DNA of 64,000 nt from Ferruginibacter albus. Lineage in GTDB: Bacteria; Bacteroidota; Bacteroidia; Chitinophagales; Chitinophagaceae. The DNA lies in NCBI RefSeq assembly GCF_020042285.1, contig NZ_CP083388.1:3126001-3190000 (forward strand), in the 5' to 3' direction. Each line of letters opens with the position of its first letter. The first letter of the stretch is position 1. The translations under genes and the position numbers were made by a program. This document shows, piece by piece, positions 1 through 64,000 of this stretch. The notes under the pieces were generated by a model. The model worked only from the letters and a program-made list of their open reading frames with translations, did not search any database and was not told where the DNA came from.

Positions 1-901
1 ATCGCAAAATACCAAAACTATTAATTAAAGTAGATGCGATGCTGTCACTTTTATCGATATAAAAATTATCATCTTCTGTAAGGTCTAATTTACGTATAGG
101 GCGAAACGCTCCGATAGCTTCCCCTACTGCCACATCCATCATTTTAAAATCATTTACCATGATGGCTATGCTGTATGATTGATTTCCGGTTCCATAAATA
201 CGCCGGATATTGTTGTAGGTAGTGATCACAATTTTATCCGCATTAAAAAAGGCACTGGAGCCACGGCTTTGCATCACACCTATTACCCGATAATGAATAT
301 TGGCTACGTTAATAATTTTATCAATCGCTTTTTGAGGGTCATCATATAATTTTTCTGACACTGCCTCGCCTATGATACATACATTCTCTCCATTCTCCAC
401 TTCCGCTTGATTAAAATTTCTGCCTGTTGCAATAGTGTAACCGCCTAATGCCAAATAGTTTTCATCTCCTCCCATTACTCTTACATCCGGATTGGTTTTT
501 TTAAGATCGCTATTGACCACTATGTTATTGGGACCGGATAATGCAATGCTGACCTTGGCAGGAAATGAATAATTCTGCTTAAATAATTTTGCCTGGTCAT
601 AAGTAATTACTCTTCCCTCGCTGGATGCTTTTGCCTTTAAGGAGTTCTTATTTACCAATTTGGTTTCTCCATGTTTACCGCCGCCGAATTGTATCATGCG
701 TTCTTTATATCGGATGCTGAAGGCATTAGCACCCATGGTAGAAAAGCTTTCCGTTAAGCTGTTATTGACTGCATCTACAGCAGTGATAATGGCGATCAGC
801 GCCATTATACCCAATGCCATAATAATAACAGTAATGGCTGTGCGAAGGCGGTTGCCCTTAATGGTTCTAAACGATAAAGAGATGGAATCGACCGTTTTCA
901 T
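1..901 (-). CDS. MacB/FtsX-family ABC transporter permease, 3' end cut by window edge
   Basis: The minus-strand frame opens with ATG at 901 and stays open to the left edge, about 300 residues. The start reads MKTVDSISLSFRTIKGNRLRT, followed by a hydrophobic segment (ITVIIMALGIMALIAIITAV). That is the usual N-terminus of MacB-type permeases: a cytoplasmic amphipathic stretch, TM1, then a large periplasmic MacB_PCD domain. The rest carries motifs such as SGPNNIVVNSD, VRVMGGDENYLALGGY and GRNFNQAEVENGENVCIIGEAV, typical of that periplasmic domain. The three C-terminal membrane helices lie outside the window. Such permeases work with an ATPase and often an adaptor in efflux or lipoprotein export; the substrate cannot be told from here. 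Family assignment is firm, function is not. Confidence 0.85.
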   Translation of the reverse strand, partial: MKTVDSISLSFRTIKGNRLRTAITVIIMALGIMALIAIITAVDAVNNSLTESFSTMGANAFSIRYKERMIQFGGGKHGETKLVNKNSLKAKASSEGRVITYDQAKLFKQNYSFPAKVSIALSGPNNIVVNSDLKKTNPDVRVMGGDENYLALGGYTIATGRNFNQAEVENGENVCIIGEAVSEKLYDDPQKAIDKIINVANIHYRVIGVMQSRGSSAFFNADKIVITTYNNIRRIYGTGNQSYSIAIMVNDFKMMDVAVGEAIGAFRPIRKLDLTEDDNFYIDKSDSIASTLINSFGILR

Positions 902-939
902 TCTTTACTAAAGTTAGGAATGATACTGCAAATGAAAAT

Positions 940-990
940 AAAGTAGTTAAATAAAGAATAAACAGAACAAGTGAGTGACACTACTATGCT
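940..990 (-). repeat. dispersed intergenic repeat, copy 1
   Basis: Read on the minus strand, this stretch contains AGTGTCACTCACTTGT at the core, flanked by AGCATAG on the left and TTCTTTATTTAACTA on the right. The same arrangement recurs at about 8592, 13384, 22384, 28204, 58045, 60074 and 63250. It lies between the nuoN stop and the permease start. Function unknown. Confidence 0.7.
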
Positions 991-1021
991 TAATAGAAAT
1001 AGTATTGCTAAGTACAAATAA

Positions 1022-2413
1022 TTAATAATGCAATGCTTCTGTAATAATATCAGGATACAATCCTAACACAATAATTAATGCAGCTGTAATGATCAATAAT
1101 ATTTTAAACGCAGGTGTTACATCCCATGTTTGTTGAGCTGTTGTATTTTCTTTAAAGAATATAGCTTGTATGATCTTGAAATAATAATAAGCGCTCACTG
1201 CTGCACATAACACTGCCAAAATGATCAACCAATGAAAGTGTACGCTTTGGGCAGCTGACAACAACATATAAAACTTACTTACAAAACCGGCAGTTAAAGG
1301 AACACCTGTAAGGGATAATAAAAATATTCCGGCAGTAACTGCTAATACAGGTTGCTGCTTGATCAATCCATTAAACCCATCAATGGTGTAATCATTCATT
1401 TTAAGTAAGATAGCGAACATACCAATAGAAGCTAAACTGTACGCTGCTGCATATAACACCAATCCTTCTTTTGCCTGTTGATTTAATGCAAACAAAGCTA
1501 ACAGCATAAACCCGGCCTGCGCAATACTCGAATAAGCCAGCATTCGTTTTACGCTTTGCTGAAATACAGCTGTAATATTTCCTATTAATAAAGTTGCTGC
1601 AGTAATAATTACGATAAGTGCTTGCCATTGTTGTTGCACTTTACCAAAAGCACCTTCAAACAAACGGATAAAGGCCATGAACACTGCAACCTTTACAATG
1701 GTTGCCATAAAGGAAGTAAAAACCGTAGGAGCACCATCATATACATCCGGTGTCCAAAAATGAAAAGGCGCGGCTGACGCTTTGAATGACATGGCAATTA
1801 ATAAAAACACCAAACCAACCGCAATGAGTGTTGGCATTTTGCCGGCTCCCAAATTAATATTAGTGATATTGAAAGAAGCTACGTCCGCATTACCTCCATA
1901 TACAAAGGCAATACCCATCAGCATAATGCCCGTAGAAAAAGCCCCCATCAAAAAATATTTCAATGCAGCTTCGTTGCTCTTTAGATTTCGTTTGTCACTC
2001 CCCGTTAGTATATATAAAGGAATAGAAATTATCTCTATTCCGATGAACAACATCAACAATGTATTGAATGTAGCTGCAATGCAAGCACCGCACAGCACAA
2101 AAAATATTAATGAAAAATATTCTGATACATGTTCTCCTACTTTCTCAATATCTCTTCCGCTCAATAAAAAATACAATAAAGTACAGGCGAGAATAATCGT
2201 TATAAAAGTGAGACTAAAACTATTGAAATGCAATGCATCTTTTACATCAATTACAAAAAAGGGTTTGCCTCTGTATATTTCACAGTAATTGGCAAGCAAA
2301 ATAAATATCAGGCCAATTATTGCTAAATACTTAGGTGTGCTTTTACTTTTGATGAATACACCACCAAACATCATTACAATTCCCCATACTGCAGTAAATA
2401 TAATCGCATTCAT
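1022..2413 (-). CDS. nuoN: NADH-quinone oxidoreductase subunit N
   Basis: 463 residues, almost entirely transmembrane, of the Mrp antiporter-like proton-pumping family in the complex I membrane arm. Diagnostic stretches are the discontinuous-helix region around FKASAAPFHFWTPDVYDGAP (about 210-230) and VKRMLAYSSIAQAGFMLLA (about 285-303). The lysine in FKASAAPFHFW and the one before RMLAYSS are conserved proton-path residues in the family. It is the last gene of the nuo operon, 9 bp after nuoM, which is its usual position. ATG start at 2413. No clear terminator follows; a dispersed repeat lies immediately downstream. Confidence 0.97.
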   Translation of the reverse strand: MNAIIFTAVWGIVMMFGGVFIKSKSTPKYLAIIGLIFILLANYCEIYRGKPFFVIDVKDALHFNSFSLTFITIILACTLLYFLLSGRDIEKVGEHVSEYFSLIFFVLCGACIAATFNTLLMLFIGIEIISIPLYILTGSDKRNLKSNEAALKYFLMGAFSTGIMLMGIAFVYGGNADVASFNITNINLGAGKMPTLIAVGLVFLLIAMSFKASAAPFHFWTPDVYDGAPTVFTSFMATIVKVAVFMAFIRLFEGAFGKVQQQWQALIVIITAATLLIGNITAVFQQSVKRMLAYSSIAQAGFMLLALFALNQQAKEGLVLYAAAYSLASIGMFAILLKMNDYTIDGFNGLIKQQPVLAVTAGIFLLSLTGVPLTAGFVSKFYMLLSAAQSVHFHWLIILAVLCAAVSAYYYFKIIQAIFFKENTTAQQTWDVTPAFKILLIITAALIIVLGLYPDIITEALHY

Positions 2414-2422
2414 ATTTTAATC

Positions 2423-3904
2423 TCAACGGGTAACCAACTTTGTTAATAAGGATACCGTGTCTTTTGATAAATCAAATATCGGTTGCGGATGAATTCCTAT
2501 TGCAAATATTAAAACAACCAATATTGCTAATACAATTTTTTCATTCAATGAAACTTCTTTAACCGTTGCAGTCAATGCATTGGTTTCGCCATAAAATACT
2601 TTTTGCACCATGTTCAAAGTATAAACAGCTGCTAATATTACACTAATGCCTGCGATTGCTGCATACCATTTATTATACTCAAATAAACCGCTGAACATCA
2701 TGAATTCTCCTATGAATGCATTGGTTAACGGCAAGGCAATATTTGCAAAGGCTATAACTACTAATGCAATGGTTAATACCGGTGCTTTAGTGGCAATGCC
2801 TCCGAGCTGAGATATCTTGCGAACACCTAATTGCTTTTCAGTCAAATCAATGACTATCCACAAACCAATAATATTAATACCATGATTGAACATTTGTATA
2901 ATCACGCCTTCAAGTCCAATGGCTTTTGTAGCAAAGATGGCAGCACTCATTAAACCGATATGTGCAATAGATGAATACGCTACCAGGCGTTTTAAGTCAT
3001 CTTGCTGAATAGCAATCAAGCTGGCGTATAAAATTCCTATTATTGAAAGAACAATTGCTACGTGATCAAACTTAGCAACGGCCAAAGGAAACACGGGCAA
3101 TAGCCAACGTATCAGTGCAAACAAACCCATCTTTACCATGATACCGCTTAACACCATTGTAACTGCTGTTGGAGATTGCTCGTATGTGTCCGGTTGCCAT
3201 GTATGAAAAGGAAATATCGGCATCTTTATAGCGAAGGCAATAAAAAACAACCAGAATAAAATGTTTTGTTGTGAATGATTCAGGCTTGCGTTATAAAATG
3301 CGTTCATTGCAAAACTGTGCGGCGCATAACTTGTAGGTGCTGTATGTAAATACACAAAGATGATCCCTACTAACATTAATAAGGAACCGGCAAATGTGTA
3401 AATGAAAAATTTGAATGTAGCCTGTATTCTTTTTTCACCACCCCAACGACTGCACAAGAAATAAACAGGTATTAATGCCAACTCCCAGAAGAAATAAAAC
3501 AATAATGCATCAGTTGCTAAAAATACTCCCATTAACCCGCATTGAGCCAATAACATTAAACCATAAAATACGTTGGAGTTTTTATATTCATTTTTATAAG
3601 TAGCGCCAAATATTATAGGAAATGAAATAGCAGTTAGAAAAGTTAATATTCTTCCAACACCATCTAAACTAACAGAAAAGCTTGTGCCAAGATATCTTAA
3701 CCATTCGTAGTTAAAAGTAAGTCCATTGTATGCTGCATTATCAGCATGATATAAACTTGCAGCTGAAATAAACAATGTAATCAGCGAAGCAATGAATGCC
3801 CACACTTTTACTATTGAATCTTTCTTTAAAAAGAAAGTAATCAATCCCGCTATTAGCGGAAAGAAGATCAATAAATGCGGAAATGTTATACTATCGCCGA
3901 GCAT
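2423..3904 (-). CDS. nuoM: NADH-quinone oxidoreductase subunit M
   Basis: 493 residues with about 14 predicted membrane helices. It is one of the three antiporter-like proton pumps of complex I. Family motifs seen are LFYFFWELALIPVYFL (conserved Glu in TM5), MPIFPFHTWQPDTYEQSP and LKRLVAYSSIAHIGLM, including the lysine/histidine of the proton channel. Its start overlaps the nuoL stop by one base (TAATG), which suggests translational coupling. Length and gene order are standard. It contains no frameshift. Confidence 0.97.
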   Translation of the reverse strand: MLGDSITFPHLLIFFPLIAGLITFFLKKDSIVKVWAFIASLITLFISAASLYHADNAAYNGLTFNYEWLRYLGTSFSVSLDGVGRILTFLTAISFPIIFGATYKNEYKNSNVFYGLMLLAQCGLMGVFLATDALLFYFFWELALIPVYFLCSRWGGEKRIQATFKFFIYTFAGSLLMLVGIIFVYLHTAPTSYAPHSFAMNAFYNASLNHSQQNILFWLFFIAFAIKMPIFPFHTWQPDTYEQSPTAVTMVLSGIMVKMGLFALIRWLLPVFPLAVAKFDHVAIVLSIIGILYASLIAIQQDDLKRLVAYSSIAHIGLMSAAIFATKAIGLEGVIIQMFNHGINIIGLWIVIDLTEKQLGVRKISQLGGIATKAPVLTIALVVIAFANIALPLTNAFIGEFMMFSGLFEYNKWYAAIAGISVILAAVYTLNMVQKVFYGETNALTATVKEVSLNEKIVLAILVVLIFAIGIHPQPIFDLSKDTVSLLTKLVTR

Positions 3905-5811
3905 TAAAAAATATTTTTACAAAACAATTGAACAATAAATAAAACTAACATGCCAATTACCATCATTAGCACATATGCACCAACTTGGCCGCTTTGCAGC
4001 AAACGAATTTGGCGGCTGCTATAATTAACTGCTTTACCAACGCCATTCACAATTCCATCTATACCGCTTTTCTCAACTACGTTATTTAAGAATTTGCCAA
4101 TTGCCTGTAAAGGTTTTACTATAATAGCATCATATAATTCATCGATATACCATTTGTTTGCCAGCACTTTACCTAATCCAGCTTCTTCTTTATCTGTTTT
4201 TTCGTATTTACTGAATTTAGTCCATGCGTATATTAAAGCTATCAACGCACCGCCAACAGAAACCGCCATCAATGCATATTCAGTTGCATGAGATAATGGT
4301 GTGTGTTCGTGTGCAGCCTGCAATACTTTTGATTGTGCAAATATGGGCGCTAAAAATTCTTCTAATTTATGACCGCCGTGCATGAATACTTCCGGTATTC
4401 CTATTAAGCCACCTACTATTGCTAATACTGCTAAAATGATCAATGGTATTGTGATAGCCGCCGGACTTTCATGTAAATGATGTTCCTGTTCATGCGTCCC
4501 TCTGAATTTACCAGTGAAAGTCATAGCATATAAGCGGAACATATAAAATGCCGTAAGCAAGGCACCTATTACTCCAATCACCCACAACACAGGACTTTGT
4601 TCATATGCTGCTGCTAATATTTCATCTTTAGAAAAGAAACCGGAGAATGGCGGCATACCTGCAATTGCAAAACATCCCGCCAAAAAAGTTGCGTGTGTAA
4701 AAAACATATGTTTTTTTAATCCGCCCATATTACGCATATCCTGTTCACCACCCATTGCATGTATTACACTACCTGCCCCTAAGAATAGCAATGCTTTAAA
4801 GAAAGCGTGTGTCATTACATGAAACACAGCGCCGGTATAAGCACCAACGCCTAACCCTAAAAACATATATCCTAACTGGCTAACGGTGGAGTATGCCAGC
4901 ACTTTTTTAATATCGTTTTGTTTCAATGCGATTGTTGCCGCTAATATTGCTGTTGCAATTCCTATGATAGCTACCACATGTAATGTGCATGGCGCCATTG
5001 TATATAAAATGTTGCTGCGTGCAATCATGTAAACGCCTGCAGTTACCATCGTTGCAGCATGTATCAATGCACTCACAGGTGTTGGACCGGCCATCGCATC
5101 GGGCAACCAGGTGTATAAAGGTATTTGCGCACTTTTACCCGTAGCACCTACAAATAATAATAAGGTGATGCCTGTTATTTCTTTTGGAGATAGTTTGGAA
5201 ACATTTGCAAATACGGTATGATAATCCGCTGTTCCTAATTTTGCAAGCAACCAAAATACAGCCAACAAAAATCCTAAATCGCCAATACGATTCATGATGA
5301 ATGCTTTTTTTGCCGCATTCGTGTATTCTACATTTTTAAACCAGTAGCCGATCAATAAATAAGAGCAAAGTCCTACGCCTTCCCAACCGATGAACATGAT
5401 CACATAATTTGCCCCTAATACCAATAACAGCATAGAGAAAACAAACAGGTTCAGGTATGCGAAATATTTTGCAAAGTCTTTGTCATCTTCTTCGTGCATA
5501 TAAGATGTAGAGTAAACATGAATCAAGAAACCTACACCTGTAATTATTAATAAAAAGATTGATGATAATTGGTCAACTTGGAAAGCGAAATCAATTTTTA
5601 AAGAAGATGTATTGATGAATTCAAATAAAGAAACTACTGCAGAATTACCGGCTTTTACCTGGAAGAAAGCCATTAAGCTGATGATGAATGATGCCAGTAT
5701 AACGCCGCTTCCAATTAATCCCACTAATGTTTTGCTTAACGATTTTCTGAAAAGACCGTTAATTAAAAAGCCGATAAGCGGAAGTAATGGTATTAAATAA
5801 ATAAAATTCAT
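3904..5811 (-). CDS. nuoL: NADH-quinone oxidoreductase subunit L
   Basis: 635 residues, the distal proton-pumping subunit of the membrane arm. The central antiporter core shows MFIGWEGVGLCSYLLIGYW (about 135-155), SAQIPLYTWLPDAMAGPTPV and IKKVLAYSTVSQLGYM. The C-terminal part contains the long lateral helix and ends in a hydrophobic segment (LMMVIGMLVLFIVQLF). It is separated from nuoK by 208 bp holding an AT-rich repeat element, the largest gap in the operon. ATG start at 5811. Confidence 0.97.
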   Translation of the reverse strand: MNFIYLIPLLPLIGFLINGLFRKSLSKTLVGLIGSGVILASFIISLMAFFQVKAGNSAVVSLFEFINTSSLKIDFAFQVDQLSSIFLLIITGVGFLIHVYSTSYMHEEDDKDFAKYFAYLNLFVFSMLLLVLGANYVIMFIGWEGVGLCSYLLIGYWFKNVEYTNAAKKAFIMNRIGDLGFLLAVFWLLAKLGTADYHTVFANVSKLSPKEITGITLLLFVGATGKSAQIPLYTWLPDAMAGPTPVSALIHAATMVTAGVYMIARSNILYTMAPCTLHVVAIIGIATAILAATIALKQNDIKKVLAYSTVSQLGYMFLGLGVGAYTGAVFHVMTHAFFKALLFLGAGSVIHAMGGEQDMRNMGGLKKHMFFTHATFLAGCFAIAGMPPFSGFFSKDEILAAAYEQSPVLWVIGVIGALLTAFYMFRLYAMTFTGKFRGTHEQEHHLHESPAAITIPLIILAVLAIVGGLIGIPEVFMHGGHKLEEFLAPIFAQSKVLQAAHEHTPLSHATEYALMAVSVGGALIALIYAWTKFSKYEKTDKEEAGLGKVLANKWYIDELYDAIIVKPLQAIGKFLNNVVEKSGIDGIVNGVGKAVNYSSRQIRLLQSGQVGAYVLMMVIGMLVLFIVQLFCKNIF

Positions 5812-5820
5812 TTCTTTTTC

Positions 5821-6028
5821 TAATTAAGAATTAATAATTAGCAATTAATAATTCTTTTGATTCGTTGTTATCTTAAATTATTCGCTTCACTAAAAGCCAA
5901 ATAGAAATTCATCGTTGAACGCAGCGTCGCCATCGAAGTTCAATCAGGGAACAACTATTTGTTACCAAAAAAGAGCTTATAATGCAATCAATTCTTAATT
6001 ACTAATTTTTAATTATTAATTAATTTTT
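5821..6028. repeat. AT-rich element with terminal inverted repeats between nuoK and nuoL
   Basis: The nuoK-nuoL gap is bounded by AT-rich sequences of about 40 bp that resemble each other in inverted orientation: left end near 5821-5862 (AATTAAGAATTAATAATT) and right end near 5986-6028 (read backwards, AATTAATAATTAAAAATT). The interior includes TTCAATCAGGGAACAA and GTTACCAAAAAAG, words also present in the rimM-rpsP gap. The right end runs over the nuoK stop codon. A second, shorter element of the same design lies between nuoB and nuoA. It looks like a MITE-like or other mobile repeat; no transposase is present. Confidence 0.6.
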
Positions 6029-6349
6029 TAGCCTGTTCAAAAAGTTCACATCTACACTATGCGTATTTCTATACAACATAACGATAATGGCTAAGCCCAC
6101 ACTTACTTCTGCCGCTGCTACTACCATTATAAAAAATACAAATACCTGCGCATCGCTTGCCAATGTTGGAAAATATTTTCCCAAGTGTGCATTGTGCATT
6201 TGCGAAAACGCTACCAACAATAAGTTTGCAGCATTCAACATCAGCTCCACGCACATAAAAATAATAATGGCGTTGCGACGTGTTAACACGCCGATCACAC
6301 CAATGGTGAATAAAGCCGATGCTAAAAATATATAGTTAGATATCGCCAT
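6020..6349 (-). CDS. nuoK: NADH-quinone oxidoreductase subunit K
   Basis: 109 residues with three transmembrane helices, the expected size. It carries the two conserved buried glutamates of the E-channel: [17 protein letters not shown] in TM2 and [17 protein letters not shown] in TM3. It is a core membrane subunit near the quinone-proximal end of the proton path. It starts 3 bp after the nuoJ stop. Its last codons and stop lie inside the end of an AT-rich repeat element, so the C-terminal residues NRLKN may have been set by that insertion. Confidence 0.97.
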
Positions 6350-6352
6350 AAA

Positions 6353-6862
6353 TTACGCTTGATGTTCTTTTTTTGAAATGATGACAGCGCCGACCATTGC
6401 GCTTAAAAATAGTACGCTGCTTATTTCAAAAGGCCCTACATAATCGGTAAATAATGCTTTACCTAAATGTCCTACCAAACCGATGCTTCCTGTTTTTAAT
6501 TGTACGGGGTTCATTGCATCACCGCTTTGTTTTAAGGCTGCTACCAATACAATCAATAAACTTCCTCCCGCAATAGTACCACCGTATAATAAATATTTAT
6601 TTCGTTGCGGTTCTGATGCTGCGTTTAAGTTCATCAGCATTACCACAAATAAAAACAGCACCATGATGGCGCCTGCATATACTATAATATTTACAATAGC
6701 TAAAAATTGTGCATTCAATAAAATATAATGCCCCGATATTGCGAAGAAAGTTACGATCAATGATAAAATACTGTGCACCGGGTTTTTACATATTACTACC
6801 AGCAATGCGCCACCCAATGTCAATACACTTAACAACCAAAACAATATTTGCGTAATGTTCAT
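6353..6862 (-). CDS. nuoJ: NADH-quinone oxidoreductase subunit J
   Basis: 169 residues with five predicted helices. The family signature is seen in NPVHSILSLIVTFFAISGHY, LNAQFLAIVNIIVYAGAIMV and LFLFVVMLMNL, including the pi-bulge helix region of TM3. It is a membrane subunit linking the quinone site to the antiporter modules. It lies 3 bp from nuoK and 19 bp from nuoI. The length is typical of Bacteroidota. Confidence 0.96.
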   Translation of the reverse strand: MNITQILFWLLSVLTLGGALLVVICKNPVHSILSLIVTFFAISGHYILLNAQFLAIVNIIVYAGAIMVLFLFVVMLMNLNAASEPQRNKYLLYGGTIAGGSLLIVLVAALKQSGDAMNPVQLKTGSIGLVGHLGKALFTDYVGPFEISSVLFLSAMVGAVIISKKEHQA

Positions 6863-6881
6863 TATTGCAGATTAGTTCGTT

Positions 6882-7436
6882 TTACTTTGAGTTTTCTCTT
6901 TTAACCCTGTTACCTTTTGCTTTCGCATACTCGTCGGGGTTAGTTTTAGGATCAGGAATTAATAAATCGTCTTTAGCATAAATAAATCCTTTGCGTTGGT
7001 AATTAGCCGGCGCAAACGTTTCACTTAAATAAATAGCGTCTTTCGGACAAGCTTCTTCGCATAAACCACAAAAAATACAGCGCAACATATTTATCTCGTA
7101 TTTAGCTGCATACTTTTCTTCTCTGTATAAATTTTCTTCGCCTGTTTTTCTTTCTGCAGCCTCCATTGTTATCGCTTCTGCCGGGCAAGCTACTGCGCAC
7201 AGCCCACAAGCAGTACAGTTTTCACGACCTTCTTCATCTCTATTTAAAATATGCAACCCACGGAATACCGGGCTGAAAGGTCTTGTTTTTTCAGGATAAT
7301 TAACCGTAGGTCTTTTCTTAAACATGTGACCAAACGTAATTGCCATGCCTTTTAAAATGGCAGGCAGATAAGCTCTTTCAGAAAAGCTCATCGGCTTACG
7401 GTCAACCTGTTTTGCTCTGTTTGTTAATGCCTGCAT
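6882..7436 (-). CDS. nuoI: NADH-quinone oxidoreductase subunit I
   Basis: 184 residues, a peripheral-arm ferredoxin-like subunit that carries clusters N6a and N6b next to the quinone site. The two cluster motifs are complete: CTACGLCAVACPAEAI (about 79-94) and CIFCGLCEEACPKDAI (about 118-133). The N-terminal helix (GMAITFGHMFKKRPTVNYPE) is the usual membrane-surface anchor. It sits between nuoH and nuoJ as expected. ATG start at 7436. Confidence 0.97.
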   Translation of the reverse strand: MQALTNRAKQVDRKPMSFSERAYLPAILKGMAITFGHMFKKRPTVNYPEKTRPFSPVFRGLHILNRDEEGRENCTACGLCAVACPAEAITMEAAERKTGEENLYREEKYAAKYEINMLRCIFCGLCEEACPKDAIYLSETFAPANYQRKGFIYAKDDLLIPDPKTNPDEYAKAKGNRVKRENSK

Positions 7437-7485
7437 ATTTAATGTTCCCGAACCTTTTAATTTTTTGCAAATATATTTTTTATCC

Positions 7486-8550
7486 TCAAAAATGCCAGTG
7501 ATTTTGATGTAACAACACTACTGCTCCCGTCACCAACATATTGAATAAAGCTAATGGAATTAATGTTTTCCATCCCAAATTCATTAGTTGATCGTAACGA
7601 AAACGTGGAATTGTCCAGCGTACCCACATAAAGAAAAATAAAAAGCAAACTACTTTTATAAACAAGCAGCCTACGTGTAAAGCCGCCATCCAATTACCTC
7701 CTATTTTTTCCATTAAATGAGCGTCGTTTACAAAAGGAATATCATAACCGCCAAAGAATAACGTAGCCATTATCACGCTGCTGATAAACATATTAATGTA
7801 TTCAGCAAATAAATAAAAGCCAAGCTTCATTGATGAATATTCCTGGTGATAACCGAAGTTCAATTCATTTTCTGCTTCTGCTAAATCAAACGGCGTACGA
7901 TTACATTCTGCAAATGCGCAAATCAAGAATATCAAAAAGCCTAATGGCTGCTTTACAATATTCCAAATTCCATCCATCTGGAAATTCACAATTGATTTCA
8001 GGCTAAGCGTTCCCGTTATCATCAATAAAGCAATCAAGGAAATTCCCATTGCTAATTCATAGCTAATGATCTGCGAAGCCGCTCTCATGGCGCTCATTAA
8101 TGAAAACTTGTTATTGCTTGCCCAACCTCCTATCATTATTCCATAAACACCTAAACTCAATACGCCGAATACATATAATATCCCAACGTTTACGTCCGCA
8201 ACTTGCAATTGGATATCTCTCCCGAATAAATGAATGGTGTTTCCCCATGGAATTACAGCGCTTGTCATTGTTGCCGTCAACATTGCCAAACAAGGGCCTA
8301 ATACAAATAAAAATCCTGTAGAAAGATTTGGAATAATTTCTTCTTTGAAAAATAATTTACCGCCGTCTGCTAAAGGTTGCAACAAACCAAATGGACCTGC
8401 ACGGTTCGGACCTCTTCTGTCCTGCATGATGGCAGCCACTTTACGTTCTGCCCATGTGCTGTACATGGCAATCACCAATGATGCCGATACTACTACAATT
8501 ATCAGCACCAACTTTTCAATTAAAAATATCCAGTCTATTAGTAAAAACAT
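7486..8550 (-). CDS. nuoH: NADH-quinone oxidoreductase subunit H
   Basis: 354 residues with eight or more helices. This membrane subunit forms the quinone chamber together with NuoB and NuoD. Signatures are QDRRGPNRAGPFGLLQPLAD near the N-terminus and CAFAECNRTPFDLAEAENEL with GYHQEYSSMKLGFYLFAEY in the middle, where acidic loop residues are conserved. It is separated from nuoG by 78 bp that hold a dispersed repeat copy. ATG start at 8550. Confidence 0.97.
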   Translation of the reverse strand: MFLLIDWIFLIEKLVLIIVVVSASLVIAMYSTWAERKVAAIMQDRRGPNRAGPFGLLQPLADGGKLFFKEEIIPNLSTGFLFVLGPCLAMLTATMTSAVIPWGNTIHLFGRDIQLQVADVNVGILYVFGVLSLGVYGIMIGGWASNNKFSLMSAMRAASQIISYELAMGISLIALLMITGTLSLKSIVNFQMDGIWNIVKQPLGFLIFLICAFAECNRTPFDLAEAENELNFGYHQEYSSMKLGFYLFAEYINMFISSVIMATLFFGGYDIPFVNDAHLMEKIGGNWMAALHVGCLFIKVVCFLFFFMWVRWTIPRFRYDQLMNLGWKTLIPLALFNMLVTGAVVLLHQNHWHF

Positions 8551-8556
8551 AAATTA

Positions 8557-8630
8557 TTTTGTTATCAGCATTTCTGCGTTTACTCGTCACCGTTGTGTCA
8601 CTCTCTTGTACTTTTTATCTCTATTCACTT
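8557..8630 (+). repeat. dispersed intergenic repeat, copy 2 (nuoH-nuoG gap)
   Basis: The core at 8592-8611 reads GTTGTGTCACTCTCTTGTAC. Upstream TATCAGCATTTCTGCGTTTA and downstream TATCTCTATTCACTT match the copy at 13348-13428 over about 75 bp. The right end reaches the nuoG stop codon. The orientation is opposite to nuo transcription. Confidence 0.75.
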
Positions 8631-9780
8631 AAGACCTCAAATGATCTTCTACATTCGGATTCGGAGCAAAGTTATTCGAATGCGCCGGTCCGTTTATTTT
8701 ACTCAGATCGAGAGTGGGATCATTTACTCCACTTACTTCATGAATATCCATGATCAATTTCGGTGCTCGTCCATCCATTACTTCTTTGATCGTCTCTTTT
8801 GGAACTACTAAGCCTGGATATTTTCCTTGTGCAATCACCGAGTGACGATTAATATTTGCCAAACCTTCAATTTGCCAATCGCTTGTTTGCTTTTTATCGA
8901 AGCGACAAGTGTTACAGATCCAACCGGCTTTACCATCATAGCTTTGTACTTCACCCCATTCATCTTTACGCACTGTTACACGAAACACTTCATCGCCACG
9001 CAACCATAATGTTGCTTTACCGCAACAATCAGGGTTTTCGCAATTGCGATGTGCATATACCGGTTTTGTAAACCATACACGATTTTTAAACCGGAATGTT
9101 TTATCGGTTAAAGCGCCAACAGGACAAACATCTATCATGTTACCGCTAAAATCGTTTTCAATTGCTTTAGAAATGTAAGTGGAAATTTCTGCATGATCAC
9201 CTCTGTCTAAAATACCATGTACACGTTTATCAGTTAACTGATCTGCCACATATGTGCAACGATAACACAATATGCAACGTGTCATGTGCAATTGTATGTA
9301 CGAACCGATATCTTCTTTTTCAAACTCTCTTCTTTTAAATTCAAAGCGGGTGCCTTCTTTACCATGCTCGTAACCTAAATCCTGTAAATGACATTCACCA
9401 GCCTGATCGCATATCGGACAATCTAACGGATGATTAATTAATAAAAATTCAACCACACCGTTTCTTGCATCCGTTACTTTATCGCTGGTAATATTTTTTA
9501 CTTCCATGCCATCCATCACCGTTGTTCTGCACGAAGCAACCAACTTCGGCATCGGACGTGGATCTTTTTCAGAGCCTTTGCTTACTTCCACCAAACATGT
9601 TCTGCATTTGCCACCACTGCCCTGCAACTTGCTGTAATAGCACATAGCCGGCGGCGTTACATCGCCACCAATTTTGCGTGCAGCATTTAATATAGTAGTG
9701 CCCGGCGCTACTTCGATAGTAATATTATCGATAGTAACTTTAAAATTTGCAGGCGCTGCTGGTTTTGTTTCTTCTGCCAT
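8629..9780 (-). CDS. nuoG: NADH-quinone oxidoreductase subunit G, short form
   Basis: 383 residues from the ATG at 9780 (MAEETKPAAP); a TTG two codons upstream is less likely. It carries the [2Fe-2S] ferredoxin fold (CYYSKLQGSGGKCRTCLVEV), the His-Cys3 region for N5 (HPLDCPICDQAGECHLQDLG) and the [4Fe-4S] ligands RCILCYRC with DVCPVGAL. After these it has only a remnant of the next domain (CENPDCCGKATLWLRGDEV, GWICNTC). The large molybdopterin-like domain found in E. coli NuoG (about 900 residues) is absent. Short NuoG proteins are normal in Bacteroidota, so this is not read as a broken gene. Confidence 0.95.
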   Translation of the reverse strand: MAEETKPAAPANFKVTIDNITIEVAPGTTILNAARKIGGDVTPPAMCYYSKLQGSGGKCRTCLVEVSKGSEKDPRPMPKLVASCRTTVMDGMEVKNITSDKVTDARNGVVEFLLINHPLDCPICDQAGECHLQDLGYEHGKEGTRFEFKRREFEKEDIGSYIQLHMTRCILCYRCTYVADQLTDKRVHGILDRGDHAEISTYISKAIENDFSGNMIDVCPVGALTDKTFRFKNRVWFTKPVYAHRNCENPDCCGKATLWLRGDEVFRVTVRKDEWGEVQSYDGKAGWICNTCRFDKKQTSDWQIEGLANINRHSVIAQGKYPGLVVPKETIKEVMDGRAPKLIMDIHEVSGVNDPTLDLSKINGPAHSNNFAPNPNVEDHLRS

Positions 9781-9786
9781 ATACAA

Positions 9787-11145
9787 TTATGCTGTTACAG
9801 GAACATGAATAGGATCTGCATAGTGCATCAACCCATAATTTCTTCTTTGTGATTCATCAGGATTCAATACATGCCATTCAAACTCATCTCTAAAATGGCG
9901 AATAGCTGCTGCAACCGGCCAAGCCGCTGCATCACCCAACGGACAAATCGTATTACCTTCTATCTTACGCTGAATATCCCACAATAAATCAATATCGCTC
10001 ATCTTTCCTTTACCGTATTCAATGTTCTTTAATATTTTTTCCATCCAACCGGTTCCCTCACGGCAGGGACTACACTGTCCGCAACTTTCATGATGATAAA
10101 AACGAGCTAATGATAAAGTATGACGAACCACACATTGGTCTTCATCAAACACAATAAAACCGCCGCTACCCATCATACTACCTGTTGCAAAACCGCCATC
10201 AGATAAACTTTCATAGTTCATCATACGTGATTCGCCTTTAGTTGTTTTCAATAATAAGTTAGCAGGCAATATGGGAACCGATGAACCACCGGGAATACAA
10301 GCTTTTAATTTTTTACCATTAGGAATGCCACCGCAATATTCATCACTGTAAATAAATTCTTCAACAGAAATGGTCATGTCGATTTCATACACTCCGGGTT
10401 TATTCAGATTACCACATGCAGAAATCAATTTTGTTCCGGTTGATTTACCAACACCAATCTTTGCATATTCCTCCCCACCATCATTAATGATAGGAACAAC
10501 TGCTGCAATGGTTTCAACATTATTCACCACCGTCGGACAATCCCACAACCCTTTTACCGCAGGGAAAGGAGGCTTAATTCTTGGATTACCTCTTTTACCT
10601 TCCAATGATTCAATCAACGCCGTTTCCTCACCGCAGATATAAGCACCTGCACCACGTTGAACATAAATTTCACAATCAAATCCGCTACCTAAAATATTTT
10701 TACCGAGCCAGCCATTTTGCTTTGCTTCTGCAATGGCTTGTTCTAAAATATCAGGAATCCATGCATATTCACCACGTATATATATGTAACTAACGTTACT
10801 GCCTAACGCAAAAGCGGAAACAATCATTCCTTCAATCAACAAATGAGGAATGAACTCCATTAAATATCTATCCTTGAATGTGCCTGGTTCGCTTTCATCT
10901 GCATTTACTACCAAATAACGAGGTACACCTTCGGGCTTTGCCAAAAAGCTCCACTTCATTCCTGTAGGAAAACCAGCACCACCGCGCCCACGCAAGCCGC
11001 TTTTCTTTACTTCTTCCGTAACTGCATCAGGAGATAATGTCTTCAATGCTTTTTCCACGCTTCTATAACCACCTTCACGGCGATACACATCGTATAACCG
11101 GATGTTTTCTACATGAGCTTTTTCTAATAATAATTTTCTTGCCAT
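9787..11145 (-). CDS. nuoF: NADH-quinone oxidoreductase subunit F (NADH and FMN binding)
   Basis: 452 residues, the NADH-dehydrogenase flavoprotein. The glycine-rich nucleotide loop GLRGRGGAGFPTGMKW (about 49-64), the FMN-binding region GAGAYICGEETALIESLEGK and the N3 cluster ligands ESCGQCSPCREGTGWM with the fourth cysteine in GNTICPLGDAAAWP are all present. The TTG in front of nuoG abuts its stop. It is separated from nuoE by an extra NTF2-like gene; normally nuoE and nuoF are adjacent. ATG start at 11145. Confidence 0.97.
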   Translation of the reverse strand: MARKLLLEKAHVENIRLYDVYRREGGYRSVEKALKTLSPDAVTEEVKKSGLRGRGGAGFPTGMKWSFLAKPEGVPRYLVVNADESEPGTFKDRYLMEFIPHLLIEGMIVSAFALGSNVSYIYIRGEYAWIPDILEQAIAEAKQNGWLGKNILGSGFDCEIYVQRGAGAYICGEETALIESLEGKRGNPRIKPPFPAVKGLWDCPTVVNNVETIAAVVPIINDGGEEYAKIGVGKSTGTKLISACGNLNKPGVYEIDMTISVEEFIYSDEYCGGIPNGKKLKACIPGGSSVPILPANLLLKTTKGESRMMNYESLSDGGFATGSMMGSGGFIVFDEDQCVVRHTLSLARFYHHESCGQCSPCREGTGWMEKILKNIEYGKGKMSDIDLLWDIQRKIEGNTICPLGDAAAWPVAAAIRHFRDEFEWHVLNPDESQRRNYGLMHYADPIHVPVTA

Positions 11146-11171
11146 TTATAATTAGTATCAAACTAAATTAA

Positions 11172-11603
11172 TCAATCTAAACTTACCGCCTGCCTTCCGA
11201 ACAATTTCCAATTGTTATCTTCTTTTATCCAAACCAGCATCATCGTAAAATTTAAAGAAACGATGGTGCCGTCTTTTTTATTTTCTTTTGCTTTATAGAG
11301 ATAACGTACAATGGCGGTATTTCCTTCAATCAAAACTTTTATGCTTGCAATAGAGGTATCTGTATAAACTGATTGGTTGTGCGCAATTCCGTCTATCGCT
11401 TCTTTTCTCGTTTGCAGTTTACCATGCGAATGTCCGTATGTTGCTGTTGCCGCAAACAGGCTTTCCAGGGTCAAACTATCCTTTGTTCCAAAAACAGTAT
11501 TGCTCAACAAATAGGTTTTATCAATGAGTGTCTTTTCATCTTTCGTTTGTGCGTTAGCGATAGTAACACTCAATAATAATATGCAAGCAAGAATCTTTTT
11601 CAT
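11172..11603 (-). CDS. exported NTF2-like (SnoaL/DUF4440-type) protein inside the nuo operon
   Basis: 143 residues. A signal peptide is clear (MKKILACILLLSVTIANAQ, cleavage after about 19). The mature part has the pattern of small cone-shaped NTF2-like domains: an N-terminal helix with a short loop (TLIDKTYLLSNTVFGTKDSLTLESLF), YGHSHGKLQTRKEAIDGI, then beta strands with IVRYLYKAKENK and FTMMLVWIKEDNNWKLFGRQ. It sits 3 bp from nuoE and 26 bp from nuoF, same strand, so it is almost certainly co-transcribed with complex I. No catalytic role can be assigned. An exported protein is not a known complex I subunit; it may be a passenger or an accessory factor. Confidence 0.8.
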   Translation of the reverse strand: MKKILACILLLSVTIANAQTKDEKTLIDKTYLLSNTVFGTKDSLTLESLFAATATYGHSHGKLQTRKEAIDGIAHNQSVYTDTSIASIKVLIEGNTAIVRYLYKAKENKKDGTIVSLNFTMMLVWIKEDNNWKLFGRQAVSLD

Positions 11604-11606
11604 TTA

Positions 11607-12110
11607 TTAATTATTTGAAGCAGCATTTGCCCTGCACTCTTCAATAATGCTATCTACTTTTTCTTTCGTCAAATGTTCACGGAAGAACTTTCCCAACTGC
11701 ATCATCGGTGCATAACCACAAGCTCCTAAACATTCAACTGTTTTCAATGTAAACATTCCATCGGCCGTTGTTTCCCCCACACCGATGTTTAGTTTTTCTT
11801 TTATGTAATCGATAATATTATCACTGCCACGCAACATGCAAGGACCCGTTTGGCAAACTTCGAACATATATTTACCAACGGGCTTTAAATTATACATGCT
11901 GTAAAAGGTAGCCACTTCGTACACTTCGATCGGTTCAATGCTTAATAAAGTCGCCACATAATCCATCACCGGAACATCCAGCCAGCCGCCAAACTCCTGT
12001 TGCGCCAAATGCAATACAGGAAGCAAGGCACTTTTTTGCTTGCCTTGCGGATAACGGGCAATGATCTCGCTAACCTTATTTAATCCTTCTTTTGAAAATT
12101 CAACACTCAT
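11607..12110 (-). CDS. nuoE: NADH-quinone oxidoreductase subunit E
   Basis: 167 residues, thioredoxin-like [2Fe-2S] (N1a) subunit of the NADH-oxidising module. The cluster ligands are seen as CQTGPCMLRG (about 95) and ECLGACGYAPMMQ (about 136). The N-terminal helical part (QKSALLPVLHLAQQEFGGWL, ATFYSMYNLKPVGKY) is typical. It ends 3 bp before the NTF2-like gene and starts 3 bp after nuoD. ATG start at 12110. Confidence 0.97.
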   Translation of the reverse strand: MSVEFSKEGLNKVSEIIARYPQGKQKSALLPVLHLAQQEFGGWLDVPVMDYVATLLSIEPIEVYEVATFYSMYNLKPVGKYMFEVCQTGPCMLRGSDNIIDYIKEKLNIGVGETTADGMFTLKTVECLGACGYAPMMQLGKFFREHLTKEKVDSIIEECRANAASNN

Positions 12111-12113
12111 AAA

Positions 12114-13334
12114 TTATGCATCTAATTCTCCAGCAATTAAATTCAAACTACTCATTGTGATAACCGCATCGCTCAACATTCCGTTCTTTACTAATTCAGG
12201 ATATGCCTGGTAATAAATAAAACATGGTCTGCGGAAATGCAGGCGGTACGGCGTTCTTCCGCCATCGCTTATTAAATAATATCCTAACTCACCATTCGCA
12301 CCTTCCACTGCACTATAAACTTCACCGACGGGAATATCTGTTTCACCCATCACTATTTTAAAGTGATAGATTAATGCTTCCATTTTAGTGTACACATCTT
12401 TTTTCTCAGGTAGATAATAAGCAGGTGCATCGGCATGAAACACTTCTGCTTCTGTTCCTTTGAACTCCTGCACTTTTTTATACGCCTGCTCGATGATGCT
12501 TAAGCTTTGCCACATTTCATCTTCACGAACCAAGAAACGATCATAACAATCGCCGGTTGTACCAACAGGAACTGTAAACTCAAAATCTTCGTAACTGCTG
12601 TATGGCGTATGCACCCGAACATCATAATCAACACCGGCTGCACGTAAGTTCGGACCGGTAAAACCATAGCTCAATGCACGCTCTGCATTGATAGGTCCGC
12701 AACCAATGGTACGTTCCATAAAAATGCGGTTGCGTACAAACAGTTTTTCAAACTCTTTTAAAACAGCGGGATATTCTTTTAAGAACTTCTCTAATTTTTC
12801 AAAAGCAGTATTGGTAAAGTTTCTTTCAAAACCGCCAATACGACCAATGTTCGTTGTCAATCGTGAGCCGCACACTTCTTCATAAATTTCATATATCAAC
12901 TCACGATATTGCATAAGGTATAAAAAGCCTGAGTAAGCGCCGCTATCCACACCCACAATCGAATTACAAATTAAATGATCGCTGATACGAGCCAATTCCA
13001 TTATAATGATGCGCAAATAATCTACACGCTTGGGAATTGTTACCCCTAATAATCTTTCGCAGGTTATATGCCATCCCATGTTATTGATGGGTGATGAACA
13101 ATAATTCAACCTGTCCGTAAGCGGCGTAATTTGATATAAAGGTCTACGCTCTGCTAACTTTTCAAATGCACGATGAATATAACCAACCGTAGAAGTAGCT
13201 TCTAAAATGCGCTCTCCATCCAATTCCAAAATATTCTGAAACACGCCATGCGTTGCCGGGTGCGTTGGCCCCATGTTCAACGTAGTGGTTTGTTTTTCGA
13301 TACTTCCTTCCGGTAATAAAATATGTTCGCTCAT
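12114..13334 (-). CDS. nuoD: NADH-quinone oxidoreductase subunit D
   Basis: 406 residues, the hydrogenase-like quinone-binding subunit. Signatures seen are MGPTHPATHGVFQNILELDG near the N-terminus, with the conserved quinone-site histidine, and QITPLTDRLNYCSSPINN. C-terminal GELGYYLISDGGRTPYRLHF and RRPCFIYYQAYPEL are also typical. NuoC and NuoD are separate here, unlike the NuoCD fusion of E. coli. A dispersed repeat fills the 91-bp gap to nuoC. Confidence 0.97.
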   Translation of the reverse strand: MSEHILLPEGSIEKQTTTLNMGPTHPATHGVFQNILELDGERILEATSTVGYIHRAFEKLAERRPLYQITPLTDRLNYCSSPINNMGWHITCERLLGVTIPKRVDYLRIIIMELARISDHLICNSIVGVDSGAYSGFLYLMQYRELIYEIYEEVCGSRLTTNIGRIGGFERNFTNTAFEKLEKFLKEYPAVLKEFEKLFVRNRIFMERTIGCGPINAERALSYGFTGPNLRAAGVDYDVRVHTPYSSYEDFEFTVPVGTTGDCYDRFLVREDEMWQSLSIIEQAYKKVQEFKGTEAEVFHADAPAYYLPEKKDVYTKMEALIYHFKIVMGETDIPVGEVYSAVEGANGELGYYLISDGGRTPYRLHFRRPCFIYYQAYPELVKNGMLSDAVITMSSLNLIAGELDA

Positions 13335-13347
13335 GCGCCTTGTTATT

Positions 13348-13428
13348 ATTTTTTTGCCACCAGCATTTTTCGTCTACCCGTTATCGTTGTCACTCTTTTT
13401 TACTGAATATCTTTATTCAACTATTTTA
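13348..13428 (+). repeat. dispersed intergenic repeat, copy 3 (nuoD-nuoC gap)
   Basis: It aligns with the copy at 8557-8630 over its whole length: CCACCAGCATTTTTCGTCTA, then CGTTGTCACTCTTTTTTACT at the core, then TATCTTTATTCAACTATTTT. The core has lost two bases (GTTGTCAC for GTTGTGTCAC). The right end overlaps the nuoC stop codon at 13426-13428. Confidence 0.7.
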
Positions 13429-14016
13429 GATCTCTTTGCTCTTATCAACTTTGTTGTCTTCTGCAATAGAGTCATGATGCGTTCCCATTCCTGTTCCAAA
13501 GCCCATCATAGTTCCGCCTCTGCCAAACATTTCATCATCTTTATCAATTCTCGTCTGGTCTTCCAACGGAAACTCTTTTCGCATCGGGAAATAATCCATT
13601 TCATCTACATTCAGTACTCTTATTAAATTAGGATGACCAACAAAGTTCACCCCGAAGAAATCGTATGTTTCTCTTTCCATCCAGTTAGCACCTGCAAATA
13701 ATGCTGTAGCACTAAATACATCGGGTGTTTTAATATCGGTATAAACTTTAAAACGTATGCGTAGATTATCTCTTAAATTATGTATGTGATAAACAACTGC
13801 TAACTCTTCACCAATTCTTTCCGGATAATGCACGGCTTGTAAATCGGCTAAAAATTTAAAGTATAATTCCTCGTCATCAAACAAAAATTGCAGCACTTTC
13901 AGATTCATTTCTTTAGGCGCTGCAAAAGTTAACATACCATAAGGCTCTTGCCAATCTTTTAATTGCTCTCCGAATTTTTCTACTAGCCTTTGTTTAACTG
14001 TTTCGTTCGTTAACAT
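13426..14016 (-). CDS. nuoC: NADH-quinone oxidoreductase subunit C
   Basis: 196 residues, the 30-kDa subunit of the peripheral arm. The family signature is MERETYDFFGVNFVGHPNLI followed by RVLNVDEMDYFPMRKEFPLE (about 123-160). The tail after about residue 165 (DDEMFGRGGTMMGFGTGMGT) is glycine/methionine-rich and not part of the core fold. It starts 6 bp after nuoB. Its stop codon lies in the end of a dispersed repeat, so the final residues (KVDKSKEI) may come from the repeat boundary. Confidence 0.96.
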   Translation of the reverse strand: MLTNETVKQRLVEKFGEQLKDWQEPYGMLTFAAPKEMNLKVLQFLFDDEELYFKFLADLQAVHYPERIGEELAVVYHIHNLRDNLRIRFKVYTDIKTPDVFSATALFAGANWMERETYDFFGVNFVGHPNLIRVLNVDEMDYFPMRKEFPLEDQTRIDKDDEMFGRGGTMMGFGTGMGTHHDSIAEDNKVDKSKEI

Positions 14017-14022
14017 AGTTAT

Positions 14023-14586
14023 TTATTGAATTCCGTAACTAGCCATTAAGTCTTTATATTTATCGCTTGTGCGTCTCCGTAAGCTTTCCTGCCCCACTAA
14101 ATCCTGGATCTTCATAAAGCCATCTAAAATTGCTTCGGGACGCGGAGGACAACCCGGCACATAAACATCTACCGGAATCACCTGGTCAATTCCCTGCAAT
14201 ACTGAATAGGTATCGAAAATACCACCGCTGCAGGCACAAGCCCCAACCGATAAAACCCAGCGTGGTTCTGCCATTTGTAAATATACCTGGCGTAAAACAG
14301 GTCCCATTTTTTTTGAAATGGTTCCCATCACCATTAATAGATCACATTGACGAGGAGAAAAACCTACACGCTCAGAACCAAAGCGAGCCAAATCATAGTG
14401 ACTTGCCATAGTTGCCATAAACTCAATACCGCAACAGGATGTTGCGAATGGTAATGGCCAGATAGAATTTTTACGTGCTAATCCAATCACTTTATCGAAA
14501 CTGGTAGCCATAAAACCTTCGCCCATGAAACTTGGCGGAGCTTCTACTGTTTTAAGTTTTGTATTGTATTGTACCGGACGAGCCAT
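14023..14586 (-). CDS. nuoB: NADH-quinone oxidoreductase subunit B
   Basis: 187 residues, the subunit that holds terminal cluster N2. All ligands are seen: the tandem cysteines in PFATSCCGIEFMA (about 44-56), the cysteine in SVGACACSGGIFD and the last in VPGCPPRPEAILDG. The basic amphipathic region RFGSERVGFSPRQCDLLMV is also conserved. It is separated from nuoA by 108 bp holding an AT-rich inverted-repeat element. ATG start at 14586. Confidence 0.97.
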   Translation of the reverse strand: MARPVQYNTKLKTVEAPPSFMGEGFMATSFDKVIGLARKNSIWPLPFATSCCGIEFMATMASHYDLARFGSERVGFSPRQCDLLMVMGTISKKMGPVLRQVYLQMAEPRWVLSVGACACSGGIFDTYSVLQGIDQVIPVDVYVPGCPPRPEAILDGFMKIQDLVGQESLRRRTSDKYKDLMASYGIQ

Positions 14587-14587
14587 T

Positions 14588-14690
14588 TGTAATTAAAAAT
14601 TTAGAGTTAATAATTAATAATTTTTTAGTTGCACATCAGTATAACAACTTGAGGAACCAATTATCAATTTTTAATTATTAATTATTCTTT
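14588..14690. repeat. AT-rich element with terminal inverted repeats between nuoA and nuoB
   Basis: The gap begins AATTAAAAATTTAGAGTTAA with TAATTAATAATTTTTTAG after it (14591-14627). It ends with ATCAATTTTTAATTATTAAT (about 14663-14682), which matches the left end in inverted orientation. The middle is short (about 35 bp). The design and the end sequences match the element at 5821-6028. It could fold into a long AT-rich hairpin in the nuo transcript. Confidence 0.55.
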
Positions 14691-14694
14691 AAAA

Positions 14695-15090
14695 TTAGTC
14701 TTCCCAATTCAGCGCTCCTTTCTTAAAAATATAAATGAAGCCTGCTAAGAACAATGCCACAAACATTATCACTGCAAAAAAACCTTCCCAGCCTAATTGT
14801 TTAAAGTTTAACGCATAAGGATAAAAGAATATCACTTCCACATCAAACAAAACAAATAAAATTGCTACTAAGAAATATTTAATAGCCATTGGCTGGCGGG
14901 CATTTCCCTTAATTTCAATTCCACTTTCAAAATTCTGCAATTTGTCAGTGGTTTTGCGTTTTGGACCCAATAGACTGGAAACAATAATAATAGTAACTAT
15001 CAATCCAATCGCAAAAATCAATTGTAAAACAATAGGTAAATAACTTACTGCGTTTCCCGAACTAGCTATTTGAAGAAGTGTAAAATTCAT
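14695..15090 (-). CDS. nuoA: NADH-quinone oxidoreductase subunit A
   Basis: 131 residues from the ATG at 15090 (MNFTLLQIASSG); a TTG four codons upstream gives a longer frame but is less likely. It has three helices. The family signature is NFESGIEIKGNARQPMAIKY followed by LVAILFVLFDVEVIFFYPYA, with the conserved Glu/Asp loop and the FDVEV motif. It is the first gene of the nuo operon, and a good promoter lies just upstream at 15121-15150. Confidence 0.96.
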   Translation of the reverse strand: MNFTLLQIASSGNAVSYLPIVLQLIFAIGLIVTIIIVSSLLGPKRKTTDKLQNFESGIEIKGNARQPMAIKYFLVAILFVLFDVEVIFFYPYALNFKQLGWEGFFAVIMFVALFLAGFIYIFKKGALNWED

Positions 15091-15120
15091 GGTTATTACC
15101 AAAAAATGACAAAGTAGTTA

Positions 15121-15150
15121 CAAAAGTACGTTAGCGAAGGCAAAAAACAA
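15121..15150 (-). promoter_or_regulatory. predicted promoter of the nuo operon
   Basis: On the minus strand there is TTG (15148-15150), 19 bases, then TACTTTTG (15121-15128). This matches the Bacteroidota -33/-7 pattern TTTG-N19-TAnnTTTG. The nuoA ATG is about 30 bases downstream. Confidence 0.6.
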
Positions 15151-15168
15151 TCTGCTTTTAAAAAGAAA

Positions 15169-15193
15169 ATCCCCGTTTTTTAAGAACGGGGAT
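15169..15193 (-). terminator. hairpin terminator after the TPR gene
   Basis: A perfect 9-bp stem, ATCCCCGTT (15169-15177) with AACGGGGAT (15185-15193), is followed by a T-rich run on both strands. On the minus strand it ends the TPR/PstS/TonB-side transcript just before the nuo promoter. Confidence 0.8.
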
Positions 15194-15239
15194 GAAATTT
15201 TTTAATATTGATTTTTTGTGTAATAACTACATATTGTAA

Positions 15240-16874
15240 TTACCGGGTGGTACGGGTTGCCGGTGTCCTGGTGTTTAACCTGTTAATGGCTTCCTTGTAT
15301 TTAGGTATGTCAGCATCTGTAGGATCTAAAGCCAGGGCTTTATCGCAATACATTAGTGCAGTTGCTTTGTCATGCTTAGCATTTGCATAATAAGCAATAA
15401 GATATTTATAGCTTATCATTAATTGTGTTTTGTTTTTCACAGTATCAGCATACCCTAACTCCAATACTTTTTGATAAGGAGCAACTGCGGAACCCAAGGT
15501 CATAGCAGTATCAATACCTGTATTTGCTTTCGCTAACATATAATAACTGTATACATCATCTGGGAATAATTTTGTAGCAGAGTCGAATATTGCAACTGCT
15601 GCAGGATAATTGCCCGCTCTATAATAGCTAAAACCTGTAGATTGATAATCACTTTTTACAGGCTGTGTTCTTAAAGCTATTATCTTTTTATACCAATCGC
15701 CTACTTTATTATTGTTCTGTTGTGCGGTATAATAATTCAACATTACGGTAATATCCGTCAGCTTATCTTTTTCCAATGAATCCAAAGCCACTGCTTTATC
15801 TATATTCAATCCGGCTAAAGAATCATTCCCCGGAAACTTCAGTAAATTTTTTGCATAAGTAGAGTAATCGGTTGGACCGATCTTATCTGCTGTTTGCTTT
15901 GCCAAATATTGTTCAAAGAAAGACTTCGCATTTACTGAATCATTCAATTTATCATAAGCATATGCTTTTAATCCGAATAAATTTGGATAAGGATTAGCAC
16001 CGTCAGCAGCTATACATTCATCACTCTTAGCGATACTTTGCTGGAACTGTCCTGATGCATATAAAATAGAAGCTAAATAATAGCAGTCTTTGGGACTTGG
16101 GTCTGAATTAGCGATGTATTTATCCAAATAGTCTTTTGATTTGTTTACATCTCTATGATAATAATAACTGTACAAAGCATAATAAACCGGCGAATACGTT
16201 GGGTCTTTAGCAATTGCTTCATTATAATATCTTGCAAAAATATCTTCCTGCTGCACACCCTGCGACTCGTATATCTTACCTATTTTATAAGATGGGCGTG
16301 GGTTTTTAGCATCAATAGCGATAGCGCTTTCAAAAGATGTTTGCGCCTGACCACCATCTAATATTTTACGATATGCATCTCCCAAATTGATCAGCACATC
16401 TACATCTTTATTTTTTTTAAGGGTGGATGCCTGTTTTAATTTATCAATTGCATAATAAGCGTCACCTTTAGGAGCAATAATGTTGGCAAAGCCAATAGCA
16501 TTCAAGACTGCTGCATCTTTGCTTTGTGTTAAGCTGATAGCCGTTTCAAAACGTTGACGTGCATCCTGGGTTTTTCCATCCAGCAACTCTATTTGTCCCA
16601 TACCTGCCAATAACAAACCGCTGTTAGAGTTTGCCATCAATGCATTTTGATATAAAGTTCTTGCACTCGTTACATCTTCCAATGCAATTTCGCTCTGGCC
16701 TAACCAATAAGTTGCTTCAACATTATTAGCTGCTAATTGACTGAAAACTTTTTTAGCGCTTTCAAATCTTTCATAAAAGAAAAACTTTTTTCCGTCTTCA
16801 ATAGTTTGAGCAAATGATGCAGATGCAACCACTGTCATCACCATCATTAAAAACCCTTTTCTTAGTGTATTCAT
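15240..16874 (-). CDS. exported tetratricopeptide-repeat protein
   Basis: 544 residues with a signal peptide (MNTLRKGFLMMVMTVVASASFAQ). The rest is a chain of TPR-like helix pairs, for example ATYWLGQSEIALEDVTSARTL, GLLLAGMGQIELLDGKTQDA and DVLINLGDAYRKILDGGQAQ. A last clear repeat is near the C-terminus (DKATALMYCDKALALDPTDA). It is probably a periplasmic scaffold. It lies 21 bp after the PstS-like gene and ends at a strong terminator. The TPR class is certain; the partner is unknown. The link to the phosphate-binding-like protein and TonB upstream is by position only. Confidence 0.9.
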   Translation of the reverse strand: MNTLRKGFLMMVMTVVASASFAQTIEDGKKFFFYERFESAKKVFSQLAANNVEATYWLGQSEIALEDVTSARTLYQNALMANSNSGLLLAGMGQIELLDGKTQDARQRFETAISLTQSKDAAVLNAIGFANIIAPKGDAYYAIDKLKQASTLKKNKDVDVLINLGDAYRKILDGGQAQTSFESAIAIDAKNPRPSYKIGKIYESQGVQQEDIFARYYNEAIAKDPTYSPVYYALYSYYYHRDVNKSKDYLDKYIANSDPSPKDCYYLASILYASGQFQQSIAKSDECIAADGANPYPNLFGLKAYAYDKLNDSVNAKSFFEQYLAKQTADKIGPTDYSTYAKNLLKFPGNDSLAGLNIDKAVALDSLEKDKLTDITVMLNYYTAQQNNNKVGDWYKKIIALRTQPVKSDYQSTGFSYYRAGNYPAAVAIFDSATKLFPDDVYSYYMLAKANTGIDTAMTLGSAVAPYQKVLELGYADTVKNKTQLMISYKYLIAYYANAKHDKATALMYCDKALALDPTDADIPKYKEAINRLNTRTPATRTTR

Positions 16875-16895
16875 TTTATTTAGCTTTTGTTCTTT

Positions 16896-17840
16896 TTAAT
16901 TTGTTGTAACGGTTCGTAAAGTAAAATCCATTTTAGCCGGACCAAGATATGCCCTTCTGAAGATCAATTGTCCTTTTTCCTGGGTTAAAAAATTGGCAAA
17001 TCCATTTCCCAAACCGTCGTAATTTTCTTTTAATATATAATACAATCCGCGTACCAATGGATAGCGCTTGTATAAAATATTGAACTGGTAAGGCTTTACA
17101 AAAATATTATCTCCACACTTACTACACTCAACCGAAGCAATTTTAACTTTTTTTAAGAAACTTACCTGATTGCTATCTTCCTTATCTCCTACCCAGCTCA
17201 CCCCAATCAACCCAATTACATCATTGTGTTCTGCTACGTAATTAATAACCTCTTCGCTGTTCTTAACCCCAACCACTTTATCTCCATTCAATGGCTTCCC
17301 TCGTAAAATAGAATCTACTGCAAAGCGAACCGTACTGGTGGCGCTGGTTCCGTCAAACACCACTTTTTCTTTATCAGCAGTATTGCCTTCCAGCAAAGCC
17401 CGGATCTTTTCCATTGTAATAACAGAATCAGCAGACTGGTTGCTTACAATCACTGCCACCGCATCATTCGCCACTTTGTCAAATAAAGGAATATATTTCA
17501 GAGAATCCCTAAAATATATTTCTTCGTTGTCGGTCAATCCTCTTGTTACAATTACCATTCTTGTGGCTGAATCTTTAATAAGGTCTCTTAAACAATCTGC
17601 TTCCGGCTTGTAATGAGCTACGATCTTTGCTTTAGGATATAACGCTTCAAACACTTCGATTTGAGAATCTATGATAGGTTTAAAGGTCTCGTCTACACTA
17701 ATGTTGATTATGCCGCTGCTGGTAGTATCCAGGTCTGTACGAACATTAGGTCCGCTACAACTATTAAGACATACTAAACCAGCCAGCAACATGAAACAAT
17801 TGCCAACAGTTTTAATTATATTTTTAAAAGATGTTCTCAC
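16896..17840 (-). CDS. PstS-like substrate-binding lipoprotein
   Basis: 314 residues. It starts with GTG at 17840, overlapping the stop of the upstream small gene (GTGA), so the two are translationally coupled. A lipoprotein signal is seen (LLAGLVCLNSCSG, lipid-bearing Cys about 28). The mature part has the PBP-like fold of PstS-family proteins: GIINISVDETFKPIIDSQIE, VANDAVAVIVSNQSADSVIT, a GTSATSTVRFAVDSIL loop and YPLVRGLYYILKENYDGLGN. No pstCAB genes are nearby, so phosphate transport is not implied. In Bacteroidota such proteins occur with TonB and TPR genes; the role is unknown. Confidence 0.85.
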   Translation of the reverse strand: MRTSFKNIIKTVGNCFMLLAGLVCLNSCSGPNVRTDLDTTSSGIINISVDETFKPIIDSQIEVFEALYPKAKIVAHYKPEADCLRDLIKDSATRMVIVTRGLTDNEEIYFRDSLKYIPLFDKVANDAVAVIVSNQSADSVITMEKIRALLEGNTADKEKVVFDGTSATSTVRFAVDSILRGKPLNGDKVVGVKNSEEVINYVAEHNDVIGLIGVSWVGDKEDSNQVSFLKKVKIASVECSKCGDNIFVKPYQFNILYKRYPLVRGLYYILKENYDGLGNGFANFLTQEKGQLIFRRAYLGPAKMDFTLRTVTTN

Positions 17841-18085
17841 TTATAATATGCTTTCTTGTAACCCCTGTAAATTCTGAACCCGCCGTATAACAAACAAATT
17901 CCTGCAAAGCTTTTCATTAAGGCATTATCATAATTCTTGAAATTCACACTGAACTTTGTGGGCATGAGAAGAAATATTCCCATTGCGATCCATAAAATTC
18001 CCATGCCATAATCTATTATGCTTTTCATTCGACGATAATTTTTCTGCTTTTCGTCGAATTCTTCGTCAAATTCCTGATTTGCCAT
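17837..18085 (-). CDS. small membrane protein of unknown function
   Basis: 82 residues. A charged N-terminus (MANQEFDEEFDEKQKNYRRM) is followed by two hydrophobic segments (GMGILWIAMGIFLLMPT and AGICLLYGGFRIYRGY) and a basic end. Its stop overlaps the GTG start of the PstS-like gene. It lies downstream of tonB on the same strand. I do not recognise a named family. The coupling suggests it acts with, or is co-produced with, the substrate-binding protein. Confidence 0.8.
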   Translation of the reverse strand: MANQEFDEEFDEKQKNYRRMKSIIDYGMGILWIAMGIFLLMPTKFSVNFKNYDNALMKSFAGICLLYGGFRIYRGYKKAYYK

Positions 18086-18208
18086 AGTAAAAAATGAAGC
18101 GCAAAACTACTGAAATGTTTTGGATAGAATACTGAAAACGCTGATCAGGCAGATTAATTATGATTTAAATTTTATACTCATAAGAATCTGTGTTATCAGT
18201 GTTCTATC

Positions 18209-19027
18209 TTACTGTTCTGTTACAAATGTTACCGGTACCATATAATATACCGCCACATTTTTACCGTTCGATTTTCCCGGAACCCAGTGCGGCATTTTCT
18301 TTAATACACGCAACACTTCTTCATCAAACTGTTCGCCACCGCTTTTTACCACCGTAAAGCCGGAAATGGTTCCATCAAACCCAACCACAAACCGAACATT
18401 CACTTTTACCTCTTCTTCCGCCATATCATTTTGCGGGCGCAGGTTCTTCTGCAAAAAACGGGAAAGCGCCTCGTTGCCTCCCGGGTACTGAGGCATTATA
18501 TCAGGATTACTTGTTGGTAGAGCATTATCAACTAAATCTTTACCGCCTCCATTTCCTTGTAATGTATCTTTCACTTGAGTATTAATAATTCCAGGATTAT
18601 CAATGCCGGATGCTGTACTGGTTGAAATTATTTTATTATCAAGGTCGGATATTTTAGGGATGTTCACATCTGCTTTATCGTTTGGTACAACAAGCGGCTT
18701 TGTCAGCTTAGCAGTTGCAACAGCCTGGCTGGTTCTTTTAATAACGTCACTATTTTTCTTTTTGGGTTCTTCTTTTTTCTTTTCGGGAGCTTTCGGAGGT
18801 TGCAAAACAGTTGGATCAAAAATGGCAATTGGTGTTTGCTTTACTTGTTCCTTAAAATTTAATTGAGATAAGAATAATACTAAAGCTGCACATGATAAAG
18901 TAATCAGCAGGGCTTGATAAATTCTGTCATTATAATTTTTACGTAGTACATAAGCCCCGTAAGCCTTGTTTCGGTTTTCAAAAAGGATGTCCAATACATC
19001 GCTTTTTAAGATCATTTCTGGTTGCAT
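18209..19027 (-). CDS. tonB: TonB energy transducer
   Basis: 272 residues from the ATG at 19027. The start MQPEMILKSDVLDILFENRN-KAYGAYVLRKNY is the usual cytoplasmic lead of Bacteroidota TonB proteins; a longer frame from 19129 lacks support. One membrane helix follows (ALLITLSCAALVLFLSQ), then a Pro/Lys-rich linker (PPKAPEKKKEEPKKK) that spans the periplasm. The C-terminal TonB domain reads MPQYPGGNEALSRFLQKNLR, FVVGFDGTISGFTVVKSGGE and VPGKSNGKNVAVYYMVPVTF. It transfers proton-motive energy to TonB-dependent receptors such as SusC. ExbB and ExbD are not in the window. Confidence 0.93.
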   Translation of the reverse strand: MQPEMILKSDVLDILFENRNKAYGAYVLRKNYNDRIYQALLITLSCAALVLFLSQLNFKEQVKQTPIAIFDPTVLQPPKAPEKKKEEPKKKNSDVIKRTSQAVATAKLTKPLVVPNDKADVNIPKISDLDNKIISTSTASGIDNPGIINTQVKDTLQGNGGGKDLVDNALPTSNPDIMPQYPGGNEALSRFLQKNLRPQNDMAEEEVKVNVRFVVGFDGTISGFTVVKSGGEQFDEEVLRVLKKMPHWVPGKSNGKNVAVYYMVPVTFVTEQ

Positions 19028-19173
19028 ATAAGTTGGTTTTGAAAGTGAGTAATAAATTTTCAAAACCGGCGCCGGTAATAGTGAGATGAAATTGTCATCA
19101 AATTCCATATTCCAAATAACAAATTTCAAATTGTTTGCTCTTTTGCCTTTCTACTTTTACCTTTCACCTTTCT

Positions 19174-19188
19174 TATCTTTGCGCCATG
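19174..19188 (+). promoter_or_regulatory. -7 element directly before the phosphatase start (near-leaderless)
   Basis: TATCTTTG (19174-19181) is a perfect Bacteroidota -7 box, followed by only four bases before ATG at 19186. The same 15 bases, TATCTTTGCGCCATG, occur at the rlmN start (21294-21308). Transcription would begin at or within a few bases of the start codon. Confidence 0.6.
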
Positions 19189-19671
19189 AAAATTTTAATG
19201 GTTTGTTTGGGCAATATTTGCAGAAGTCCTTTAGCAGAAGGCATTTTACAGCAAAAAGCTAAACAAGCAGGATTAAACTGGATAATCGACAGCGCAGGCA
19301 CTAACGGTTATCATGTAGGTGAAGCGCCGCATCCTTTATCACAAAAAGTTGCTAAACAACATGGCATTGATATTAGTAAGCAACGTGCAAGAAGATTTAT
19401 GAAAGAAGATTTTGATCGCTTTGATAAAATATATGCATTGGCTGATGATGTGCTGGATGATATGAAACGAATTGCAAAAGAAAAATTTGATACAGAGAAA
19501 ACAGATCTGTTGATGAATGAATTGTATCCAGGAAAAAATATGGATGTACCGGATCCATGGTATGGCCCCGAAGCAGGCTACCATCAAGTGTTTGAACTGA
19601 TTGAAAAAGCCTGCAACAAAATAATTGAAAACTATAGTGTAACTAATCTTAAATCTTCTTCTTTACAATAA
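19186..19671 (+). CDS. low-molecular-weight protein tyrosine phosphatase
   Basis: 161 residues from the ATG at 19186 (MKILMVCLGNICRSPLAEGI); the frame opens earlier, but the first 17 codons precede the family N-terminus and overlap the promoter. The P-loop VCLGNICRS (C-x5-R-S) and the late acid motif VPDPWYG are both complete. The enzyme hydrolyses phosphotyrosine-type esters in the cytoplasm. Its stop is directly followed by the hisS ATG, so the two are co-transcribed. The physiological substrate is not known. Confidence 0.95.
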   Translation: MKILMVCLGNICRSPLAEGILQQKAKQAGLNWIIDSAGTNGYHVGEAPHPLSQKVAKQHGIDISKQRARRFMKEDFDRFDKIYALADDVLDDMKRIAKEKFDTEKTDLLMNELYPGKNMDVPDPWYGPEAGYHQVFELIEKACNKIIENYSVTNLKSSSLQ

Positions 19672-21048
19672 ATGAGTAAACCATCGATTCCGAAAGGAAC
19701 AAGAGACCTATCTGCAGATATCGTGCGTAAACGCAATTTTATTTTCACTACTATTAAAACAGTATTTGAAAAATATGGTTTTGAACCATTGGAAACGCCC
19801 GCTATGGAAAACCTGGAAACATTGATGGGCAAATATGGGGAAGAAGGCGATAGATTGATTTATAAAATACTCAATAATGGCTTAACCGATCCTAAAAACA
19901 TCGACAAAGCTAAAGCCGGGTTTGAAAAAGTAATGCAAGGAAAAAGCAGTGCTGACCTTACAGAACGGGCGTTGAAATATGACCTGACGATTCCTTTTGC
20001 ACGTTATGTAGCAATGAATCATAATACACTAACATTTCCGTACAGGCGCTACCAGATACAACCCGTTTGGCGTGGTGACAACCCTCAGAAAGGGCGCTAC
20101 CGTGAGTTTACACAATGTGATGCAGATGTGGTGGGAAGTAAGAGCCTATTATCTGAAACAGAATTATCAGCTATTTATCACGAAGTATTTACTCTATTAG
20201 GAATTGCTCACTATGAACTAAGAATCAACAACCGTAAAATACTAGCAGCATTGGCAGAAAAAGTAAATGCATCTGAAAAACTTACAGATATTACCATTGC
20301 AATTGATAAGCTGGATAAGATCGGTATCGAGAAAGTAAAAGAAGAGTTAGCTGAACGACAAATTGCGACTGATCAAATTGCTATCATCGAAAAATATTTA
20401 TTGATTACAGGAAACAATGAAGAGAAATTATCTGCTATCACTTCTTTATTAAGCGATACCGATACAGGCAAACAAGGAATAGAGGAACTACAATTTATTG
20501 TAAGTGCTGTACAGCAATATTTACCAACGGCAAACATCCTTGTAGATTTTACATTAGCAAGAGGATTGAATTATTACACCGGAACCATCTTTGAAGCAAA
20601 AGCACCGGCAACCGTAAAGATCGGCAGCATCGGTGGTGGCGGACGTTACGACGATCTGACCGGTTTATTTGGTGTTCCGGGTATTCCGGGTGTGGGTATT
20701 AGCTTTGGTGTTGACAGAATTTATGATGTAATGGAAGAGTTGAATCTCTTTCCTCAAGATCTTTCCATAAGTACACAGGCTTTATTTTTTAATATGGGTG
20801 ATGCTGAAAGCAAGTTTGCTTTTGGCGCAATGCAACTATTAAGGAGCAAAGGCATTGCCTGTGAATTATACCACGAGTTCACCAAAATCAACAAACAATT
20901 TACTTATGCTGAGAAAAAGAAAATTCCTTTTGTAATTATTATCGGCAGTAAAGAAATAGAACAGAATAATTGTTTAGTGAAAAATTTAACAACCGGCGTA
21001 CAGGAGACAGTTGAGCTGAACAAATTAGATAACTATTTTAAGAAGTAA
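19672..21048 (+). CDS. hisS: histidyl-tRNA synthetase
   Basis: 458 residues, class II aminoacyl-tRNA synthetase. Motif 1 region GTRDLSADIVRKRNFIFTTI, motif 2 YRRYQIQPVWRGDNPQKGRY with EFTQCDADVVG, the HisRS-specific loop ARGLNYYTGTIFE and motif 3 GGGGRYDDL plus GVGISFGVDRIYD are all present. The C-terminal part is the anticodon-binding domain. It starts immediately after the phosphatase stop with no gap. Standard length for Bacteroidota. Confidence 0.97.
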   Translation: MSKPSIPKGTRDLSADIVRKRNFIFTTIKTVFEKYGFEPLETPAMENLETLMGKYGEEGDRLIYKILNNGLTDPKNIDKAKAGFEKVMQGKSSADLTERALKYDLTIPFARYVAMNHNTLTFPYRRYQIQPVWRGDNPQKGRYREFTQCDADVVGSKSLLSETELSAIYHEVFTLLGIAHYELRINNRKILAALAEKVNASEKLTDITIAIDKLDKIGIEKVKEELAERQIATDQIAIIEKYLLITGNNEEKLSAITSLLSDTDTGKQGIEELQFIVSAVQQYLPTANILVDFTLARGLNYYTGTIFEAKAPATVKIGSIGGGGRYDDLTGLFGVPGIPGVGISFGVDRIYDVMEELNLFPQDLSISTQALFFNMGDAESKFAFGAMQLLRSKGIACELYHEFTKINKQFTYAEKKKIPFVIIIGSKEIEQNNCLVKNLTTGVQETVELNKLDNYFKK

Positions 21049-21051
21049 ATT

Positions 21052-21249
21052 ATGAAAGCGAAACATTCATTATTTCTTTTTGTATTCGGCTTGTGCTTTG
21101 ATTTTGTAGGCGCTTTATTTAAAATTCTTCATGCTCCACACGGTGACCATTTACTTATAATAGGAACTATATTAAAAGTAGCCGGCGCTCTTTCATTTCT
21201 TTATAAGCTATTAACACATCCCAAGACAAAGGATTTCTTTGATCAATAG
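21052..21249 (+). CDS. small two-helix membrane protein, GldL-like N-terminus
   Basis: 65 residues. Two hydrophobic segments are seen (SLFLFVFGLCFDFVGALFKIL and LLIIGTILKVAGALSFLYKLL) with HAPHGDH between them. Their layout resembles the N-terminal membrane hairpin of GldL, the T9SS/gliding motor protein, but no GldL cytoplasmic domain follows. It starts 3 bp after hisS, so it is probably co-transcribed. It may be a small GldL-related membrane protein of unknown role. The gene is likely real from its position and membrane pattern; function is open. Confidence 0.65.
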   Translation: MKAKHSLFLFVFGLCFDFVGALFKILHAPHGDHLLIIGTILKVAGALSFLYKLLTHPKTKDFFDQ

Positions 21250-21293
21250 AACCTACTGCAAGTATCTCATTTCTTTTACAGCCAATCCCAACG

Positions 21294-21308
21294 TATCTTT
21301 GCGCCATG
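21294..21308 (+). promoter_or_regulatory. -7 element directly before rlmN start (near-leaderless)
   Basis: TATCTTTGCGCCATG is identical to the bases at 19174-19188. The box TATCTTTG ends four bases before the rlmN ATG at 21306. No good -33 box is seen at the expected distance. Confidence 0.6.
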
Positions 21309-22349
21309 ATAGCTGTGAAACGGAACATACGCGACTTCGATCTTCCCGGGTTAAAAGAATATTTTGAAAGCATTGGCGAAAAGAAATTTCGTGCCATGCA
21401 GGTTTATGAATGGCTTTGGAAGAAGAATGCGCTGACCTTTGATGAAATGAGCAATCTTTCCAAAGAACTACGCCAGAAGTTGAGTGAGAATTTTTCCTTT
21501 CCGGCCTTAAAAGTAAGTACTACTCAATTCAGCAGCGACGGCACTGTTAAATCCCGCTTTGAAACACCCGATGGACATATGATCGAAGGTGTTTTAATTC
21601 CAACCGAACACAGAAATACAGCCTGCGTTTCTTCACAGATCGGTTGCAGTCTTACCTGTGCCTTTTGTGCTACAGGCAAAATGGAGCGCAAACGTAATTT
21701 AGAATACGATGAAATTTATAACCAGGTAGCCATTCTCAATCATCAATCAGAAAAAACATACAATAAAAAATTATCGAACATAGTTTTTATGGGTATGGGC
21801 GAACCATTGCTTAACTACAAAAGTGTATTGAAAGCGATTGATCGCATTACAGCTACCGATGGCATGGCAATGAGCCCAAAACGTATCACCGTTTCCACAG
21901 CGGGCATTGCAAAAATGATCAAACAATTGGGTGATGATAAAGTGCGCTTCAATTTAGCATTATCGTTGCACGCAGCCGATGATAAAAAGCGTGATCAAAT
22001 TATGCCTATCAATGAAAGCAATAAAATTGCTGCATTGATTGAGGCTTTGAATTACTTCTATGAAAAAACAAAGAACGATATCACGTTAGAATATATTCTT
22101 TTGAAAGGCATTAATGATACATTGGAAGATGCCGATCATCTTATAAAAATCTATCGACAGATACCTACCCATTTAATTAATGTAATTGAGTATAACTCCA
22201 TTTCTGACGGCATTTTTACAAAGCCTGATGAAGAAACCACGTCTACTTTCACTAATTATTTAGCAAAACACAGGGTAAACGTACGTGTAAGAAGAAGCAG
22301 AGGAAAAGATATTGATGCTGCCTGTGGACAGTTAGCCAATAAAGGATAA
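21306..22349 (+). CDS. rlmN: 23S rRNA (adenine-C2)-methyltransferase / tRNA A37 methylase RlmN
   Basis: 347 residues, radical-SAM methyl synthase. The iron-sulfur motif QIGCSLTCAFCATGKM (C-x3-C-x2-C, about 110-125), the GMGEPLLNY motif, and the C-terminal catalytic cysteine in DAACGQL are all seen. It methylates A2503 of 23S rRNA and A37 of some tRNAs. Family length is normal. The start codon follows a -7 promoter box within four bases. A dispersed repeat lies immediately after the stop. Confidence 0.97.
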   Translation: MIAVKRNIRDFDLPGLKEYFESIGEKKFRAMQVYEWLWKKNALTFDEMSNLSKELRQKLSENFSFPALKVSTTQFSSDGTVKSRFETPDGHMIEGVLIPTEHRNTACVSSQIGCSLTCAFCATGKMERKRNLEYDEIYNQVAILNHQSEKTYNKKLSNIVFMGMGEPLLNYKSVLKAIDRITATDGMAMSPKRITVSTAGIAKMIKQLGDDKVRFNLALSLHAADDKKRDQIMPINESNKIAALIEALNYFYEKTKNDITLEYILLKGINDTLEDADHLIKIYRQIPTHLINVIEYNSISDGIFTKPDEETTSTFTNYLAKHRVNVRVRRSRGKDIDAACGQLANKG

Positions 22350-22350
22350 T

Positions 22351-22430
22351 TTTTGTTGCCGGTATTTCCTCTTGATTCAACATCGTTGTGTCACTCTCTT
22401 GTACGGCATACTGCTATTCAATTTTTATAA
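22351..22430 (+). repeat. dispersed intergenic repeat, copy 4 (after rlmN)
   Basis: It begins two bases after the rlmN stop with TTTTTGTTGCCGGTATTTCC. The core CATCGTTGTGTCACTCTCTT is followed by GTACGGCATACTGCTATTCA. It matches copy 2 in both flanks. It has the same orientation as rlmN. Confidence 0.75.
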
Positions 22431-22519
22431 TAGCGAATATTCATTAACAATTTATTTAAAAAACTGCATTAAACGCCGTAGTACTCGTTGCGTCTATCTT
22501 TCCGTTAAAACAAATAATT

Positions 22520-23158
22520 ATGAAAAAAATATTTTTAAGCCTTCTGGCTGTAGTAATGTTGGGAGTAGCTGTTAATGCACAAACAACAAAAGCAGCAGAT
22601 AATAAGCAAGCATTCCATCATAAAGGAAAATTTCACAAAAAAGGAATTGCATTTAAGCAATTAAATCTTACCGAAGATCAAAAACAACAGTTAAAAGCAA
22701 ATAATGAAGAGTATAAAAAACAGCTGCAGAAGCTGAATAAAAATGAAAGCATTACTGTAAAAGAATTTCGTGATAAAAAAGAAGCGTTAAGAAAACAACA
22801 GAAAGAAAAATTCATGGCCTTGCTTACGCCTGAACAAAAAACAAAGCTGGAACAATTAAAGCAACAGCAAAAACAGCAACGTGAAATGGCTGCTGCCAAA
22901 AGAATGGAAAAAATGAAAACCAATTTAGGTTTAAGTGATCAACAGGTAGCGCAATTAAAACAACAACACCAAAATTTTAAAAGCAAGATCCAATCTATTA
23001 AAGAAAACGATAAGCTAAGTCGCACTGAAAAAAGAGAACAACTAGAAGCATTAAAAAATGAAAACAAAGACAGTTTCAAAAAAATATTAACTCCTGATCA
23101 ATTGAACAAAATGGAAGAACTAAAGAAAAACAGGATGAATAAAAACTCAGCGAGTTAA
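22520..23158 (+). CDS. exported Spy/CpxP-like helical protein
   Basis: 212 residues with a signal peptide (MKKIFLSLLAVVMLGVAVNAQ). The mature protein is very rich in Lys, Gln and Glu. It has repeated LTxxQ-type motifs: LNLTEDQKQQLK (about 51), LLTPEQKTKLEQLK (about 94), LGLSDQQVAQLKQQ (about 135) and ILTPDQLNKMEELK (about 192). The LTxxQ motif marks the Spy/CpxP periplasmic chaperone group; the tandem layout suggests two such domains. It would act in the periplasm in envelope stress or as an ATP-independent chaperone. It has its own terminator and a likely promoter (TATCTTTC at 22495). Confidence 0.85.
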   Translation: MKKIFLSLLAVVMLGVAVNAQTTKAADNKQAFHHKGKFHKKGIAFKQLNLTEDQKQQLKANNEEYKKQLQKLNKNESITVKEFRDKKEALRKQQKEKFMALLTPEQKTKLEQLKQQQKQQREMAAAKRMEKMKTNLGLSDQQVAQLKQQHQNFKSKIQSIKENDKLSRTEKREQLEALKNENKDSFKKILTPDQLNKMEELKKNRMNKNSAS

Positions 23159-23198
23159 AAAATTTCTTTCTCATACATAAGCAATAAGCAAGCAGCAG

Positions 23199-23227
23199 AG
23201 AGGCGTAACCAATGGTTCGCCTCTTTT
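23199..23227 (+). terminator. hairpin terminator after the Spy-like gene
   Basis: AGAGGCG-T-AACC pairs with GGTT-CGCCTCT across a three-base loop and is followed by TTTTGTTTT. Confidence 0.8.
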
Positions 23228-23279
23228 GTTTTATCTTTACCAAAATCATTACTGTTGAAAAACAGCAAAACTCACACAA

Positions 23280-24284
23280 ATGAAACCATCTGACTATCAA
23301 AAATTCACTAAGAAAAAAAACAGTGTAGTTAAAGAAGAGTTTCGCCAATCAAAAAAGAAGGCGAAAAAAGAACGTGCGGAAGCCATCAATAAACGCTTTG
23401 AGGAAAAGAGAAGACTGAAAGAAGAAGCAGCCAATCTTAGATCACAAATTCCAAATCAAAAATTTCCAAAAACCGGTTTGCAACCTGCAGCAACCATCCA
23501 ACCACAAACAAAAGGCAATAAACAGGAGATAGTAAATGCAATGCCTTTAAATAAATTTCTGGCGCATTGCGGCGTTTGCAGCCGACGGGAAGCCGTTGAT
23601 GTTATTAAAGAAGGTAAAGTAAAAGTTAACAATGCTATCATTACTGAGCCCGCCTTTAAAGTAAGTGAGAAAGATGATATCTCTTTTAATGGAAAGAAAT
23701 TGTTCATCACAAAAAATCTTGTTTACATCTTACTTAATAAACCAAAAGATTATATAACTACCACGGATGATCCGCAGGGAAGAAAAACAGTTTTGCAATT
23801 AACTAAGAACGCCACTACTGAAAGAATATATCCTGTTGGGCGTTTGGATAGAAATACATCCGGCGTTCTATTATTAACGAATGATGGAGAACTCACACAA
23901 AAGCTTTCTCATCCCAGTTATGAAGTAAAGAAAGTCTATGAAGCAAAACTCGATAAACCTTTAACCAAAACAGACTTTGAAAAAATACTAAGTGGTGTTA
24001 AGTTAGAAGATGGATTGATAAAAGCAGATTCACTGGGTTATGTAGATGCAAGAGACAAATCTGTGATCGGCATTGAAATACATAGTGGACGCAACCGTAT
24101 TGTGCGCCGCATTTTTGAGCATTTGCATTATGATGTGAAAGGCTTGGACAGAGTGATGTACGGGACACTTACCAAGAAGAATGTAGAACGTGGCAAATGG
24201 CGTTTCCTGAGTGAAAAAGAAGTTCGTTTATTAAAGTATTTGAATAAGAGTAAAGTAAATCCCAATGACAAAGCTGCCGGTTGA
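23280..24284 (+). CDS. RsuA/RluB-family pseudouridine synthase
   Basis: 334 residues. A Lys/Arg-rich extension of about 80 residues comes first (KKKAKKERAEAINKRFEEKR). An S4 RNA-binding domain follows (MPLNKFLAHCGVCSRREAVD, about 90-135). The catalytic domain carries GRLDRNTSGVLLLTNDGELT with the essential Asp, and IEIHSGRNRIVRRIFEHLHY near the end. It isomerises uridine in rRNA; the exact site (RluB, RluE or RluF type) cannot be told. It overlaps the next synthase gene by 20 bases, so both are made together. Confidence 0.93.
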   Translation: MKPSDYQKFTKKKNSVVKEEFRQSKKKAKKERAEAINKRFEEKRRLKEEAANLRSQIPNQKFPKTGLQPAATIQPQTKGNKQEIVNAMPLNKFLAHCGVCSRREAVDVIKEGKVKVNNAIITEPAFKVSEKDDISFNGKKLFITKNLVYILLNKPKDYITTTDDPQGRKTVLQLTKNATTERIYPVGRLDRNTSGVLLLTNDGELTQKLSHPSYEVKKVYEAKLDKPLTKTDFEKILSGVKLEDGLIKADSLGYVDARDKSVIGIEIHSGRNRIVRRIFEHLHYDVKGLDRVMYGTLTKKNVERGKWRFLSEKEVRLLKYLNKSKVNPNDKAAG

Positions 24285-24984
24285 GATCATCTTTGAAAAT
24301 GATTCTTTTATTGCAATAAATAAACCTGCCGGTTTGTTATCCATTCCTGACAGAGAGCAATCACAGCCATCTTTAAAAGACCTATTGCTGCAAAAATTTG
24401 ACAAGATCTATACTGTTCATCGGCTGGATAAAGACACCAGCGGTATTATTGTTTTTGCAAAGGATGAGATCACTCATAAGTTTCTTTCGGCAGCGTTTGA
24501 ACAAAGACAGGTAGAAAAATTTTATCTCGGCTTAGTACATGGCGCTCCTCAAAATAATACCGGCACCATTGACGAACCGATCATGGAGCATCCTGCATTG
24601 AACGGCAAAATGATCATCGACAGAAAAGGAAAAACTTCTGTTACTGATTATGAAGTACTGGAAAATTTTGGGAAATTCTCTTTAGTAAAATTTCAAATTC
24701 ATACAGGCAGAACACACCAGATACGTGTGCATGCAAAGCATATTGGCCATCCCATTGTTTGTGATCCTGTATATAGTGATGGCAATCCCGTTCTACTTTC
24801 TTCCATCAAACGAAAATATAAGCTTAGCAAAAACGAAGAGGAAGAAAAACCTTTATTGAGCAGAACCGCCCTTCACTCCTACCAGCTAAAGTTTAAAGAC
24901 AAATCGAATAATTTTTTTGACCTTGCTGCTGAGCTGCCAAAAGATTTAAAGGCATTGTTACAACAATTAAGAAAACTATCCTAA
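24265..24984 (+). CDS. RluA-family pseudouridine synthase
   Basis: 239 residues. It opens directly into the catalytic fold (FIAINKPAGLLSIPDREQSQ). It has the signature HRLDKDTSGIIVFAKDEITH with the catalytic Asp (about 53), then FQIHTGRTHQIRVHAKHIGH and PIVCDPVYSD. It lacks an S4 domain, unlike the upstream synthase. The start overlaps the 3' end of that gene by 20 bases. The target uridine (tRNA or rRNA) is not clear. Confidence 0.93.
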   Translation: MTKLPVEIIFENDSFIAINKPAGLLSIPDREQSQPSLKDLLLQKFDKIYTVHRLDKDTSGIIVFAKDEITHKFLSAAFEQRQVEKFYLGLVHGAPQNNTGTIDEPIMEHPALNGKMIIDRKGKTSVTDYEVLENFGKFSLVKFQIHTGRTHQIRVHAKHIGHPIVCDPVYSDGNPVLLSSIKRKYKLSKNEEEEKPLLSRTALHSYQLKFKDKSNNFFDLAAELPKDLKALLQQLRKLS

Positions 24985-25093
24985 TCGGGTATTTATTAAG
25001 GAGTTAGAAACTTTCACATACACCTATTCCAACTTTGTAAAATCGCATGTAGTTTTAAAAAAACAGGTTGATAAAGCGCAACAAATTTGATAA

Positions 25094-25110
25094 TGTGTAT
25101 TTTTTACACA
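25094..25110 (+). promoter_or_regulatory. palindromic operator candidate, site 1 (secreted amylase promoter)
   Basis: TGTGTATTTTTTACACA: perfect 6-bp arms TGTGTA/TACACA with a five-base spacer. It lies 8 bases upstream of the -7 box TATCTTTG (25119-25126) of the amylase gene. The same 17 bases occur at 56301-56317; related sites are at 29648 and 54261. Confidence 0.65.
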
Positions 25111-25118
25111 ATTTAATA

Positions 25119-25126
25119 TATCTTTG
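25119..25126 (+). promoter_or_regulatory. -7 box of the secreted amylase gene
   Basis: TATCTTTG fits TAnnTTTG exactly and lies about 57 bases before the ATG at 25183. No proper -33 box is seen at 19-20 bases; the palindrome occupies that space, so activation or repression by a bound factor is likely. Confidence 0.6.
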
Positions 25127-25182
25127 AAAATACTGTTTCGGTAAACGATTTCTTTATTCACTAATAATAACAATTGCCATTG

Positions 25183-28095
25183 ATGAAAAAGTTATTTACA
25201 ATTGCATTAGCATTAACCTCGTTATTTACAAAAGCACAATTACTTTCCTGGTCGTCGGATTTTATTACAGAAAGTTCTACGCCAGTTACTATTATAATGA
25301 ATGCCAACTACGGCAATAAGGCATTATTAAATTATACCCCTACTTCTAATGTATATGTTCATATTGGTGTAATTACCAACAAAAGCACGTCTTCGGCAGA
25401 TTGGAAACATGTAGTGTTTTCATCGTTTACAACTGCTACTCCTGCTGCTAATTGTACTTACCTGGGAAATAATCAATGGTCATTCACAATAACCGGGGGG
25501 TTGCGCACTTTTTTCAGTGTAACTGATCCAACAGAAACTATTCAAAAAATAGCTATTCTTTTTAGAAATGGCAATGGTACCGTAAAGCAAGCCAATTCAT
25601 CGGGTAATGATATGTTTATTCCCGTCTATACCACAGGTTCTTTATATGCCAGAATTGACAACCCTTTTCGCCAACCGGAATATATTCCCATACCTGAAAC
25701 TTCTACAAAAAGTGTAGGATCCAATCTTCCTTTAGTTGCAAAAGCAAGTCTGGCGGGAAGCACAATTCAAACTTATTTCAATGGCAATTTGATTGCAACA
25801 AATGTTGGAACAAAAGATAGTAACAATGTTATTATTACTGCATCGGGTACACAAACCATAATCGTTGTAGCTACCAATGGCGCAAATGTATCAAGAGACA
25901 CATTATCGATCTTTGTCCGCCCCTCTACCGCTATAGCCGCATTGCCATCTAATTTGTATGATAACGGAGTGCCGCATGAGGGTATTACTTATTATGGATG
26001 TACAGATTCCGTATCACTCGTATTGTATGCTCCTAATAAAAGCTCTTCATACGTTATTGGCGATTTTTCCGGCAGCAACTGGACACAACAAACGCAGTAC
26101 CAGATGTACAAAACACCCGATGGAAATTATTATTGGCTCACTATTCACGGGCTTACTCCGACAACAGAATATGGTTTTCAATATGTAGTGGATGATAGTT
26201 TATATATCGCAGATCCTTATTCAGAAAAAATCCTGGATGGCAACAATGACCAATACATACCTGTTTCAGCGTACCCTAATCCTAAACCTTACCCTACTAA
26301 TGCGAACGTATCAAAAGGTAAAAATGGACTGATCGGCGTTTTGCAAACCTGCGCTCCTTCTTATACATGGAAGGCTCCGGCTTTTATTCGTCCCGATAAA
26401 AAGAACCTTGTTATTGAGGAAGTATTGGTTCGTGATTTTGCCTCAACAAACGGAAATGGTAATTTTAAATTATTACTGGACTCTTTAAATTATTTTAAAA
26501 GCTTAGGTATAAATGCTATTGAATTAATGCCTGTTTCAGAATTCAGTGGAGATGATAGCTGGGGATACAATCCTAACTTTTATTGTGCGCTGGATAAGGC
26601 TTACGGAACAAAAAACATGTACAAAGCATTTATTGACTCTTGTCATTCCAACGGAATAGCTGTAATTATGGATGTTGTATACAATCAGGTTGATGATAAT
26701 GGCGTGCAAGTTCCAGAAGCGAGATTATATTGGGACAAAACCAACAGCCGGCCAGCTGCAAACAATCCATGGTTAAATCAAACAGCACCACATCCTTATG
26801 GTGTGTTCCTGGATCTGAATCATACTTCAACCGCAACTCAATATTGGGTAGAGCGCTCCTTAATGTACTGGTTAAAAGAGTATAATATTGATGGTTTTAG
26901 ATTCGATCTTGCTAAAGGATTTACTCAAACACAAAGCAATAATACTACTGTAGAAAACTTTGATCAATCACGCATAGATAATTTATATCGTTACTATAAA
27001 TATGTACAGGATAATAATCCGGGCACAACAATGCCTTATATGATCCTTGAGTTTTTGGCAGGCAACACTCCAAGCGCTGAAGAAAATGCTTATGCAAACA
27101 TTGGGTTTTTATTGTGGGCTTCTATTGGAACAAATGGAACACCATCTCAAACTTCCTGGGATCAGAATTCAATGGGATATGCATCCAATTCCAATCTTTC
27201 CCGCTCTATCTACAATAGTTCAGACGAAGGCTTTTCAGTACCTGCAGCAATACCATATGCCGGCAGTCATGATGATCAACGTTTAATGTACACTACCGTT
27301 ACTTACGGTAATGGCGCAACGGTAAAATCAATTGCAGGTACAGGAGGAGCACTTCAAAGACAAGCAGCTATTGCCGCAATATTGTTTTTAGCACCCGGTC
27401 CAAAAATGTTATATCAATTTGATGAAAGAGGGTACGACATATCCATCAACGGAACTTCTTACAATAATCCGCATTGGGAATATCTAACTACAGATGCCAA
27501 TGCCACAGCAAGAAAAGCATGCGTAGCAGCATATAGTAAAATTATCAGCCTTCGATTATCGAATCCGGAAGTATTTAATAATACTACTTTTTCTTATGAT
27601 CTATATGATGGCGGCGGATTGTTCAGAAGATTTCAGATCGCAGATCCTAACAGCAGTGGTATGAAAATAACGGTTATTGCCAATTTTGATATTACCGCAC
27701 AAACAAGAACTATAACTTTTCAAACAACCGGCAACTGGTATAATTATCAATCGAATGGTACAAGTTCCGGGGCAAATGGGGCTACAGGTTCTATATACAA
27801 TGTTAGCACAGCTTCACAAAGCATTACCTTACAACCGGGCGAGTATCATGTGTATGTTTATCAACCGCCAACCAATTATACGTTTATTGGAAACGGAAAT
27901 TGGACAGATGCTTCTAACTGGATGGCAGGAAGCGTTCCTCCCGCAACATTACCAAACGGCTCTGCAATATATGTACAGCCTGCACCAGGAGGAAAAGCTA
28001 TTTTAAATACATCACAGACAATATCTTCTGGAGCAACATTCAATGTAGCTCCCGGCAAAAACTTATCGGTACCATTAAATCTTACGATTCAATAG
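25183..28095 (+). CDS. large secreted GH13 alpha-amylase/pullulanase-type enzyme
   Basis: 970 residues from the ATG at 25183 (MKKLFTIALALTSLFTKAQ signal peptide). The order is: an N-terminal beta domain (about 20-150), an Ig-like stretch, a CBM48-like domain (about 265-365, YYGCTDSVSLVLYAPNKSSS), then the GH13 barrel. Catalytic residues are seen in DGFRFDLAKGF (nucleophile Asp, about 574), MILEFLAGN (acid Glu, about 622) and AGSHDDQRL (about 695). A C-terminal domain (about 896-970) begins GNGNWTDASNWMAGSVPP, a motif also present in the two giant proteins downstream. It cleaves alpha-1,4 or alpha-1,6 glucans outside the cell or in the periplasm; exact specificity is open. No T9SS tail is seen. 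Confidence 0.92.
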   Translation: MKKLFTIALALTSLFTKAQLLSWSSDFITESSTPVTIIMNANYGNKALLNYTPTSNVYVHIGVITNKSTSSADWKHVVFSSFTTATPAANCTYLGNNQWSFTITGGLRTFFSVTDPTETIQKIAILFRNGNGTVKQANSSGNDMFIPVYTTGSLYARIDNPFRQPEYIPIPETSTKSVGSNLPLVAKASLAGSTIQTYFNGNLIATNVGTKDSNNVIITASGTQTIIVVATNGANVSRDTLSIFVRPSTAIAALPSNLYDNGVPHEGITYYGCTDSVSLVLYAPNKSSSYVIGDFSGSNWTQQTQYQMYKTPDGNYYWLTIHGLTPTTEYGFQYVVDDSLYIADPYSEKILDGNNDQYIPVSAYPNPKPYPTNANVSKGKNGLIGVLQTCAPSYTWKAPAFIRPDKKNLVIEEVLVRDFASTNGNGNFKLLLDSLNYFKSLGINAIELMPVSEFSGDDSWGYNPNFYCALDKAYGTKNMYKAFIDSCHSNGIAVIMDVVYNQVDDNGVQVPEARLYWDKTNSRPAANNPWLNQTAPHPYGVFLDLNHTSTATQYWVERSLMYWLKEYNIDGFRFDLAKGFTQTQSNNTTVENFDQSRIDNLYRYYKYVQDNNPGTTMPYMILEFLAGNTPSAEENAYANIGFLLWASIGTNGTPSQTSWDQNSMGYASNSNLSRSIYNSSDEGFSVPAAIPYAGSHDDQRLMYTTVTYGNGATVKSIAGTGGALQRQAAIAAILFLAPGPKMLYQFDERGYDISINGTSYNNPHWEYLTTDANATARKACVAAYSKIISLRLSNPEVFNNTTFSYDLYDGGGLFRRFQIADPNSSGMKITVIANFDITAQTRTITFQTTGNWYNYQSNGTSSGANGATGSIYNVSTASQSITLQPGEYHVYVYQPPTNYTFIGNGNWTDASNWMAGSVPPATLPNGSAIYVQPAPGGKAILNTSQTISSGATFNVAPGKNLSVPLNLTIQ

Positions 28096-28117
28096 TTGTT
28101 TTTTGGGAATAAAGAAG

Positions 28118-28147
28118 AAAGCCGTTCAATTCATTTGAGCGGCTTTT
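28118..28147 (+). terminator. hairpin terminator after the secreted amylase
   Basis: GCCGTTCAA (28121-28129) pairs with TTGAGCGGC (28135-28143), followed by TTTT. Confidence 0.75.
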
Positions 28148-28167
28148 CTATTTAATTCAATCTATTT

Positions 28168-28250
28168 TTATTTTGGGTTCACCAGCTTACTACTATCATC
28201 TTTTGTTGTGTCACTCACTTGTACGGCAACAAATATTTTATCATGTTCAA
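28168..28250 (+). repeat. dispersed intergenic repeat, copy 5
   Basis: The core at 28204-28223 reads GTTGTGTCACTCACTTGTAC, the best-preserved consensus copy. It is preceded by TTTTGGGTTCACCAGC, recalling the CCACCAGC flank of copy 3. It lies between the amylase and peroxiredoxin terminators, so it is outside any clear transcript. Confidence 0.75.
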
Positions 28251-28276
28251 AAAATATCTTTCAGTATAAAAACAAA

Positions 28277-28302
28277 AAAGCCACTTTTAATAAAGTGGCT
28301 TT
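28277..28302 (-). terminator. hairpin terminator of the peroxiredoxin gene
   Basis: AAAGCCACTTT (28277-28287) pairs perfectly with AAAGTGGCTTT (28292-28302). On the minus strand it is followed by a T-rich stretch. Confidence 0.8.
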
Positions 28303-28323
28303 GAATTATAAATTTAAAACTGA

Positions 28324-28962
28324 TTAATCTAAATTCGGCTGAGGAGTATAACGTAAGTAAGGTTTTACTATTTTAACTCCTTTAGGGAATTTTTTAATAG
28401 CATCTTCCGTACTTACAGCAGGTACTACAATCACATCTTCTCCATGATTCCAGTTAGCCGGAGTAGCTACGCTGTGATTAGCTGTTAACTGTAATGAATC
28501 AACTACTCTCAATACTTCCACAAAATTTCTTCCGGTAGAAGCAGGGTAAGTAATAATTAATTTAACCAATTTATCCGGGCCGATAATTACTAATGAACGT
28601 ACAGTAGCCGTTGCAGAAGCATTTGGATGGATGAATTCGTATAAGTTAGAAACTTTCCTGTCATCATCAGCGATAATAGGGAAATCAACTTCACAATTCT
28701 GTGTTTCGTTGATGTCATTGATCCAACCTAAATGTTTATCTACCGGGTCAACGCTTAATGCCAATACTTTTACATTGCGTTTAGCAAATTCATCTTTTAG
28801 TGCCGCAGTTCTTCCTAACTCTGTTGTACAAACAGGAGTGTAATCTGCAGGGTGAGAAAAAAGAATACCCCATGAGTTGCCAAGATATTCGTAAAAATCG
28901 ATTTCGCCGATTGAAGTTTTTGCTTTAAAGTTGGGAGCAACATCCCCTAAACGTAAGCTCAT
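28324..28962 (-). CDS. 1-Cys peroxiredoxin (Prx6 subfamily)
   Basis: 212 residues from the ATG at 28962 (MSLRLGDVAPNFKAKTSIGE); the frame opens 13 codons earlier, but those are not conserved. The peroxidatic motif HPADYTPVCTTELGR is complete. A conserved region follows (LSVDPVDKHLGWINDINET), and the long C-terminal arm (about 165-212, HSVATPANWNHGEDVIVVPA) is typical of Prx6. No resolving cysteine is seen, only one other Cys (QNCEVDF). It reduces hydroperoxides in the cytoplasm with an external thiol. It faces the divergent Rrf2 regulator, which may control it. Confidence 0.94.
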   Translation of the reverse strand: MSLRLGDVAPNFKAKTSIGEIDFYEYLGNSWGILFSHPADYTPVCTTELGRTAALKDEFAKRNVKVLALSVDPVDKHLGWINDINETQNCEVDFPIIADDDRKVSNLYEFIHPNASATATVRSLVIIGPDKLVKLIITYPASTGRNFVEVLRVVDSLQLTANHSVATPANWNHGEDVIVVPAVSTEDAIKKFPKGVKIVKPYLRYTPQPNLD

Positions 28963-29064
28963 ATGAATGTTATTTTGTTTTGTTGAGAAATAAGAGCACA
29001 AATATAATAAAATAGTCCAGTAAACAAGTAGACTTTTTTAGGGTGGTGAAATGTTATTTTTTCG

Positions 29065-29079
29065 TAACTTTCTGCCATG
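29065..29079 (+). promoter_or_regulatory. -7-like box directly before the Rrf2 start
   Basis: TAACTTTC (29065-29072) is one base from the TAnnTTTG consensus and is followed by TGCC and the ATG. The arrangement copies the phosphatase and rlmN starts. Confidence 0.4.
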
Positions 29080-29487
29080 TTATCCAAAAAAACGCAATAT
29101 GCCCTTAAAGCATTGGGTTATTTAGCCGGCAAATTTGGCGATGGACCTGTATTGATCTCTGAGATATCCAAGAAGAAAAAGATTCCAATCAAGTTTCTTG
29201 AAACCATATTGCTGGAATTGAAACAAGCGCAAATTTTGGATAGCAAAAAAGGCAAAGGCGGGGGTTATTATTTATTGGAAAACCCTAAAAAAACCGACCT
29301 GGCGACAGCCATACGTACTGTTGGAGGTCCTATTGCCCTTTTACCCTGTGTAAGTTTAAATTTTTATGAAAAATGTAAAGATTGCAACGAACTTACCTGC
29401 GGATTGAACAAAGTAATGCTGCAAACCAGAGATGCAACCTTAAAAATACTGGAGAAAAAAACTGTAGCTGACCTGATCGATACCTAG
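29077..29487 (+). CDS. Rrf2-family transcriptional regulator
   Basis: 136 residues. The N-terminal winged helix is typical (MLSKKTQYALKALGYLAGKF, ISEISKKKKIPIKFLETILL, KGKGGGYYLLENP). The cluster-binding cysteine region is present: PCVSLNFYEKCKDCNELTCG (about 88-107) supplies several cysteines. It could therefore bind an Fe-S cluster, like IscR or NsrR. It lies divergent from the peroxiredoxin gene with about 115 bp between starts, which suggests a redox or Fe-S signal controlling that enzyme. Exact ligand and targets are unknown. Confidence 0.9.
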   Translation: MLSKKTQYALKALGYLAGKFGDGPVLISEISKKKKIPIKFLETILLELKQAQILDSKKGKGGGYYLLENPKKTDLATAIRTVGGPIALLPCVSLNFYEKCKDCNELTCGLNKVMLQTRDATLKILEKKTVADLIDT

Positions 29488-29580
29488 TTTTTTTGAAAAT
29501 ATTCAAAACTGATACTCATCAGGTTTTTATAACTACTTCATTAGCAAGCCTTTTTATTTAACCCTCTTTTATAACCATTT

Positions 29581-29606
29581 TTATTATTGATTGATATCAA
29601 TAATAA
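29581..29606. promoter_or_regulatory. perfect 10-bp inverted repeat upstream of the giant surface protein
   Basis: TTATTATTGA (29581-29590) and TCAATAATAA (29597-29606) are exact inverted copies with TTGATA between. It lies about 42 bases before palindrome site 2. There is no T-run, so it is a candidate regulator site more than a terminator. Confidence 0.4.
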
Positions 29607-29639
29607 TCTTTTGCTATGCAAAAAACTGCCCCTTATTTC

Positions 29640-29671
29640 TTGATTAATGTGTAAAAAGTACACTATCTTTG
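29640..29671 (+). promoter_or_regulatory. promoter of the giant surface protein with operator site 2 in the spacer
   Basis: TTG (29640-29642), 21 bases, then TATCTTTG (29664-29671). The palindrome TGTGTA-AAAAG-TACACT (29648-29664) fills the spacer and touches the -7 box, the layout expected for repression. Eleven of twelve arm bases are symmetric. The ATG is 84 bases downstream. Confidence 0.6.
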
Positions 29672-29755
29672 ATTGCTTGTCCAATATCGGCTAAAACCGT
29701 TTATTTTCCTCACTTTCTATGGATCTCAATTTTCGTTTTGTTGAAGTAAATTTTA

Positions 29756-32700
29756 ATGACTGCTTTAATTTTATTTATCAGCATTTTGCCAGGTATTGCT
29801 TTGCTATGTAGGCATAGCTATATACCTGTGTTTATACTTTCACCAATATTATTCTTCTCTGTTAATTCAAGTGCGCAAACAACCTTATCATACAGCCATA
29901 ACAGCGGTTATTATTCTAACTATGTTGATGGCACAGCGGGAATATTTACGCAAACAGCTAATGTACAAATTGGGCAATATGCCAATACAAGTGGTAACAA
30001 AAGAATTTTTTCTTATCGTAAGTTTCAAACAGCAGGTGATAATACAGGCACCAATCGTTCATTACAAGTTGGTGATAGTGTAATAATAGCAGGAAGCTTT
30101 TGCAGAGCTTATGGAAAAATTGGAATGTCTTTATTATGCAGCCCTGCCGCTATATCCGTGGGAACTACCTGGGCTGACAGGGAAAATAATTATGCTTTGA
30201 GTGTTTACATCGATGGTCCTACCAATACCGGCAATGGCACTTACAGTAATTGGAATGTAAAGGGAGCTTCTACACAAACCGCAAGTTTTGGAGGCAACCA
30301 GGGAACTTATCACGATTTCATTTTCACGTTTAAATTAAATGCACCTGACAGGATGAATGTGTACGTTAAGGATAATACTTTAGGTAGCACTTCTTCTTTT
30401 TACGATGTACAATTAAATAATTCAAATCCTATAACTGATTTTTCTATTTACCTGCAGGATGATTATGATGGATCAGCGAATAGAAATGCTTATTGGGGTT
30501 TAACCGGAGTTTCCAATATGAGTGTTACCAATACAGGAACCTCTACCTTAGGCTATGGCAACAGCGCTTTTACTGAAAGTAATGTTATTGCGAATGGATT
30601 TGCTGCCAACTCCATTGTAACATCATCTACCAATACATTTACCAAAATTGGTACAGGTACCATTACATTAAGCGGAGCTAATACTTATTCAGGCGCTACA
30701 ACTGTTAGTAATGGCGCATTGTTAATAACAGGAAGCACCAATGCATCAAGTGCTATAACAGTAGCAGCAGGTGCTACATTAGGTGGCACGGGTGCTCCTA
30801 CGGGAACAGTCAGTTTATCCGGTAATGTAGCACCGGGAACAAGCGCAGGAACCAACGGAACTTTATCAACCGGTGCATTAACTATTAATGCCGCATCTAC
30901 TTATAATTTTGATATCACTAATGTTTCAGGCACTGCAGGCACTAATTGGGATTATGTAAATTCAAGCGGAGCTATAACAGTTAATTCCACTTCCGGTTCA
31001 CCTTGCACCATTTATGTAGTGGGTAATCCTACTGGGTTTAGCTCTTGCAGCAATTACACATGGAAAATAGGAACAGGTATAAGCATATCCGGTTTTTCTG
31101 CTAATAAATTTTTCATAAATACAACCGGCTTTAGTACTTCATTTGGTGGTACCTTTTCCATAACACAATCAGGCAATGATATTAATTTAGTGTACACGGC
31201 GGCGTTAGCCACCCCAACTGTGAGTGTTAGCTTAACTACAGGCACCAACCCCGCCTGTAGCGGAACATCTCTCACATATACGGCGACGGCAAGTAATGTT
31301 GGTGGAGGAACAGTTACTTATAACTTTTTAAAAAATGGTGGATCTGTGCAAACCGGAACATCCAATACATATACAAATGCCACTCTTGCGAATAATGATC
31401 AAATCCAATGTAATATTAGCATTAGTGGAGGTACATGTTTAAGCAGCTCTACAGCCAATTCAAATACTATTACACAAGGCATAGATGCCGCCCCCACCGC
31501 ATCTAATGCAGGCAGCAACCAAACAATTGGAAATTGTGCTACTACATTATCTGCAAATAACCCAAGTATAGGCACGGGCACATGGAGCGTACAAAGTGGA
31601 ATGAGTGCATTAAGTACACAGTTTGCTAATGTAAATACATATAATACGACATTTACTCCTGCGGGAGGCGCCGGCAATTATGTATTACAATGGTCAATAG
31701 CAAATGGTAGTTGCACCGCTTCAACATCAACTGTAACAATCACAGTCCAATCAGGAACAATATGGACCGGTGCTTCAAGTAGTGATTGGAATGTTGCAGG
31801 CAATTGGAGTTGCGGCAGCATACCAACAAGCGCTACTGACGTTACTATTCCATCAGGAACTATTAATAGTCCCAACATCACATCTGCAAATGCCAATTGT
31901 AAAAACATTACAATTAACAACGGAGCTACGTTAACGCTGGCAAATTATTATAAACTAACGGTGGCGGCTACAGGAATTTTTACCAACAATGGTACGTTTA
32001 CTGCAGGCAATGGAGCCGTAACATTTGCAGGAACAGGTACCATTGCAGGCTCTAACTCTTCTACCTTTTACAATCTTATTATAAACGGAACAACTACACT
32101 TACTAAAGCACCAATCGTTACAGATAGCTTACAATTAAACAATAGTTCCTCTGTAAATACCAATTCTCCTGTGTATGGATCTTCATCTACATTAGTTTAT
32201 AATATTAACGGAGCCTATACGGTGAATACAGAATGGACAGGCAATGCAACCACCGCCGGTAGCGGTATTCCAAAAGATGTAATTATCCAAAACAATTCTG
32301 TTGTTACAATGCCGGTGGGCAACAGAGGTTTAGCGGGCAATTTATTTATTAACTCAGGAACCTTAAAACTCAATGGTACCGGTAACGATCTATATATTGC
32401 CGGTAATTGGACAAGAGCTTCGTCTGCAACATTTACTCCTAATAACAGTGCTGTGTATATGAATGGCAGTGCTCCTCAAACCATCTCAGTAACAGGAGGT
32501 GGAACAGAAACATTCAACTATTTGCGTCTAACCGGTACAGGTAGCTTTGTCCAAAGCTCAAGTCCTGCTACTAATATCACTGTTAATTCAAATGGTGGAT
32601 TAACACTAGGCGGCGGTTCATTAAACATTAACGGGCAAACATTTACTGTAAGTGGTGGTGGTAATTTAAGCTTGAGCACCGGAACGAGAACTATTATAAG

Positions 32701-35700
32701 TTCTGTTGCAGGAGCAAGCTTTATAGCAAGCGGGTCTGCGCTTACGGTTACCAATGGCGGCACTTTGTCTTTTGATGTAAATACCACAGTCAAATTAAGC
32801 ACAAGCATTGATTTTGCAAATAATGCCACTACCATTAATGGAATATTACAACTTAATAATAACGGCACTGTAAATAATAATCCTCCTAAATACGCCAACA
32901 CATCTTTGTTACAATACAATAGTGGAAGTAATACACATAATCGTGGAGCAGAATGGAACCAATCAACAGGTACAGTTGGGACTACTGCAGGCTATCCTTA
33001 TGATATTCAGGTAACTAATGGAACACAATTAAATGTTCCTAATGGAACGACACTACCAGCATTAGGTATTGCACATAATTTAATTATTGATAATAGTGCA
33101 GCTTTTTTTATGGATTATGGCTCCCCGGCAACCAGTAATGCTATTACAGTTGGTAACGATGTTTTAGTAAATGGTGATCTTTCTTTAGGTTTCGGAAATG
33201 GCGGTGATCTATACATTGGCGGCAACTACACTGTTGCAGCAAGCATCACCCCCAACAATAATGGCAGAAGAATATTTTTTAATAACGCCTCTAATGCAAC
33301 ACAGGTTATTACAAAAACCGGAGGAGGCACTGTTTACTTCGATTATATTGGAATAAGCCAACCATCAGGCTCAACAGGAAAAGTACAATTAAGCAGCAGT
33401 CCCGCTACCAACATTCAAATAAATAGTTCTGCCAATAATACAAGTGCAAGGCAAGTTAGGTTAGAAGGTGGTAGTTTAGATCTGAATGGTCAAACATTTA
33501 CATTAAACGGAACAGTTGCCAATTCCACTAATATCGGCGTATATAATGGCACAAGAAATATTATCAGCAGTGCAGGTGCCGGAACCCTTAACATTACAGG
33601 AACACCAGCATTAGGGCAACCGAATTTAGTTGTTTATCCTTCTGCAAGCAGAGTTCAAATTGCGACCAACGTTACTGTACGAACAAGTGTGGGATGCGAC
33701 TTGGATAGCATGAATTTTGACGGAGCATTTCAATTAGATCAATATGGATTTGTGATCAACAGCTCACCTATCTACGGACCAACTTCTACCTTAATTTATA
33801 ACAATACAGCATCGTTTAACAGAAACTACGAATGGACCGCTTCATCAGGAACTATTGATTACACTCCCGGCTACCCAAATGATGTAATTATTCAAAACAA
33901 TACATTGCTTCATTATGGATTATCAATTGTATCATCCGGTAATAAAGTTTCCAGGGCAACAAGAGGAAATCTAACTATACAATCTGGTTCCTCTTTAGAT
34001 ATGGATAGTACAAGATATCCATTGCTGGTTGGCAAATCGGTTAATATAAACGGCGCACTGATATTGTCCGATAGTGCCGGTGGCGATATTAAAATCGGAG
34101 AAAACTGGAATCGTTCTTCAACCGGTACATGGAGCAGTAATGACAGAGCTGTTTATTTAGACAGTTCGCTTACCGGCACTATTACAGCTTCGGGCGGAGA
34201 AAATTTTCCTTATCTATACTTACTAAAAAATAGTGTAGGCAATACTGTTAGCCTGAATGACAGCGTCGCTATCACAAAGAAATTAGGTTTATACAGAGGA
34301 GCTCTTGATCTTGTCAACAAAAACCTGACGATTGTTTCAAACAGGTTTGCAACAGCAGTTATAGATACTACTATTACTTCGTCAAATGTTTCTTTACCCT
34401 ATTCCGGTTCGGGAAGATTTTATATAGAGCGATTCATATCGAATGATTCAAGCAATGATCATAGTACTACCAATGTAGGGCAACGAGGATGGAATTTATT
34501 ATCAACTGCGCAAGTAACAAGCACACAAACTATTAATGAAGCGTGGCAGGAAGGTGCTGTAAGCAACGCCAACACAGTAACCGGAATTGTAAATCCTGTT
34601 GCGGGTTATGGAACTGTAATTACAGGACCAAACAAAGCAGGAAACATTTCATTAGGCTTTGATCCTGGCACACAAAATAATGAATCTATTAAATACATGA
34701 ATAGTGCCGGAACAGCATGGATATTACCGCCCAATACAAAATCAACTTCTATTAATACCGCTGTAGGCTACCTGATCTTTGTAAGAGGAAACAGGACTTT
34801 TATTGTGGGAGATCAATATAAAAGAACAGATACCACTACCTTAAGGATAAAAGGAAAAATAAATGTAGGTGATTATTCATTTAATCCTGCGGCCGCTTCT
34901 TACCAGGTAGTAGGCAACCCTTATGCTGCGGAAATTAATCTGAGCAACTTATTTAACAGCAACAATCCCACTATCGGCTCAACTTATTATGCATGGGATC
35001 CATTGCTCAATGGAACTAATTTAGTAGGAGCTTATGTTACAGCAAACTTTACTGCACCTAATACGTGGTATTATAACATCGGCGTAACAAGTCCTGCCGG
35101 CATGATGCCCGGAAAAATTGAATCAGGGCAGGCTTTTATTTTAAAATTTTTAACTACCGGCAGTGTTGCTTTTCATGAAACAGATAAAACTTCTGTAAAT
35201 GGCAATTTGATCTTCCGCCCGGCTCAACCACCCGGTTTGTTTGGTGTACTATTAAATAAGACTACCGCATGGGGGCAAAAAATATTATCGGATGGCGCTT
35301 TACAAATTTTAGGTAGCACCTTTTCTAATCTGCCATCTTACACGGAAGACAGCAAAAAACTGACAAGTCCCGGTGAAAACATTTGTTTAACTATTAATGG
35401 TACAACGTGGGCTATAGATAAAAGACAGGATTATACTTTATTTGACACCGTCTTTTATAAATTAAACAACCTTTCAAAAGATATTCCTTATCAGTTAGCA
35501 TTTTACAATAGTAATATATCTAACTCACTTCAACCTGTTTTACAGGACCTGTATACAGGAAGCAATACCTTAATAAAACTTTCTTCGGATACCACTTATT
35601 ATAATTTCACCATTACCAGCGATTCTTTATCATCCAATCCAAATCGGTTTAGAATTGTGTTTAGCTCTGCATTACCCGGAAATGCGTTGCCTGTAACTTT

Positions 35701-36229
35701 TACTTCGGTTGCAGCTCATAAGGTCAATAACAGTATTGAAGTAAATTGGAAGACAAGCCAGGAAATAAATATTATTAAGTATGAAATTGAACATTCTGAT
35801 GATGGAAAAAGCTTTACAAGTATCGGACAAATAAATGCAACCAATCTTCAATCTTATTCATGGTTAGATGAAAAAATTGTTAGCCAGTCAAACTATTATC
35901 GTATTAAAAGTATTGATGCCACCGGAAAGACGAGCTATAGTGAAACAGTAAAAGTAGATATTGAACAGGCTTCATCTATTTCTGTTTTTCCTAATCCTGT
36001 TACAGATAAGTCCATTCATCTGTACATGAATAATCAACCGCAAGGATTATATACGATATGCTTATTTGACATGAGTGGAAGACTAGTATTCCAAAATAAA
36101 ATATCAGTAAGCAATCATCAGTCCTTATATAAATTATCAATAACCAAAACAATGACGACAGGATTATACAAAATGGAAATTGGGAATATAGGGATTGCAG
36201 ATAAGTACATTAATGTGCTAATAAAATAA
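29756..36229 (+). CDS. giant secreted beta-helix protein with T9SS sorting tail
   Basis: 2157 residues. A signal sequence ends at VNSSAQ (about 41). Near 300 there is an autotransporter-type passenger repeat (GTGTITLSGANTYSGATTVS). An Ig/PKD-like domain follows (about 485-570), then a long glycine/asparagine/threonine-rich beta-helix region. Three internal repeats are seen near 804, 1041 and 1337, with the shared pattern xSTLxYN...EWT...GYPxDVIIQNN. The C-terminal 600 residues match the next gene. The last 80 residues (ISVFPNPVTDKSIHLYMNNQ onward) are a type A T9SS sorting domain. It is expected at the cell surface; adhesion or glycan binding is inferred from build and neighbours only. Confidence 0.88.
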   Translation: MTALILFISILPGIALLCRHSYIPVFILSPILFFSVNSSAQTTLSYSHNSGYYSNYVDGTAGIFTQTANVQIGQYANTSGNKRIFSYRKFQTAGDNTGTNRSLQVGDSVIIAGSFCRAYGKIGMSLLCSPAAISVGTTWADRENNYALSVYIDGPTNTGNGTYSNWNVKGASTQTASFGGNQGTYHDFIFTFKLNAPDRMNVYVKDNTLGSTSSFYDVQLNNSNPITDFSIYLQDDYDGSANRNAYWGLTGVSNMSVTNTGTSTLGYGNSAFTESNVIANGFAANSIVTSSTNTFTKIGTGTITLSGANTYSGATTVSNGALLITGSTNASSAITVAAGATLGGTGAPTGTVSLSGNVAPGTSAGTNGTLSTGALTINAASTYNFDITNVSGTAGTNWDYVNSSGAITVNSTSGSPCTIYVVGNPTGFSSCSNYTWKIGTGISISGFSANKFFINTTGFSTSFGGTFSITQSGNDINLVYTAALATPTVSVSLTTGTNPACSGTSLTYTATASNVGGGTVTYNFLKNGGSVQTGTSNTYTNATLANNDQIQCNISISGGTCLSSSTANSNTITQGIDAAPTASNAGSNQTIGNCATTLSANNPSIGTGTWSVQSGMSALSTQFANVNTYNTTFTPAGGAGNYVLQWSIANGSCTASTSTVTITVQSGTIWTGASSSDWNVAGNWSCGSIPTSATDVTIPSGTINSPNITSANANCKNITINNGATLTLANYYKLTVAATGIFTNNGTFTAGNGAVTFAGTGTIAGSNSSTFYNLIINGTTTLTKAPIVTDSLQLNNSSSVNTNSPVYGSSSTLVYNINGAYTVNTEWTGNATTAGSGIPKDVIIQNNSVVTMPVGNRGLAGNLFINSGTLKLNGTGNDLYIAGNWTRASSATFTPNNSAVYMNGSAPQTISVTGGGTETFNYLRLTGTGSFVQSSSPATNITVNSNGGLTLGGGSLNINGQTFTVSGGGNLSLSTGTRTIISSVAGASFIASGSALTVTNGGTLSFDVNTTVKLSTSIDFANNATTINGILQLNNNGTVNNNPPKYANTSLLQYNSGSNTHNRGAEWNQSTGTVGTTAGYPYDIQVTNGTQLNVPNGTTLPALGIAHNLIIDNSAAFFMDYGSPATSNAITVGNDVLVNGDLSLGFGNGGDLYIGGNYTVAASITPNNNGRRIFFNNASNATQVITKTGGGTVYFDYIGISQPSGSTGKVQLSSSPATNIQINSSANNTSARQVRLEGGSLDLNGQTFTLNGTVANSTNIGVYNGTRNIISSAGAGTLNITGTPALGQPNLVVYPSASRVQIATNVTVRTSVGCDLDSMNFDGAFQLDQYGFVINSSPIYGPTSTLIYNNTASFNRNYEWTASSGTIDYTPGYPNDVIIQNNTLLHYGLSIVSSGNKVSRATRGNLTIQSGSSLDMDSTRYPLLVGKSVNINGALILSDSAGGDIKIGENWNRSSTGTWSSNDRAVYLDSSLTGTITASGGENFPYLYLLKNSVGNTVSLNDSVAITKKLGLYRGALDLVNKNLTIVSNRFATAVIDTTITSSNVSLPYSGSGRFYIERFISNDSSNDHSTTNVGQRGWNLLSTAQVTSTQTINEAWQEGAVSNANTVTGIVNPVAGYGTVITGPNKAGNISLGFDPGTQNNESIKYMNSAGTAWILPPNTKSTSINTAVGYLIFVRGNRTFIVGDQYKRTDTTTLRIKGKINVGDYSFNPAAASYQVVGNPYAAEINLSNLFNSNNPTIGSTYYAWDPLLNGTNLVGAYVTANFTAPNTWYYNIGVTSPAGMMPGKIESGQAFILKFLTTGSVAFHETDKTSVNGNLIFRPAQPPGLFGVLLNKTTAWGQKILSDGALQILGSTFSNLPSYTEDSKKLTSPGENICLTINGTTWAIDKRQDYTLFDTVFYKLNNLSKDIPYQLAFYNSNISNSLQPVLQDLYTGSNTLIKLSSDTTYYNFTITSDSLSSNPNRFRIVFSSALPGNALPVTFTSVAAHKVNNSIEVNWKTSQEINIIKYEIEHSDDGKSFTSIGQINATNLQSYSWLDEKIVSQSNYYRIKSIDATGKTSYSETVKVDIEQASSISVFPNPVTDKSIHLYMNNQPQGLYTICLFDMSGRLVFQNKISVSNHQSLYKLSITKTMTTGLYKMEIGNIGIADKYINVLIK

Positions 36230-36389
36230 ATATAGATATAAAAGAATTTTCAGAATCCTTTCCTTAATGAGAAAACCTCTAATCATACCCGAATGATTTC
36301 TGGCCAATGCGTGTATCACTTACATTATATTTTGGCGCTTTTTAAAAAGTATTCTATACAAATTATAAAACGATTAAAAATTAGTCAAC

Positions 36390-39300
36390 ATGAAATTTTC
36401 GACGCTGCTTATTGCAAAAAGAAATCAGTCTTTTTACAAAGTTTTCGCTGGAGTTTTATTCTTGCTTTTTTGCATCAGCAAGAATACTTTGGCTCAATTT
36501 ACCACTCCCACTATTGACGCTTCATTAGATGCAGGCTCTGTTTATCCCAACAGTTATACATCAGGCAGTACAACCTGGTACATGACATGGAATAATACGG
36601 ATCTATTTGTGTTTGTACAAAATGCAAATGAAACAGAACCTGTGACTATTTACCTCGATGTAGATCCGATAGCGCCTGTTAATGGCGGAACAAATGCTAA
36701 TGGAACATTAGTAGGATTAAATTATGATGGATATACAACACGCCCTAATCTTCCTTTCAGAGCAGATGTGTGTATTTATGCTCATAATGGTTACAGAGAA
36801 TTATTCAGAAGAGATGGCAATAACGGATGGACAAGTTTGGGCGGAGGCTCAAGCGGTATAAGAGGTGATGGAACATCTGATTACACAAGTGGAAACAGCA
36901 ATGGACAATATGCATCCAACAATAATAGCAATGGTTCAGGCTCGGATGACAGAAGGGAATTCAGAATATCATGGTCAAGATTGTTAGGCACAATTAACGG
37001 TGGTGCCCGTCCTTCTTCTTTTAACTGGATGGGTTACATAGCATATGGCAATAATGGCAATGGCATGTATGCGCAAGTACCGGTAGAAAATTACAACGGC
37101 GGCAGTGTTTCATCAAATTCTAATGGCATTGTAAGATATTTTACTGTATCAAGTACAGCAGACGGCTCCTCAACAAATCCATTCGGAAGAAACTCGTTTA
37201 CACAACCACTAACAGCAACGAATAACTCTTTTGGAGCCATCTCTGTTTATGATTTCACCATGAATAGTTCAGGGCAGCAAATAGCAAGATTAAACACAGG
37301 CGGCGATTGGAATATTGGAGGAACATTAGTTGCAGGAGCAGGAACTGTTTACTTTGGTAGTGGTGGAAGCGGTTATGGTAATACAACTGTTGCCAATATT
37401 AATGTTGTTGGAGGAACCCTTAATATGGATCAAACCAATCAATTCATGACTGTGACCGGAGATGTAAACTTAAGTAGCGGCACATTAAAATTATCCGGAA
37501 CAAATGGAGGTGATTTAAAACTGCAAGGCAACTGGAATAATTCAGGAGGAACGTTTACTCCCAATGGTCGTGCCGTATTCTTTACGGGAAGCAATGCACA
37601 AACTTTAACCGGCGCTACTACGTTCGATTATTTATTAATGAGTAAAACAGGCAGTAATAATCTTACACTTAATAATGCTATTACAGTTAACCAAACACTC
37701 ACTTTTGGAACAGGCAATATAGTTACCGGTACAAACTCGGTTATAATGGGAAGCAGTGGTTCTACTGCAAGTGCAAGTAACAGTTCTCATATTAATGGCA
37801 ATCAGCAATACCCGATCAGCACAGGTATTACTTCAAAAACTTTTGATATAGGTGATGCGGCAACGCTGGCAAAAGTAACTACAGCATTTACGGGAGTAAC
37901 AACCGGGGGTTCAGTTACAGCTTCTACAACAGGTAGTGAACACACTAATATCGGCACATCTACTATCAATGCATCTAAAAGCGTAAACAGAAGCTGGATG
38001 CTTAGTTCAGGGAACGGATTGGCAGGAGGTACTTATGGTGCTACATTTAATTATGCTGCAACAGATATTGATGCCGGCGCTACTACTTCTAATTTTATTG
38101 TAGGAAATTATAATGGCAGCTGGTCTTACCCTACTGTTGGAACAAAAACTTCAACAAGTACACAAGCTACCGGTTTATCTTCTTTCGGAAGCTTTGCAAT
38201 AGGAGAGATTACAACCTATACCTTAACTGCAACTGCCGGTTCTAACGGAAGTATTTCTCCTTCGGGTGCAACAACAGTAAATACAGGAAGCAGTCAATTA
38301 TTTACTATCACTCCTAATGCGAATTATCACGTAGCAGATGTATTGGTGGATGGCCCTTCTGTTGGTGCTGTTACTTCTTATAATTTCACAAACGTTTCTG
38401 CCAATCATACTATTGCTGCAAGCTTTGCTATTAATACCTTTACTATTACGGCAAGTGCGGGCAGTAATGGAAGTATTTCTCCATCGGGCGCAACCAGTGT
38501 AAATGCAGGCAGCAGCCAATCATTTACTATTACCCCCAATACAGGTTATGTGATAGCAGATGTATTGGTGGATGGCTCTTCAGTAGGCGCTGTTAGCAGT
38601 TATAACTTTACTAATGTATTGGCTACACATACCATTGCTGCAAGCTTTGCAGTAAGCATATCCGGCGCCGATTATCGCTCTATATCTTCAGGCAATTTCA
38701 GCAATGCATCTACCTGGCAATATTACAACGGAACAAGCTGGGTAAGCGCCACTCAAGCACCAACCAGCGCAAACAATGTTACTATACAAAATGGACATGA
38801 TATTGTACTGGATGCAAGCTATACAGTTGGATCAGGCAAAACACTCACATTAAATTCAATAAGCTCACTTACTGTTAATCCTGACATTTCATTGACAGTA
38901 ACAGGAACGGCTAGCCTAAATGATCAACCTCTTATTTTTAAATCAACAGCATCGGGTACGGCACAATTCGGAACAAGTACAGGAACGATTACAGGCAATA
39001 CCAATGTAACTGTTGAACGTTACATACCGGCAGATGCCACCCGTGCATGGCGAATCCTTTCAATACCAACTTCAGGTTCGCAAACAATTGCCAATTCGTG
39101 GCAGCAAGCTACTTATGTAACTACTGGTACAGCAGGCAACTTGGCTAATGGCTTTGATGCTGTTACTCCTTATACTTCTATGCAAACGTATAATGATGCT
39201 ACTAATACCTGGAGCGATATTACGTCTACCAATATAGCTATCAGCAATAAAAAGGCTTATTCAATTTATATAAGAGGAAACAGAACATCAACACCTGATA

Positions 39301-40706
39301 ACTCAACAATAACTCCAACAACATTAAGCACTACAGGAGCATTGTACACGGGTAATCAAACGATCACTATTCCTTCAGGAGCACACTTTGGATTGATAGG
39401 TAATCCGTATGCATCTGCTATTGATTTTACCGCTATTAATTTCACAGGAAGCAATGTAAATCCTACTGTATTTTATGTATGGGATCCCAGTCTTGTTATG
39501 GATGGCTCATTGGGACATTATCAAACATTCAGTACTACCAACTCTCCTTCGTGGTCGCCAGTACCTGGCAGCAGTAGTAACTATTCCGGCAGTGCGAATA
39601 CAAGAATAGAATCCGGCCAGGCATTTTTTGTACAAACTACAGCAGCTTCCGCTTCTGTTCCATTTACCGAAAACTGTAAAGTAAGCAGTAGTCAAATGGT
39701 ATTCAGGCCTGTTGGCAGCGATGCCCCCACAGGAAAAATAAAAACCACACTTACAAGAACTACAGGTACAAATGCAGGCTTGATCGATATCAACGTCGTG
39801 GTCTATAAAGATTCTTATTCCGATGCAGTGGACAATAATGATGCATTGGAATTAAACAACGGCGCTTCGTTAAGCATATTAAGAGATGGAAAGAATTTAA
39901 TAATAGAAGGTAGACAAACTATCAGTAACACTGATACTATTTTCTTTAACATGAAACAAATTAGCGCAGGTCAATACAAATTAACGTTTGAACCCGCCTA
40001 TTTTACAACTGCAACAAGTGCTTCACTAATAGACAATTATTTCCATACAATTACACCGATCAGTCTTACAACTACTACTGAAATTGCTGTTACAGTTGAC
40101 AATAATACTGCTTCTTCTGCTGCAAATCGTTTTAAAATTGTACTAGATAACAGTACACCCGTGCCTGTTACGTTTGTTAGCGTAAAAGCTGTAAAAGAAA
40201 ATAATGGCACAGAGGTTTCATGGAAAGTTGCACAGGAAGCCGGAACAAAAGAATATGTTATTGAACATTCTAAAGATGGCAGAACTTTTTCAGCTATAGG
40301 TTCTATTATTGCTATAAACTCAGGCTCCAGTTCAAATTATTCTTTTACCGATGATGCCAATACTGGCGTTTCTTATTATCGTATAGAAAGTATAAATCAG
40401 TCCGGCGACATTAATTATTCAGCAATTGTAACCGTTGGCGAAAGCAATAGTATACCATCCATAAATGCTGTATATGCCAATACATCTATTTCGCTGCGAC
40501 TTAATAATCAACCTACAGGTAACTATGGTATAAAATTATTAAGTAGCAATGGACAGGAATTATATAAAACGATAATTAGCCATGCAGCTGGCACAGCAAC
40601 TTATTCTTTACCATTATCAAACTCTTTAGCAAAAGGAATAAATCTATTGCAAGTGTTAACTCCATCCAATAAACAGTACACACAAAAAATAATTTCAAAC
40701 AATTAA
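36390..40706 (+). CDS. large secreted surface protein, paralogue of the upstream gene
   Basis: 1438 residues with a signal peptide ending at NTLAQ (about 36). The N-terminal domain (about 37-270) is a beta sandwich with SYTSGSTTWYMTWNNTDLFVF and VTIYLDVDPIAP, recalling CBM9/DOMON-like glycan-binding folds; this is a weak guess. Two tandem repeats of about 74 residues (about 609-755, each with AGSNGSISPSGAT and ADVLVDG) look like the divergent InlB B-repeat. The last 600 residues align with the preceding gene: RILSIPTSGSQTI, GLIGNPYASAIDF, RIESGQAFF, then a T9SS-like tail. It lies 160 bp after the first gene. Confidence 0.85.
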   Translation: MKFSTLLIAKRNQSFYKVFAGVLFLLFCISKNTLAQFTTPTIDASLDAGSVYPNSYTSGSTTWYMTWNNTDLFVFVQNANETEPVTIYLDVDPIAPVNGGTNANGTLVGLNYDGYTTRPNLPFRADVCIYAHNGYRELFRRDGNNGWTSLGGGSSGIRGDGTSDYTSGNSNGQYASNNNSNGSGSDDRREFRISWSRLLGTINGGARPSSFNWMGYIAYGNNGNGMYAQVPVENYNGGSVSSNSNGIVRYFTVSSTADGSSTNPFGRNSFTQPLTATNNSFGAISVYDFTMNSSGQQIARLNTGGDWNIGGTLVAGAGTVYFGSGGSGYGNTTVANINVVGGTLNMDQTNQFMTVTGDVNLSSGTLKLSGTNGGDLKLQGNWNNSGGTFTPNGRAVFFTGSNAQTLTGATTFDYLLMSKTGSNNLTLNNAITVNQTLTFGTGNIVTGTNSVIMGSSGSTASASNSSHINGNQQYPISTGITSKTFDIGDAATLAKVTTAFTGVTTGGSVTASTTGSEHTNIGTSTINASKSVNRSWMLSSGNGLAGGTYGATFNYAATDIDAGATTSNFIVGNYNGSWSYPTVGTKTSTSTQATGLSSFGSFAIGEITTYTLTATAGSNGSISPSGATTVNTGSSQLFTITPNANYHVADVLVDGPSVGAVTSYNFTNVSANHTIAASFAINTFTITASAGSNGSISPSGATSVNAGSSQSFTITPNTGYVIADVLVDGSSVGAVSSYNFTNVLATHTIAASFAVSISGADYRSISSGNFSNASTWQYYNGTSWVSATQAPTSANNVTIQNGHDIVLDASYTVGSGKTLTLNSISSLTVNPDISLTVTGTASLNDQPLIFKSTASGTAQFGTSTGTITGNTNVTVERYIPADATRAWRILSIPTSGSQTIANSWQQATYVTTGTAGNLANGFDAVTPYTSMQTYNDATNTWSDITSTNIAISNKKAYSIYIRGNRTSTPDNSTITPTTLSTTGALYTGNQTITIPSGAHFGLIGNPYASAIDFTAINFTGSNVNPTVFYVWDPSLVMDGSLGHYQTFSTTNSPSWSPVPGSSSNYSGSANTRIESGQAFFVQTTAASASVPFTENCKVSSSQMVFRPVGSDAPTGKIKTTLTRTTGTNAGLIDINVVVYKDSYSDAVDNNDALELNNGASLSILRDGKNLIIEGRQTISNTDTIFFNMKQISAGQYKLTFEPAYFTTATSASLIDNYFHTITPISLTTTTEIAVTVDNNTASSAANRFKIVLDNSTPVPVTFVSVKAVKENNGTEVSWKVAQEAGTKEYVIEHSKDGRTFSAIGSIIAINSGSSSNYSFTDDANTGVSYYRIESINQSGDINYSAIVTVGESNSIPSINAVYANTSISLRLNNQPTGNYGIKLLSSNGQELYKTIISHAAGTATYSLPLSNSLAKGINLLQVLTPSNKQYTQKIISNN

Positions 40707-40721
40707 TTAAAACAGATAGCA

Positions 40722-41000
40722 ATGAAAAAAAATGTAAAACGATCAATTCAATCAAAGTGGCATACTCAAGCAATAGCGCTTGTAATATTATTTATTTTAC
40801 CAGTAGTAAGTTTTGCGCAAGATGATAGCCCATCTGCACCTGGCCCACAGGGAGGAAGCCCGGACCAAAACCATACATTAGCTGTTCCTTTTGACAGCAA
40901 TATGAATTTTATGTTTTTATTAATTGCAGTTTTCTTTGCAGCAATCGTTATAAGAAAGATACAGGCAAAAAAGCTGAAAGGGAAATCAGCTAAAGCCTAA
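40722..41000 (+). CDS. small exported protein with C-terminal membrane anchor
   Basis: 92 residues, 15 bp after the large surface protein gene and before a shared terminator, so it is co-transcribed. A signal peptide (IALVILFILPVVSFAQ) is followed by a Pro/Gly-rich stretch (SPSAPGPQGGSPDQ), then VPFDSNMNFMFLLIAVFFAA, a membrane helix, and a Lys-rich tail. The order of P-x-D motif, helix and basic end resembles the short PID-CTERM-like sorting proteins of Bacteroidota, though the motif is not exact. Role unknown; perhaps assembly or surface display of the neighbours. Confidence 0.7.
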   Translation: MKKNVKRSIQSKWHTQAIALVILFILPVVSFAQDDSPSAPGPQGGSPDQNHTLAVPFDSNMNFMFLLIAVFFAAIVIRKIQAKKLKGKSAKA

Positions 41001-41020
41001 AATTAAGTAGAGAATAGCAA

Positions 41021-41050
41021 AAAGGTTGCCTGAGAGATCAGGCAGCCTTT
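41021..41050 (+). terminator. bidirectional hairpin terminator
   Basis: AAAGG-TTGCCTGA pairs with TCAGGCA-GCCTTT over a four-base loop. T-runs are present on both sides, so it can end the surface-protein transcript and, on the other strand, the dinB transcript. Confidence 0.8.
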
Positions 41051-41065
41051 TGTTTTACTATTTAT

Positions 41066-42211
41066 TTAATTAGAAGATGCCCTTTTAAGCTTTACTTTTC
41101 CAAAGCGTTTTTTTACATCGTCAATAGCTTTGTATAAATCTACTTTTCGTTCTACGTCATTAAATAGGTTTGTTTGTACAGAATCTCCGGTAAGCTCACT
41201 TAAACGAACACCTAATAAACGAACAGGCATTCCTTTTTTATATAACTTATGAAAGAGTTCTTTCGCAACAGGAATAATTTCATCGTCAGCACAAGTATAA
41301 GAAATAGTTGTTTGACGGGAAGTCGTTTCAAAATCAGGATAACGAATTTTAACAGCTACACATCCTGCCACCTTTTCATCCTGTCGCAATTCATAAGCTA
41401 TGCGCTCACTCATGCGCACAACTTCGCTCATTAAAAAGGAAATATCTGTAGCATTATCCATATAAGTGCTTTCCGTGGAAATCGATTTCGCTTCATGAAA
41501 AGAAGTTACTTTCCCTTTATGGATTCCCAGGCTTTTATTCCATAACTCTATTCCCCATTTACCTAAACGTTCTTCCAGTTCTTCTTTTGAAAACTTCTGA
41601 ATATCGCTGATGGTCTTTATTCCCATCGCTTTTAGCACTTCAAATGTTTGTTTACCAACTCCGGGAATTTTATTTACAGGCAATGGTGCTAAAAATTCTT
41701 TTTCCTTTCCAAATGGGATGTGTAAATAACCATTGGGCTTTGCTTCATCGGTCGCCATTTTTGCGATCATTTTATTAGAAGCCAATCCGAATGATATCGG
41801 CAATTTTGTTTCGTCAATGATCTTTTGTCTCAGATCGATCGTCCATTGTAATGGATCAAAGTATTTATCCATCCCTGTTAGATCAAGATAAAATTCATCA
41901 ACAGAAGCCTTCTCAAATAATGGAGCTTTATCTGCAATTATTTGTGTTACCCATCTTGAGTAACGGCTATAATCGCTATAAGAACCTCTTATAGAAATTG
42001 CATGAGGACATAATTGAAATGCTTTGGCAGATGGCATGGCTGAATGAATACCATACTTTCTTGCTTCATAGCTGCAAGCCGCTACTATTCCACGTTTACT
42101 ATTGCCGCCTACAATTACAGGCTTACCCTTTAGTGAAGGATCTTTTAATACTTCTACCGAAACAAAGAAAGAATCTAAATCAAAATGCGCTATGATATGT
42201 TGAACAGACAT
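41066..42211 (-). CDS. dinB: DNA polymerase IV (Y-family)
   Basis: 381 residues. The catalytic motifs are HFDLDSFFVSVEVLKDP near the N-terminus and SVDEFYLDLTG (about 104-114). The thumb/HhH stretch reads NKIPGVGKQTFEVLKAMGIK. A beta-clamp motif QTNLF is seen near residue 348, placed inside the C-terminal part and not at the very end. It performs translesion synthesis. It starts 15 bp after the GH31 gene on the same strand. That is an unusual neighbour; no functional link is implied. Confidence 0.95.
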   Translation of the reverse strand: MSVQHIIAHFDLDSFFVSVEVLKDPSLKGKPVIVGGNSKRGIVAACSYEARKYGIHSAMPSAKAFQLCPHAISIRGSYSDYSRYSRWVTQIIADKAPLFEKASVDEFYLDLTGMDKYFDPLQWTIDLRQKIIDETKLPISFGLASNKMIAKMATDEAKPNGYLHIPFGKEKEFLAPLPVNKIPGVGKQTFEVLKAMGIKTISDIQKFSKEELEERLGKWGIELWNKSLGIHKGKVTSFHEAKSISTESTYMDNATDISFLMSEVVRMSERIAYELRQDEKVAGCVAVKIRYPDFETTSRQTTISYTCADDEIIPVAKELFHKLYKKGMPVRLLGVRLSELTGDSVQTNLFNDVERKVDLYKAIDDVKKRFGKVKLKRASSN

Positions 42212-42226
42212 AAGTACTATTACAAG

Positions 42227-44671
42227 TTAGTACTTAATAACGATTTTATTATTTGCATTTTTAAATACAGCTATCAATACATTGCAGGAATGCTCACCGG
42301 CTATAGCTGTTGAATTATCTGTTAAGAAAGAATATTGAGCTCTCTTAAACGCAACGCGTTGGTCATCTATTCTCAATTTTTCAACGCCTGTAAACCCGTG
42401 AAAAACCAATTGAATACTTTTGAATTTTGAAGTAAAGCTTCCTTCCGGCTTATCAATTACAATAGATTTTTGTGAAGGATCGTAACTGATATTTCTTTTA
42501 TAATAATTTCCCTTTTCATACTCAAAGCTCTCTCCATCATCTTCATAATAAATAAAGTTATTTGACTGATTGCCTTTATATACATGTATTATTAAAGTAT
42601 CAGAAGGCGAATAAGCTGTAGATTGAACCAATGATTGCGTCGGTATGATGCTGCTTTCTTTTACATACACCGGTAATTCTTTCATTGATAATTGAATGAT
42701 CTTTTCTTTTCCTCCTTGTTCAACAGAATCATTAAAAAGATCATACCAGCTACTTTTGGGAAAATAAATCTTTGCAAAATCTTTTGTACTTACAACAGGA
42801 GCGACCATTAATGCATTACCAAAACAAAATTGGTTTTGATATGTCTTGTCATACACATTCGCATCAAACGTATTTTCAATAGCCAATGAACGTATTACCG
42901 GTAATCCATCTTGTGTAGATTCATAAAAAGCAGCATATAAATATGGCAGTAATTTATAACGAAGATTTACAAACGGGCGAAGGTTAGCAATCGCTTCTTC
43001 GCCATAAGTCCACGGCTCTGATGATCTGTTATTATATTCTTTATGATTTCGATAATAAGGAAAGAATGCGCCCAGTTGCATCCATCTAGTAAACAACTCC
43101 GGTGATGCACTGCCTCCTGTATAACCACCTACATCCATACCGGTAAAGGAAACGCCACTTAATCCTAAACTATTTAATAAGCGCACTCCAAGTATCATGT
43201 GTTCATCACTTGCTACATTATCGCCCGTCCATATGGCTGAATAACGTTGTAAGCCCGCATAACCGGCGCGACTTAATACAAACGGACGTTTATTGGTGGC
43301 CTCTTTATATCCTTCATTACTTGAACGTGCCATTAAGAAACCATATACATTTCTTGCTTCTAAATGAGATGCTTTTCTTCCTTCAAAATCAAAAATTATA
43401 TTGTTGGGCATTTTTTGTCCCCAGGTTGCAATCTCATTCATATCATTCCAAATACCGCTTACACCATTATCAGGGAAAAACTTTACTTCCTTTCTCCAAA
43501 ATGCCCGGCCCTTCTCACTTGTAAAGTCGGTAAAATAACACCAGCCTGGCCAAACCTGGCCACTATAATATTTCCCATCTACGTATTTTACGTAAGCATC
43601 TTGCTGCAAGCCTCTTTCAAAAGCAGGCGCACCGGGTGCTACTTTAATGCCCGGATCAACAATCACCGTAGTTCTAAATCCAAGTGATTTTAAATTACCG
43701 GTTAAACTAACAGGATCGGAAAAACGATTCTTATCCCAGGTAAACAATTGGTATTTGTCCATGTAATGAATATCCAAAGTAATACCATCACAAGGAATTT
43801 TTTTCTCACGCATTGTTTGTGCAATACGTATTACTTCCGTATCAGGATAATAACTCCATCTGCATTGTTGATAGCCCAAGCTCCACATGGGCGGCATCTT
43901 CATTCTTCCTGTTAAGGATGTGTAAGAAGAAATAATGTCAGATAGTTTAGTATGATAAATAAAATAATAATTCAGTTCGCCACCACGTGCACCAAAAGAT
44001 GAGAAACGATCGTTACTGGCTCCAAAATTGAAATCTGTTTGAAAAGTATTGTCTAAAAATATCCCGTAATTAAGGTTATGATGTATGCCGATATAAAATG
44101 GAATGGACGAATATAATGGATCCTGCGAAGCGCTGTAGCCGGGCACATCACTATTCCAATTTGTATATCCGCTGCCGCGACGATCTAAATTACCGGTCTT
44201 CTCTCCTAACCCAATAAAACGTTCATCATCCTGCATTTTTTTATAGTCAGAAACTTCTTCTCCTACCCATGATATATTTAATCCTTGTTCATCCTGGCTG
44301 ATAATTTTTCCTTCTTTATTATAGAAAATTATAGAAAAGGGATTTTTTTTGATCTCTGCTTTTAATGAATCGGTCTGAAGGATAATGCTGCTATCATTTT
44401 GTGTGATAGTAGTTTTTACTGTTTGAGGCGGAGCAATTACTGCATAAGAAAAATCAGGTTTCAATTTTTGTTTATCTACCCTTACTCTTATAATATTGGG
44501 CGAATAAGCAATTACAGATGCAAATGCACTTGGTGTAGTAATATCAATGGATTGCGTGCTAACTATTGTGCTTGTTATGACTCCAATTTCTTTTACAGGA
44601 TTTTGTGCATTTGTTTTAATAGTAACAAGCAAAATAGTTAAAACAAAAAAGAATTTTACGGCTGACTTCAT
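42227..44671 (-). CDS. exported GH31 alpha-glucosidase
   Basis: 814 residues with a signal peptide (MKSAVKFFFVLTILLVTIKTNAQ). The N-terminal beta domain comes first, then the GH31 barrel. The nucleophile Asp is in GIWNDMNEIA (about 410), and the acid/base Asp is in SAIWTGDNVAS (about 480). PPMWSLGYQQCRWSYYPDTE and LDIHYMDKYQLFTWD are also typical. The C-terminal beta domains and a DUF5110-like part end the protein. It releases glucose from the ends of maltodextrins, probably in the periplasm. It follows the GH13 gene with a hairpin between. Confidence 0.95.
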   Translation of the reverse strand: MKSAVKFFFVLTILLVTIKTNAQNPVKEIGVITSTIVSTQSIDITTPSAFASVIAYSPNIIRVRVDKQKLKPDFSYAVIAPPQTVKTTITQNDSSIILQTDSLKAEIKKNPFSIIFYNKEGKIISQDEQGLNISWVGEEVSDYKKMQDDERFIGLGEKTGNLDRRGSGYTNWNSDVPGYSASQDPLYSSIPFYIGIHHNLNYGIFLDNTFQTDFNFGASNDRFSSFGARGGELNYYFIYHTKLSDIISSYTSLTGRMKMPPMWSLGYQQCRWSYYPDTEVIRIAQTMREKKIPCDGITLDIHYMDKYQLFTWDKNRFSDPVSLTGNLKSLGFRTTVIVDPGIKVAPGAPAFERGLQQDAYVKYVDGKYYSGQVWPGWCYFTDFTSEKGRAFWRKEVKFFPDNGVSGIWNDMNEIATWGQKMPNNIIFDFEGRKASHLEARNVYGFLMARSSNEGYKEATNKRPFVLSRAGYAGLQRYSAIWTGDNVASDEHMILGVRLLNSLGLSGVSFTGMDVGGYTGGSASPELFTRWMQLGAFFPYYRNHKEYNNRSSEPWTYGEEAIANLRPFVNLRYKLLPYLYAAFYESTQDGLPVIRSLAIENTFDANVYDKTYQNQFCFGNALMVAPVVSTKDFAKIYFPKSSWYDLFNDSVEQGGKEKIIQLSMKELPVYVKESSIIPTQSLVQSTAYSPSDTLIIHVYKGNQSNNFIYYEDDGESFEYEKGNYYKRNISYDPSQKSIVIDKPEGSFTSKFKSIQLVFHGFTGVEKLRIDDQRVAFKRAQYSFLTDNSTAIAGEHSCNVLIAVFKNANNKIVIKY

Positions 44672-44711
44672 ACGCTAATTTACAATGATTATACGCTTTT
44701 AATAAAAATAA

Positions 44712-44734
44712 AAATGCCGGAATAACCGGCATTT
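44712..44734 (-). terminator. hairpin between GH13 and GH31
   Basis: AAATGCCGG (44712-44720) pairs with CCGGCATTT (44726-44734). On the minus strand it is followed by a T-rich run. It may attenuate expression of GH31 and dinB relative to the sus genes. Confidence 0.7.
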
Positions 44735-44751
44735 AAATAAACTATTTGTGA

Positions 44752-46098
44752 TCAGAACTGTAGCTTTAAAGTAGCATCGTTATCAATAAGCACTTTATAA
44801 TCCCACGGTGCCAAAGTTAATGTTGAAAAAGAAGAAACAGTTTTGGTTTCCTTTTTGAAAATATCGAAAGAAGTTTTTGCAGTAAAATCTTTCAGATGCA
44901 CTACTTGTTTAGTATTACTCAGGTTAAGCACTACCAATACAAAACGATTGGCCACATAGCGATAATAGGCAAATACATTTTTATCATTATCTGTTGCTAT
45001 TCTTTTATAAGCAGCAGCAGGATTCAAAGCCGGATGAAGCTTCTTTAACTTCAACAGTGTTGTATAAAATGCTGCACGTTGATACTTTGAAAAGCTTATT
45101 GTGTCTTTGTCAAAAAAACGGATGGCTCTTAAAAAAGGTTCTTCCTGTCCGCTATAAATTAATGGCACACCTGATTTCATTGTTTGCGTTAATAAGGCAA
45201 ATGGCGCATGCGTAATGCCTGGCGTGGTTTCATAATCTGCTTTATTCCAGCTATTTTCATCGTGGTTAGATGTAAAATACATATGTAGCGAACCTTTAGG
45301 AAAAGTTGTATCATAATTATTGATGGCGCTGTCCAATGAGTTGGCATCTTTAGTACCTTTTACAATATCTTTCATTACATTAAACACGCTCCATGTATAT
45401 GTTGCATTAAAACCATCTTTATTTAACTCAGGTTTTTCTCCCTCAGCCAGCATAAAAATATTTTTAAGCTTTCTTAGTTCGGGAATACATTTTTGCCAAA
45501 ATGCATCGGGCACTTCGCCAGCAACATCACAACGAAAGCCGTCTATATTGGTTTCTGTTATCCAGTATTTCATAACAGCAATCATGCTATCCGCTAATTC
45601 GTGATTATTGTAGTTGAGTTTGCGTGTATCTGTCCAATCAAAAGGTGCTATTAAATTGCCTGCAGAATCTTTTGCATAAAAGTCGGAATGTTTTTCGATC
45701 CAATAATTATCAGCGCCAGTATGATTAGCTACCCAATCAATTATTACTTTAAAACCTAAGCTATGTGCCTTATTTACCAGTTGTTTCCAATCCTGTAATG
45801 TTCCATATTCAGGATTGATAGCGCCATAATCAGCTATGGCATAATAACTCCCTAAACTTCCTTTTCTATCTTTTTTACTAATAGGATTAATGGGCATAAA
45901 CCAAAGCGTTTGTGCTCCCATTTGTTTTAACCGGGGCAACTGTTTTTCAAAAGCTTTAAAAGTGCCTTCAGGTGTGTATTGGCGAACATTTACTTCATAG
46001 ATATTTCCGTTTAATATCCATGAAGGAGTTTGTGCATTGCTTTTTAAAAAAGCCAAAAGCAATATTGAAATAAGTAATCTTTTTGGGGAAAGTTTCAT
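44752..46098 (-). CDS. exported GH13 alpha-amylase
   Basis: 448 residues with a signal peptide (LLISILLLAFLKSNAQ). It begins with the barrel almost at once (ILNGNIYEVNVRQYTPEGTF). The catalytic residues are in DGFRCDVAGE (nucleophile, about 189), FMLAEGEKPEL (acid, about 218) and TSNHDENSW (about 277). VIIDWVANHTG is conserved region I. A short C-terminal beta domain closes it. It probably cleaves maltodextrins in the periplasm. It follows the SusF-like gene with a hairpin between, same strand. Confidence 0.94.
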   Translation of the reverse strand: MKLSPKRLLISILLLAFLKSNAQTPSWILNGNIYEVNVRQYTPEGTFKAFEKQLPRLKQMGAQTLWFMPINPISKKDRKGSLGSYYAIADYGAINPEYGTLQDWKQLVNKAHSLGFKVIIDWVANHTGADNYWIEKHSDFYAKDSAGNLIAPFDWTDTRKLNYNNHELADSMIAVMKYWITETNIDGFRCDVAGEVPDAFWQKCIPELRKLKNIFMLAEGEKPELNKDGFNATYTWSVFNVMKDIVKGTKDANSLDSAINNYDTTFPKGSLHMYFTSNHDENSWNKADYETTPGITHAPFALLTQTMKSGVPLIYSGQEEPFLRAIRFFDKDTISFSKYQRAAFYTTLLKLKKLHPALNPAAAYKRIATDNDKNVFAYYRYVANRFVLVVLNLSNTKQVVHLKDFTAKTSFDIFKKETKTVSSFSTLTLAPWDYKVLIDNDATLKLQF

Positions 46099-46120
46099 TG
46101 TAATTATTTTAAGAAAAGAA

Positions 46121-46149
46121 AAACCGGCTCCAAAAATAAGAACCGGTTT
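46121..46149 (-). terminator. hairpin between the SusF-like gene and GH13
   Basis: AAACCGG (46121-46127) pairs with CCGGTTT (46143-46149), extended by TC/GA. An A-run on the plus strand gives T-rich sequence on the minus strand. Likely partial terminator or processing site inside the locus. Confidence 0.65.
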
Positions 46150-46172
46150 GGTATAATTAAAGAATCTCTTTT

Positions 46173-48026
46173 TTATTGAATGGTATATGTTTGATTATAC
46201 TCATCCAGAGTTACAGTATATAAACCTGTGCTTCCACTAAATGAGATATTGTTACCGCCATTGTCTGCTATCTTACCTGGTCCATTATCTTCATAATCTA
46301 AATAATACTTATCATCTGGTCCACCAGACGGCCATGATGCAGATGCGACAAACTTAAATTGTTTACCTCCTTCCAATTGTACATTTGTTGCTTTCCAAAC
46401 ACCATTGCCCATATAAGTCATTTGTGGAGAGTTTGCAGGATCCCAATTTGGAGTAATCGCATCCCCCACAATACGCATAGTATTTGCATAGGTTACCTGG
46501 TATTTAAGATTTGAAGGATCACTTCCGTCAAAGATCAATCTCCATCTACCTGGCGCAGGTTCAGGATTATCATTCTGGAAAACATTGTCACCAGGAATGA
46601 TCAATTTATTTTTTGCATTGTTAGGATCGTATTTATCACCACTTGGAACGCCAAAATAATTAGAGCTTCCATAACCGCTTGTCCAACCGTTTACACCATC
46701 GTGAAATTTAAATTGTTCATTCCCGGAAGTAAAGTCTTGCAAGATCATAAATTTATCAACCCCCATATAGCTCATATAGATCGGGTTGTTGGCATCCCAA
46801 CCATTTACTGCGCCAACAATACCCACGCCTTTTTGAACAACATTATATTGCATAGTGGCAAGATTTACCTGTATGCGATATACACCCGCTGCCCCTGGCA
46901 CTGCAATATTATTTCCACCGTTATTGGTAGTTAATACCCCGGTGTTATTAGCAGCATTATTCCCTGATTGGTCAGCACCATTGGTTTCTCCATAAATTGT
47001 TTGACCTGCTGCTCCCCAATCTGCTTTCAATCCTAAAAGTTTAAATCCGCCATTTCCGGGATTCAGATAGGTGTATATATAGTACACTCCTGTAGTAGAG
47101 TTATCCTGGATAAATTGTAATGCATCTGTTGGTGTCCAACTAATTGGAGTTGCCCCGCCTACTAAGAACAAATTAACTTTACGAACCAGATAAAACTGGT
47201 TTACATAACTGTTCCATTGCACTACTGATCCCGACGAAGCTGTAGCCGTCCATCTTAAGTTTGCTATCTGTGTTAGATCTGAAAATCCATTTGATGTAAG
47301 TGCATCAGAAAGATCTTTATAAGAAATACTGAATACAGAATCGGCTCCTGAATTGTTACTTGGTAAAGAGAATAACGGAGTAGTACTTCCATCATCTTTA
47401 TAAAAATATATGGTATAAAGAACCGGCGTTGCAGAAGGAGTTCCGGTAGAGCGTGTCCAGTTGAACCGCACACTATCTGATGTTGAACCCGGGTTAATAG
47501 TAACTGTACTAGCCGAAGAGACTGGTCCTAATAAGAAAAATGGCGTTACACCATTTGTTTGAAAACGTGCAATAGTAAGTGTATTTGTTTTATCAGACTG
47601 TACTGTTGTACTTCCGTTATCTGCCACTACCCCCCATATTAATTGAACAGAACCACCTACAGGAACCTGGTGTGCATTTAATACACTATCAACCTGCGTT
47701 TGTGTAAGTGTTAAAGTTGTAGCCGAACCATTATTATCAGAAGGAATAGAGATTATCGGAGCGTTAATATCGCCGCCATCTTTTAATGCAGCTACCCATT
47801 TATAAGTAGGTGCTGTATGTACGCCCGGAGTAGCTGCTGTCCAGCTAATTTGCACTGTACTATCCGGGATGGCAATATTAAGTGTGATGGTATCATTTGT
47901 TGCCGGAGCTAATAATGATAAAGGGCCTAATGCTTCTCCCGTAGGTGTATTGCCAAAATAATCAGCCTTTTGGCAAGAAGCTATTATCAAGCAAACTGCA
48001 CTTAGAACAAAAAATATTTTTTTCAT
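46173..48026 (-). CDS. SusE/SusF-like starch-binding outer-membrane lipoprotein
   Basis: 617 residues. A lipoprotein signal ends in LIIASCQKADYFG (Cys about 18). Two SusE-type Ig-like domains follow (PLSLLAPATNDTITL about 37 and FLLGPVSSASTVTI about 165). Three carbohydrate-binding-like modules come next: near 285 (NLFLVGGATPISWTP), 400 (GIVGAVNGWDANNPIYMSYM) and 510 (MRIVGDAITPNWDPANSPQM). The layout matches Bacteroides SusE/SusF, which bind starch on the cell surface without cleaving it. It is the fifth gene from susC. Confidence 0.9.
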   Translation of the reverse strand: MKKIFFVLSAVCLIIASCQKADYFGNTPTGEALGPLSLLAPATNDTITLNIAIPDSTVQISWTAATPGVHTAPTYKWVAALKDGGDINAPIISIPSDNNGSATTLTLTQTQVDSVLNAHQVPVGGSVQLIWGVVADNGSTTVQSDKTNTLTIARFQTNGVTPFFLLGPVSSASTVTINPGSTSDSVRFNWTRSTGTPSATPVLYTIYFYKDDGSTTPLFSLPSNNSGADSVFSISYKDLSDALTSNGFSDLTQIANLRWTATASSGSVVQWNSYVNQFYLVRKVNLFLVGGATPISWTPTDALQFIQDNSTTGVYYIYTYLNPGNGGFKLLGLKADWGAAGQTIYGETNGADQSGNNAANNTGVLTTNNGGNNIAVPGAAGVYRIQVNLATMQYNVVQKGVGIVGAVNGWDANNPIYMSYMGVDKFMILQDFTSGNEQFKFHDGVNGWTSGYGSSNYFGVPSGDKYDPNNAKNKLIIPGDNVFQNDNPEPAPGRWRLIFDGSDPSNLKYQVTYANTMRIVGDAITPNWDPANSPQMTYMGNGVWKATNVQLEGGKQFKFVASASWPSGGPDDKYYLDYEDNGPGKIADNGGNNISFSGSTGLYTVTLDEYNQTYTIQ

Positions 48027-48044
48027 AATTAGTTTTTTAAAAAA

Positions 48045-48887
48045 TTATTTCATTGGCGTAAAAGGAACAAGATCAGCCTGCCCTGTACTTACCGTTGTTG
48101 GGCTTCCCGATATATCTAACACCGTTCCGTTAAACTGATATTTAAACCCGGCAAGATTATGTCCATTCTGCTGTGTTGCAAAGTTTGCTGAAGGAATGAA
48201 TGTAGCTGTCCAAATTGTTGCACCTGTTTTTCTTGCAGTAACTGTTATTGGGTTTCCTATTTGATTATTTTGATCGTCGTAAGCAGTAATAGTTGCAGAA
48301 GCCGGCGTCATGCGTTGGTCATTAACCGCTGTTGCCAGACTTTGATCAAAATTTACAGACACCACATCATTGGTATCGATCTTAGCAGGAAATACTCTTA
48401 ACATTGTAGGCGTAAATATTAATGCATCAAACTTAAAGCCGCTACCCTTAGTCAGTGCATTATCTGTTTGTTTGCTACCATCAATATTTCTTGCTAAATA
48501 ATTAAAGCTAAACATTGTACCAGGGGTAAGACCAAACAAAGTAGTACCTGTAAATGTAAATGACCAAACATCACCATTAACTTTTGTCATTTTAACACCA
48601 TCGGGGTTTGCCAAAGAAGCCCAGGTTCCTCCATCATTCAATGCGGTAGTTGCATTGGCATCTGCTGCCTGTCCGTCTGCATCATGGTAACACCATATCC
48701 ATAAATAAATATCACTGGCACCTGCCATTGCTGTACCGCTTAGATCAGCAGTAAGAGTAACCTGGTCTTCTGCTGTAAATGATGCAGGAGATAGGCTTGT
48801 TACCGGCGTTCCGTTTTGCGCATAAATATTCAAATGAATTAGGGTGAGTAACACACTTGAAAAAATTATACTTACTATTTTTTTCAT
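48045..48887 (-). CDS. exported carbohydrate-binding-like protein of the sus locus
   Basis: 280 residues with a signal peptide (IYAQNGTP), not a lipobox. The first half is a beta domain (VTSLSPASFTAEDQVTLTAD, YLWIWCYHDADG, WSFTFTGTTLFGLTPG) that resembles the N-terminal domain of the secreted amylase at 25183. The second half has an Ig-like pattern (MLRVFPAKIDTNDVVSVNFD). It is probably a periplasmic or released glycan-binding accessory. The name of the family is not certain. It lies 18 bp before the SusF-like gene. Confidence 0.75.
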   Translation of the reverse strand: MKKIVSIIFSSVLLTLIHLNIYAQNGTPVTSLSPASFTAEDQVTLTADLSGTAMAGASDIYLWIWCYHDADGQAADANATTALNDGGTWASLANPDGVKMTKVNGDVWSFTFTGTTLFGLTPGTMFSFNYLARNIDGSKQTDNALTKGSGFKFDALIFTPTMLRVFPAKIDTNDVVSVNFDQSLATAVNDQRMTPASATITAYDDQNNQIGNPITVTARKTGATIWTATFIPSANFATQQNGHNLAGFKYQFNGTVLDISGSPTTVSTGQADLVPFTPMK

Positions 48888-48898
48888 GTTGAATATTT

Positions 48899-49408
48899 TT
48901 ATTGTTGTTTAGTAAAAAGATAACTGTAAGAAAGAAGCTTTGTTCCGGAAGAAGCATCATACTTATTTACCACTACAGGCAATTGTGCCGATGTTTCTGT
49001 AGGATAAGATCCCAACTTAATTCTTATAGTATCTGTTGCCCCTGCCAATACTAATGAGTCTGGGTATTGTGCATCATTAAAATACCAATTGCCTGAGCTT
49101 ATAGGTATAACAATTGGAGCACTACCTTGTGTTGTACTGAATGTAGTGGGATTACCCCCATTCATATTTAATGTTAATGAGAAGTCGCTATAAGGAAATA
49201 AATTAGTGATATCCATTGTTTTAAAAGGAAATCCTTTTGAAGATGCAACTTCATCTGTTTGTGTCACACTGGACAATTTCCATGTGCCTGCAAATGCTGA
49301 GGTTACAGCAACAGGAGCTTTTAAAGCCGGCACCGCATCGGGTGTACAAGATTGCTCTACTATTGTTATTGCAAGTAACAACAAACTGTATTTTAATATT
49401 TTTTTCAT
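48899..49408 (-). CDS. lipocalin-like (DUF5004-type) lipoprotein of the sus locus
   Basis: 169 residues. The signal MKKILKYSLLLLAITIVEQS ends at a lipid-bearing Cys (SCTPDAVPA, about 21). The mature part begins with a lipocalin-like opening (FAGTWKLSSVTQTDEVASSK) and continues with beta strands (DFSLTLNMNGG, GNWYFNDAQYPDSLVLAG). Such proteins recur just after susD in Bacteroidota glycan loci. The role is unknown; glycan binding or receptor stabilisation is a guess. Confidence 0.78.
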   Translation of the reverse strand: MKKILKYSLLLLAITIVEQSCTPDAVPALKAPVAVTSAFAGTWKLSSVTQTDEVASSKGFPFKTMDITNLFPYSDFSLTLNMNGGNPTTFSTTQGSAPIVIPISSGNWYFNDAQYPDSLVLAGATDTIRIKLGSYPTETSAQLPVVVNKYDASSGTKLLSYSYLFTKQQ

Positions 49409-49439
49409 ACTCGTATTTATTAATAAGTAACTAAATCAA

Positions 49440-50837
49440 TTAAAAGCATCCTCCTGTTGGGTTTTGCACAAAACCAGGATAAGATGCTGTTTCCAGCGCA
49501 GGAAATGGTAAAATAAATCCATTACAATCCCAAGGAGAGCCTCTTCTATCAATATTCGTTCCTTCCAATACACCAATTCTTTTTATTTCCTGTAAACGAT
49601 TTCCTTCTCCTACCATTTCCAGTTCATGTTGTGTTCTGGCGGTGCTGATCACCAATGCCGCAGTTGAACCTATTGGTATATTCATAGAACCTGTAAAACC
49701 AGATGCTCTATTTAATATATCGTTTATATCACCTATAGCAGTTGCTAGAGCAGAAGGATTATTATTAGCTATTTCTGCTCCTGCCTCTGCCCGTATTAAC
49801 TTCATTTCTGTTAAATGTAAAACCGTATAGTCGAAATAATCCTTATTATACTTACGTAAGGAATTAAAGCCCGGTTGTAAGGTGGTACTATAAAATGCAG
49901 TATCTCTAACGTCGTTTGGATTAGAGGTTGCCGCATTAAAATAAGCATCCGTAAAATAGAAATAAGGAATGTTTATATCCGATCTCCAGCTTCCCTGCAC
50001 TTCACTTGCGGGTTGATTAGTACCGGGTGCCGCAGCAATTCTCAGAATAGATTCTTTACTTAATCCCAATGAAAAGCGATCAGAATAATTTGAATCTAAT
50101 TGAAATTTATTGCTGTTAATTACCATGTCAGCATATTTAAAAGCATTTGTAAAATCATTCATTTGGAAATATACTTTAGCCAAATATGCTTCTGCAGCCC
50201 ATTTTGTAGCTGAGTAATATTTTCCATCAGCCGGAGTAGCCGGAAGTAATGAATCTGCACTTTGTAGATCAGCAATTACCTGATCATAAATCTGCTTTAC
50301 TGTACTGCGTGGAAGTGCTTCCAAACTAGAACTCACTCTAAGCGGAATTCCTAAATGAGAATTATCAGGTGTAAAACCATAAGGCTGAGCAAACATTCTT
50401 ACTAATTCAAAATGTCCTACTCCTCTTAAAAACTTTCCTTCTCCTTCATAATAATTAATATTGCTTCCACCCTGAGCCAGGTTCTCTAACATAATATTTC
50501 CCGAGTGTATCACCCTATATCCCTGCTGATAAAAATCGCCCATTTCTGCACCAAAATATTGCGCATTTCTGTTATAAAAAGTTATATCATCTCCGCTGAA
50601 ATTATTCTTCAATTGATCCGCCATCAGTTCACTTATTTTCTGTAAATGACCGCCGATAAAATTGTTATTTACAAAATCTAAATAGGCTCCATTAGCAAAA
50701 GCAGCAATACCGGTAGAATCTTTAAATGGTTCTGATAACTGACCTTCTGGTGGACGTTCCAGGAAATCTTTACTACAGGATTCAACTACGAAGAGAACTG
50801 CAATTAGTAATAAGGAATTAAAAAATTTATATTTCAT
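49440..50837 (-). CDS. susD: SusD/RagB-family glycan-binding lipoprotein
   Basis: 465 residues. The lipobox is FVVESCSKDFLERP, with Ser-Lys-Asp after the Cys, a surface-export type sequence. The SusD N-terminal motif is seen (RPPEGQLSEPFKDSTGIAAF), then the TPR-like helical core (WAAEAYLAKVYFQMNDFTNA) and the C-terminal region ELEMVGEGNRLQEIKRIGVL. It acts as the lid on the SusC barrel and binds the glycan. It lies 18 bp after susC. Ligand is likely alpha-glucan by context. Confidence 0.96.
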   Translation of the reverse strand: MKYKFFNSLLLIAVLFVVESCSKDFLERPPEGQLSEPFKDSTGIAAFANGAYLDFVNNNFIGGHLQKISELMADQLKNNFSGDDITFYNRNAQYFGAEMGDFYQQGYRVIHSGNIMLENLAQGGSNINYYEGEGKFLRGVGHFELVRMFAQPYGFTPDNSHLGIPLRVSSSLEALPRSTVKQIYDQVIADLQSADSLLPATPADGKYYSATKWAAEAYLAKVYFQMNDFTNAFKYADMVINSNKFQLDSNYSDRFSLGLSKESILRIAAAPGTNQPASEVQGSWRSDINIPYFYFTDAYFNAATSNPNDVRDTAFYSTTLQPGFNSLRKYNKDYFDYTVLHLTEMKLIRAEAGAEIANNNPSALATAIGDINDILNRASGFTGSMNIPIGSTAALVISTARTQHELEMVGEGNRLQEIKRIGVLEGTNIDRRGSPWDCNGFILPFPALETASYPGFVQNPTGGCF

Positions 50838-50855
50838 AATTATATTTATTAATTA

Positions 50856-53800
50856 TTAAAAAGTAACATTTAATGAAATGATAAAAGACTTTTGTGCAGG
50901 AGTAGTATAATATGCTACGTTAGGAGATAAGTTTTTATCAATATCATTATTATCAGCTCCTCCTTGTCCCTGGAAATCTCTGATAACTTCCGGATCACCA
51001 TTAGGATATTTACTAAAGGTTAAAAGATTATTTGCCGACACAGAAACACTTGCATCTTTAATAAAAGATCTCAGCAATACAGCTTTAGGAATGCGATAAG
51101 CGAAGGTGATCTGCTTCATTCTTATATAACTTCCGTCATGCAAAAACATTGTGGAGTTAAATTGATATTTGCTTACTACGCCTGGATACTCCGTAATATC
51201 ATCTACCAGCTTAGGATATTTAGCAATATCTCCGGGTTTGGTCCATCTGTCAGTAAAATCTGTTCTAAAATTATCCCAATTGTTAAATGAAACTCCTGCA
51301 AATTGTTCCTTACCGGAACCGTCGTAAATATTACCTCCAATTACATAAGTAAACAAGGTAGATACGCTGAAGTTTTTATATGCAAAAGAGCTATTGAATC
51401 CTCCATAGTAATCAGGCTGAACTGAGCCATCGGGTACACGGTAGTCAAGAGAATAAGTTTTTGTTTGTTTGCCATTTTGATCCAACCAAATTGGCAAGCC
51501 ATCAGCAGGGTCAACTCCATAGTAACGAACTAAATAATTAATCCCGATTGGATAACCAACCTGCAGTCTTGTATCGTTGAAAGATGCAGCAGATGTAACA
51601 TCAGGACTTACAGGGAATGCCAAGACTCTATTATCGTTCTTAGCGATATTTCCACCAACTGTCCATTTGATATTCTTAGTGTTTATTATTTTAAAATCTG
51701 CACTAAACTCAAGCCCTTCATTTTTTATTTGTGAGCCATTCAAATTTCTCCAACCACCATTGAAACCTGTAGATGTTTGTGTTCCAACATAAAATAGAAT
51801 ATCTGAAGATAATTTATGGTAATACGCAATTTCACCTGTCAGCCTGTTATTAAATAATCCATACTCCAACGCCACATCAGCATTTTTAAGTTTTTCCCAA
51901 TGAAGATCAGGATTGCCGGGTGCATTATTGTAAAGTGTAGCGTTGCCCAAATAAGGCACACCTCCTGCTCTATAATCAGGATAATAACGGCCAGCAGGGT
52001 AATTAGAGTTACCTACTTCTCCATAGCTTGCCCTTAGTTTAAGAAAATTGATACTCCTGCTATTTTTTAGAAAAGCTTCATCGCTAATTATCCAAGCTGC
52101 AGAAACAGCAGGGAAGAAACCATGCCTGGAGTTTTGACCGAATTTTGAAGAACCATCCTCACGCAATGTTACCTGCAATAAATACTTGCTTAATAGACTA
52201 TAATTAAGACGACCAAAGAAACTGTTGAATGTCCACGAATCATAAGGAACACCTTGCTTTACTATACCTCCATTAGCCAAAAGATCTGCCTTTCTTGCTT
52301 CATAAGCAGAAGGAATTTCCCAATAAGGCTGACTGGAACTTTGTGAAATAGTTCCAACATAGTTATAAATTTTAGCTTCCTGTTCCTCATTACCCACAAG
52401 GAAGGTGAACTTGTGCTTATCCTTTATATTTAAATTATAAGTAGCAGTAAAAGTAGCTGTCCAGTTATCTCCAAAATAAGGAGAACCGCTGGTATAACCG
52501 GAATCTACCGGGAACAAAGTGTTTTCACCATGATTGTACTTATTATCTTTAAAATAATAATTAACAGTATTGATATCTTCGATAGAACCAACGCCTTTCA
52601 GAATTAAATTTTTTATTGGTTGAAATTCAACTGTTAAGCCTCCTGTTAAACGCCTTGCATATTCTCTTTGCTGTTGCCTTGCCTGATCACGAACAGGGTT
52701 TGATGTGGCTGAAGTATAAACTCCAACAGAATCATAAACAGAATAGATGGGTAGCGCTGACGACATTGCTTTTATCAGCGTTCCTTGTTGCTGCTCATTA
52801 ATCCCATTATTATAACCGGAAGTAAGAGATATCTTTAGTTTTTTACTTGCAGTATAATCTAAGTTAAATCTTCCCGATACTCTTGTGTAACTATTATTGA
52901 CAATATAGCCTTCGTCTTTACCGTAAGTAAAATTGGCAAATGCTTTTAGCTTTTTTCCGCCAACATTCATAGAGAGATTGTGTTCATTGATAATACCCGT
53001 ACGAGTTACCAGGTCCCACCAATCAGTGTTGGTTGTTTGAGCCTTAGATAAAGAAACACCATTGGGAAGAGGTGCATAACCTGTATTACCGCTGTTAACC
53101 CAGGCTTCCTGTCTTAATTGCAACCATTCAGGACCATCAACAAAATCAGGCTTTTCTGTGTATGTATCTAATCCCCATTTATTGCTGTAAGTAAATGTCA
53201 ATTTACCGGATTTACCTCGTTTAGTAGTAATAAGTATAACACCATTGGCACCTCTTGAACCATAAATCCCCGTTGCACCTGCATCTTTTAAAATTTCTAT
53301 AGATTCAATATCATTAGGATTGATAGATGCCAAAGGGTTTTCATTAGCTCCATTACTTGCGCCCACAACAAAGTTGTCGTTAAAAATGGGAATACCATCC
53401 AACACATACAAGGGATCGCCACTAGATGCTAATGATGCTGTACCTCTGATACGTACTACAGATCCGGAACCTGCTAAACCATTACCGGTTATTACCTGCA
53501 CACCAGGAGCTTTACCTTGCAGACTTGCTTCAATACTTTGAACAGGAGCACTATTGATCTGTTCACTTGTTACTTTAGAAATAGCACCCGTTACTTCTTT
53601 CTTCTTCTGTGAGCCGTAACCGATTACCACAACTTCATCTAAAGAAGAACTTACAGCTACCAAACTAATATTTAAAGCTCCGGCACCAATTGGCACTGTT
53701 TGAGCAGTATAACCAACCGATGTAATAGTTAATGAAGTTGCCGTTGCAGGAACATTCGCAATTGAAAAACTGCCATCAGCGGCAGTTGGTGCTGCCAATT

Positions 53801-53951
53801 TTGTTCCTTTTACACTAACGGTAACATTTGATAAGGGAGCGCCCGTTTTTGAATCGGTTACCTTTCCTGAAACGGTTTTGTTTTGAGCCATGCTATAAGA
53901 GATGCCGGCAAGCCAAACAATCGTTAACAGAAGCAGTCGTTTTACATTCAT
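50856..53951 (-). CDS. susC: SusC/RagA-family TonB-dependent outer-membrane transporter
   Basis: 1031 residues with a signal peptide ending at SMAQ (about 22). Domains in order: a carboxypeptidase-regulatory-like domain (about 25-105, VSGKVTDSKTGAPLSNVTVS), a TonB-contact/SusC motif (LDEVVVIGYGSQKKKEVTGA), the plug (LYVLDGIPIFNDNF, IEILKDAGATGIYGSRGANG) and the beta-barrel to the end (KSFIISLNVTF). It imports maltodextrin-like oligosaccharides using TonB energy. First gene of the sus operon; operator site 3 lies 310 bp upstream. Confidence 0.97.
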   Translation of the reverse strand: MNVKRLLLLTIVWLAGISYSMAQNKTVSGKVTDSKTGAPLSNVTVSVKGTKLAAPTAADGSFSIANVPATATSLTITSVGYTAQTVPIGAGALNISLVAVSSSLDEVVVIGYGSQKKKEVTGAISKVTSEQINSAPVQSIEASLQGKAPGVQVITGNGLAGSGSVVRIRGTASLASSGDPLYVLDGIPIFNDNFVVGASNGANENPLASINPNDIESIEILKDAGATGIYGSRGANGVILITTKRGKSGKLTFTYSNKWGLDTYTEKPDFVDGPEWLQLRQEAWVNSGNTGYAPLPNGVSLSKAQTTNTDWWDLVTRTGIINEHNLSMNVGGKKLKAFANFTYGKDEGYIVNNSYTRVSGRFNLDYTASKKLKISLTSGYNNGINEQQQGTLIKAMSSALPIYSVYDSVGVYTSATSNPVRDQARQQQREYARRLTGGLTVEFQPIKNLILKGVGSIEDINTVNYYFKDNKYNHGENTLFPVDSGYTSGSPYFGDNWTATFTATYNLNIKDKHKFTFLVGNEEQEAKIYNYVGTISQSSSQPYWEIPSAYEARKADLLANGGIVKQGVPYDSWTFNSFFGRLNYSLLSKYLLQVTLREDGSSKFGQNSRHGFFPAVSAAWIISDEAFLKNSRSINFLKLRASYGEVGNSNYPAGRYYPDYRAGGVPYLGNATLYNNAPGNPDLHWEKLKNADVALEYGLFNNRLTGEIAYYHKLSSDILFYVGTQTSTGFNGGWRNLNGSQIKNEGLEFSADFKIINTKNIKWTVGGNIAKNDNRVLAFPVSPDVTSAASFNDTRLQVGYPIGINYLVRYYGVDPADGLPIWLDQNGKQTKTYSLDYRVPDGSVQPDYYGGFNSSFAYKNFSVSTLFTYVIGGNIYDGSGKEQFAGVSFNNWDNFRTDFTDRWTKPGDIAKYPKLVDDITEYPGVVSKYQFNSTMFLHDGSYIRMKQITFAYRIPKAVLLRSFIKDASVSVSANNLLTFSKYPNGDPEVIRDFQGQGGADNNDIDKNLSPNVAYYTTPAQKSFIISLNVTF

Positions 53952-54423
53952 ACTTTATAGTTTACATTGTTTTAGATAATTCACAATCATCAAATAAATA
54001 TATAAGAGACCCTGGTTATTAAATCCGGTACGGGCAATAATTTGACTTGCATCAAGCTATTGTTGTACATTTTATTAATTCCGTTGAATTTTCCTTTTAT
54101 CTATTGTGAAAATATGGGCGAAAGGCTGAACAGTCTTTGGGCTTAGTAAACCTTTAGGGGAAGCAAAGCAGCAGTCAATTCCCATATAGCTTTAATCAAT
54201 CGTTTATTAAATATAGTGAATTAAAAATAAAAAGTTAAAATTATTTCTGATGCAATGTTCGTGTAAATTTTACACATTAGCAAAAAATATTTATTTTTTG
54301 CTCAAATAGCCACGCCGGAATGGAAATACCATTTCCTTCAAAAAGCCAGCTGCCCATTATTTAAACATACGATGAATGAGAATTTAATTCTTTGTAAAAT
54401 ATATTTATAAAAGGCTTAAAATA
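53952..54423. other. 472-bp intergenic region before susC
   Basis: The region separates susC from the upstream SusA-like amylase gene. It contains palindrome site 3 (54261-54277) and no other gene. It is AT-rich. No clean TAnnTTTG box was found for susC, so its start of transcription is unclear. A long 5' leader of about 250-300 bases is possible. Confidence 0.6.
54261..54277 (-). promoter_or_regulatory. palindromic operator candidate, site 3 (upstream of susC)
   Basis: CGTGTA-AATTT-TACACA; eleven of twelve arm bases are symmetric. It shares the arm sequence and five-base spacer with sites 1, 2 and 4. It lies between the end of the SusA-like gene and the susC start. Confidence 0.6.
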
Positions 54424-56274
54424 CTAATCTTCCAGCTGTAAAATCAGCATTGCTTTTGGAGTTATCGTAAAATTGTCTCCTAAATTCTTCTCAGTCAGAA
54501 CATCTATTGCTTTGGTAAAACTGCCTGCTCTTTCAGCGTATTTATTTTTAAGGTCGATATTTTTTTCTTTATCAGAAGTGTTCATTATACACATTATAGT
54601 CTGTTTAGCATCGTATCGGAAATACACATACAACCCGTCTTCAGGTAAATATTGCATCATCTTGCCTGTTTTTAATGCGGATGATGTTCTGCGGAAATTA
54701 GCCAGCTTTTTAACGTAGTTAAAAATGGAATCTTCCTTTTGCGTTCTTCCGGAGGATGAAAATTTATTTACAGTATCTTCTTTCCAACCGCCTTTAAAAT
54801 CGAGCCGTACATTACCGTCAGGGTTAGTAAAGCCGGTCATTAGTATTTCATCTCCATAATACAGCTCAGGAATTCCTCTAAAAGTAAATAGCCAGGCTAA
54901 AGCCATTTTGTACTTATTAATATCCTCTCCTACTACTGAATAAAACCTGGGCAAATCGTGATTGTCCAAAAATATCACTTCATTCATCGGGTTTTTATAA
55001 ACAAAATCCTGCGCAGCAGTAGTATATAATTTGTTTACGCCTTCTGTCCAACCGAAATTTTCATTTACCGCAGGCTGAATGCCGTAAAACAAACATTGAA
55101 AATCTGTTGTGCCTTGCAGGTTGCTTTTGAATGGGATGTTATAATTATTCTGGCAAAAATAACTTTGGTTAGGAACGCCATGCACCCAGGTTTCACCAAA
55201 CATCGTCATCTTAGGATATTCATCAGTCAACGCTTTGTTACAGCGATTCATAAACTCAAGATCGTTATAGATGTATGTGTCAATACGCCATCCATCTATT
55301 CCAAACTCTTCTACACACCAAATAGCGTGTTGAATTAAAAAGTTAGCTACATACGGATTACTTTGGTTTATATCCGGCATTTGGTGAGTGAACCATCCAT
55401 CACTTGTTACTTTTTTATCGATAGTTGCTGCGTAGGGATCAAACAAGGTTTGATCTTTATAAGATGTTTGTGTATACTTTGGCCATTGATGTACCCAATC
55501 TTTAAACGGCATATCCCGATAAAAAATATTTTCAATTCCAACATGATTATATACCGCATCCTGTATCAATTTCATTCCATGTTGATGCAAAGAATCACTT
55601 AGTTTTTTGTATGCTTCTTCGCCTCCTAAGCGTGGATCGATTTTATATTCATTGGTGAATGCATAACCATGCTCTGTTCTGTTAGGCATATCATTTTCTA
55701 AAACCGGTGTCATCCAAAGAGTAGTAACACCTAAGTCCTGCAAATAATCTAAATGATTTATTACACCCTGCATATCACCGCCGTGACGAAGAAAGATAGA
55801 ATCCCGGTTTAGCGATTGATCTCTCATGCCTGGAATTTTATCATTGTTATAATCACCATTGCTAAATCGATCAGGCATTAATAAATAAATAAAATCGGAT
55901 GAGGTAACCCCTTGCGCAAAAGCTGTTCCTCTTCCTTTTCTTCTTTCTTTTAGTTGATATTTTAAAGTATAAGATGAAGATGAGTTTTTAATGTAGATAT
56001 TTTTATACCCGGCTTTAGCCGTTGGAGCGATTTCAATATCGACAAATAAATAATGGTTGTTTTCGGGCTTATAGATTTTACCAATTTTTATATCGCTGCT
56101 GCCGGAAGTAACTTGTGTAGTTGCTGTTGTTAATCCCTCAGCTTTGCGAAGCATTAGCTGGATTTTATTTGTTTTCATTCCTGCCCACCAGTGAGTAGGA
56201 TATACATCGATAGATTGAGCATTTATTAATAAAATAGAGAATAGCGAACAGAGAAGGAATACTACTTTCTTCAT
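54424..56274 (-). CDS. SusA-like GH13 amylase/neopullulanase (cyclomaltodextrinase type)
   Basis: 616 residues from the ATG at 56274 (MKKVVFLLCSLFSILLINAQ signal peptide); the TTG at 56295 is not favoured. An N-terminal cyclomaltodextrinase-like beta domain (about 20-110, IDVYPTHWWAGMKTNKIQLM) comes first. The barrel has DGWRIDTYIY (nucleophile, about 329), MFGETWVHG (acid, about 358) and FLDNHDLPRF (about 437). A C-terminal beta domain follows. This is the build of Bacteroides SusA-type periplasmic neopullulanases, which shorten imported maltodextrins. Operator site 4 lies 27 bases before the ATG. Confidence 0.93.
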   Translation of the reverse strand: MKKVVFLLCSLFSILLINAQSIDVYPTHWWAGMKTNKIQLMLRKAEGLTTATTQVTSGSSDIKIGKIYKPENNHYLFVDIEIAPTAKAGYKNIYIKNSSSSYTLKYQLKERRKGRGTAFAQGVTSSDFIYLLMPDRFSNGDYNNDKIPGMRDQSLNRDSIFLRHGGDMQGVINHLDYLQDLGVTTLWMTPVLENDMPNRTEHGYAFTNEYKIDPRLGGEEAYKKLSDSLHQHGMKLIQDAVYNHVGIENIFYRDMPFKDWVHQWPKYTQTSYKDQTLFDPYAATIDKKVTSDGWFTHQMPDINQSNPYVANFLIQHAIWCVEEFGIDGWRIDTYIYNDLEFMNRCNKALTDEYPKMTMFGETWVHGVPNQSYFCQNNYNIPFKSNLQGTTDFQCLFYGIQPAVNENFGWTEGVNKLYTTAAQDFVYKNPMNEVIFLDNHDLPRFYSVVGEDINKYKMALAWLFTFRGIPELYYGDEILMTGFTNPDGNVRLDFKGGWKEDTVNKFSSSGRTQKEDSIFNYVKKLANFRRTSSALKTGKMMQYLPEDGLYVYFRYDAKQTIMCIMNTSDKEKNIDLKNKYAERAGSFTKAIDVLTEKNLGDNFTITPKAMLILQLED

Positions 56275-56300
56275 GTGGCAAAATTTATATGGCAATGAAT

Positions 56301-56317
56301 TGTGTATTTTTTACACA
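56301..56317 (-). promoter_or_regulatory. palindromic operator candidate, site 4 (SusA-like amylase promoter)
   Basis: TGTGTATTTTTTACACA, identical to site 1 over all 17 bases. It ends 27 bases before the ATG at 56274. A near-consensus -7 box (AAATTTTG, minus strand) lies between the site and the start codon, so the mRNA would have almost no leader. Confidence 0.65.
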
Positions 56318-56337
56318 GTAGTAAATGTACAATATTA

Positions 56338-56421
56338 TTTCACACAAAGCGAACAACGAATACTAAGAAACAAAGAATAAAACCGTTGTAAACTTTGTTT
56401 TCTTTGCCTCATTGTGTGAAA
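56338..56421. repeat. imperfect inverted repeat between the Nudix regulator and the SusA-like gene
   Basis: TTTCACACAA (56338-56347) and TTGTGTGAAA (56412-56421) are perfect inverted arms. Inside them AACAACG pairs with CGTTGT and AAACAAAG with CTTTGTTT. The CACAAAG-rich wording recalls repeats common between genes in this phylum. It may end the regulator transcript or be a repeat remnant. Confidence 0.5.
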
Positions 56422-56429
56422 CGGTAACG

Positions 56430-57176
56430 CTAAAAGTCAATGGTAAACCACTGCTTCTTATTGCGTTCGTACTTTTTGAAGTTGAACTTGTATAATTTAC
56501 CCGGTCTATGAGGCACGTCTTCTTCCATTTCGCCGGTATCAATAAGGAAGTCCATAGAGAAGAATTTTTTGCGGAAGTTTCTTCTATCCAGTTTTACCCC
56601 GAGGATAGCTTCATATAAATTTTGTAATTCACGGAGAGAAAATTTATCAGGCAGGAGGTTCAATCCCAATGGATGTTCCTGTATCATCTTTTGTAACCAG
56701 GTATAGCAGGCGTCTATGATCTGCTTATGATCGAATGCCATATCCTGTAAATTATTTACAGGATGCCAATGCAATTCGTTGTCGGTAATTTTTAATTGAT
56801 GATGGCGAATATCTAGCAGAGATGCATAAGCGATGGTAATTACTCTACCGCCGGGATGACGCTGAGGGTTGCTGAAAGCTTTTACCTGTTCCAAAAAAAC
56901 ATCCGTCATTCCTGTTCTTTCAAATAATACACGATCAGCGGCGTCATCTAATTCCTCATCTACTTTTACAATATCACCGAGTAAAGACCATTTATCTTTG
57001 TATGCTTCAATATCACTGCGTATCAATAAAACTTTCAACTCATTTTCTACAAAACCAAAAATTGCACAATCTACTGTAATAGCAGCTTTAGGATAACTAT
57101 CTACCAGCTTTTTAGGACTCTTAATTAAAGCAATTTTTTTGCTTCCGTTAAGATATTGTTCCTTATTGTTCTTCAT
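56430..57176 (-). CDS. Nudix-domain transcriptional regulator (NrtR/AraR type)
   Basis: 248 residues. A Nudix domain (about 30-165) is followed by a winged-helix domain (about 172-235: LPDKFSLRELQNLYEAILGV, RRNFRKKFFSMDFLIDTGEM, RPGKLYKFNF), the build of NrtR-family regulators. The Nudix box (67-90) is degenerate: RVLFERTG stands where active enzymes have RExxEExG. Two catalytic glutamates are lost, so it should sense a ligand and not hydrolyse it. Relatives control NAD, arabinose or other sugar genes. Here it stands next to alpha-glucan genes carrying a shared palindrome, so control of that locus is inferred. It has its own strong promoter. Confidence 0.9.
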   Translation of the reverse strand: MKNNKEQYLNGSKKIALIKSPKKLVDSYPKAAITVDCAIFGFVENELKVLLIRSDIEAYKDKWSLLGDIVKVDEELDDAADRVLFERTGMTDVFLEQVKAFSNPQRHPGGRVITIAYASLLDIRHHQLKITDNELHWHPVNNLQDMAFDHKQIIDACYTWLQKMIQEHPLGLNLLPDKFSLRELQNLYEAILGVKLDRRNFRKKFFSMDFLIDTGEMEEDVPHRPGKLYKFNFKKYERNKKQWFTIDF

Positions 57177-57210
57177 AATTTCTGTTTGTGCAGTAGTCGA
57201 AATGGGTGAG

Positions 57211-57241
57211 CAAAGATATTAACAAGTGTCACTTTTGCAAA
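57211..57241 (-). promoter_or_regulatory. consensus promoter of the Nudix regulator
   Basis: On the minus strand TTTG (57238-57241), exactly 19 bases, then TATCTTTG (57211-57218), a textbook Bacteroidota promoter. The spacer contains an 11-base palindrome, AAGTG-A-CACTT (57224-57234), a possible autoregulatory site unlike the TGTGTA palindrome. Confidence 0.7.
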
Positions 57242-57259
57242 TGTTATTTATTTTTTGCG

Positions 57260-57778
57260 CTACCCGATATAAATATCCAGCAGACCATCCGGAAGAGCTA
57301 CATATATTTTACGATTCTTTTTATCGATCTTTTCTAATGAATCTTCGTGCAAAGGAATGAGTACTTCTTTATCATTTATTGAAAGGGTGCACAATATTTG
57401 ATGTGGTTGTTCTATCACTTCCAATATCTTTCCTAAATCGTTTTTTCCATCAATTAAATTATAGCCGAGAAATGAGATGGGGGCGGACTTAGAGGAATAT
57501 TTAGTAAAGTCCTCTTCCAGTAACCATACTTCTTTTGCTACTAACTTTTTGGCGGTTTCTTTTGTATCAAAACCTTCTATAATTATGTATAGCTCTTCGT
57601 CGTTTTTTATTTTGGTTGATTGGATGAAGTAGGGCAAAAAGTTATTGGTTCCTTCTTCAACGAAAAAATGTTCTAACCCTTTAAGAGAAGTTTTTTTACC
57701 GAGATTATGTTTTAATATGAGCTCGCCTTTGAAACCAAAGGTGGCTACGAGTTTTCCTATTTTGAAATATTCAGACAT
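57260..57778 (-). CDS. rimM: ribosome maturation factor RimM
   Basis: 172 residues. The N-terminal RimM domain reads FKIGKLVATFGFKGELILKH and IIIEGFDTKETAKKLVAKEV. The C-terminal PRC-barrel follows (FLGYNLIDGKNDLGKILEVI, EVLIPLHEDSLEKIDKKNRK, ALPDGLLDIYI). It helps mature the 30S head by binding S19. rpsP lies upstream on the same strand but 388 bp away and behind a terminator, so rimM probably has its own start of transcription. That spacing is loose for an rpsP-rimM pair. Confidence 0.95.
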   Translation of the reverse strand: MSEYFKIGKLVATFGFKGELILKHNLGKKTSLKGLEHFFVEEGTNNFLPYFIQSTKIKNDEELYIIIEGFDTKETAKKLVAKEVWLLEEDFTKYSSKSAPISFLGYNLIDGKNDLGKILEVIEQPHQILCTLSINDKEVLIPLHEDSLEKIDKKNRKIYVALPDGLLDIYIG

Positions 57779-57812
57779 TGGTTAATTAATAATGATTTTG
57801 TTAATCTCTTAT

Positions 57813-57880
57813 GTTACTTTTTTTGCGGAAAAAAAGTAACCAAAAAAGCCGCCGACAAACGATGACAGCCCGTTTGTCGG
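57813..57880. repeat. tandem perfect hairpins upstream of rimM
   Basis: First hairpin: GTTACTTTTTTT (57813-57824) with AAAAAAAGTAAC (57829-57840), loop GCGG. Second: CCGACAAACG (57852-57861) with CGTTTGTCGG (57871-57880), loop of nine. Sequences of the GTTACTTTTTT...AAGTAACCAAAAAAGC kind recur between genes in Bacteroidota. Likely a repeat element; possibly a structured leader or terminator. Confidence 0.6.
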
Positions 57881-58024
57881 TTGGTTCCCTGATTAAGCTT
57901 TTGTACTACTGTAAACTGTGCTTCAGTAATTCTATTCTTAGATTTAAAGACTTGGCTATTATTGAACATGCTTTAAACCCTGCGGCTTTGCGTGAAACAA
58001 CTACGCTTTAATTAAAGCTCAATA

Positions 58025-58090
58025 GTAGCAACACCGATGAACGAAATGTGACACAACGATGTTCAATAGCAGCACTGCGGCCAGTATCAC
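58025..58090 (-). repeat. dispersed intergenic repeat, copy 6 (divergent)
   Basis: On the minus strand, TTGAACATCGTTGTGTCACA matches the left half of the family. The right half departs (TTTCGTTCATCGGTGTT) before ending in CTACTATTGAGC, like the right end of copy 7. It is probably a decayed or rearranged copy. Confidence 0.5.
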
Positions 58091-58106
58091 AATTAAAAAT
58101 AAAAAA

Positions 58107-58130
58107 AGTCCTGTTATGAAAACAGGACTT
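58107..58130 (-). terminator. hairpin terminator of rpsP
   Basis: AAGTCCTGTT (58107-58116) pairs perfectly with AACAGGACTT (58121-58130); on the minus strand a T-run follows. It separates rpsP from rimM. Confidence 0.85.
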
Positions 58131-58166
58131 GAATGAATTAACTCAACAGGGTTGATATAAAAAATT

Positions 58167-58631
58167 TTATTCTTCTGTTTTTGTTTCTTCGGCAGCTGGT
58201 GCTGCAGGTGCTTCAGTTCTAACCTTTTTTACAAACGGTTGATTGCGGCTATCAATACGTGCTTTTTTGTGAGCAGTTTGACGCTTTGCAACCTGTGCAT
58301 CGTGTTCAGCACTCCAGGATGTAAACTTGATCATTGCAGCTGCTTCATCAAACAAGCCAAGGCTAACACCACGTAAAAGGTGTTTTAAATACAATACGCC
58401 TTTGAAAGAAAGGATACGACGAACTGTGTCGGTAGGTTGAGCACCTTTGTGCAACCAATCCAATGCTTTTTGACGATCAATCTGAATTGTCGCCGGAACG
58501 GTTAGCGGATTGTAAGTTCCAAGTTTTTGAATGAATTTTCCGTCGCGTGGGCTACGGGCATCTGCTACAACGATAAAGTAGAATGGTCTTTTCTTTGAAC
58601 CATGGCGTTGCAGTCTCATTTTAACAGCCAT
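58167..58631 (-). CDS. rpsP: 30S ribosomal protein S16
   Basis: 154 residues. The S16 core is clear in the first 80 ([40 protein letters not shown]). A helical extension follows, with a basic part ([20 protein letters not shown]) and an Ala/Glu-rich end ([14 protein letters not shown]). The S16 of E. coli is about 82 residues; long C-terminal tails are common in Bacteroidota. It has a near-consensus promoter and a strong terminator. Confidence 0.97.
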
Positions 58632-58697
58632 AAAAAATAGACATTTTTTGGGGTTGTGAATAATTGGGGTTTCTAATATTCCTTAAAAAAGGAAATG

Positions 58698-58729
58698 CGA
58701 AGATAACTTCCTGAAACTGAAATTCCAAA
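58698..58729 (-). promoter_or_regulatory. predicted promoter of rpsP
   Basis: On the minus strand TTTG (58726-58729), 20 bases, then TATCTTCG (58698-58705), one base off the -7 consensus. The rpsP ATG is 67 bases downstream. Confidence 0.5.
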
Positions 58730-58744
58730 AATTTGAATAGCGAT

Positions 58745-60034
58745 TTATGTTAACTCTTTCAGGCTATCAGCAACGGCTGAAATTGTATGATCCAGGTCAG
58801 TTTTTGTGAGTGCATTGTTCAAAAACCAACTTTCAAAAGCAGAAGGTGGCAAATAAACGCCCCGATTGAGCATTGCATGAAAGAATTTTTTAAAGCGTTC
58901 GTTATTGGCTGCTGCAGCTGAAGCAAAATCAGTAACAGGTTGTTCACTAAAGTGAATACTGATCATAGAGCCAAGATGATTGATTACATACGGTTCGCCC
59001 CATGCTTTCAGAACTTTGTCAAGACCATTTTTCAGATACTCCGTTTTATCATCGAGCTCTTTCAGTAATTGTGGTTGTTTTTTCAATATTTTTAATAAAG
59101 TATAACCGGCGATCATAGCGATGGGATTACCACTTAATGTTCCTGCCTGGTAAACATTGCCCAGAGGCGACACCACTTCCATGATATGTTTCTTACCTCC
59201 GAAAGCACCAACAGGCATTCCGGCGCCGATCACTTTTCCGTAAGTAACCAGGTCGGCATCGATGTTTAGTTTTTCCTGTGCGCCCCCTAATGCTAAGCGA
59301 AAACCATTCATTACTTCATCAAAAATGAAAATGATCTTTTCTTCATCACAGATCTTGCGAATGCCTTCTAAAAATCCGGGCTTTGGTAAAATACAACCCA
59401 TATTGCCTGCAACGGGCTCTATAATAATAGCAGCAATCTCGTTTTTATTTTGTTCAACAAGCTTTTGCACTGCATCTAAATCGTTGTAAGCACAAGTCAA
59501 TGTATCATTACTAACGCCGGCGGTTACCCCGGGAACAGTTTGTATATTAAATGTTGCCACACCGCTTCCTGCTTTTACTAAAAATGAATCAGCGTGACCA
59601 TGATAACAACCTTCAAATTTTATGATCTTGTTTCTTCTTGTATAACCTCTCGCCACACGAATGGCGCTCATGCAAGCTTCGGTACCGCTGCTTACCATGC
59701 GGATCAGATCCACATTCGGCACCATGCTTTTTATTAGCTCTGCCATTTTTATTTCCAATTCTGTCGGCGCTCCGTATGAAGTTGAATATTCAGCATATTC
59801 CTGGATCGCTTTTACGACAGGTTCGTAAGCATGACCTAGGATCATTGGTCCCCATGAAGCGATGTAGTCGATGTATTTGTTATCGTCTGCATCGTATAAA
59901 TATGCTCCTTTTGCTTTTTTGATGAAGAGTGGCGTTCCGCCTACGCTTTTGAATGCACGCACAGGAGAGTTTACACCGCCAGGGATAGAGTTTTGAGCTC
60001 TTGCGAATAATTGTTCGCTATTAGTAATATTCAT
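58745..60034 (-). CDS. hemL: glutamate-1-semialdehyde 2,1-aminomutase
   Basis: 429 residues, a class III PLP aminotransferase-fold enzyme. It converts glutamate-1-semialdehyde to 5-aminolevulinate, the first committed tetrapyrrole intermediate. Conserved stretches are [56 protein letters not shown] and the PLP lysine in [19 protein letters not shown] (about 265). It is the last gene of the heme set here; a dispersed repeat lies between it and hemB. Confidence 0.97.
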
Positions 60035-60057
60035 TTTTAGTGTTTTGGGGCAAGCAG

Positions 60058-62117
<2,060 letters not shown>

Positions 62118-62164
62118 GATTTGTATGATTTACCTGATTCAACTGATTTTTAAAATTGTTACGA

Positions 62165-63214
62165 TTATCCTACTACTTCACTCTTAAGTTTATAACTTTC
62201 TTCCTTAACCGTATCAACAAAAGCTTTGGCATGATCAACCGGAACATTTGGCAAAATACCATGACCTAAATTGGCAACATGAGATTGTCCACCGAAATTC
62301 TTAAGCATTGCTTTCACTTCTTTCTTAATAACAGGTATTGGCGATAACAACTTTGCCGGATCAAAATTTCCCTGAAGCACCACATTATCTCCTGCAAATT
62401 TTCTTGCCATTTGCGGCGTAATTGTCCAATCAATCCCTAAGCCATGAGCGCCTGTTGAAGCCATTTCTTTTAAACTATACCACGATCCTTTCGCAAACAC
62501 GATCACCAATGTCTCCTCTTTCAATGCATTTACAATTTGGTTGATGTATGGCAGAGAAATGGTTTCGAAATCTTCTTTACTTAGTAAACCGCCCCAGCTA
62601 TCAAAAATTTGCACAGTATCAACTCCTGCCTTTACTTGTCCTTTCAAATAAGCAATTGTAGTATCAGTAATCATTTGCAATAGTTGATGTGCTAATTCAG
62701 GTTTCTGATAACAAAATGCTTTCGCTTCATCAAACGTTTTGCTGCCTTTGCCTTGCACCATGTAACAAAGCAATGTCCACGGAGCGCCGGCAAAACCAAT
62801 TAAAGGAACTCTATCATTTAATTCCTGCTTTATTAATTTGATCGCATCAAATACATAACCTAATTTGTCCTCCACTTCGGGTATGCGTAACCGTTGAAAA
62901 TCATTTTGCGTTTTGATCGGTTCCGGTAAAAAAGGTCCTTTGCTTTCTATCAATTGCACTTCCATGCCCATTGCCTGTGGCACTACCAAAATATCAGAAA
63001 ATAAAATGGCTGCATCTACTCCAACTATATCAACCGGCTGAATAGTTATTTCTGCTGCTAATGCAGGCGTCTGGCATCTTTCAAAGAAACCATATTTTTC
63101 ACGCAAAGCCATGTATTCAGGCAAATAACGTCCTGCCTGGCGCATCATCCAAACGGGTGTGCGTTCTGTTTGCTCTCCTCTCAATGTTCTTAATAATAGA
63201 TCGTTTTGTAGCAT
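62165..63214 (-). CDS. hemE: uroporphyrinogen decarboxylase
   Basis: 349 residues. The N-terminal signature [20 protein letters not shown] (about 18-37) includes the catalytic arginines. [40 protein letters not shown] and [20 protein letters not shown] are also typical. It removes four acetate carboxyls from uroporphyrinogen III. It is separated from hemD by 79 bp with a dispersed repeat. Confidence 0.97.
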
Positions 63215-63224
63215 TAAAAAAGTT

Positions 63225-63290
63225 TAATAATGATATGCTGTACAAGTGAGTGACACAACAATGATGAATAAAGAACAATTGCCTGTTCCA
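63225..63290 (-). repeat. dispersed intergenic repeat, copy 8 (hemD-hemE gap)
   Basis: On the minus strand TTGTTCTTTATTCATCATTG is followed by the core TTGTGTCACTCACTTGTACA and GCATATCA. It fills almost the entire gap between the hemD stop and hemE start, in the same direction as transcription. Confidence 0.75.
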
Positions 63291-63293
63291 AAA

Positions 63294-64000
63294 TCAATCC
63301 CCATGTTTCACTTGCTCATAATAATTTATTACCTGGTCTATCAATTGCTCTTGTCTTGGCCATTCGCTGGCATTTGTTTCATTGGATGCATAAGTTTCGA
63401 TAGTTGCTCCTGTTGTTTTACCAATCGCAAATAAAACCGTTTCAACAGGAATGGTATTAACAGAGAAAAAACTATGTACCGCACTCGGACTGAAAAACAA
63501 AATACCATCATATTCTTTCTCTATCAAAACAGGCGTCTCTACCGTATTATAAACAATTAACTCTTTAAAGTTTACACCGCCTGCTTTTAAAATATTAGGC
63601 AACCGATCCAGGCGATGATTGCTGCAAAAGAAAATAATCGGCATGGTAATATTTGCTCCAATTATTTTTTCTGCCAAATTTGCTGCATTACGTGCAGTAC
63701 GCTTAACACTTGCCTCGCCAAAAAAATTTATTACTGTATCTTTTGTTATTCCGCCAATGCAATAAATATCCCAGTCAGGTTTTATGGTAAGCGTTGATGT
63801 TAGTGCTTCTACTGCATTAACGCTGGTAAAGACTACTGTTATTTTTTGTTCTGCCAAAGCCTCAATATGCTCTAACAACTCAGCATCTTTTATTTTTTCT
63901 GTTTTGATAAAGGGTATAGTGGTAATGCGTATATTATTCTCAAATGCTTTAATGAGCAGCGTTTCGGGTAATTGACGAGTGCTTAAAATATTTATTCTAT
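63294..64000 (-). CDS. hemD: uroporphyrinogen III synthase, 5' end cut by window edge
   Basis: At least 235 residues; the frame is open to the right edge. A TTG at 63878 is only an internal codon, since conserved sequence continues upstream: RINILSTRQLPETLLIKAFE, then NIRITTIPFIKTEKIKDAEL. Other HemD-like parts are VFTSVNAVEAL, YCIGGITKDTVINFFGE and YDGILFFSPSAVHSFF. It closes hydroxymethylbilane into uroporphyrinogen III. HemD is poorly conserved, but the place before hemE and these patterns support the call. Only a few N-terminal residues appear to be missing. Confidence 0.88.
   Translation of the reverse strand, partial: RINILSTRQLPETLLIKAFENNIRITTIPFIKTEKIKDAELLEHIEALAEQKITVVFTSVNAVEALTSTLTIKPDWDIYCIGGITKDTVINFFGEASVKRTARNAANLAEKIIGANITMPIIFFCSNHRLDRLPNILKAGGVNFKELIVYNTVETPVLIEKEYDGILFFSPSAVHSFFSVNTIPVETVLFAIGKTTGATIETYASNETNASEWPRQEQLIDQVINYYEQVKHGD

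Follow-up and report, generated by a model that had tools for sequence, protein, structure and literature searches.

Four palindromes in a 64-kb window of the Ferruginibacter albus genome (the window being the whole stretch of DNA analysed) are read here as operators of the neighbouring gene at 56430-57176. This gene encodes an NrtR-family protein of the sugar-sensing branch that is predicted to repress starch genes, a reading to which a probability of roughly 0.86 is given. Starch use in the Bacteroidota is the textbook province of the Sus system under SusR. In most sampled members of the Chitinophagaceae (an ortholog is present in 94 of 147 genomes), an AraR-like cytoplasmic regulator unrelated to SusR appears to run the counterparts of the Sus genes. 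The regulon appears to join outer-membrane capture with cytosolic phosphorolysis and perhaps with the entry into glycolysis. The analysis proposes a function for a gene that databases likely label a Nudix hydrolase, and places in starch use a giant secreted protein whose role was so far unassigned. The system is a variant of the NrtR/AraR sugar-repressor type; the type is already known and the variant is new.

Table 1. Positions of genes, candidate operators and promoter boxes in the window.
Feature	Position	Strand	Basis or remark
Operator 1 (candidate)	25094-25110	.	TGTGTATTTTTTACACA; 12/12 arm bases
-7 promoter box	25119-25126	+	TATCTTTG; sequence, consensus TAnnTTTG
Secreted GH13 amylase with CBM48	25174-28095	+	PF00128 8.6e-22, PF02922 6.8e-05; probable ATG 25183
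Operator 2 (candidate)	29648-29664	.	TGTGTAAAAAGTACACT; 11/12 arm bases, core 10/10
-7 promoter box	29664-29671	+	TATCTTTG; sequence
Giant surface protein, 2157 aa, T9SS sorting tail	29756-36229	+	PATR repeat, Por_Secre_tail
susC-to-GH31 gene run	42227-53951	-	Pfam
GH31	42227-44671	-	Pfam
SusG-like GH13	44752-46098	-	Pfam
SusE/F-like	46173-48026	-	Pfam
DUF5004 and DUF4961 ORFs	within 42227-53951	-	Pfam
susD	49440-50837	-	Pfam
susC	50856-53951	-	Pfam
Operator 3 (candidate)	54260-54276	.	CGTGTAAATTTTACACA; 11/12 arm bases, core 10/10 (54261-54275)
SusA-like cyclomaltodextrinase/neopullulanase	54424-56295	-	PF00128, PF09087, PF10438; probable ATG 56274
Operator 4 (candidate)	56301-56317	.	TGTGTATTTTTTACACA; 12/12 arm bases; between SusA-like gene and regulator gene
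Candidate regulator, impaired Nudix domain and NrtR/AraR winged helix, 248 aa	56430-57176	-	Pfam, structure

The core common to all four sites is GTGTA-N5-TACAC. The sequence-only reading had described inverted arms of six bases throughout; this holds for operators 1 and 4, and the shared arms are 5 bp because operators 2 and 3 carry one arm mismatch each. Its positions were exact for operators 1, 2 and 4 and off by one for operator 3. The first and last sites are, as it had claimed, identical over 17 bp and perfect, and the malQ site has the same sequence. Operator 1 lies 8 bp upstream of a -7 box and would span about -37 to -21 if transcription starts 5 bp past the box, while operator 2 takes up most of the stretch from a TTG at 29640 to the -7 box at 29664. 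The consensus of this box has been given as TAnnTTTG at positions -12 to -5 (PMC9723704), and both sites are likely to lie inside core promoters. Operator 4 is found 26 bp before the probable ATG of the SusA-like gene. Promoter placement is weakest for operator 3 because it precedes the start of susC by 308 bp. The genes from susC to GH31, on one strand and tightly spaced, probably form one operon.

The motif is not randomly spread. When up to two mismatches were allowed, 14 matches were found in the window against 3.29 expected, a count reached in 0/100 shuffles. In the 3.76-Mb genome, exact cores number 8 against 2 for the backward control, and perfect 12-base sites 5 against 0. A scan of spacers from 0 to 12 over 80 named loci (1.30 Mb), Sediminibacterium and Hydrotalea being represented among them, yielded 42 cores at N5 and at most 5 at every other length; only the N5 spacer is enriched. 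Chance palindromes or RNA hairpins (e.g., terminators) in AT-rich intergenic DNA would agree with the short arms, the AT-rich region (37% G+C) and backward controls above zero. This explanation is nevertheless hardly credible given the shuffling result, the enrichment at a single spacer and the positioning of sites before genes. It is further opposed by the promoters of the giant protein in different genomes, where the arms are kept while the flanks agree at only 37-56/170 positions.

The sites had been proposed to form a local regulon. Half of the eight exact genomic cores do fall within these 31 kb; the others lie before malQ, before the alpha-glucan phosphorylase gene (glgP), before the gene for a secreted uncharacterized protein of 382 aa (L001) and inside mreB. 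The single pfkA of the genome has a 9/10 site. Since the malQ, glgP, L001 and pfkA sites lie far outside the window, a local regulon is ruled out and the regulon is genome-wide. Exact cores precede alpha-glucan genes or the giant protein gene in six of the eight cases. The claim that no copies stand before unrelated genes was nearly right.

The candidate regulator had been overlooked in the sequence-only reading. It is the sole match to PF21906 (NrtR_WHD) in the genome and adjoins operator 4. Pfam assigns it PF21906 (2.3e-26), PF19368 (6.3e-11) and PF00293 (8.9e-08), the first and last above cut-off. Its predicted fold is nearest that of BtAraR (5bs6; TM 0.82/0.89, 39-40% identity; sequence match 3e-52) and also matches NrtR (3gz5/3gz6). 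By a Nudix-like N-terminus joined to an NrtR winged helix, as judged from sequence and model, the protein is assigned to the NrtR family. In the aligned Nudix box (GDIVKVDEELDDAADRVLFERTGM), only one of the three REUXEE-core glutamates is kept and the other two are substituted, judged against the signature given in PMC4666351. The signature is thus impaired, and the protein is predicted to be a regulator and not a hydrolase. A site before the regulator gene itself (57176), which would indicate autoregulation, was not found in this genome (best 7/10); some relatives do carry a site before theirs.

BtAraR (BT0354) has been described as an NrtR-family L-arabinose repressor of Bacteroides thetaiotaomicron whose DNA affinity drops when sugar is bound, and its regulon includes a surface SusCD pair, glycosidases and cytoplasmic enzymes (PMC4666351). 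The regulator resembles it in its Nudix and winged-helix fold and in a nearly identical recognition helix (D[KR]RNFRK). The BtAraR contacts with DNA at D178, R180, N181, R183, K184 and R205 are kept in 96/96 orthologs. Contact positions that differ are K204 (His in 96/96), S163 (Arg in 96/96), A208 (Lys or Arg) and the variable K200; K179 is conservatively replaced by Arg in 94/96, and 4/6 residues of the AraR contact set K179, R180, N181, K184, K204 and R205 are identical. The operators tested for BtAraR share the GTGTA-N5-TACAC layout, in arms and spacer alike: its gel-shift oligonucleotides contain GTGTATTTGATACAC (exact core), GTGTTACTTTTACAC and GTGTAAAAAAGACAC (9/10 each; PMC4666351). 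The sugar pocket has diverged. The L-arabinose contact Arg34 is Ser in 93/96 orthologs, Cys in two and a gap in one, and Gly48 is Asp in 95/96; Arg86 (95/96) and His131 (96/96) are retained. L-arabinose is disfavoured as the inducer because of the altered pocket residue. The araA gene is found at 0/33 ortholog loci (8/20 paralog loci have AraA), and the predicted targets here are alpha-glucan and glycolysis genes.

NrtR of Shewanella oneidensis, an ADP-ribose-responsive repressor of NAD genes, shares the fold and domain order but differs in its recognition-helix residues. NAMPT, the NAD gene sought, occurs at 0/33 ortholog loci versus 3/20 paralog loci, and the score with the NCBIfam NtrR equivalog NF050029 is 138.7 bits, below the cut-off of 400. 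In Bacteroides, SusR activates the sus genes; it is a membrane-bound protein that senses maltose with a periplasmic sensor and has direct-repeat sites (PMC3878776). The gene set predicted here (susA, susC and others) is the functional counterpart of its targets, whereas the candidate is a cytoplasmic-type 248-aa protein and the motif has inverted arms. XylR (BT0791), an NrtR-family xylose regulator, is another sugar-type member in Bacteroidota (PMC4666351, PMC3878776). A xylose-isomerase motif was found at 0/34 ortholog, 0/80 named and also 0/20 paralog loci, so that this check has no positive control.

The regulator and the sites recur jointly in numerous relatives from soil and water. The 147 family genomes comprise 94 with a regulator ortholog, 22 with paralogs only and 31 with neither. 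Exact sites number 195 in the first group and 13 in the 53 other genomes (7 in the 22 and 6 in the 31); the backward control gave 13, 1 and 4 in the same three groups. Site number is associated with ortholog presence at a nominal Mann-Whitney p of 9e-12, the genomes not being independent, and it tracks the ortholog also at loci distant from the ortholog gene. Operators are predicted in 69/94 ortholog genomes, the perfect 12-base site being missing in the other 25; one genome (G043, 83% complete) has four sites though its NrtR match is weak. GH13 or SusC lies within 6.5 kb of the regulator at 10/13 and 19/20 ortholog loci versus 3/20 paralog loci. From this co-occurrence and the conserved contact residues, we infer that the regulator binds the palindromes.

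That the palindrome belongs to some other regulator (LacI-type, SusR-like, Crp-like or other), the NrtR-type gene being a mere conserved neighbour, is quite improbable. LacI-like genes do occur at 6/34 ortholog and 10/80 named loci, and this genome encodes two LacI proteins, but both genes lie more than 0.9 Mb from the window genes. The arms and spacer equal those of the BtAraR operators, the direct repeats published for SusR and the Bacteroides Crp palindrome differ from the motif (PMC3878776), and site number follows the NrtR-type ortholog over all 147 genomes. The Rrf2 regulator at 29077-29487 adjoins operator 2 and none of the other three sites, and nothing links it to the motif.

With the NrtR-type protein as the regulator, a dimer would bind GTGTA-N5-TACAC with one winged helix in each half-site, by analogy with BtAraR. 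By covering either the -33/-7 stretch or the point where transcription begins, the bound dimer would block expression of starch genes. When alpha-glucan is in use, a sugar would enter the inactive Nudix domain and turn the two winged helices out of register. The surface and secreted amylases, the SusCD importer, the SusA-like amylase, the giant T9SS surface protein, MalQ and the alpha-glucan phosphorylase would be induced together, and probably pfkA in the same regulon. We infer repression as the sign and maltose, glucose or an early hexose phosphate as the inducer.

The same operator and regulator could instead act in activation or in both directions, the sugar-bound form binding and turning starch genes on. 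SusR is an activator (PMC3878776) and operator 3 lies far upstream of susC, but activation is unlikely: BtAraR, the closest characterised relative, loses DNA affinity with sugar bound (PMC4666351), and operators 1 and 2 lie within likely core promoters. In relatives, the called start codon is 4-60 bp away for 41 of the 64 sites with a near gene, a shorter distance than would be expected of activator sites. An exact TAnnTTTG box starts within 60 bp of 8/71 oriented sites (shuffling predicts about 2), window sites 1 and 2 among them, and lies 8-45 bp upstream of the site in four cases; core-promoter overlap is thus directly seen in few cases.

Co-control of the alpha-glucan genes is supported by the promoters of orthologous genes, where the motif is conserved. 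The site is present before 10/13 glgP copies (at least 70% identity) in regulator-positive genomes versus 0/4 in regulator-negative ones. The malQ footprint is weaker, at 7/13 versus 1/4, the exception being a 9/10 match at -193. Relatives of the secreted GH13 amylase are the commonest gene nearest a site (28/42 sites at the 80 named loci). Among 70 listed sites, the 62 distinct nearest genes include SusC plug (16), GH13 (12), MFS (5), GH77 (4), phosphorylase (4), GH31 (2), GH97 (2), PFK (2) and aldolase (1). The regulator and its orthologs may form an undescribed dead-Nudix subfamily that governs alpha-glucan catabolism as a master switch in the majority of Chitinophagaceae, with the giant T9SS protein, a Sus-like importer, MalQ, phosphorylase and phosphofructokinase under one near-invariant operator. 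It would stand within a wider Bacteroidota set of NrtR-like proteins controlling glycolysis (pfkA) via the same operator, so that the ligand would be a glucose-derived metabolite and not a polymer-specific sugar. This broader proposal is tentative, at slightly less than even odds.

The giant protein had been suggested to be co-controlled with starch use, and the non-random spread of sites, promoter conservation and the link to one regulator support this at the level of sequence. Its residues 25-682 were matched at E<=1e-40 in two other genomes among the 147 searched, and each of these relatives has a perfect site ahead of its gene; further relatives may exist because just two candidate stretches per genome were scored. 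Its Por_Secre_tail lies above the NCBIfam cut-off and below that of Pfam, and a sequence search with its first 548 aa found no PDB relative. The 1438-aa ORF at 36390-40706 has no match in Pfam or NCBIfam. Elsewhere in the window, a 9/10 core occurs at 15217-15233, near nuoA.

All four palindromes reported by the sequence-only reading were found in the window, and that observation stands with small corrections only. Sites 1 and 4 are perfect copies of TGTGTA-N5-TACACA and, as claimed, share all 17 bp. The other two deviate, site 2 at its end (ACACT) and site 3, which lies one base to the left of where it had been placed, at its first base (C). The claimed 6-bp arms are thus not shared by all, and the common element is the 10-base core GTGTA-N5-TACAC. 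At up to two mismatches, the window holds 14 matches, and shuffled sequence 3.29. In the genome, one contig of 3,760,165 bases in which the window spans 3126001-3190000, there are five perfect 12-base sites versus none for a backward control, the same pattern read backwards. Exact 10-base cores number eight versus two, and sites 1-4 are four of these eight. A further 9/10 core beside a nuoA-like gene is perhaps due to chance.

Sites and genes of the predicted alpha-glucan regulon and neighbouring observations (w, window coordinates; g, genome coordinates)
Feature	Position	Strand	Description
Site 1	25094-25110 (w)		upstream of secreted GH13 amylase
Site 2	29648-29664 (w)		upstream of giant T9SS protein
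Site 3	54260-54276 (w)		upstream of susC
Site 4	56301-56317 (w)		upstream of SusA-like amylase
Candidate regulator	56430-57176 (w)	-	Nudix domain and NrtR winged helix, 248 aa; directly beyond site 4
9/10 core	15217-15233 (w)		between nuoA-like gene and its neighbour
1438-aa secreted protein	36390-40706 (w)		same strand as, and 3' of, giant T9SS gene
Site	2559890 (g)		same 17 bp as sites 1 and 4; upstream of CBM20-GH77 4-alpha-glucanotransferase
Site	2975024 (g)		upstream of alpha-glucan family phosphorylase (NCBIfam TIGR02094)
Site	1025921 (g)		perfect operator; upstream of 382-aa secreted protein (L001:327-1475), T9SS tail marginal
Site	298850 (g)		within mreB
pfkA	C1:1247101-1247934 (L360)		single copy; 9/10 core upstream
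Site, L012	2070158 (g)		1/12 mismatch; upstream of GH71-like gene
Site, L014	2669641 (g)		1/12 mismatch; upstream of GH99-like gene

The regulon had been proposed to be local. Copies upstream of the GH77, phosphorylase and secreted-protein genes outside the window, together with a 9/10 site at pfkA, make it genome-wide instead. The claimed co-control of alpha-glucan genes is supported and widened. The predicted regulon covers steps from capture at the outer surface to phosphorolysis of glucans in the cytosol, and perhaps glycolysis: the pfkA sequence TGTGTTTTTTATACACC, 52 bp upstream of the start, suggests that entry to glycolysis is included. The phosphorylase was scored as a truncated 392-aa piece, which reached 278.5 bits for TIGR02094 (cut-off 191.7) and fell just below the cut-off of Pfam Phosphorylase; a starch-synthase domain model exceeded its own. 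The 382-aa secreted protein (T9SS tail 22.4 bits, cut-off 23) adjoins a GH1 gene and is a candidate member. The GH71-like and GH99-like genes are possibly further glycan targets.

The product of 56430-57176 is the genome's sole NrtR_WHD protein. Among proteins of solved structure, it is most closely related to BtAraR (E 3e-52), the L-arabinose repressor of Bacteroides thetaiotaomicron, to which its AlphaFold model (mean pLDDT 82.1) aligns with TM 0.82/0.89; NrtR ranks next. In the parts of the BtAraR report consulted, gel-shift oligonucleotides hold the exact core (GTGTATTTGATACAC) and two 9/10 versions (GTGTTACTTTTACAC, GTGTAAAAAAGACAC), and each GTGT half-site takes one recognition helix in the DNA-bound structure (PMC4666351). 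Contact residues were aligned in 96 orthologs (76 from 80 named loci, 20 from a 55-65% identity group). D178, R180, N181, R183, K184 and R205 are kept in 96/96, and K179 is Arg in 94/96. Unlike BtAraR, the orthologs have His at K204 and Arg at S163 (both 96/96), and positions A208 and K200 are also changed. In the sugar pocket, Arg86 (95/96) and His131 (96/96) are kept, but Arg34 is replaced by Ser in 93/96 and Gly48 by Asp in 95/96. Arg34 is retained in 18/20 paralogs. In a wider alignment, Ser at 34 occurs beyond the starch-associated clade in one locus only (L135), and Asp at 48 is common to many other Bacteroidia members retaining Arg34. Judging by these residues, the regulator should read AraR-like DNA and probably has a ligand other than L-arabinose.

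GH13 or SusC lies within 6.5 kb of the regulator in 10 of 13 loci at 64% identity or more (14 fetched, the regulator ORF recognised in 13) and in 19/20 loci at 55-65%, versus 3/20 paralog loci; the latter carry araA in 8/20 and NAMPT in 3/20. The starch-associated regulators form one clade (97/97, support 0.72), separate from BtAraR and from NAMPT-linked proteins, and in a thinned wider tree support is 0.997 for all except L163.

Among 147 family genomes, including this one, 116 have a relative at E<=1e-20. Orthologs were split from paralogs at a gap between 249.7 and 200.6 bits, set before site counts were seen. Exact 12-base sites number 195 in the 94 ortholog genomes (at least one in 69, none in 25; backward control 13), seven in the 22 paralog-only genomes (in four; control 1) and six in the 31 without a relative (in six; control 4); shared ancestry of the genomes makes the p-values for this co-occurrence nominal. 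Of 295 genomes drawn across the class, 10 match at E<=1e-60; six of these belong to the family, and the four from outside it score 215-223 bits, below the ortholog line.

The length of the spacer in GTGTA-Nk-TACAC was varied from k=0 to k=12 in the 80 named loci around the regulator, 23 of which overlap in DNA with unnamed loci: k=5 gives 42 occurrences, and each of the other lengths at most five. The gene nearest these 42 cores is a secreted GH13 (28), a divergent DNA ligase (5), SusC (4), the regulator (2) or another gene (1), with none within 400 bp in two; the DNA-ligase cases are probably the regulator's own promoter. Target genes were examined for 70 of 203 sites in other genomes. Six lack a gene facing away within 600 bp (three inside coding sequence), and 64 lead to 62 distinct genes. 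Among the 25 of 59 Pfam families listed are SusC plug (16), GH13 (12), MFS (5), GH77 (4), phosphorylase (4), GH31, GH97, PFK and DNA ligase (2 each). The 62 also include one aldolase and unrelated-looking genes such as a metallophosphatase and a beta-lactamase-fold protein.

Conservation in orthologous promoters was followed in 30 genomes, 15 with an ortholog, spread down the score list, and 15 without, chosen by hand among the two negative groups. Of these, 14 and 4, respectively, carry glgP. At 70% identity or more, 10/13 regulator-positive glgP genes have at least 8/10 core bases 4-71 bp upstream of the start (one of three misses had just 50 bp of upstream sequence), versus 0/4 first copies in regulator-negative genomes; second or divergent copies (51-55% identity) gave 0/5. 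An N3 spacer also reached 8/10 in 8/17 positives, but 9/10 in 1/17 versus 8/17 for N5. The malQ footprint is weaker (7/13 versus 1/4). The claim that the giant protein is co-controlled with starch use gained its best support from its relatives. Two further genomes, G034 and G078, hold a gene matching its N-terminal part (aa 25-682) at E<=1e-40 (two candidate stretches scored per genome, so at least two relatives). Both genes have a perfect site upstream, and pairwise the arms match at 11-12/12 but the flanks at 37-56/170 positions. The 1438-aa protein encoded 3' of the giant gene, for which Pfam and NCBIfam searches gave no match, may be co-transcribed with it.

Across the phylum, the -7 promoter box is generally TAnnTTTG. 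For Flavobacterium, this box is described in PMC9723704. Three of the four sites had been placed at or in promoters, and sites 1 and 2 do overlap the -33/-7 stretch. Of the 71 sites given an orientation, 7 in this genome and 64 in relatives, 8 (sites 1 and 2 among them) have an exact box that starts no more than 60 bp from where the site starts, versus 2.0 expected. For three boxes, including that of site 1, this distance is exactly 25 bp, and in four cases the box lies 8-45 bp upstream of the site. In the relatives, the distance to the called start codon is 4-60 bp for 41 of the 64 sites and larger for 18, and five sites overlap a called start. Given this placement, and the fact that BtAraR represses until its sugar releases it, repression would be the likeliest mode.

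In Bacteroides, the starch activator is SusR, and the NrtR members are AraR and XylR, according to the parts consulted (PMC3878776). No paper describing an NrtR-type starch or alpha-glucan regulator was found in the literature searched; RegPrecise and subscription journals, outside its scope, may hold such a prediction. The regulator is assigned a putative role as an AraR/NrtR-type sugar repressor of alpha-glucan use, a variant of a known repressor type. In other Bacteroidia, NrtR-like genes (about 37-44% identity) adjoin pfkA in 8/30 class loci. Five of these eight have the exact GTGTA-N5-TACAC core (L332, L337, L338, L350 and L356, from genomes of the class that lie outside the family; L337 is nearly identical to L338). 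A glycolysis-regulating NrtR-like branch with the same operator is possible, N5 being the one spacer scored in this set.
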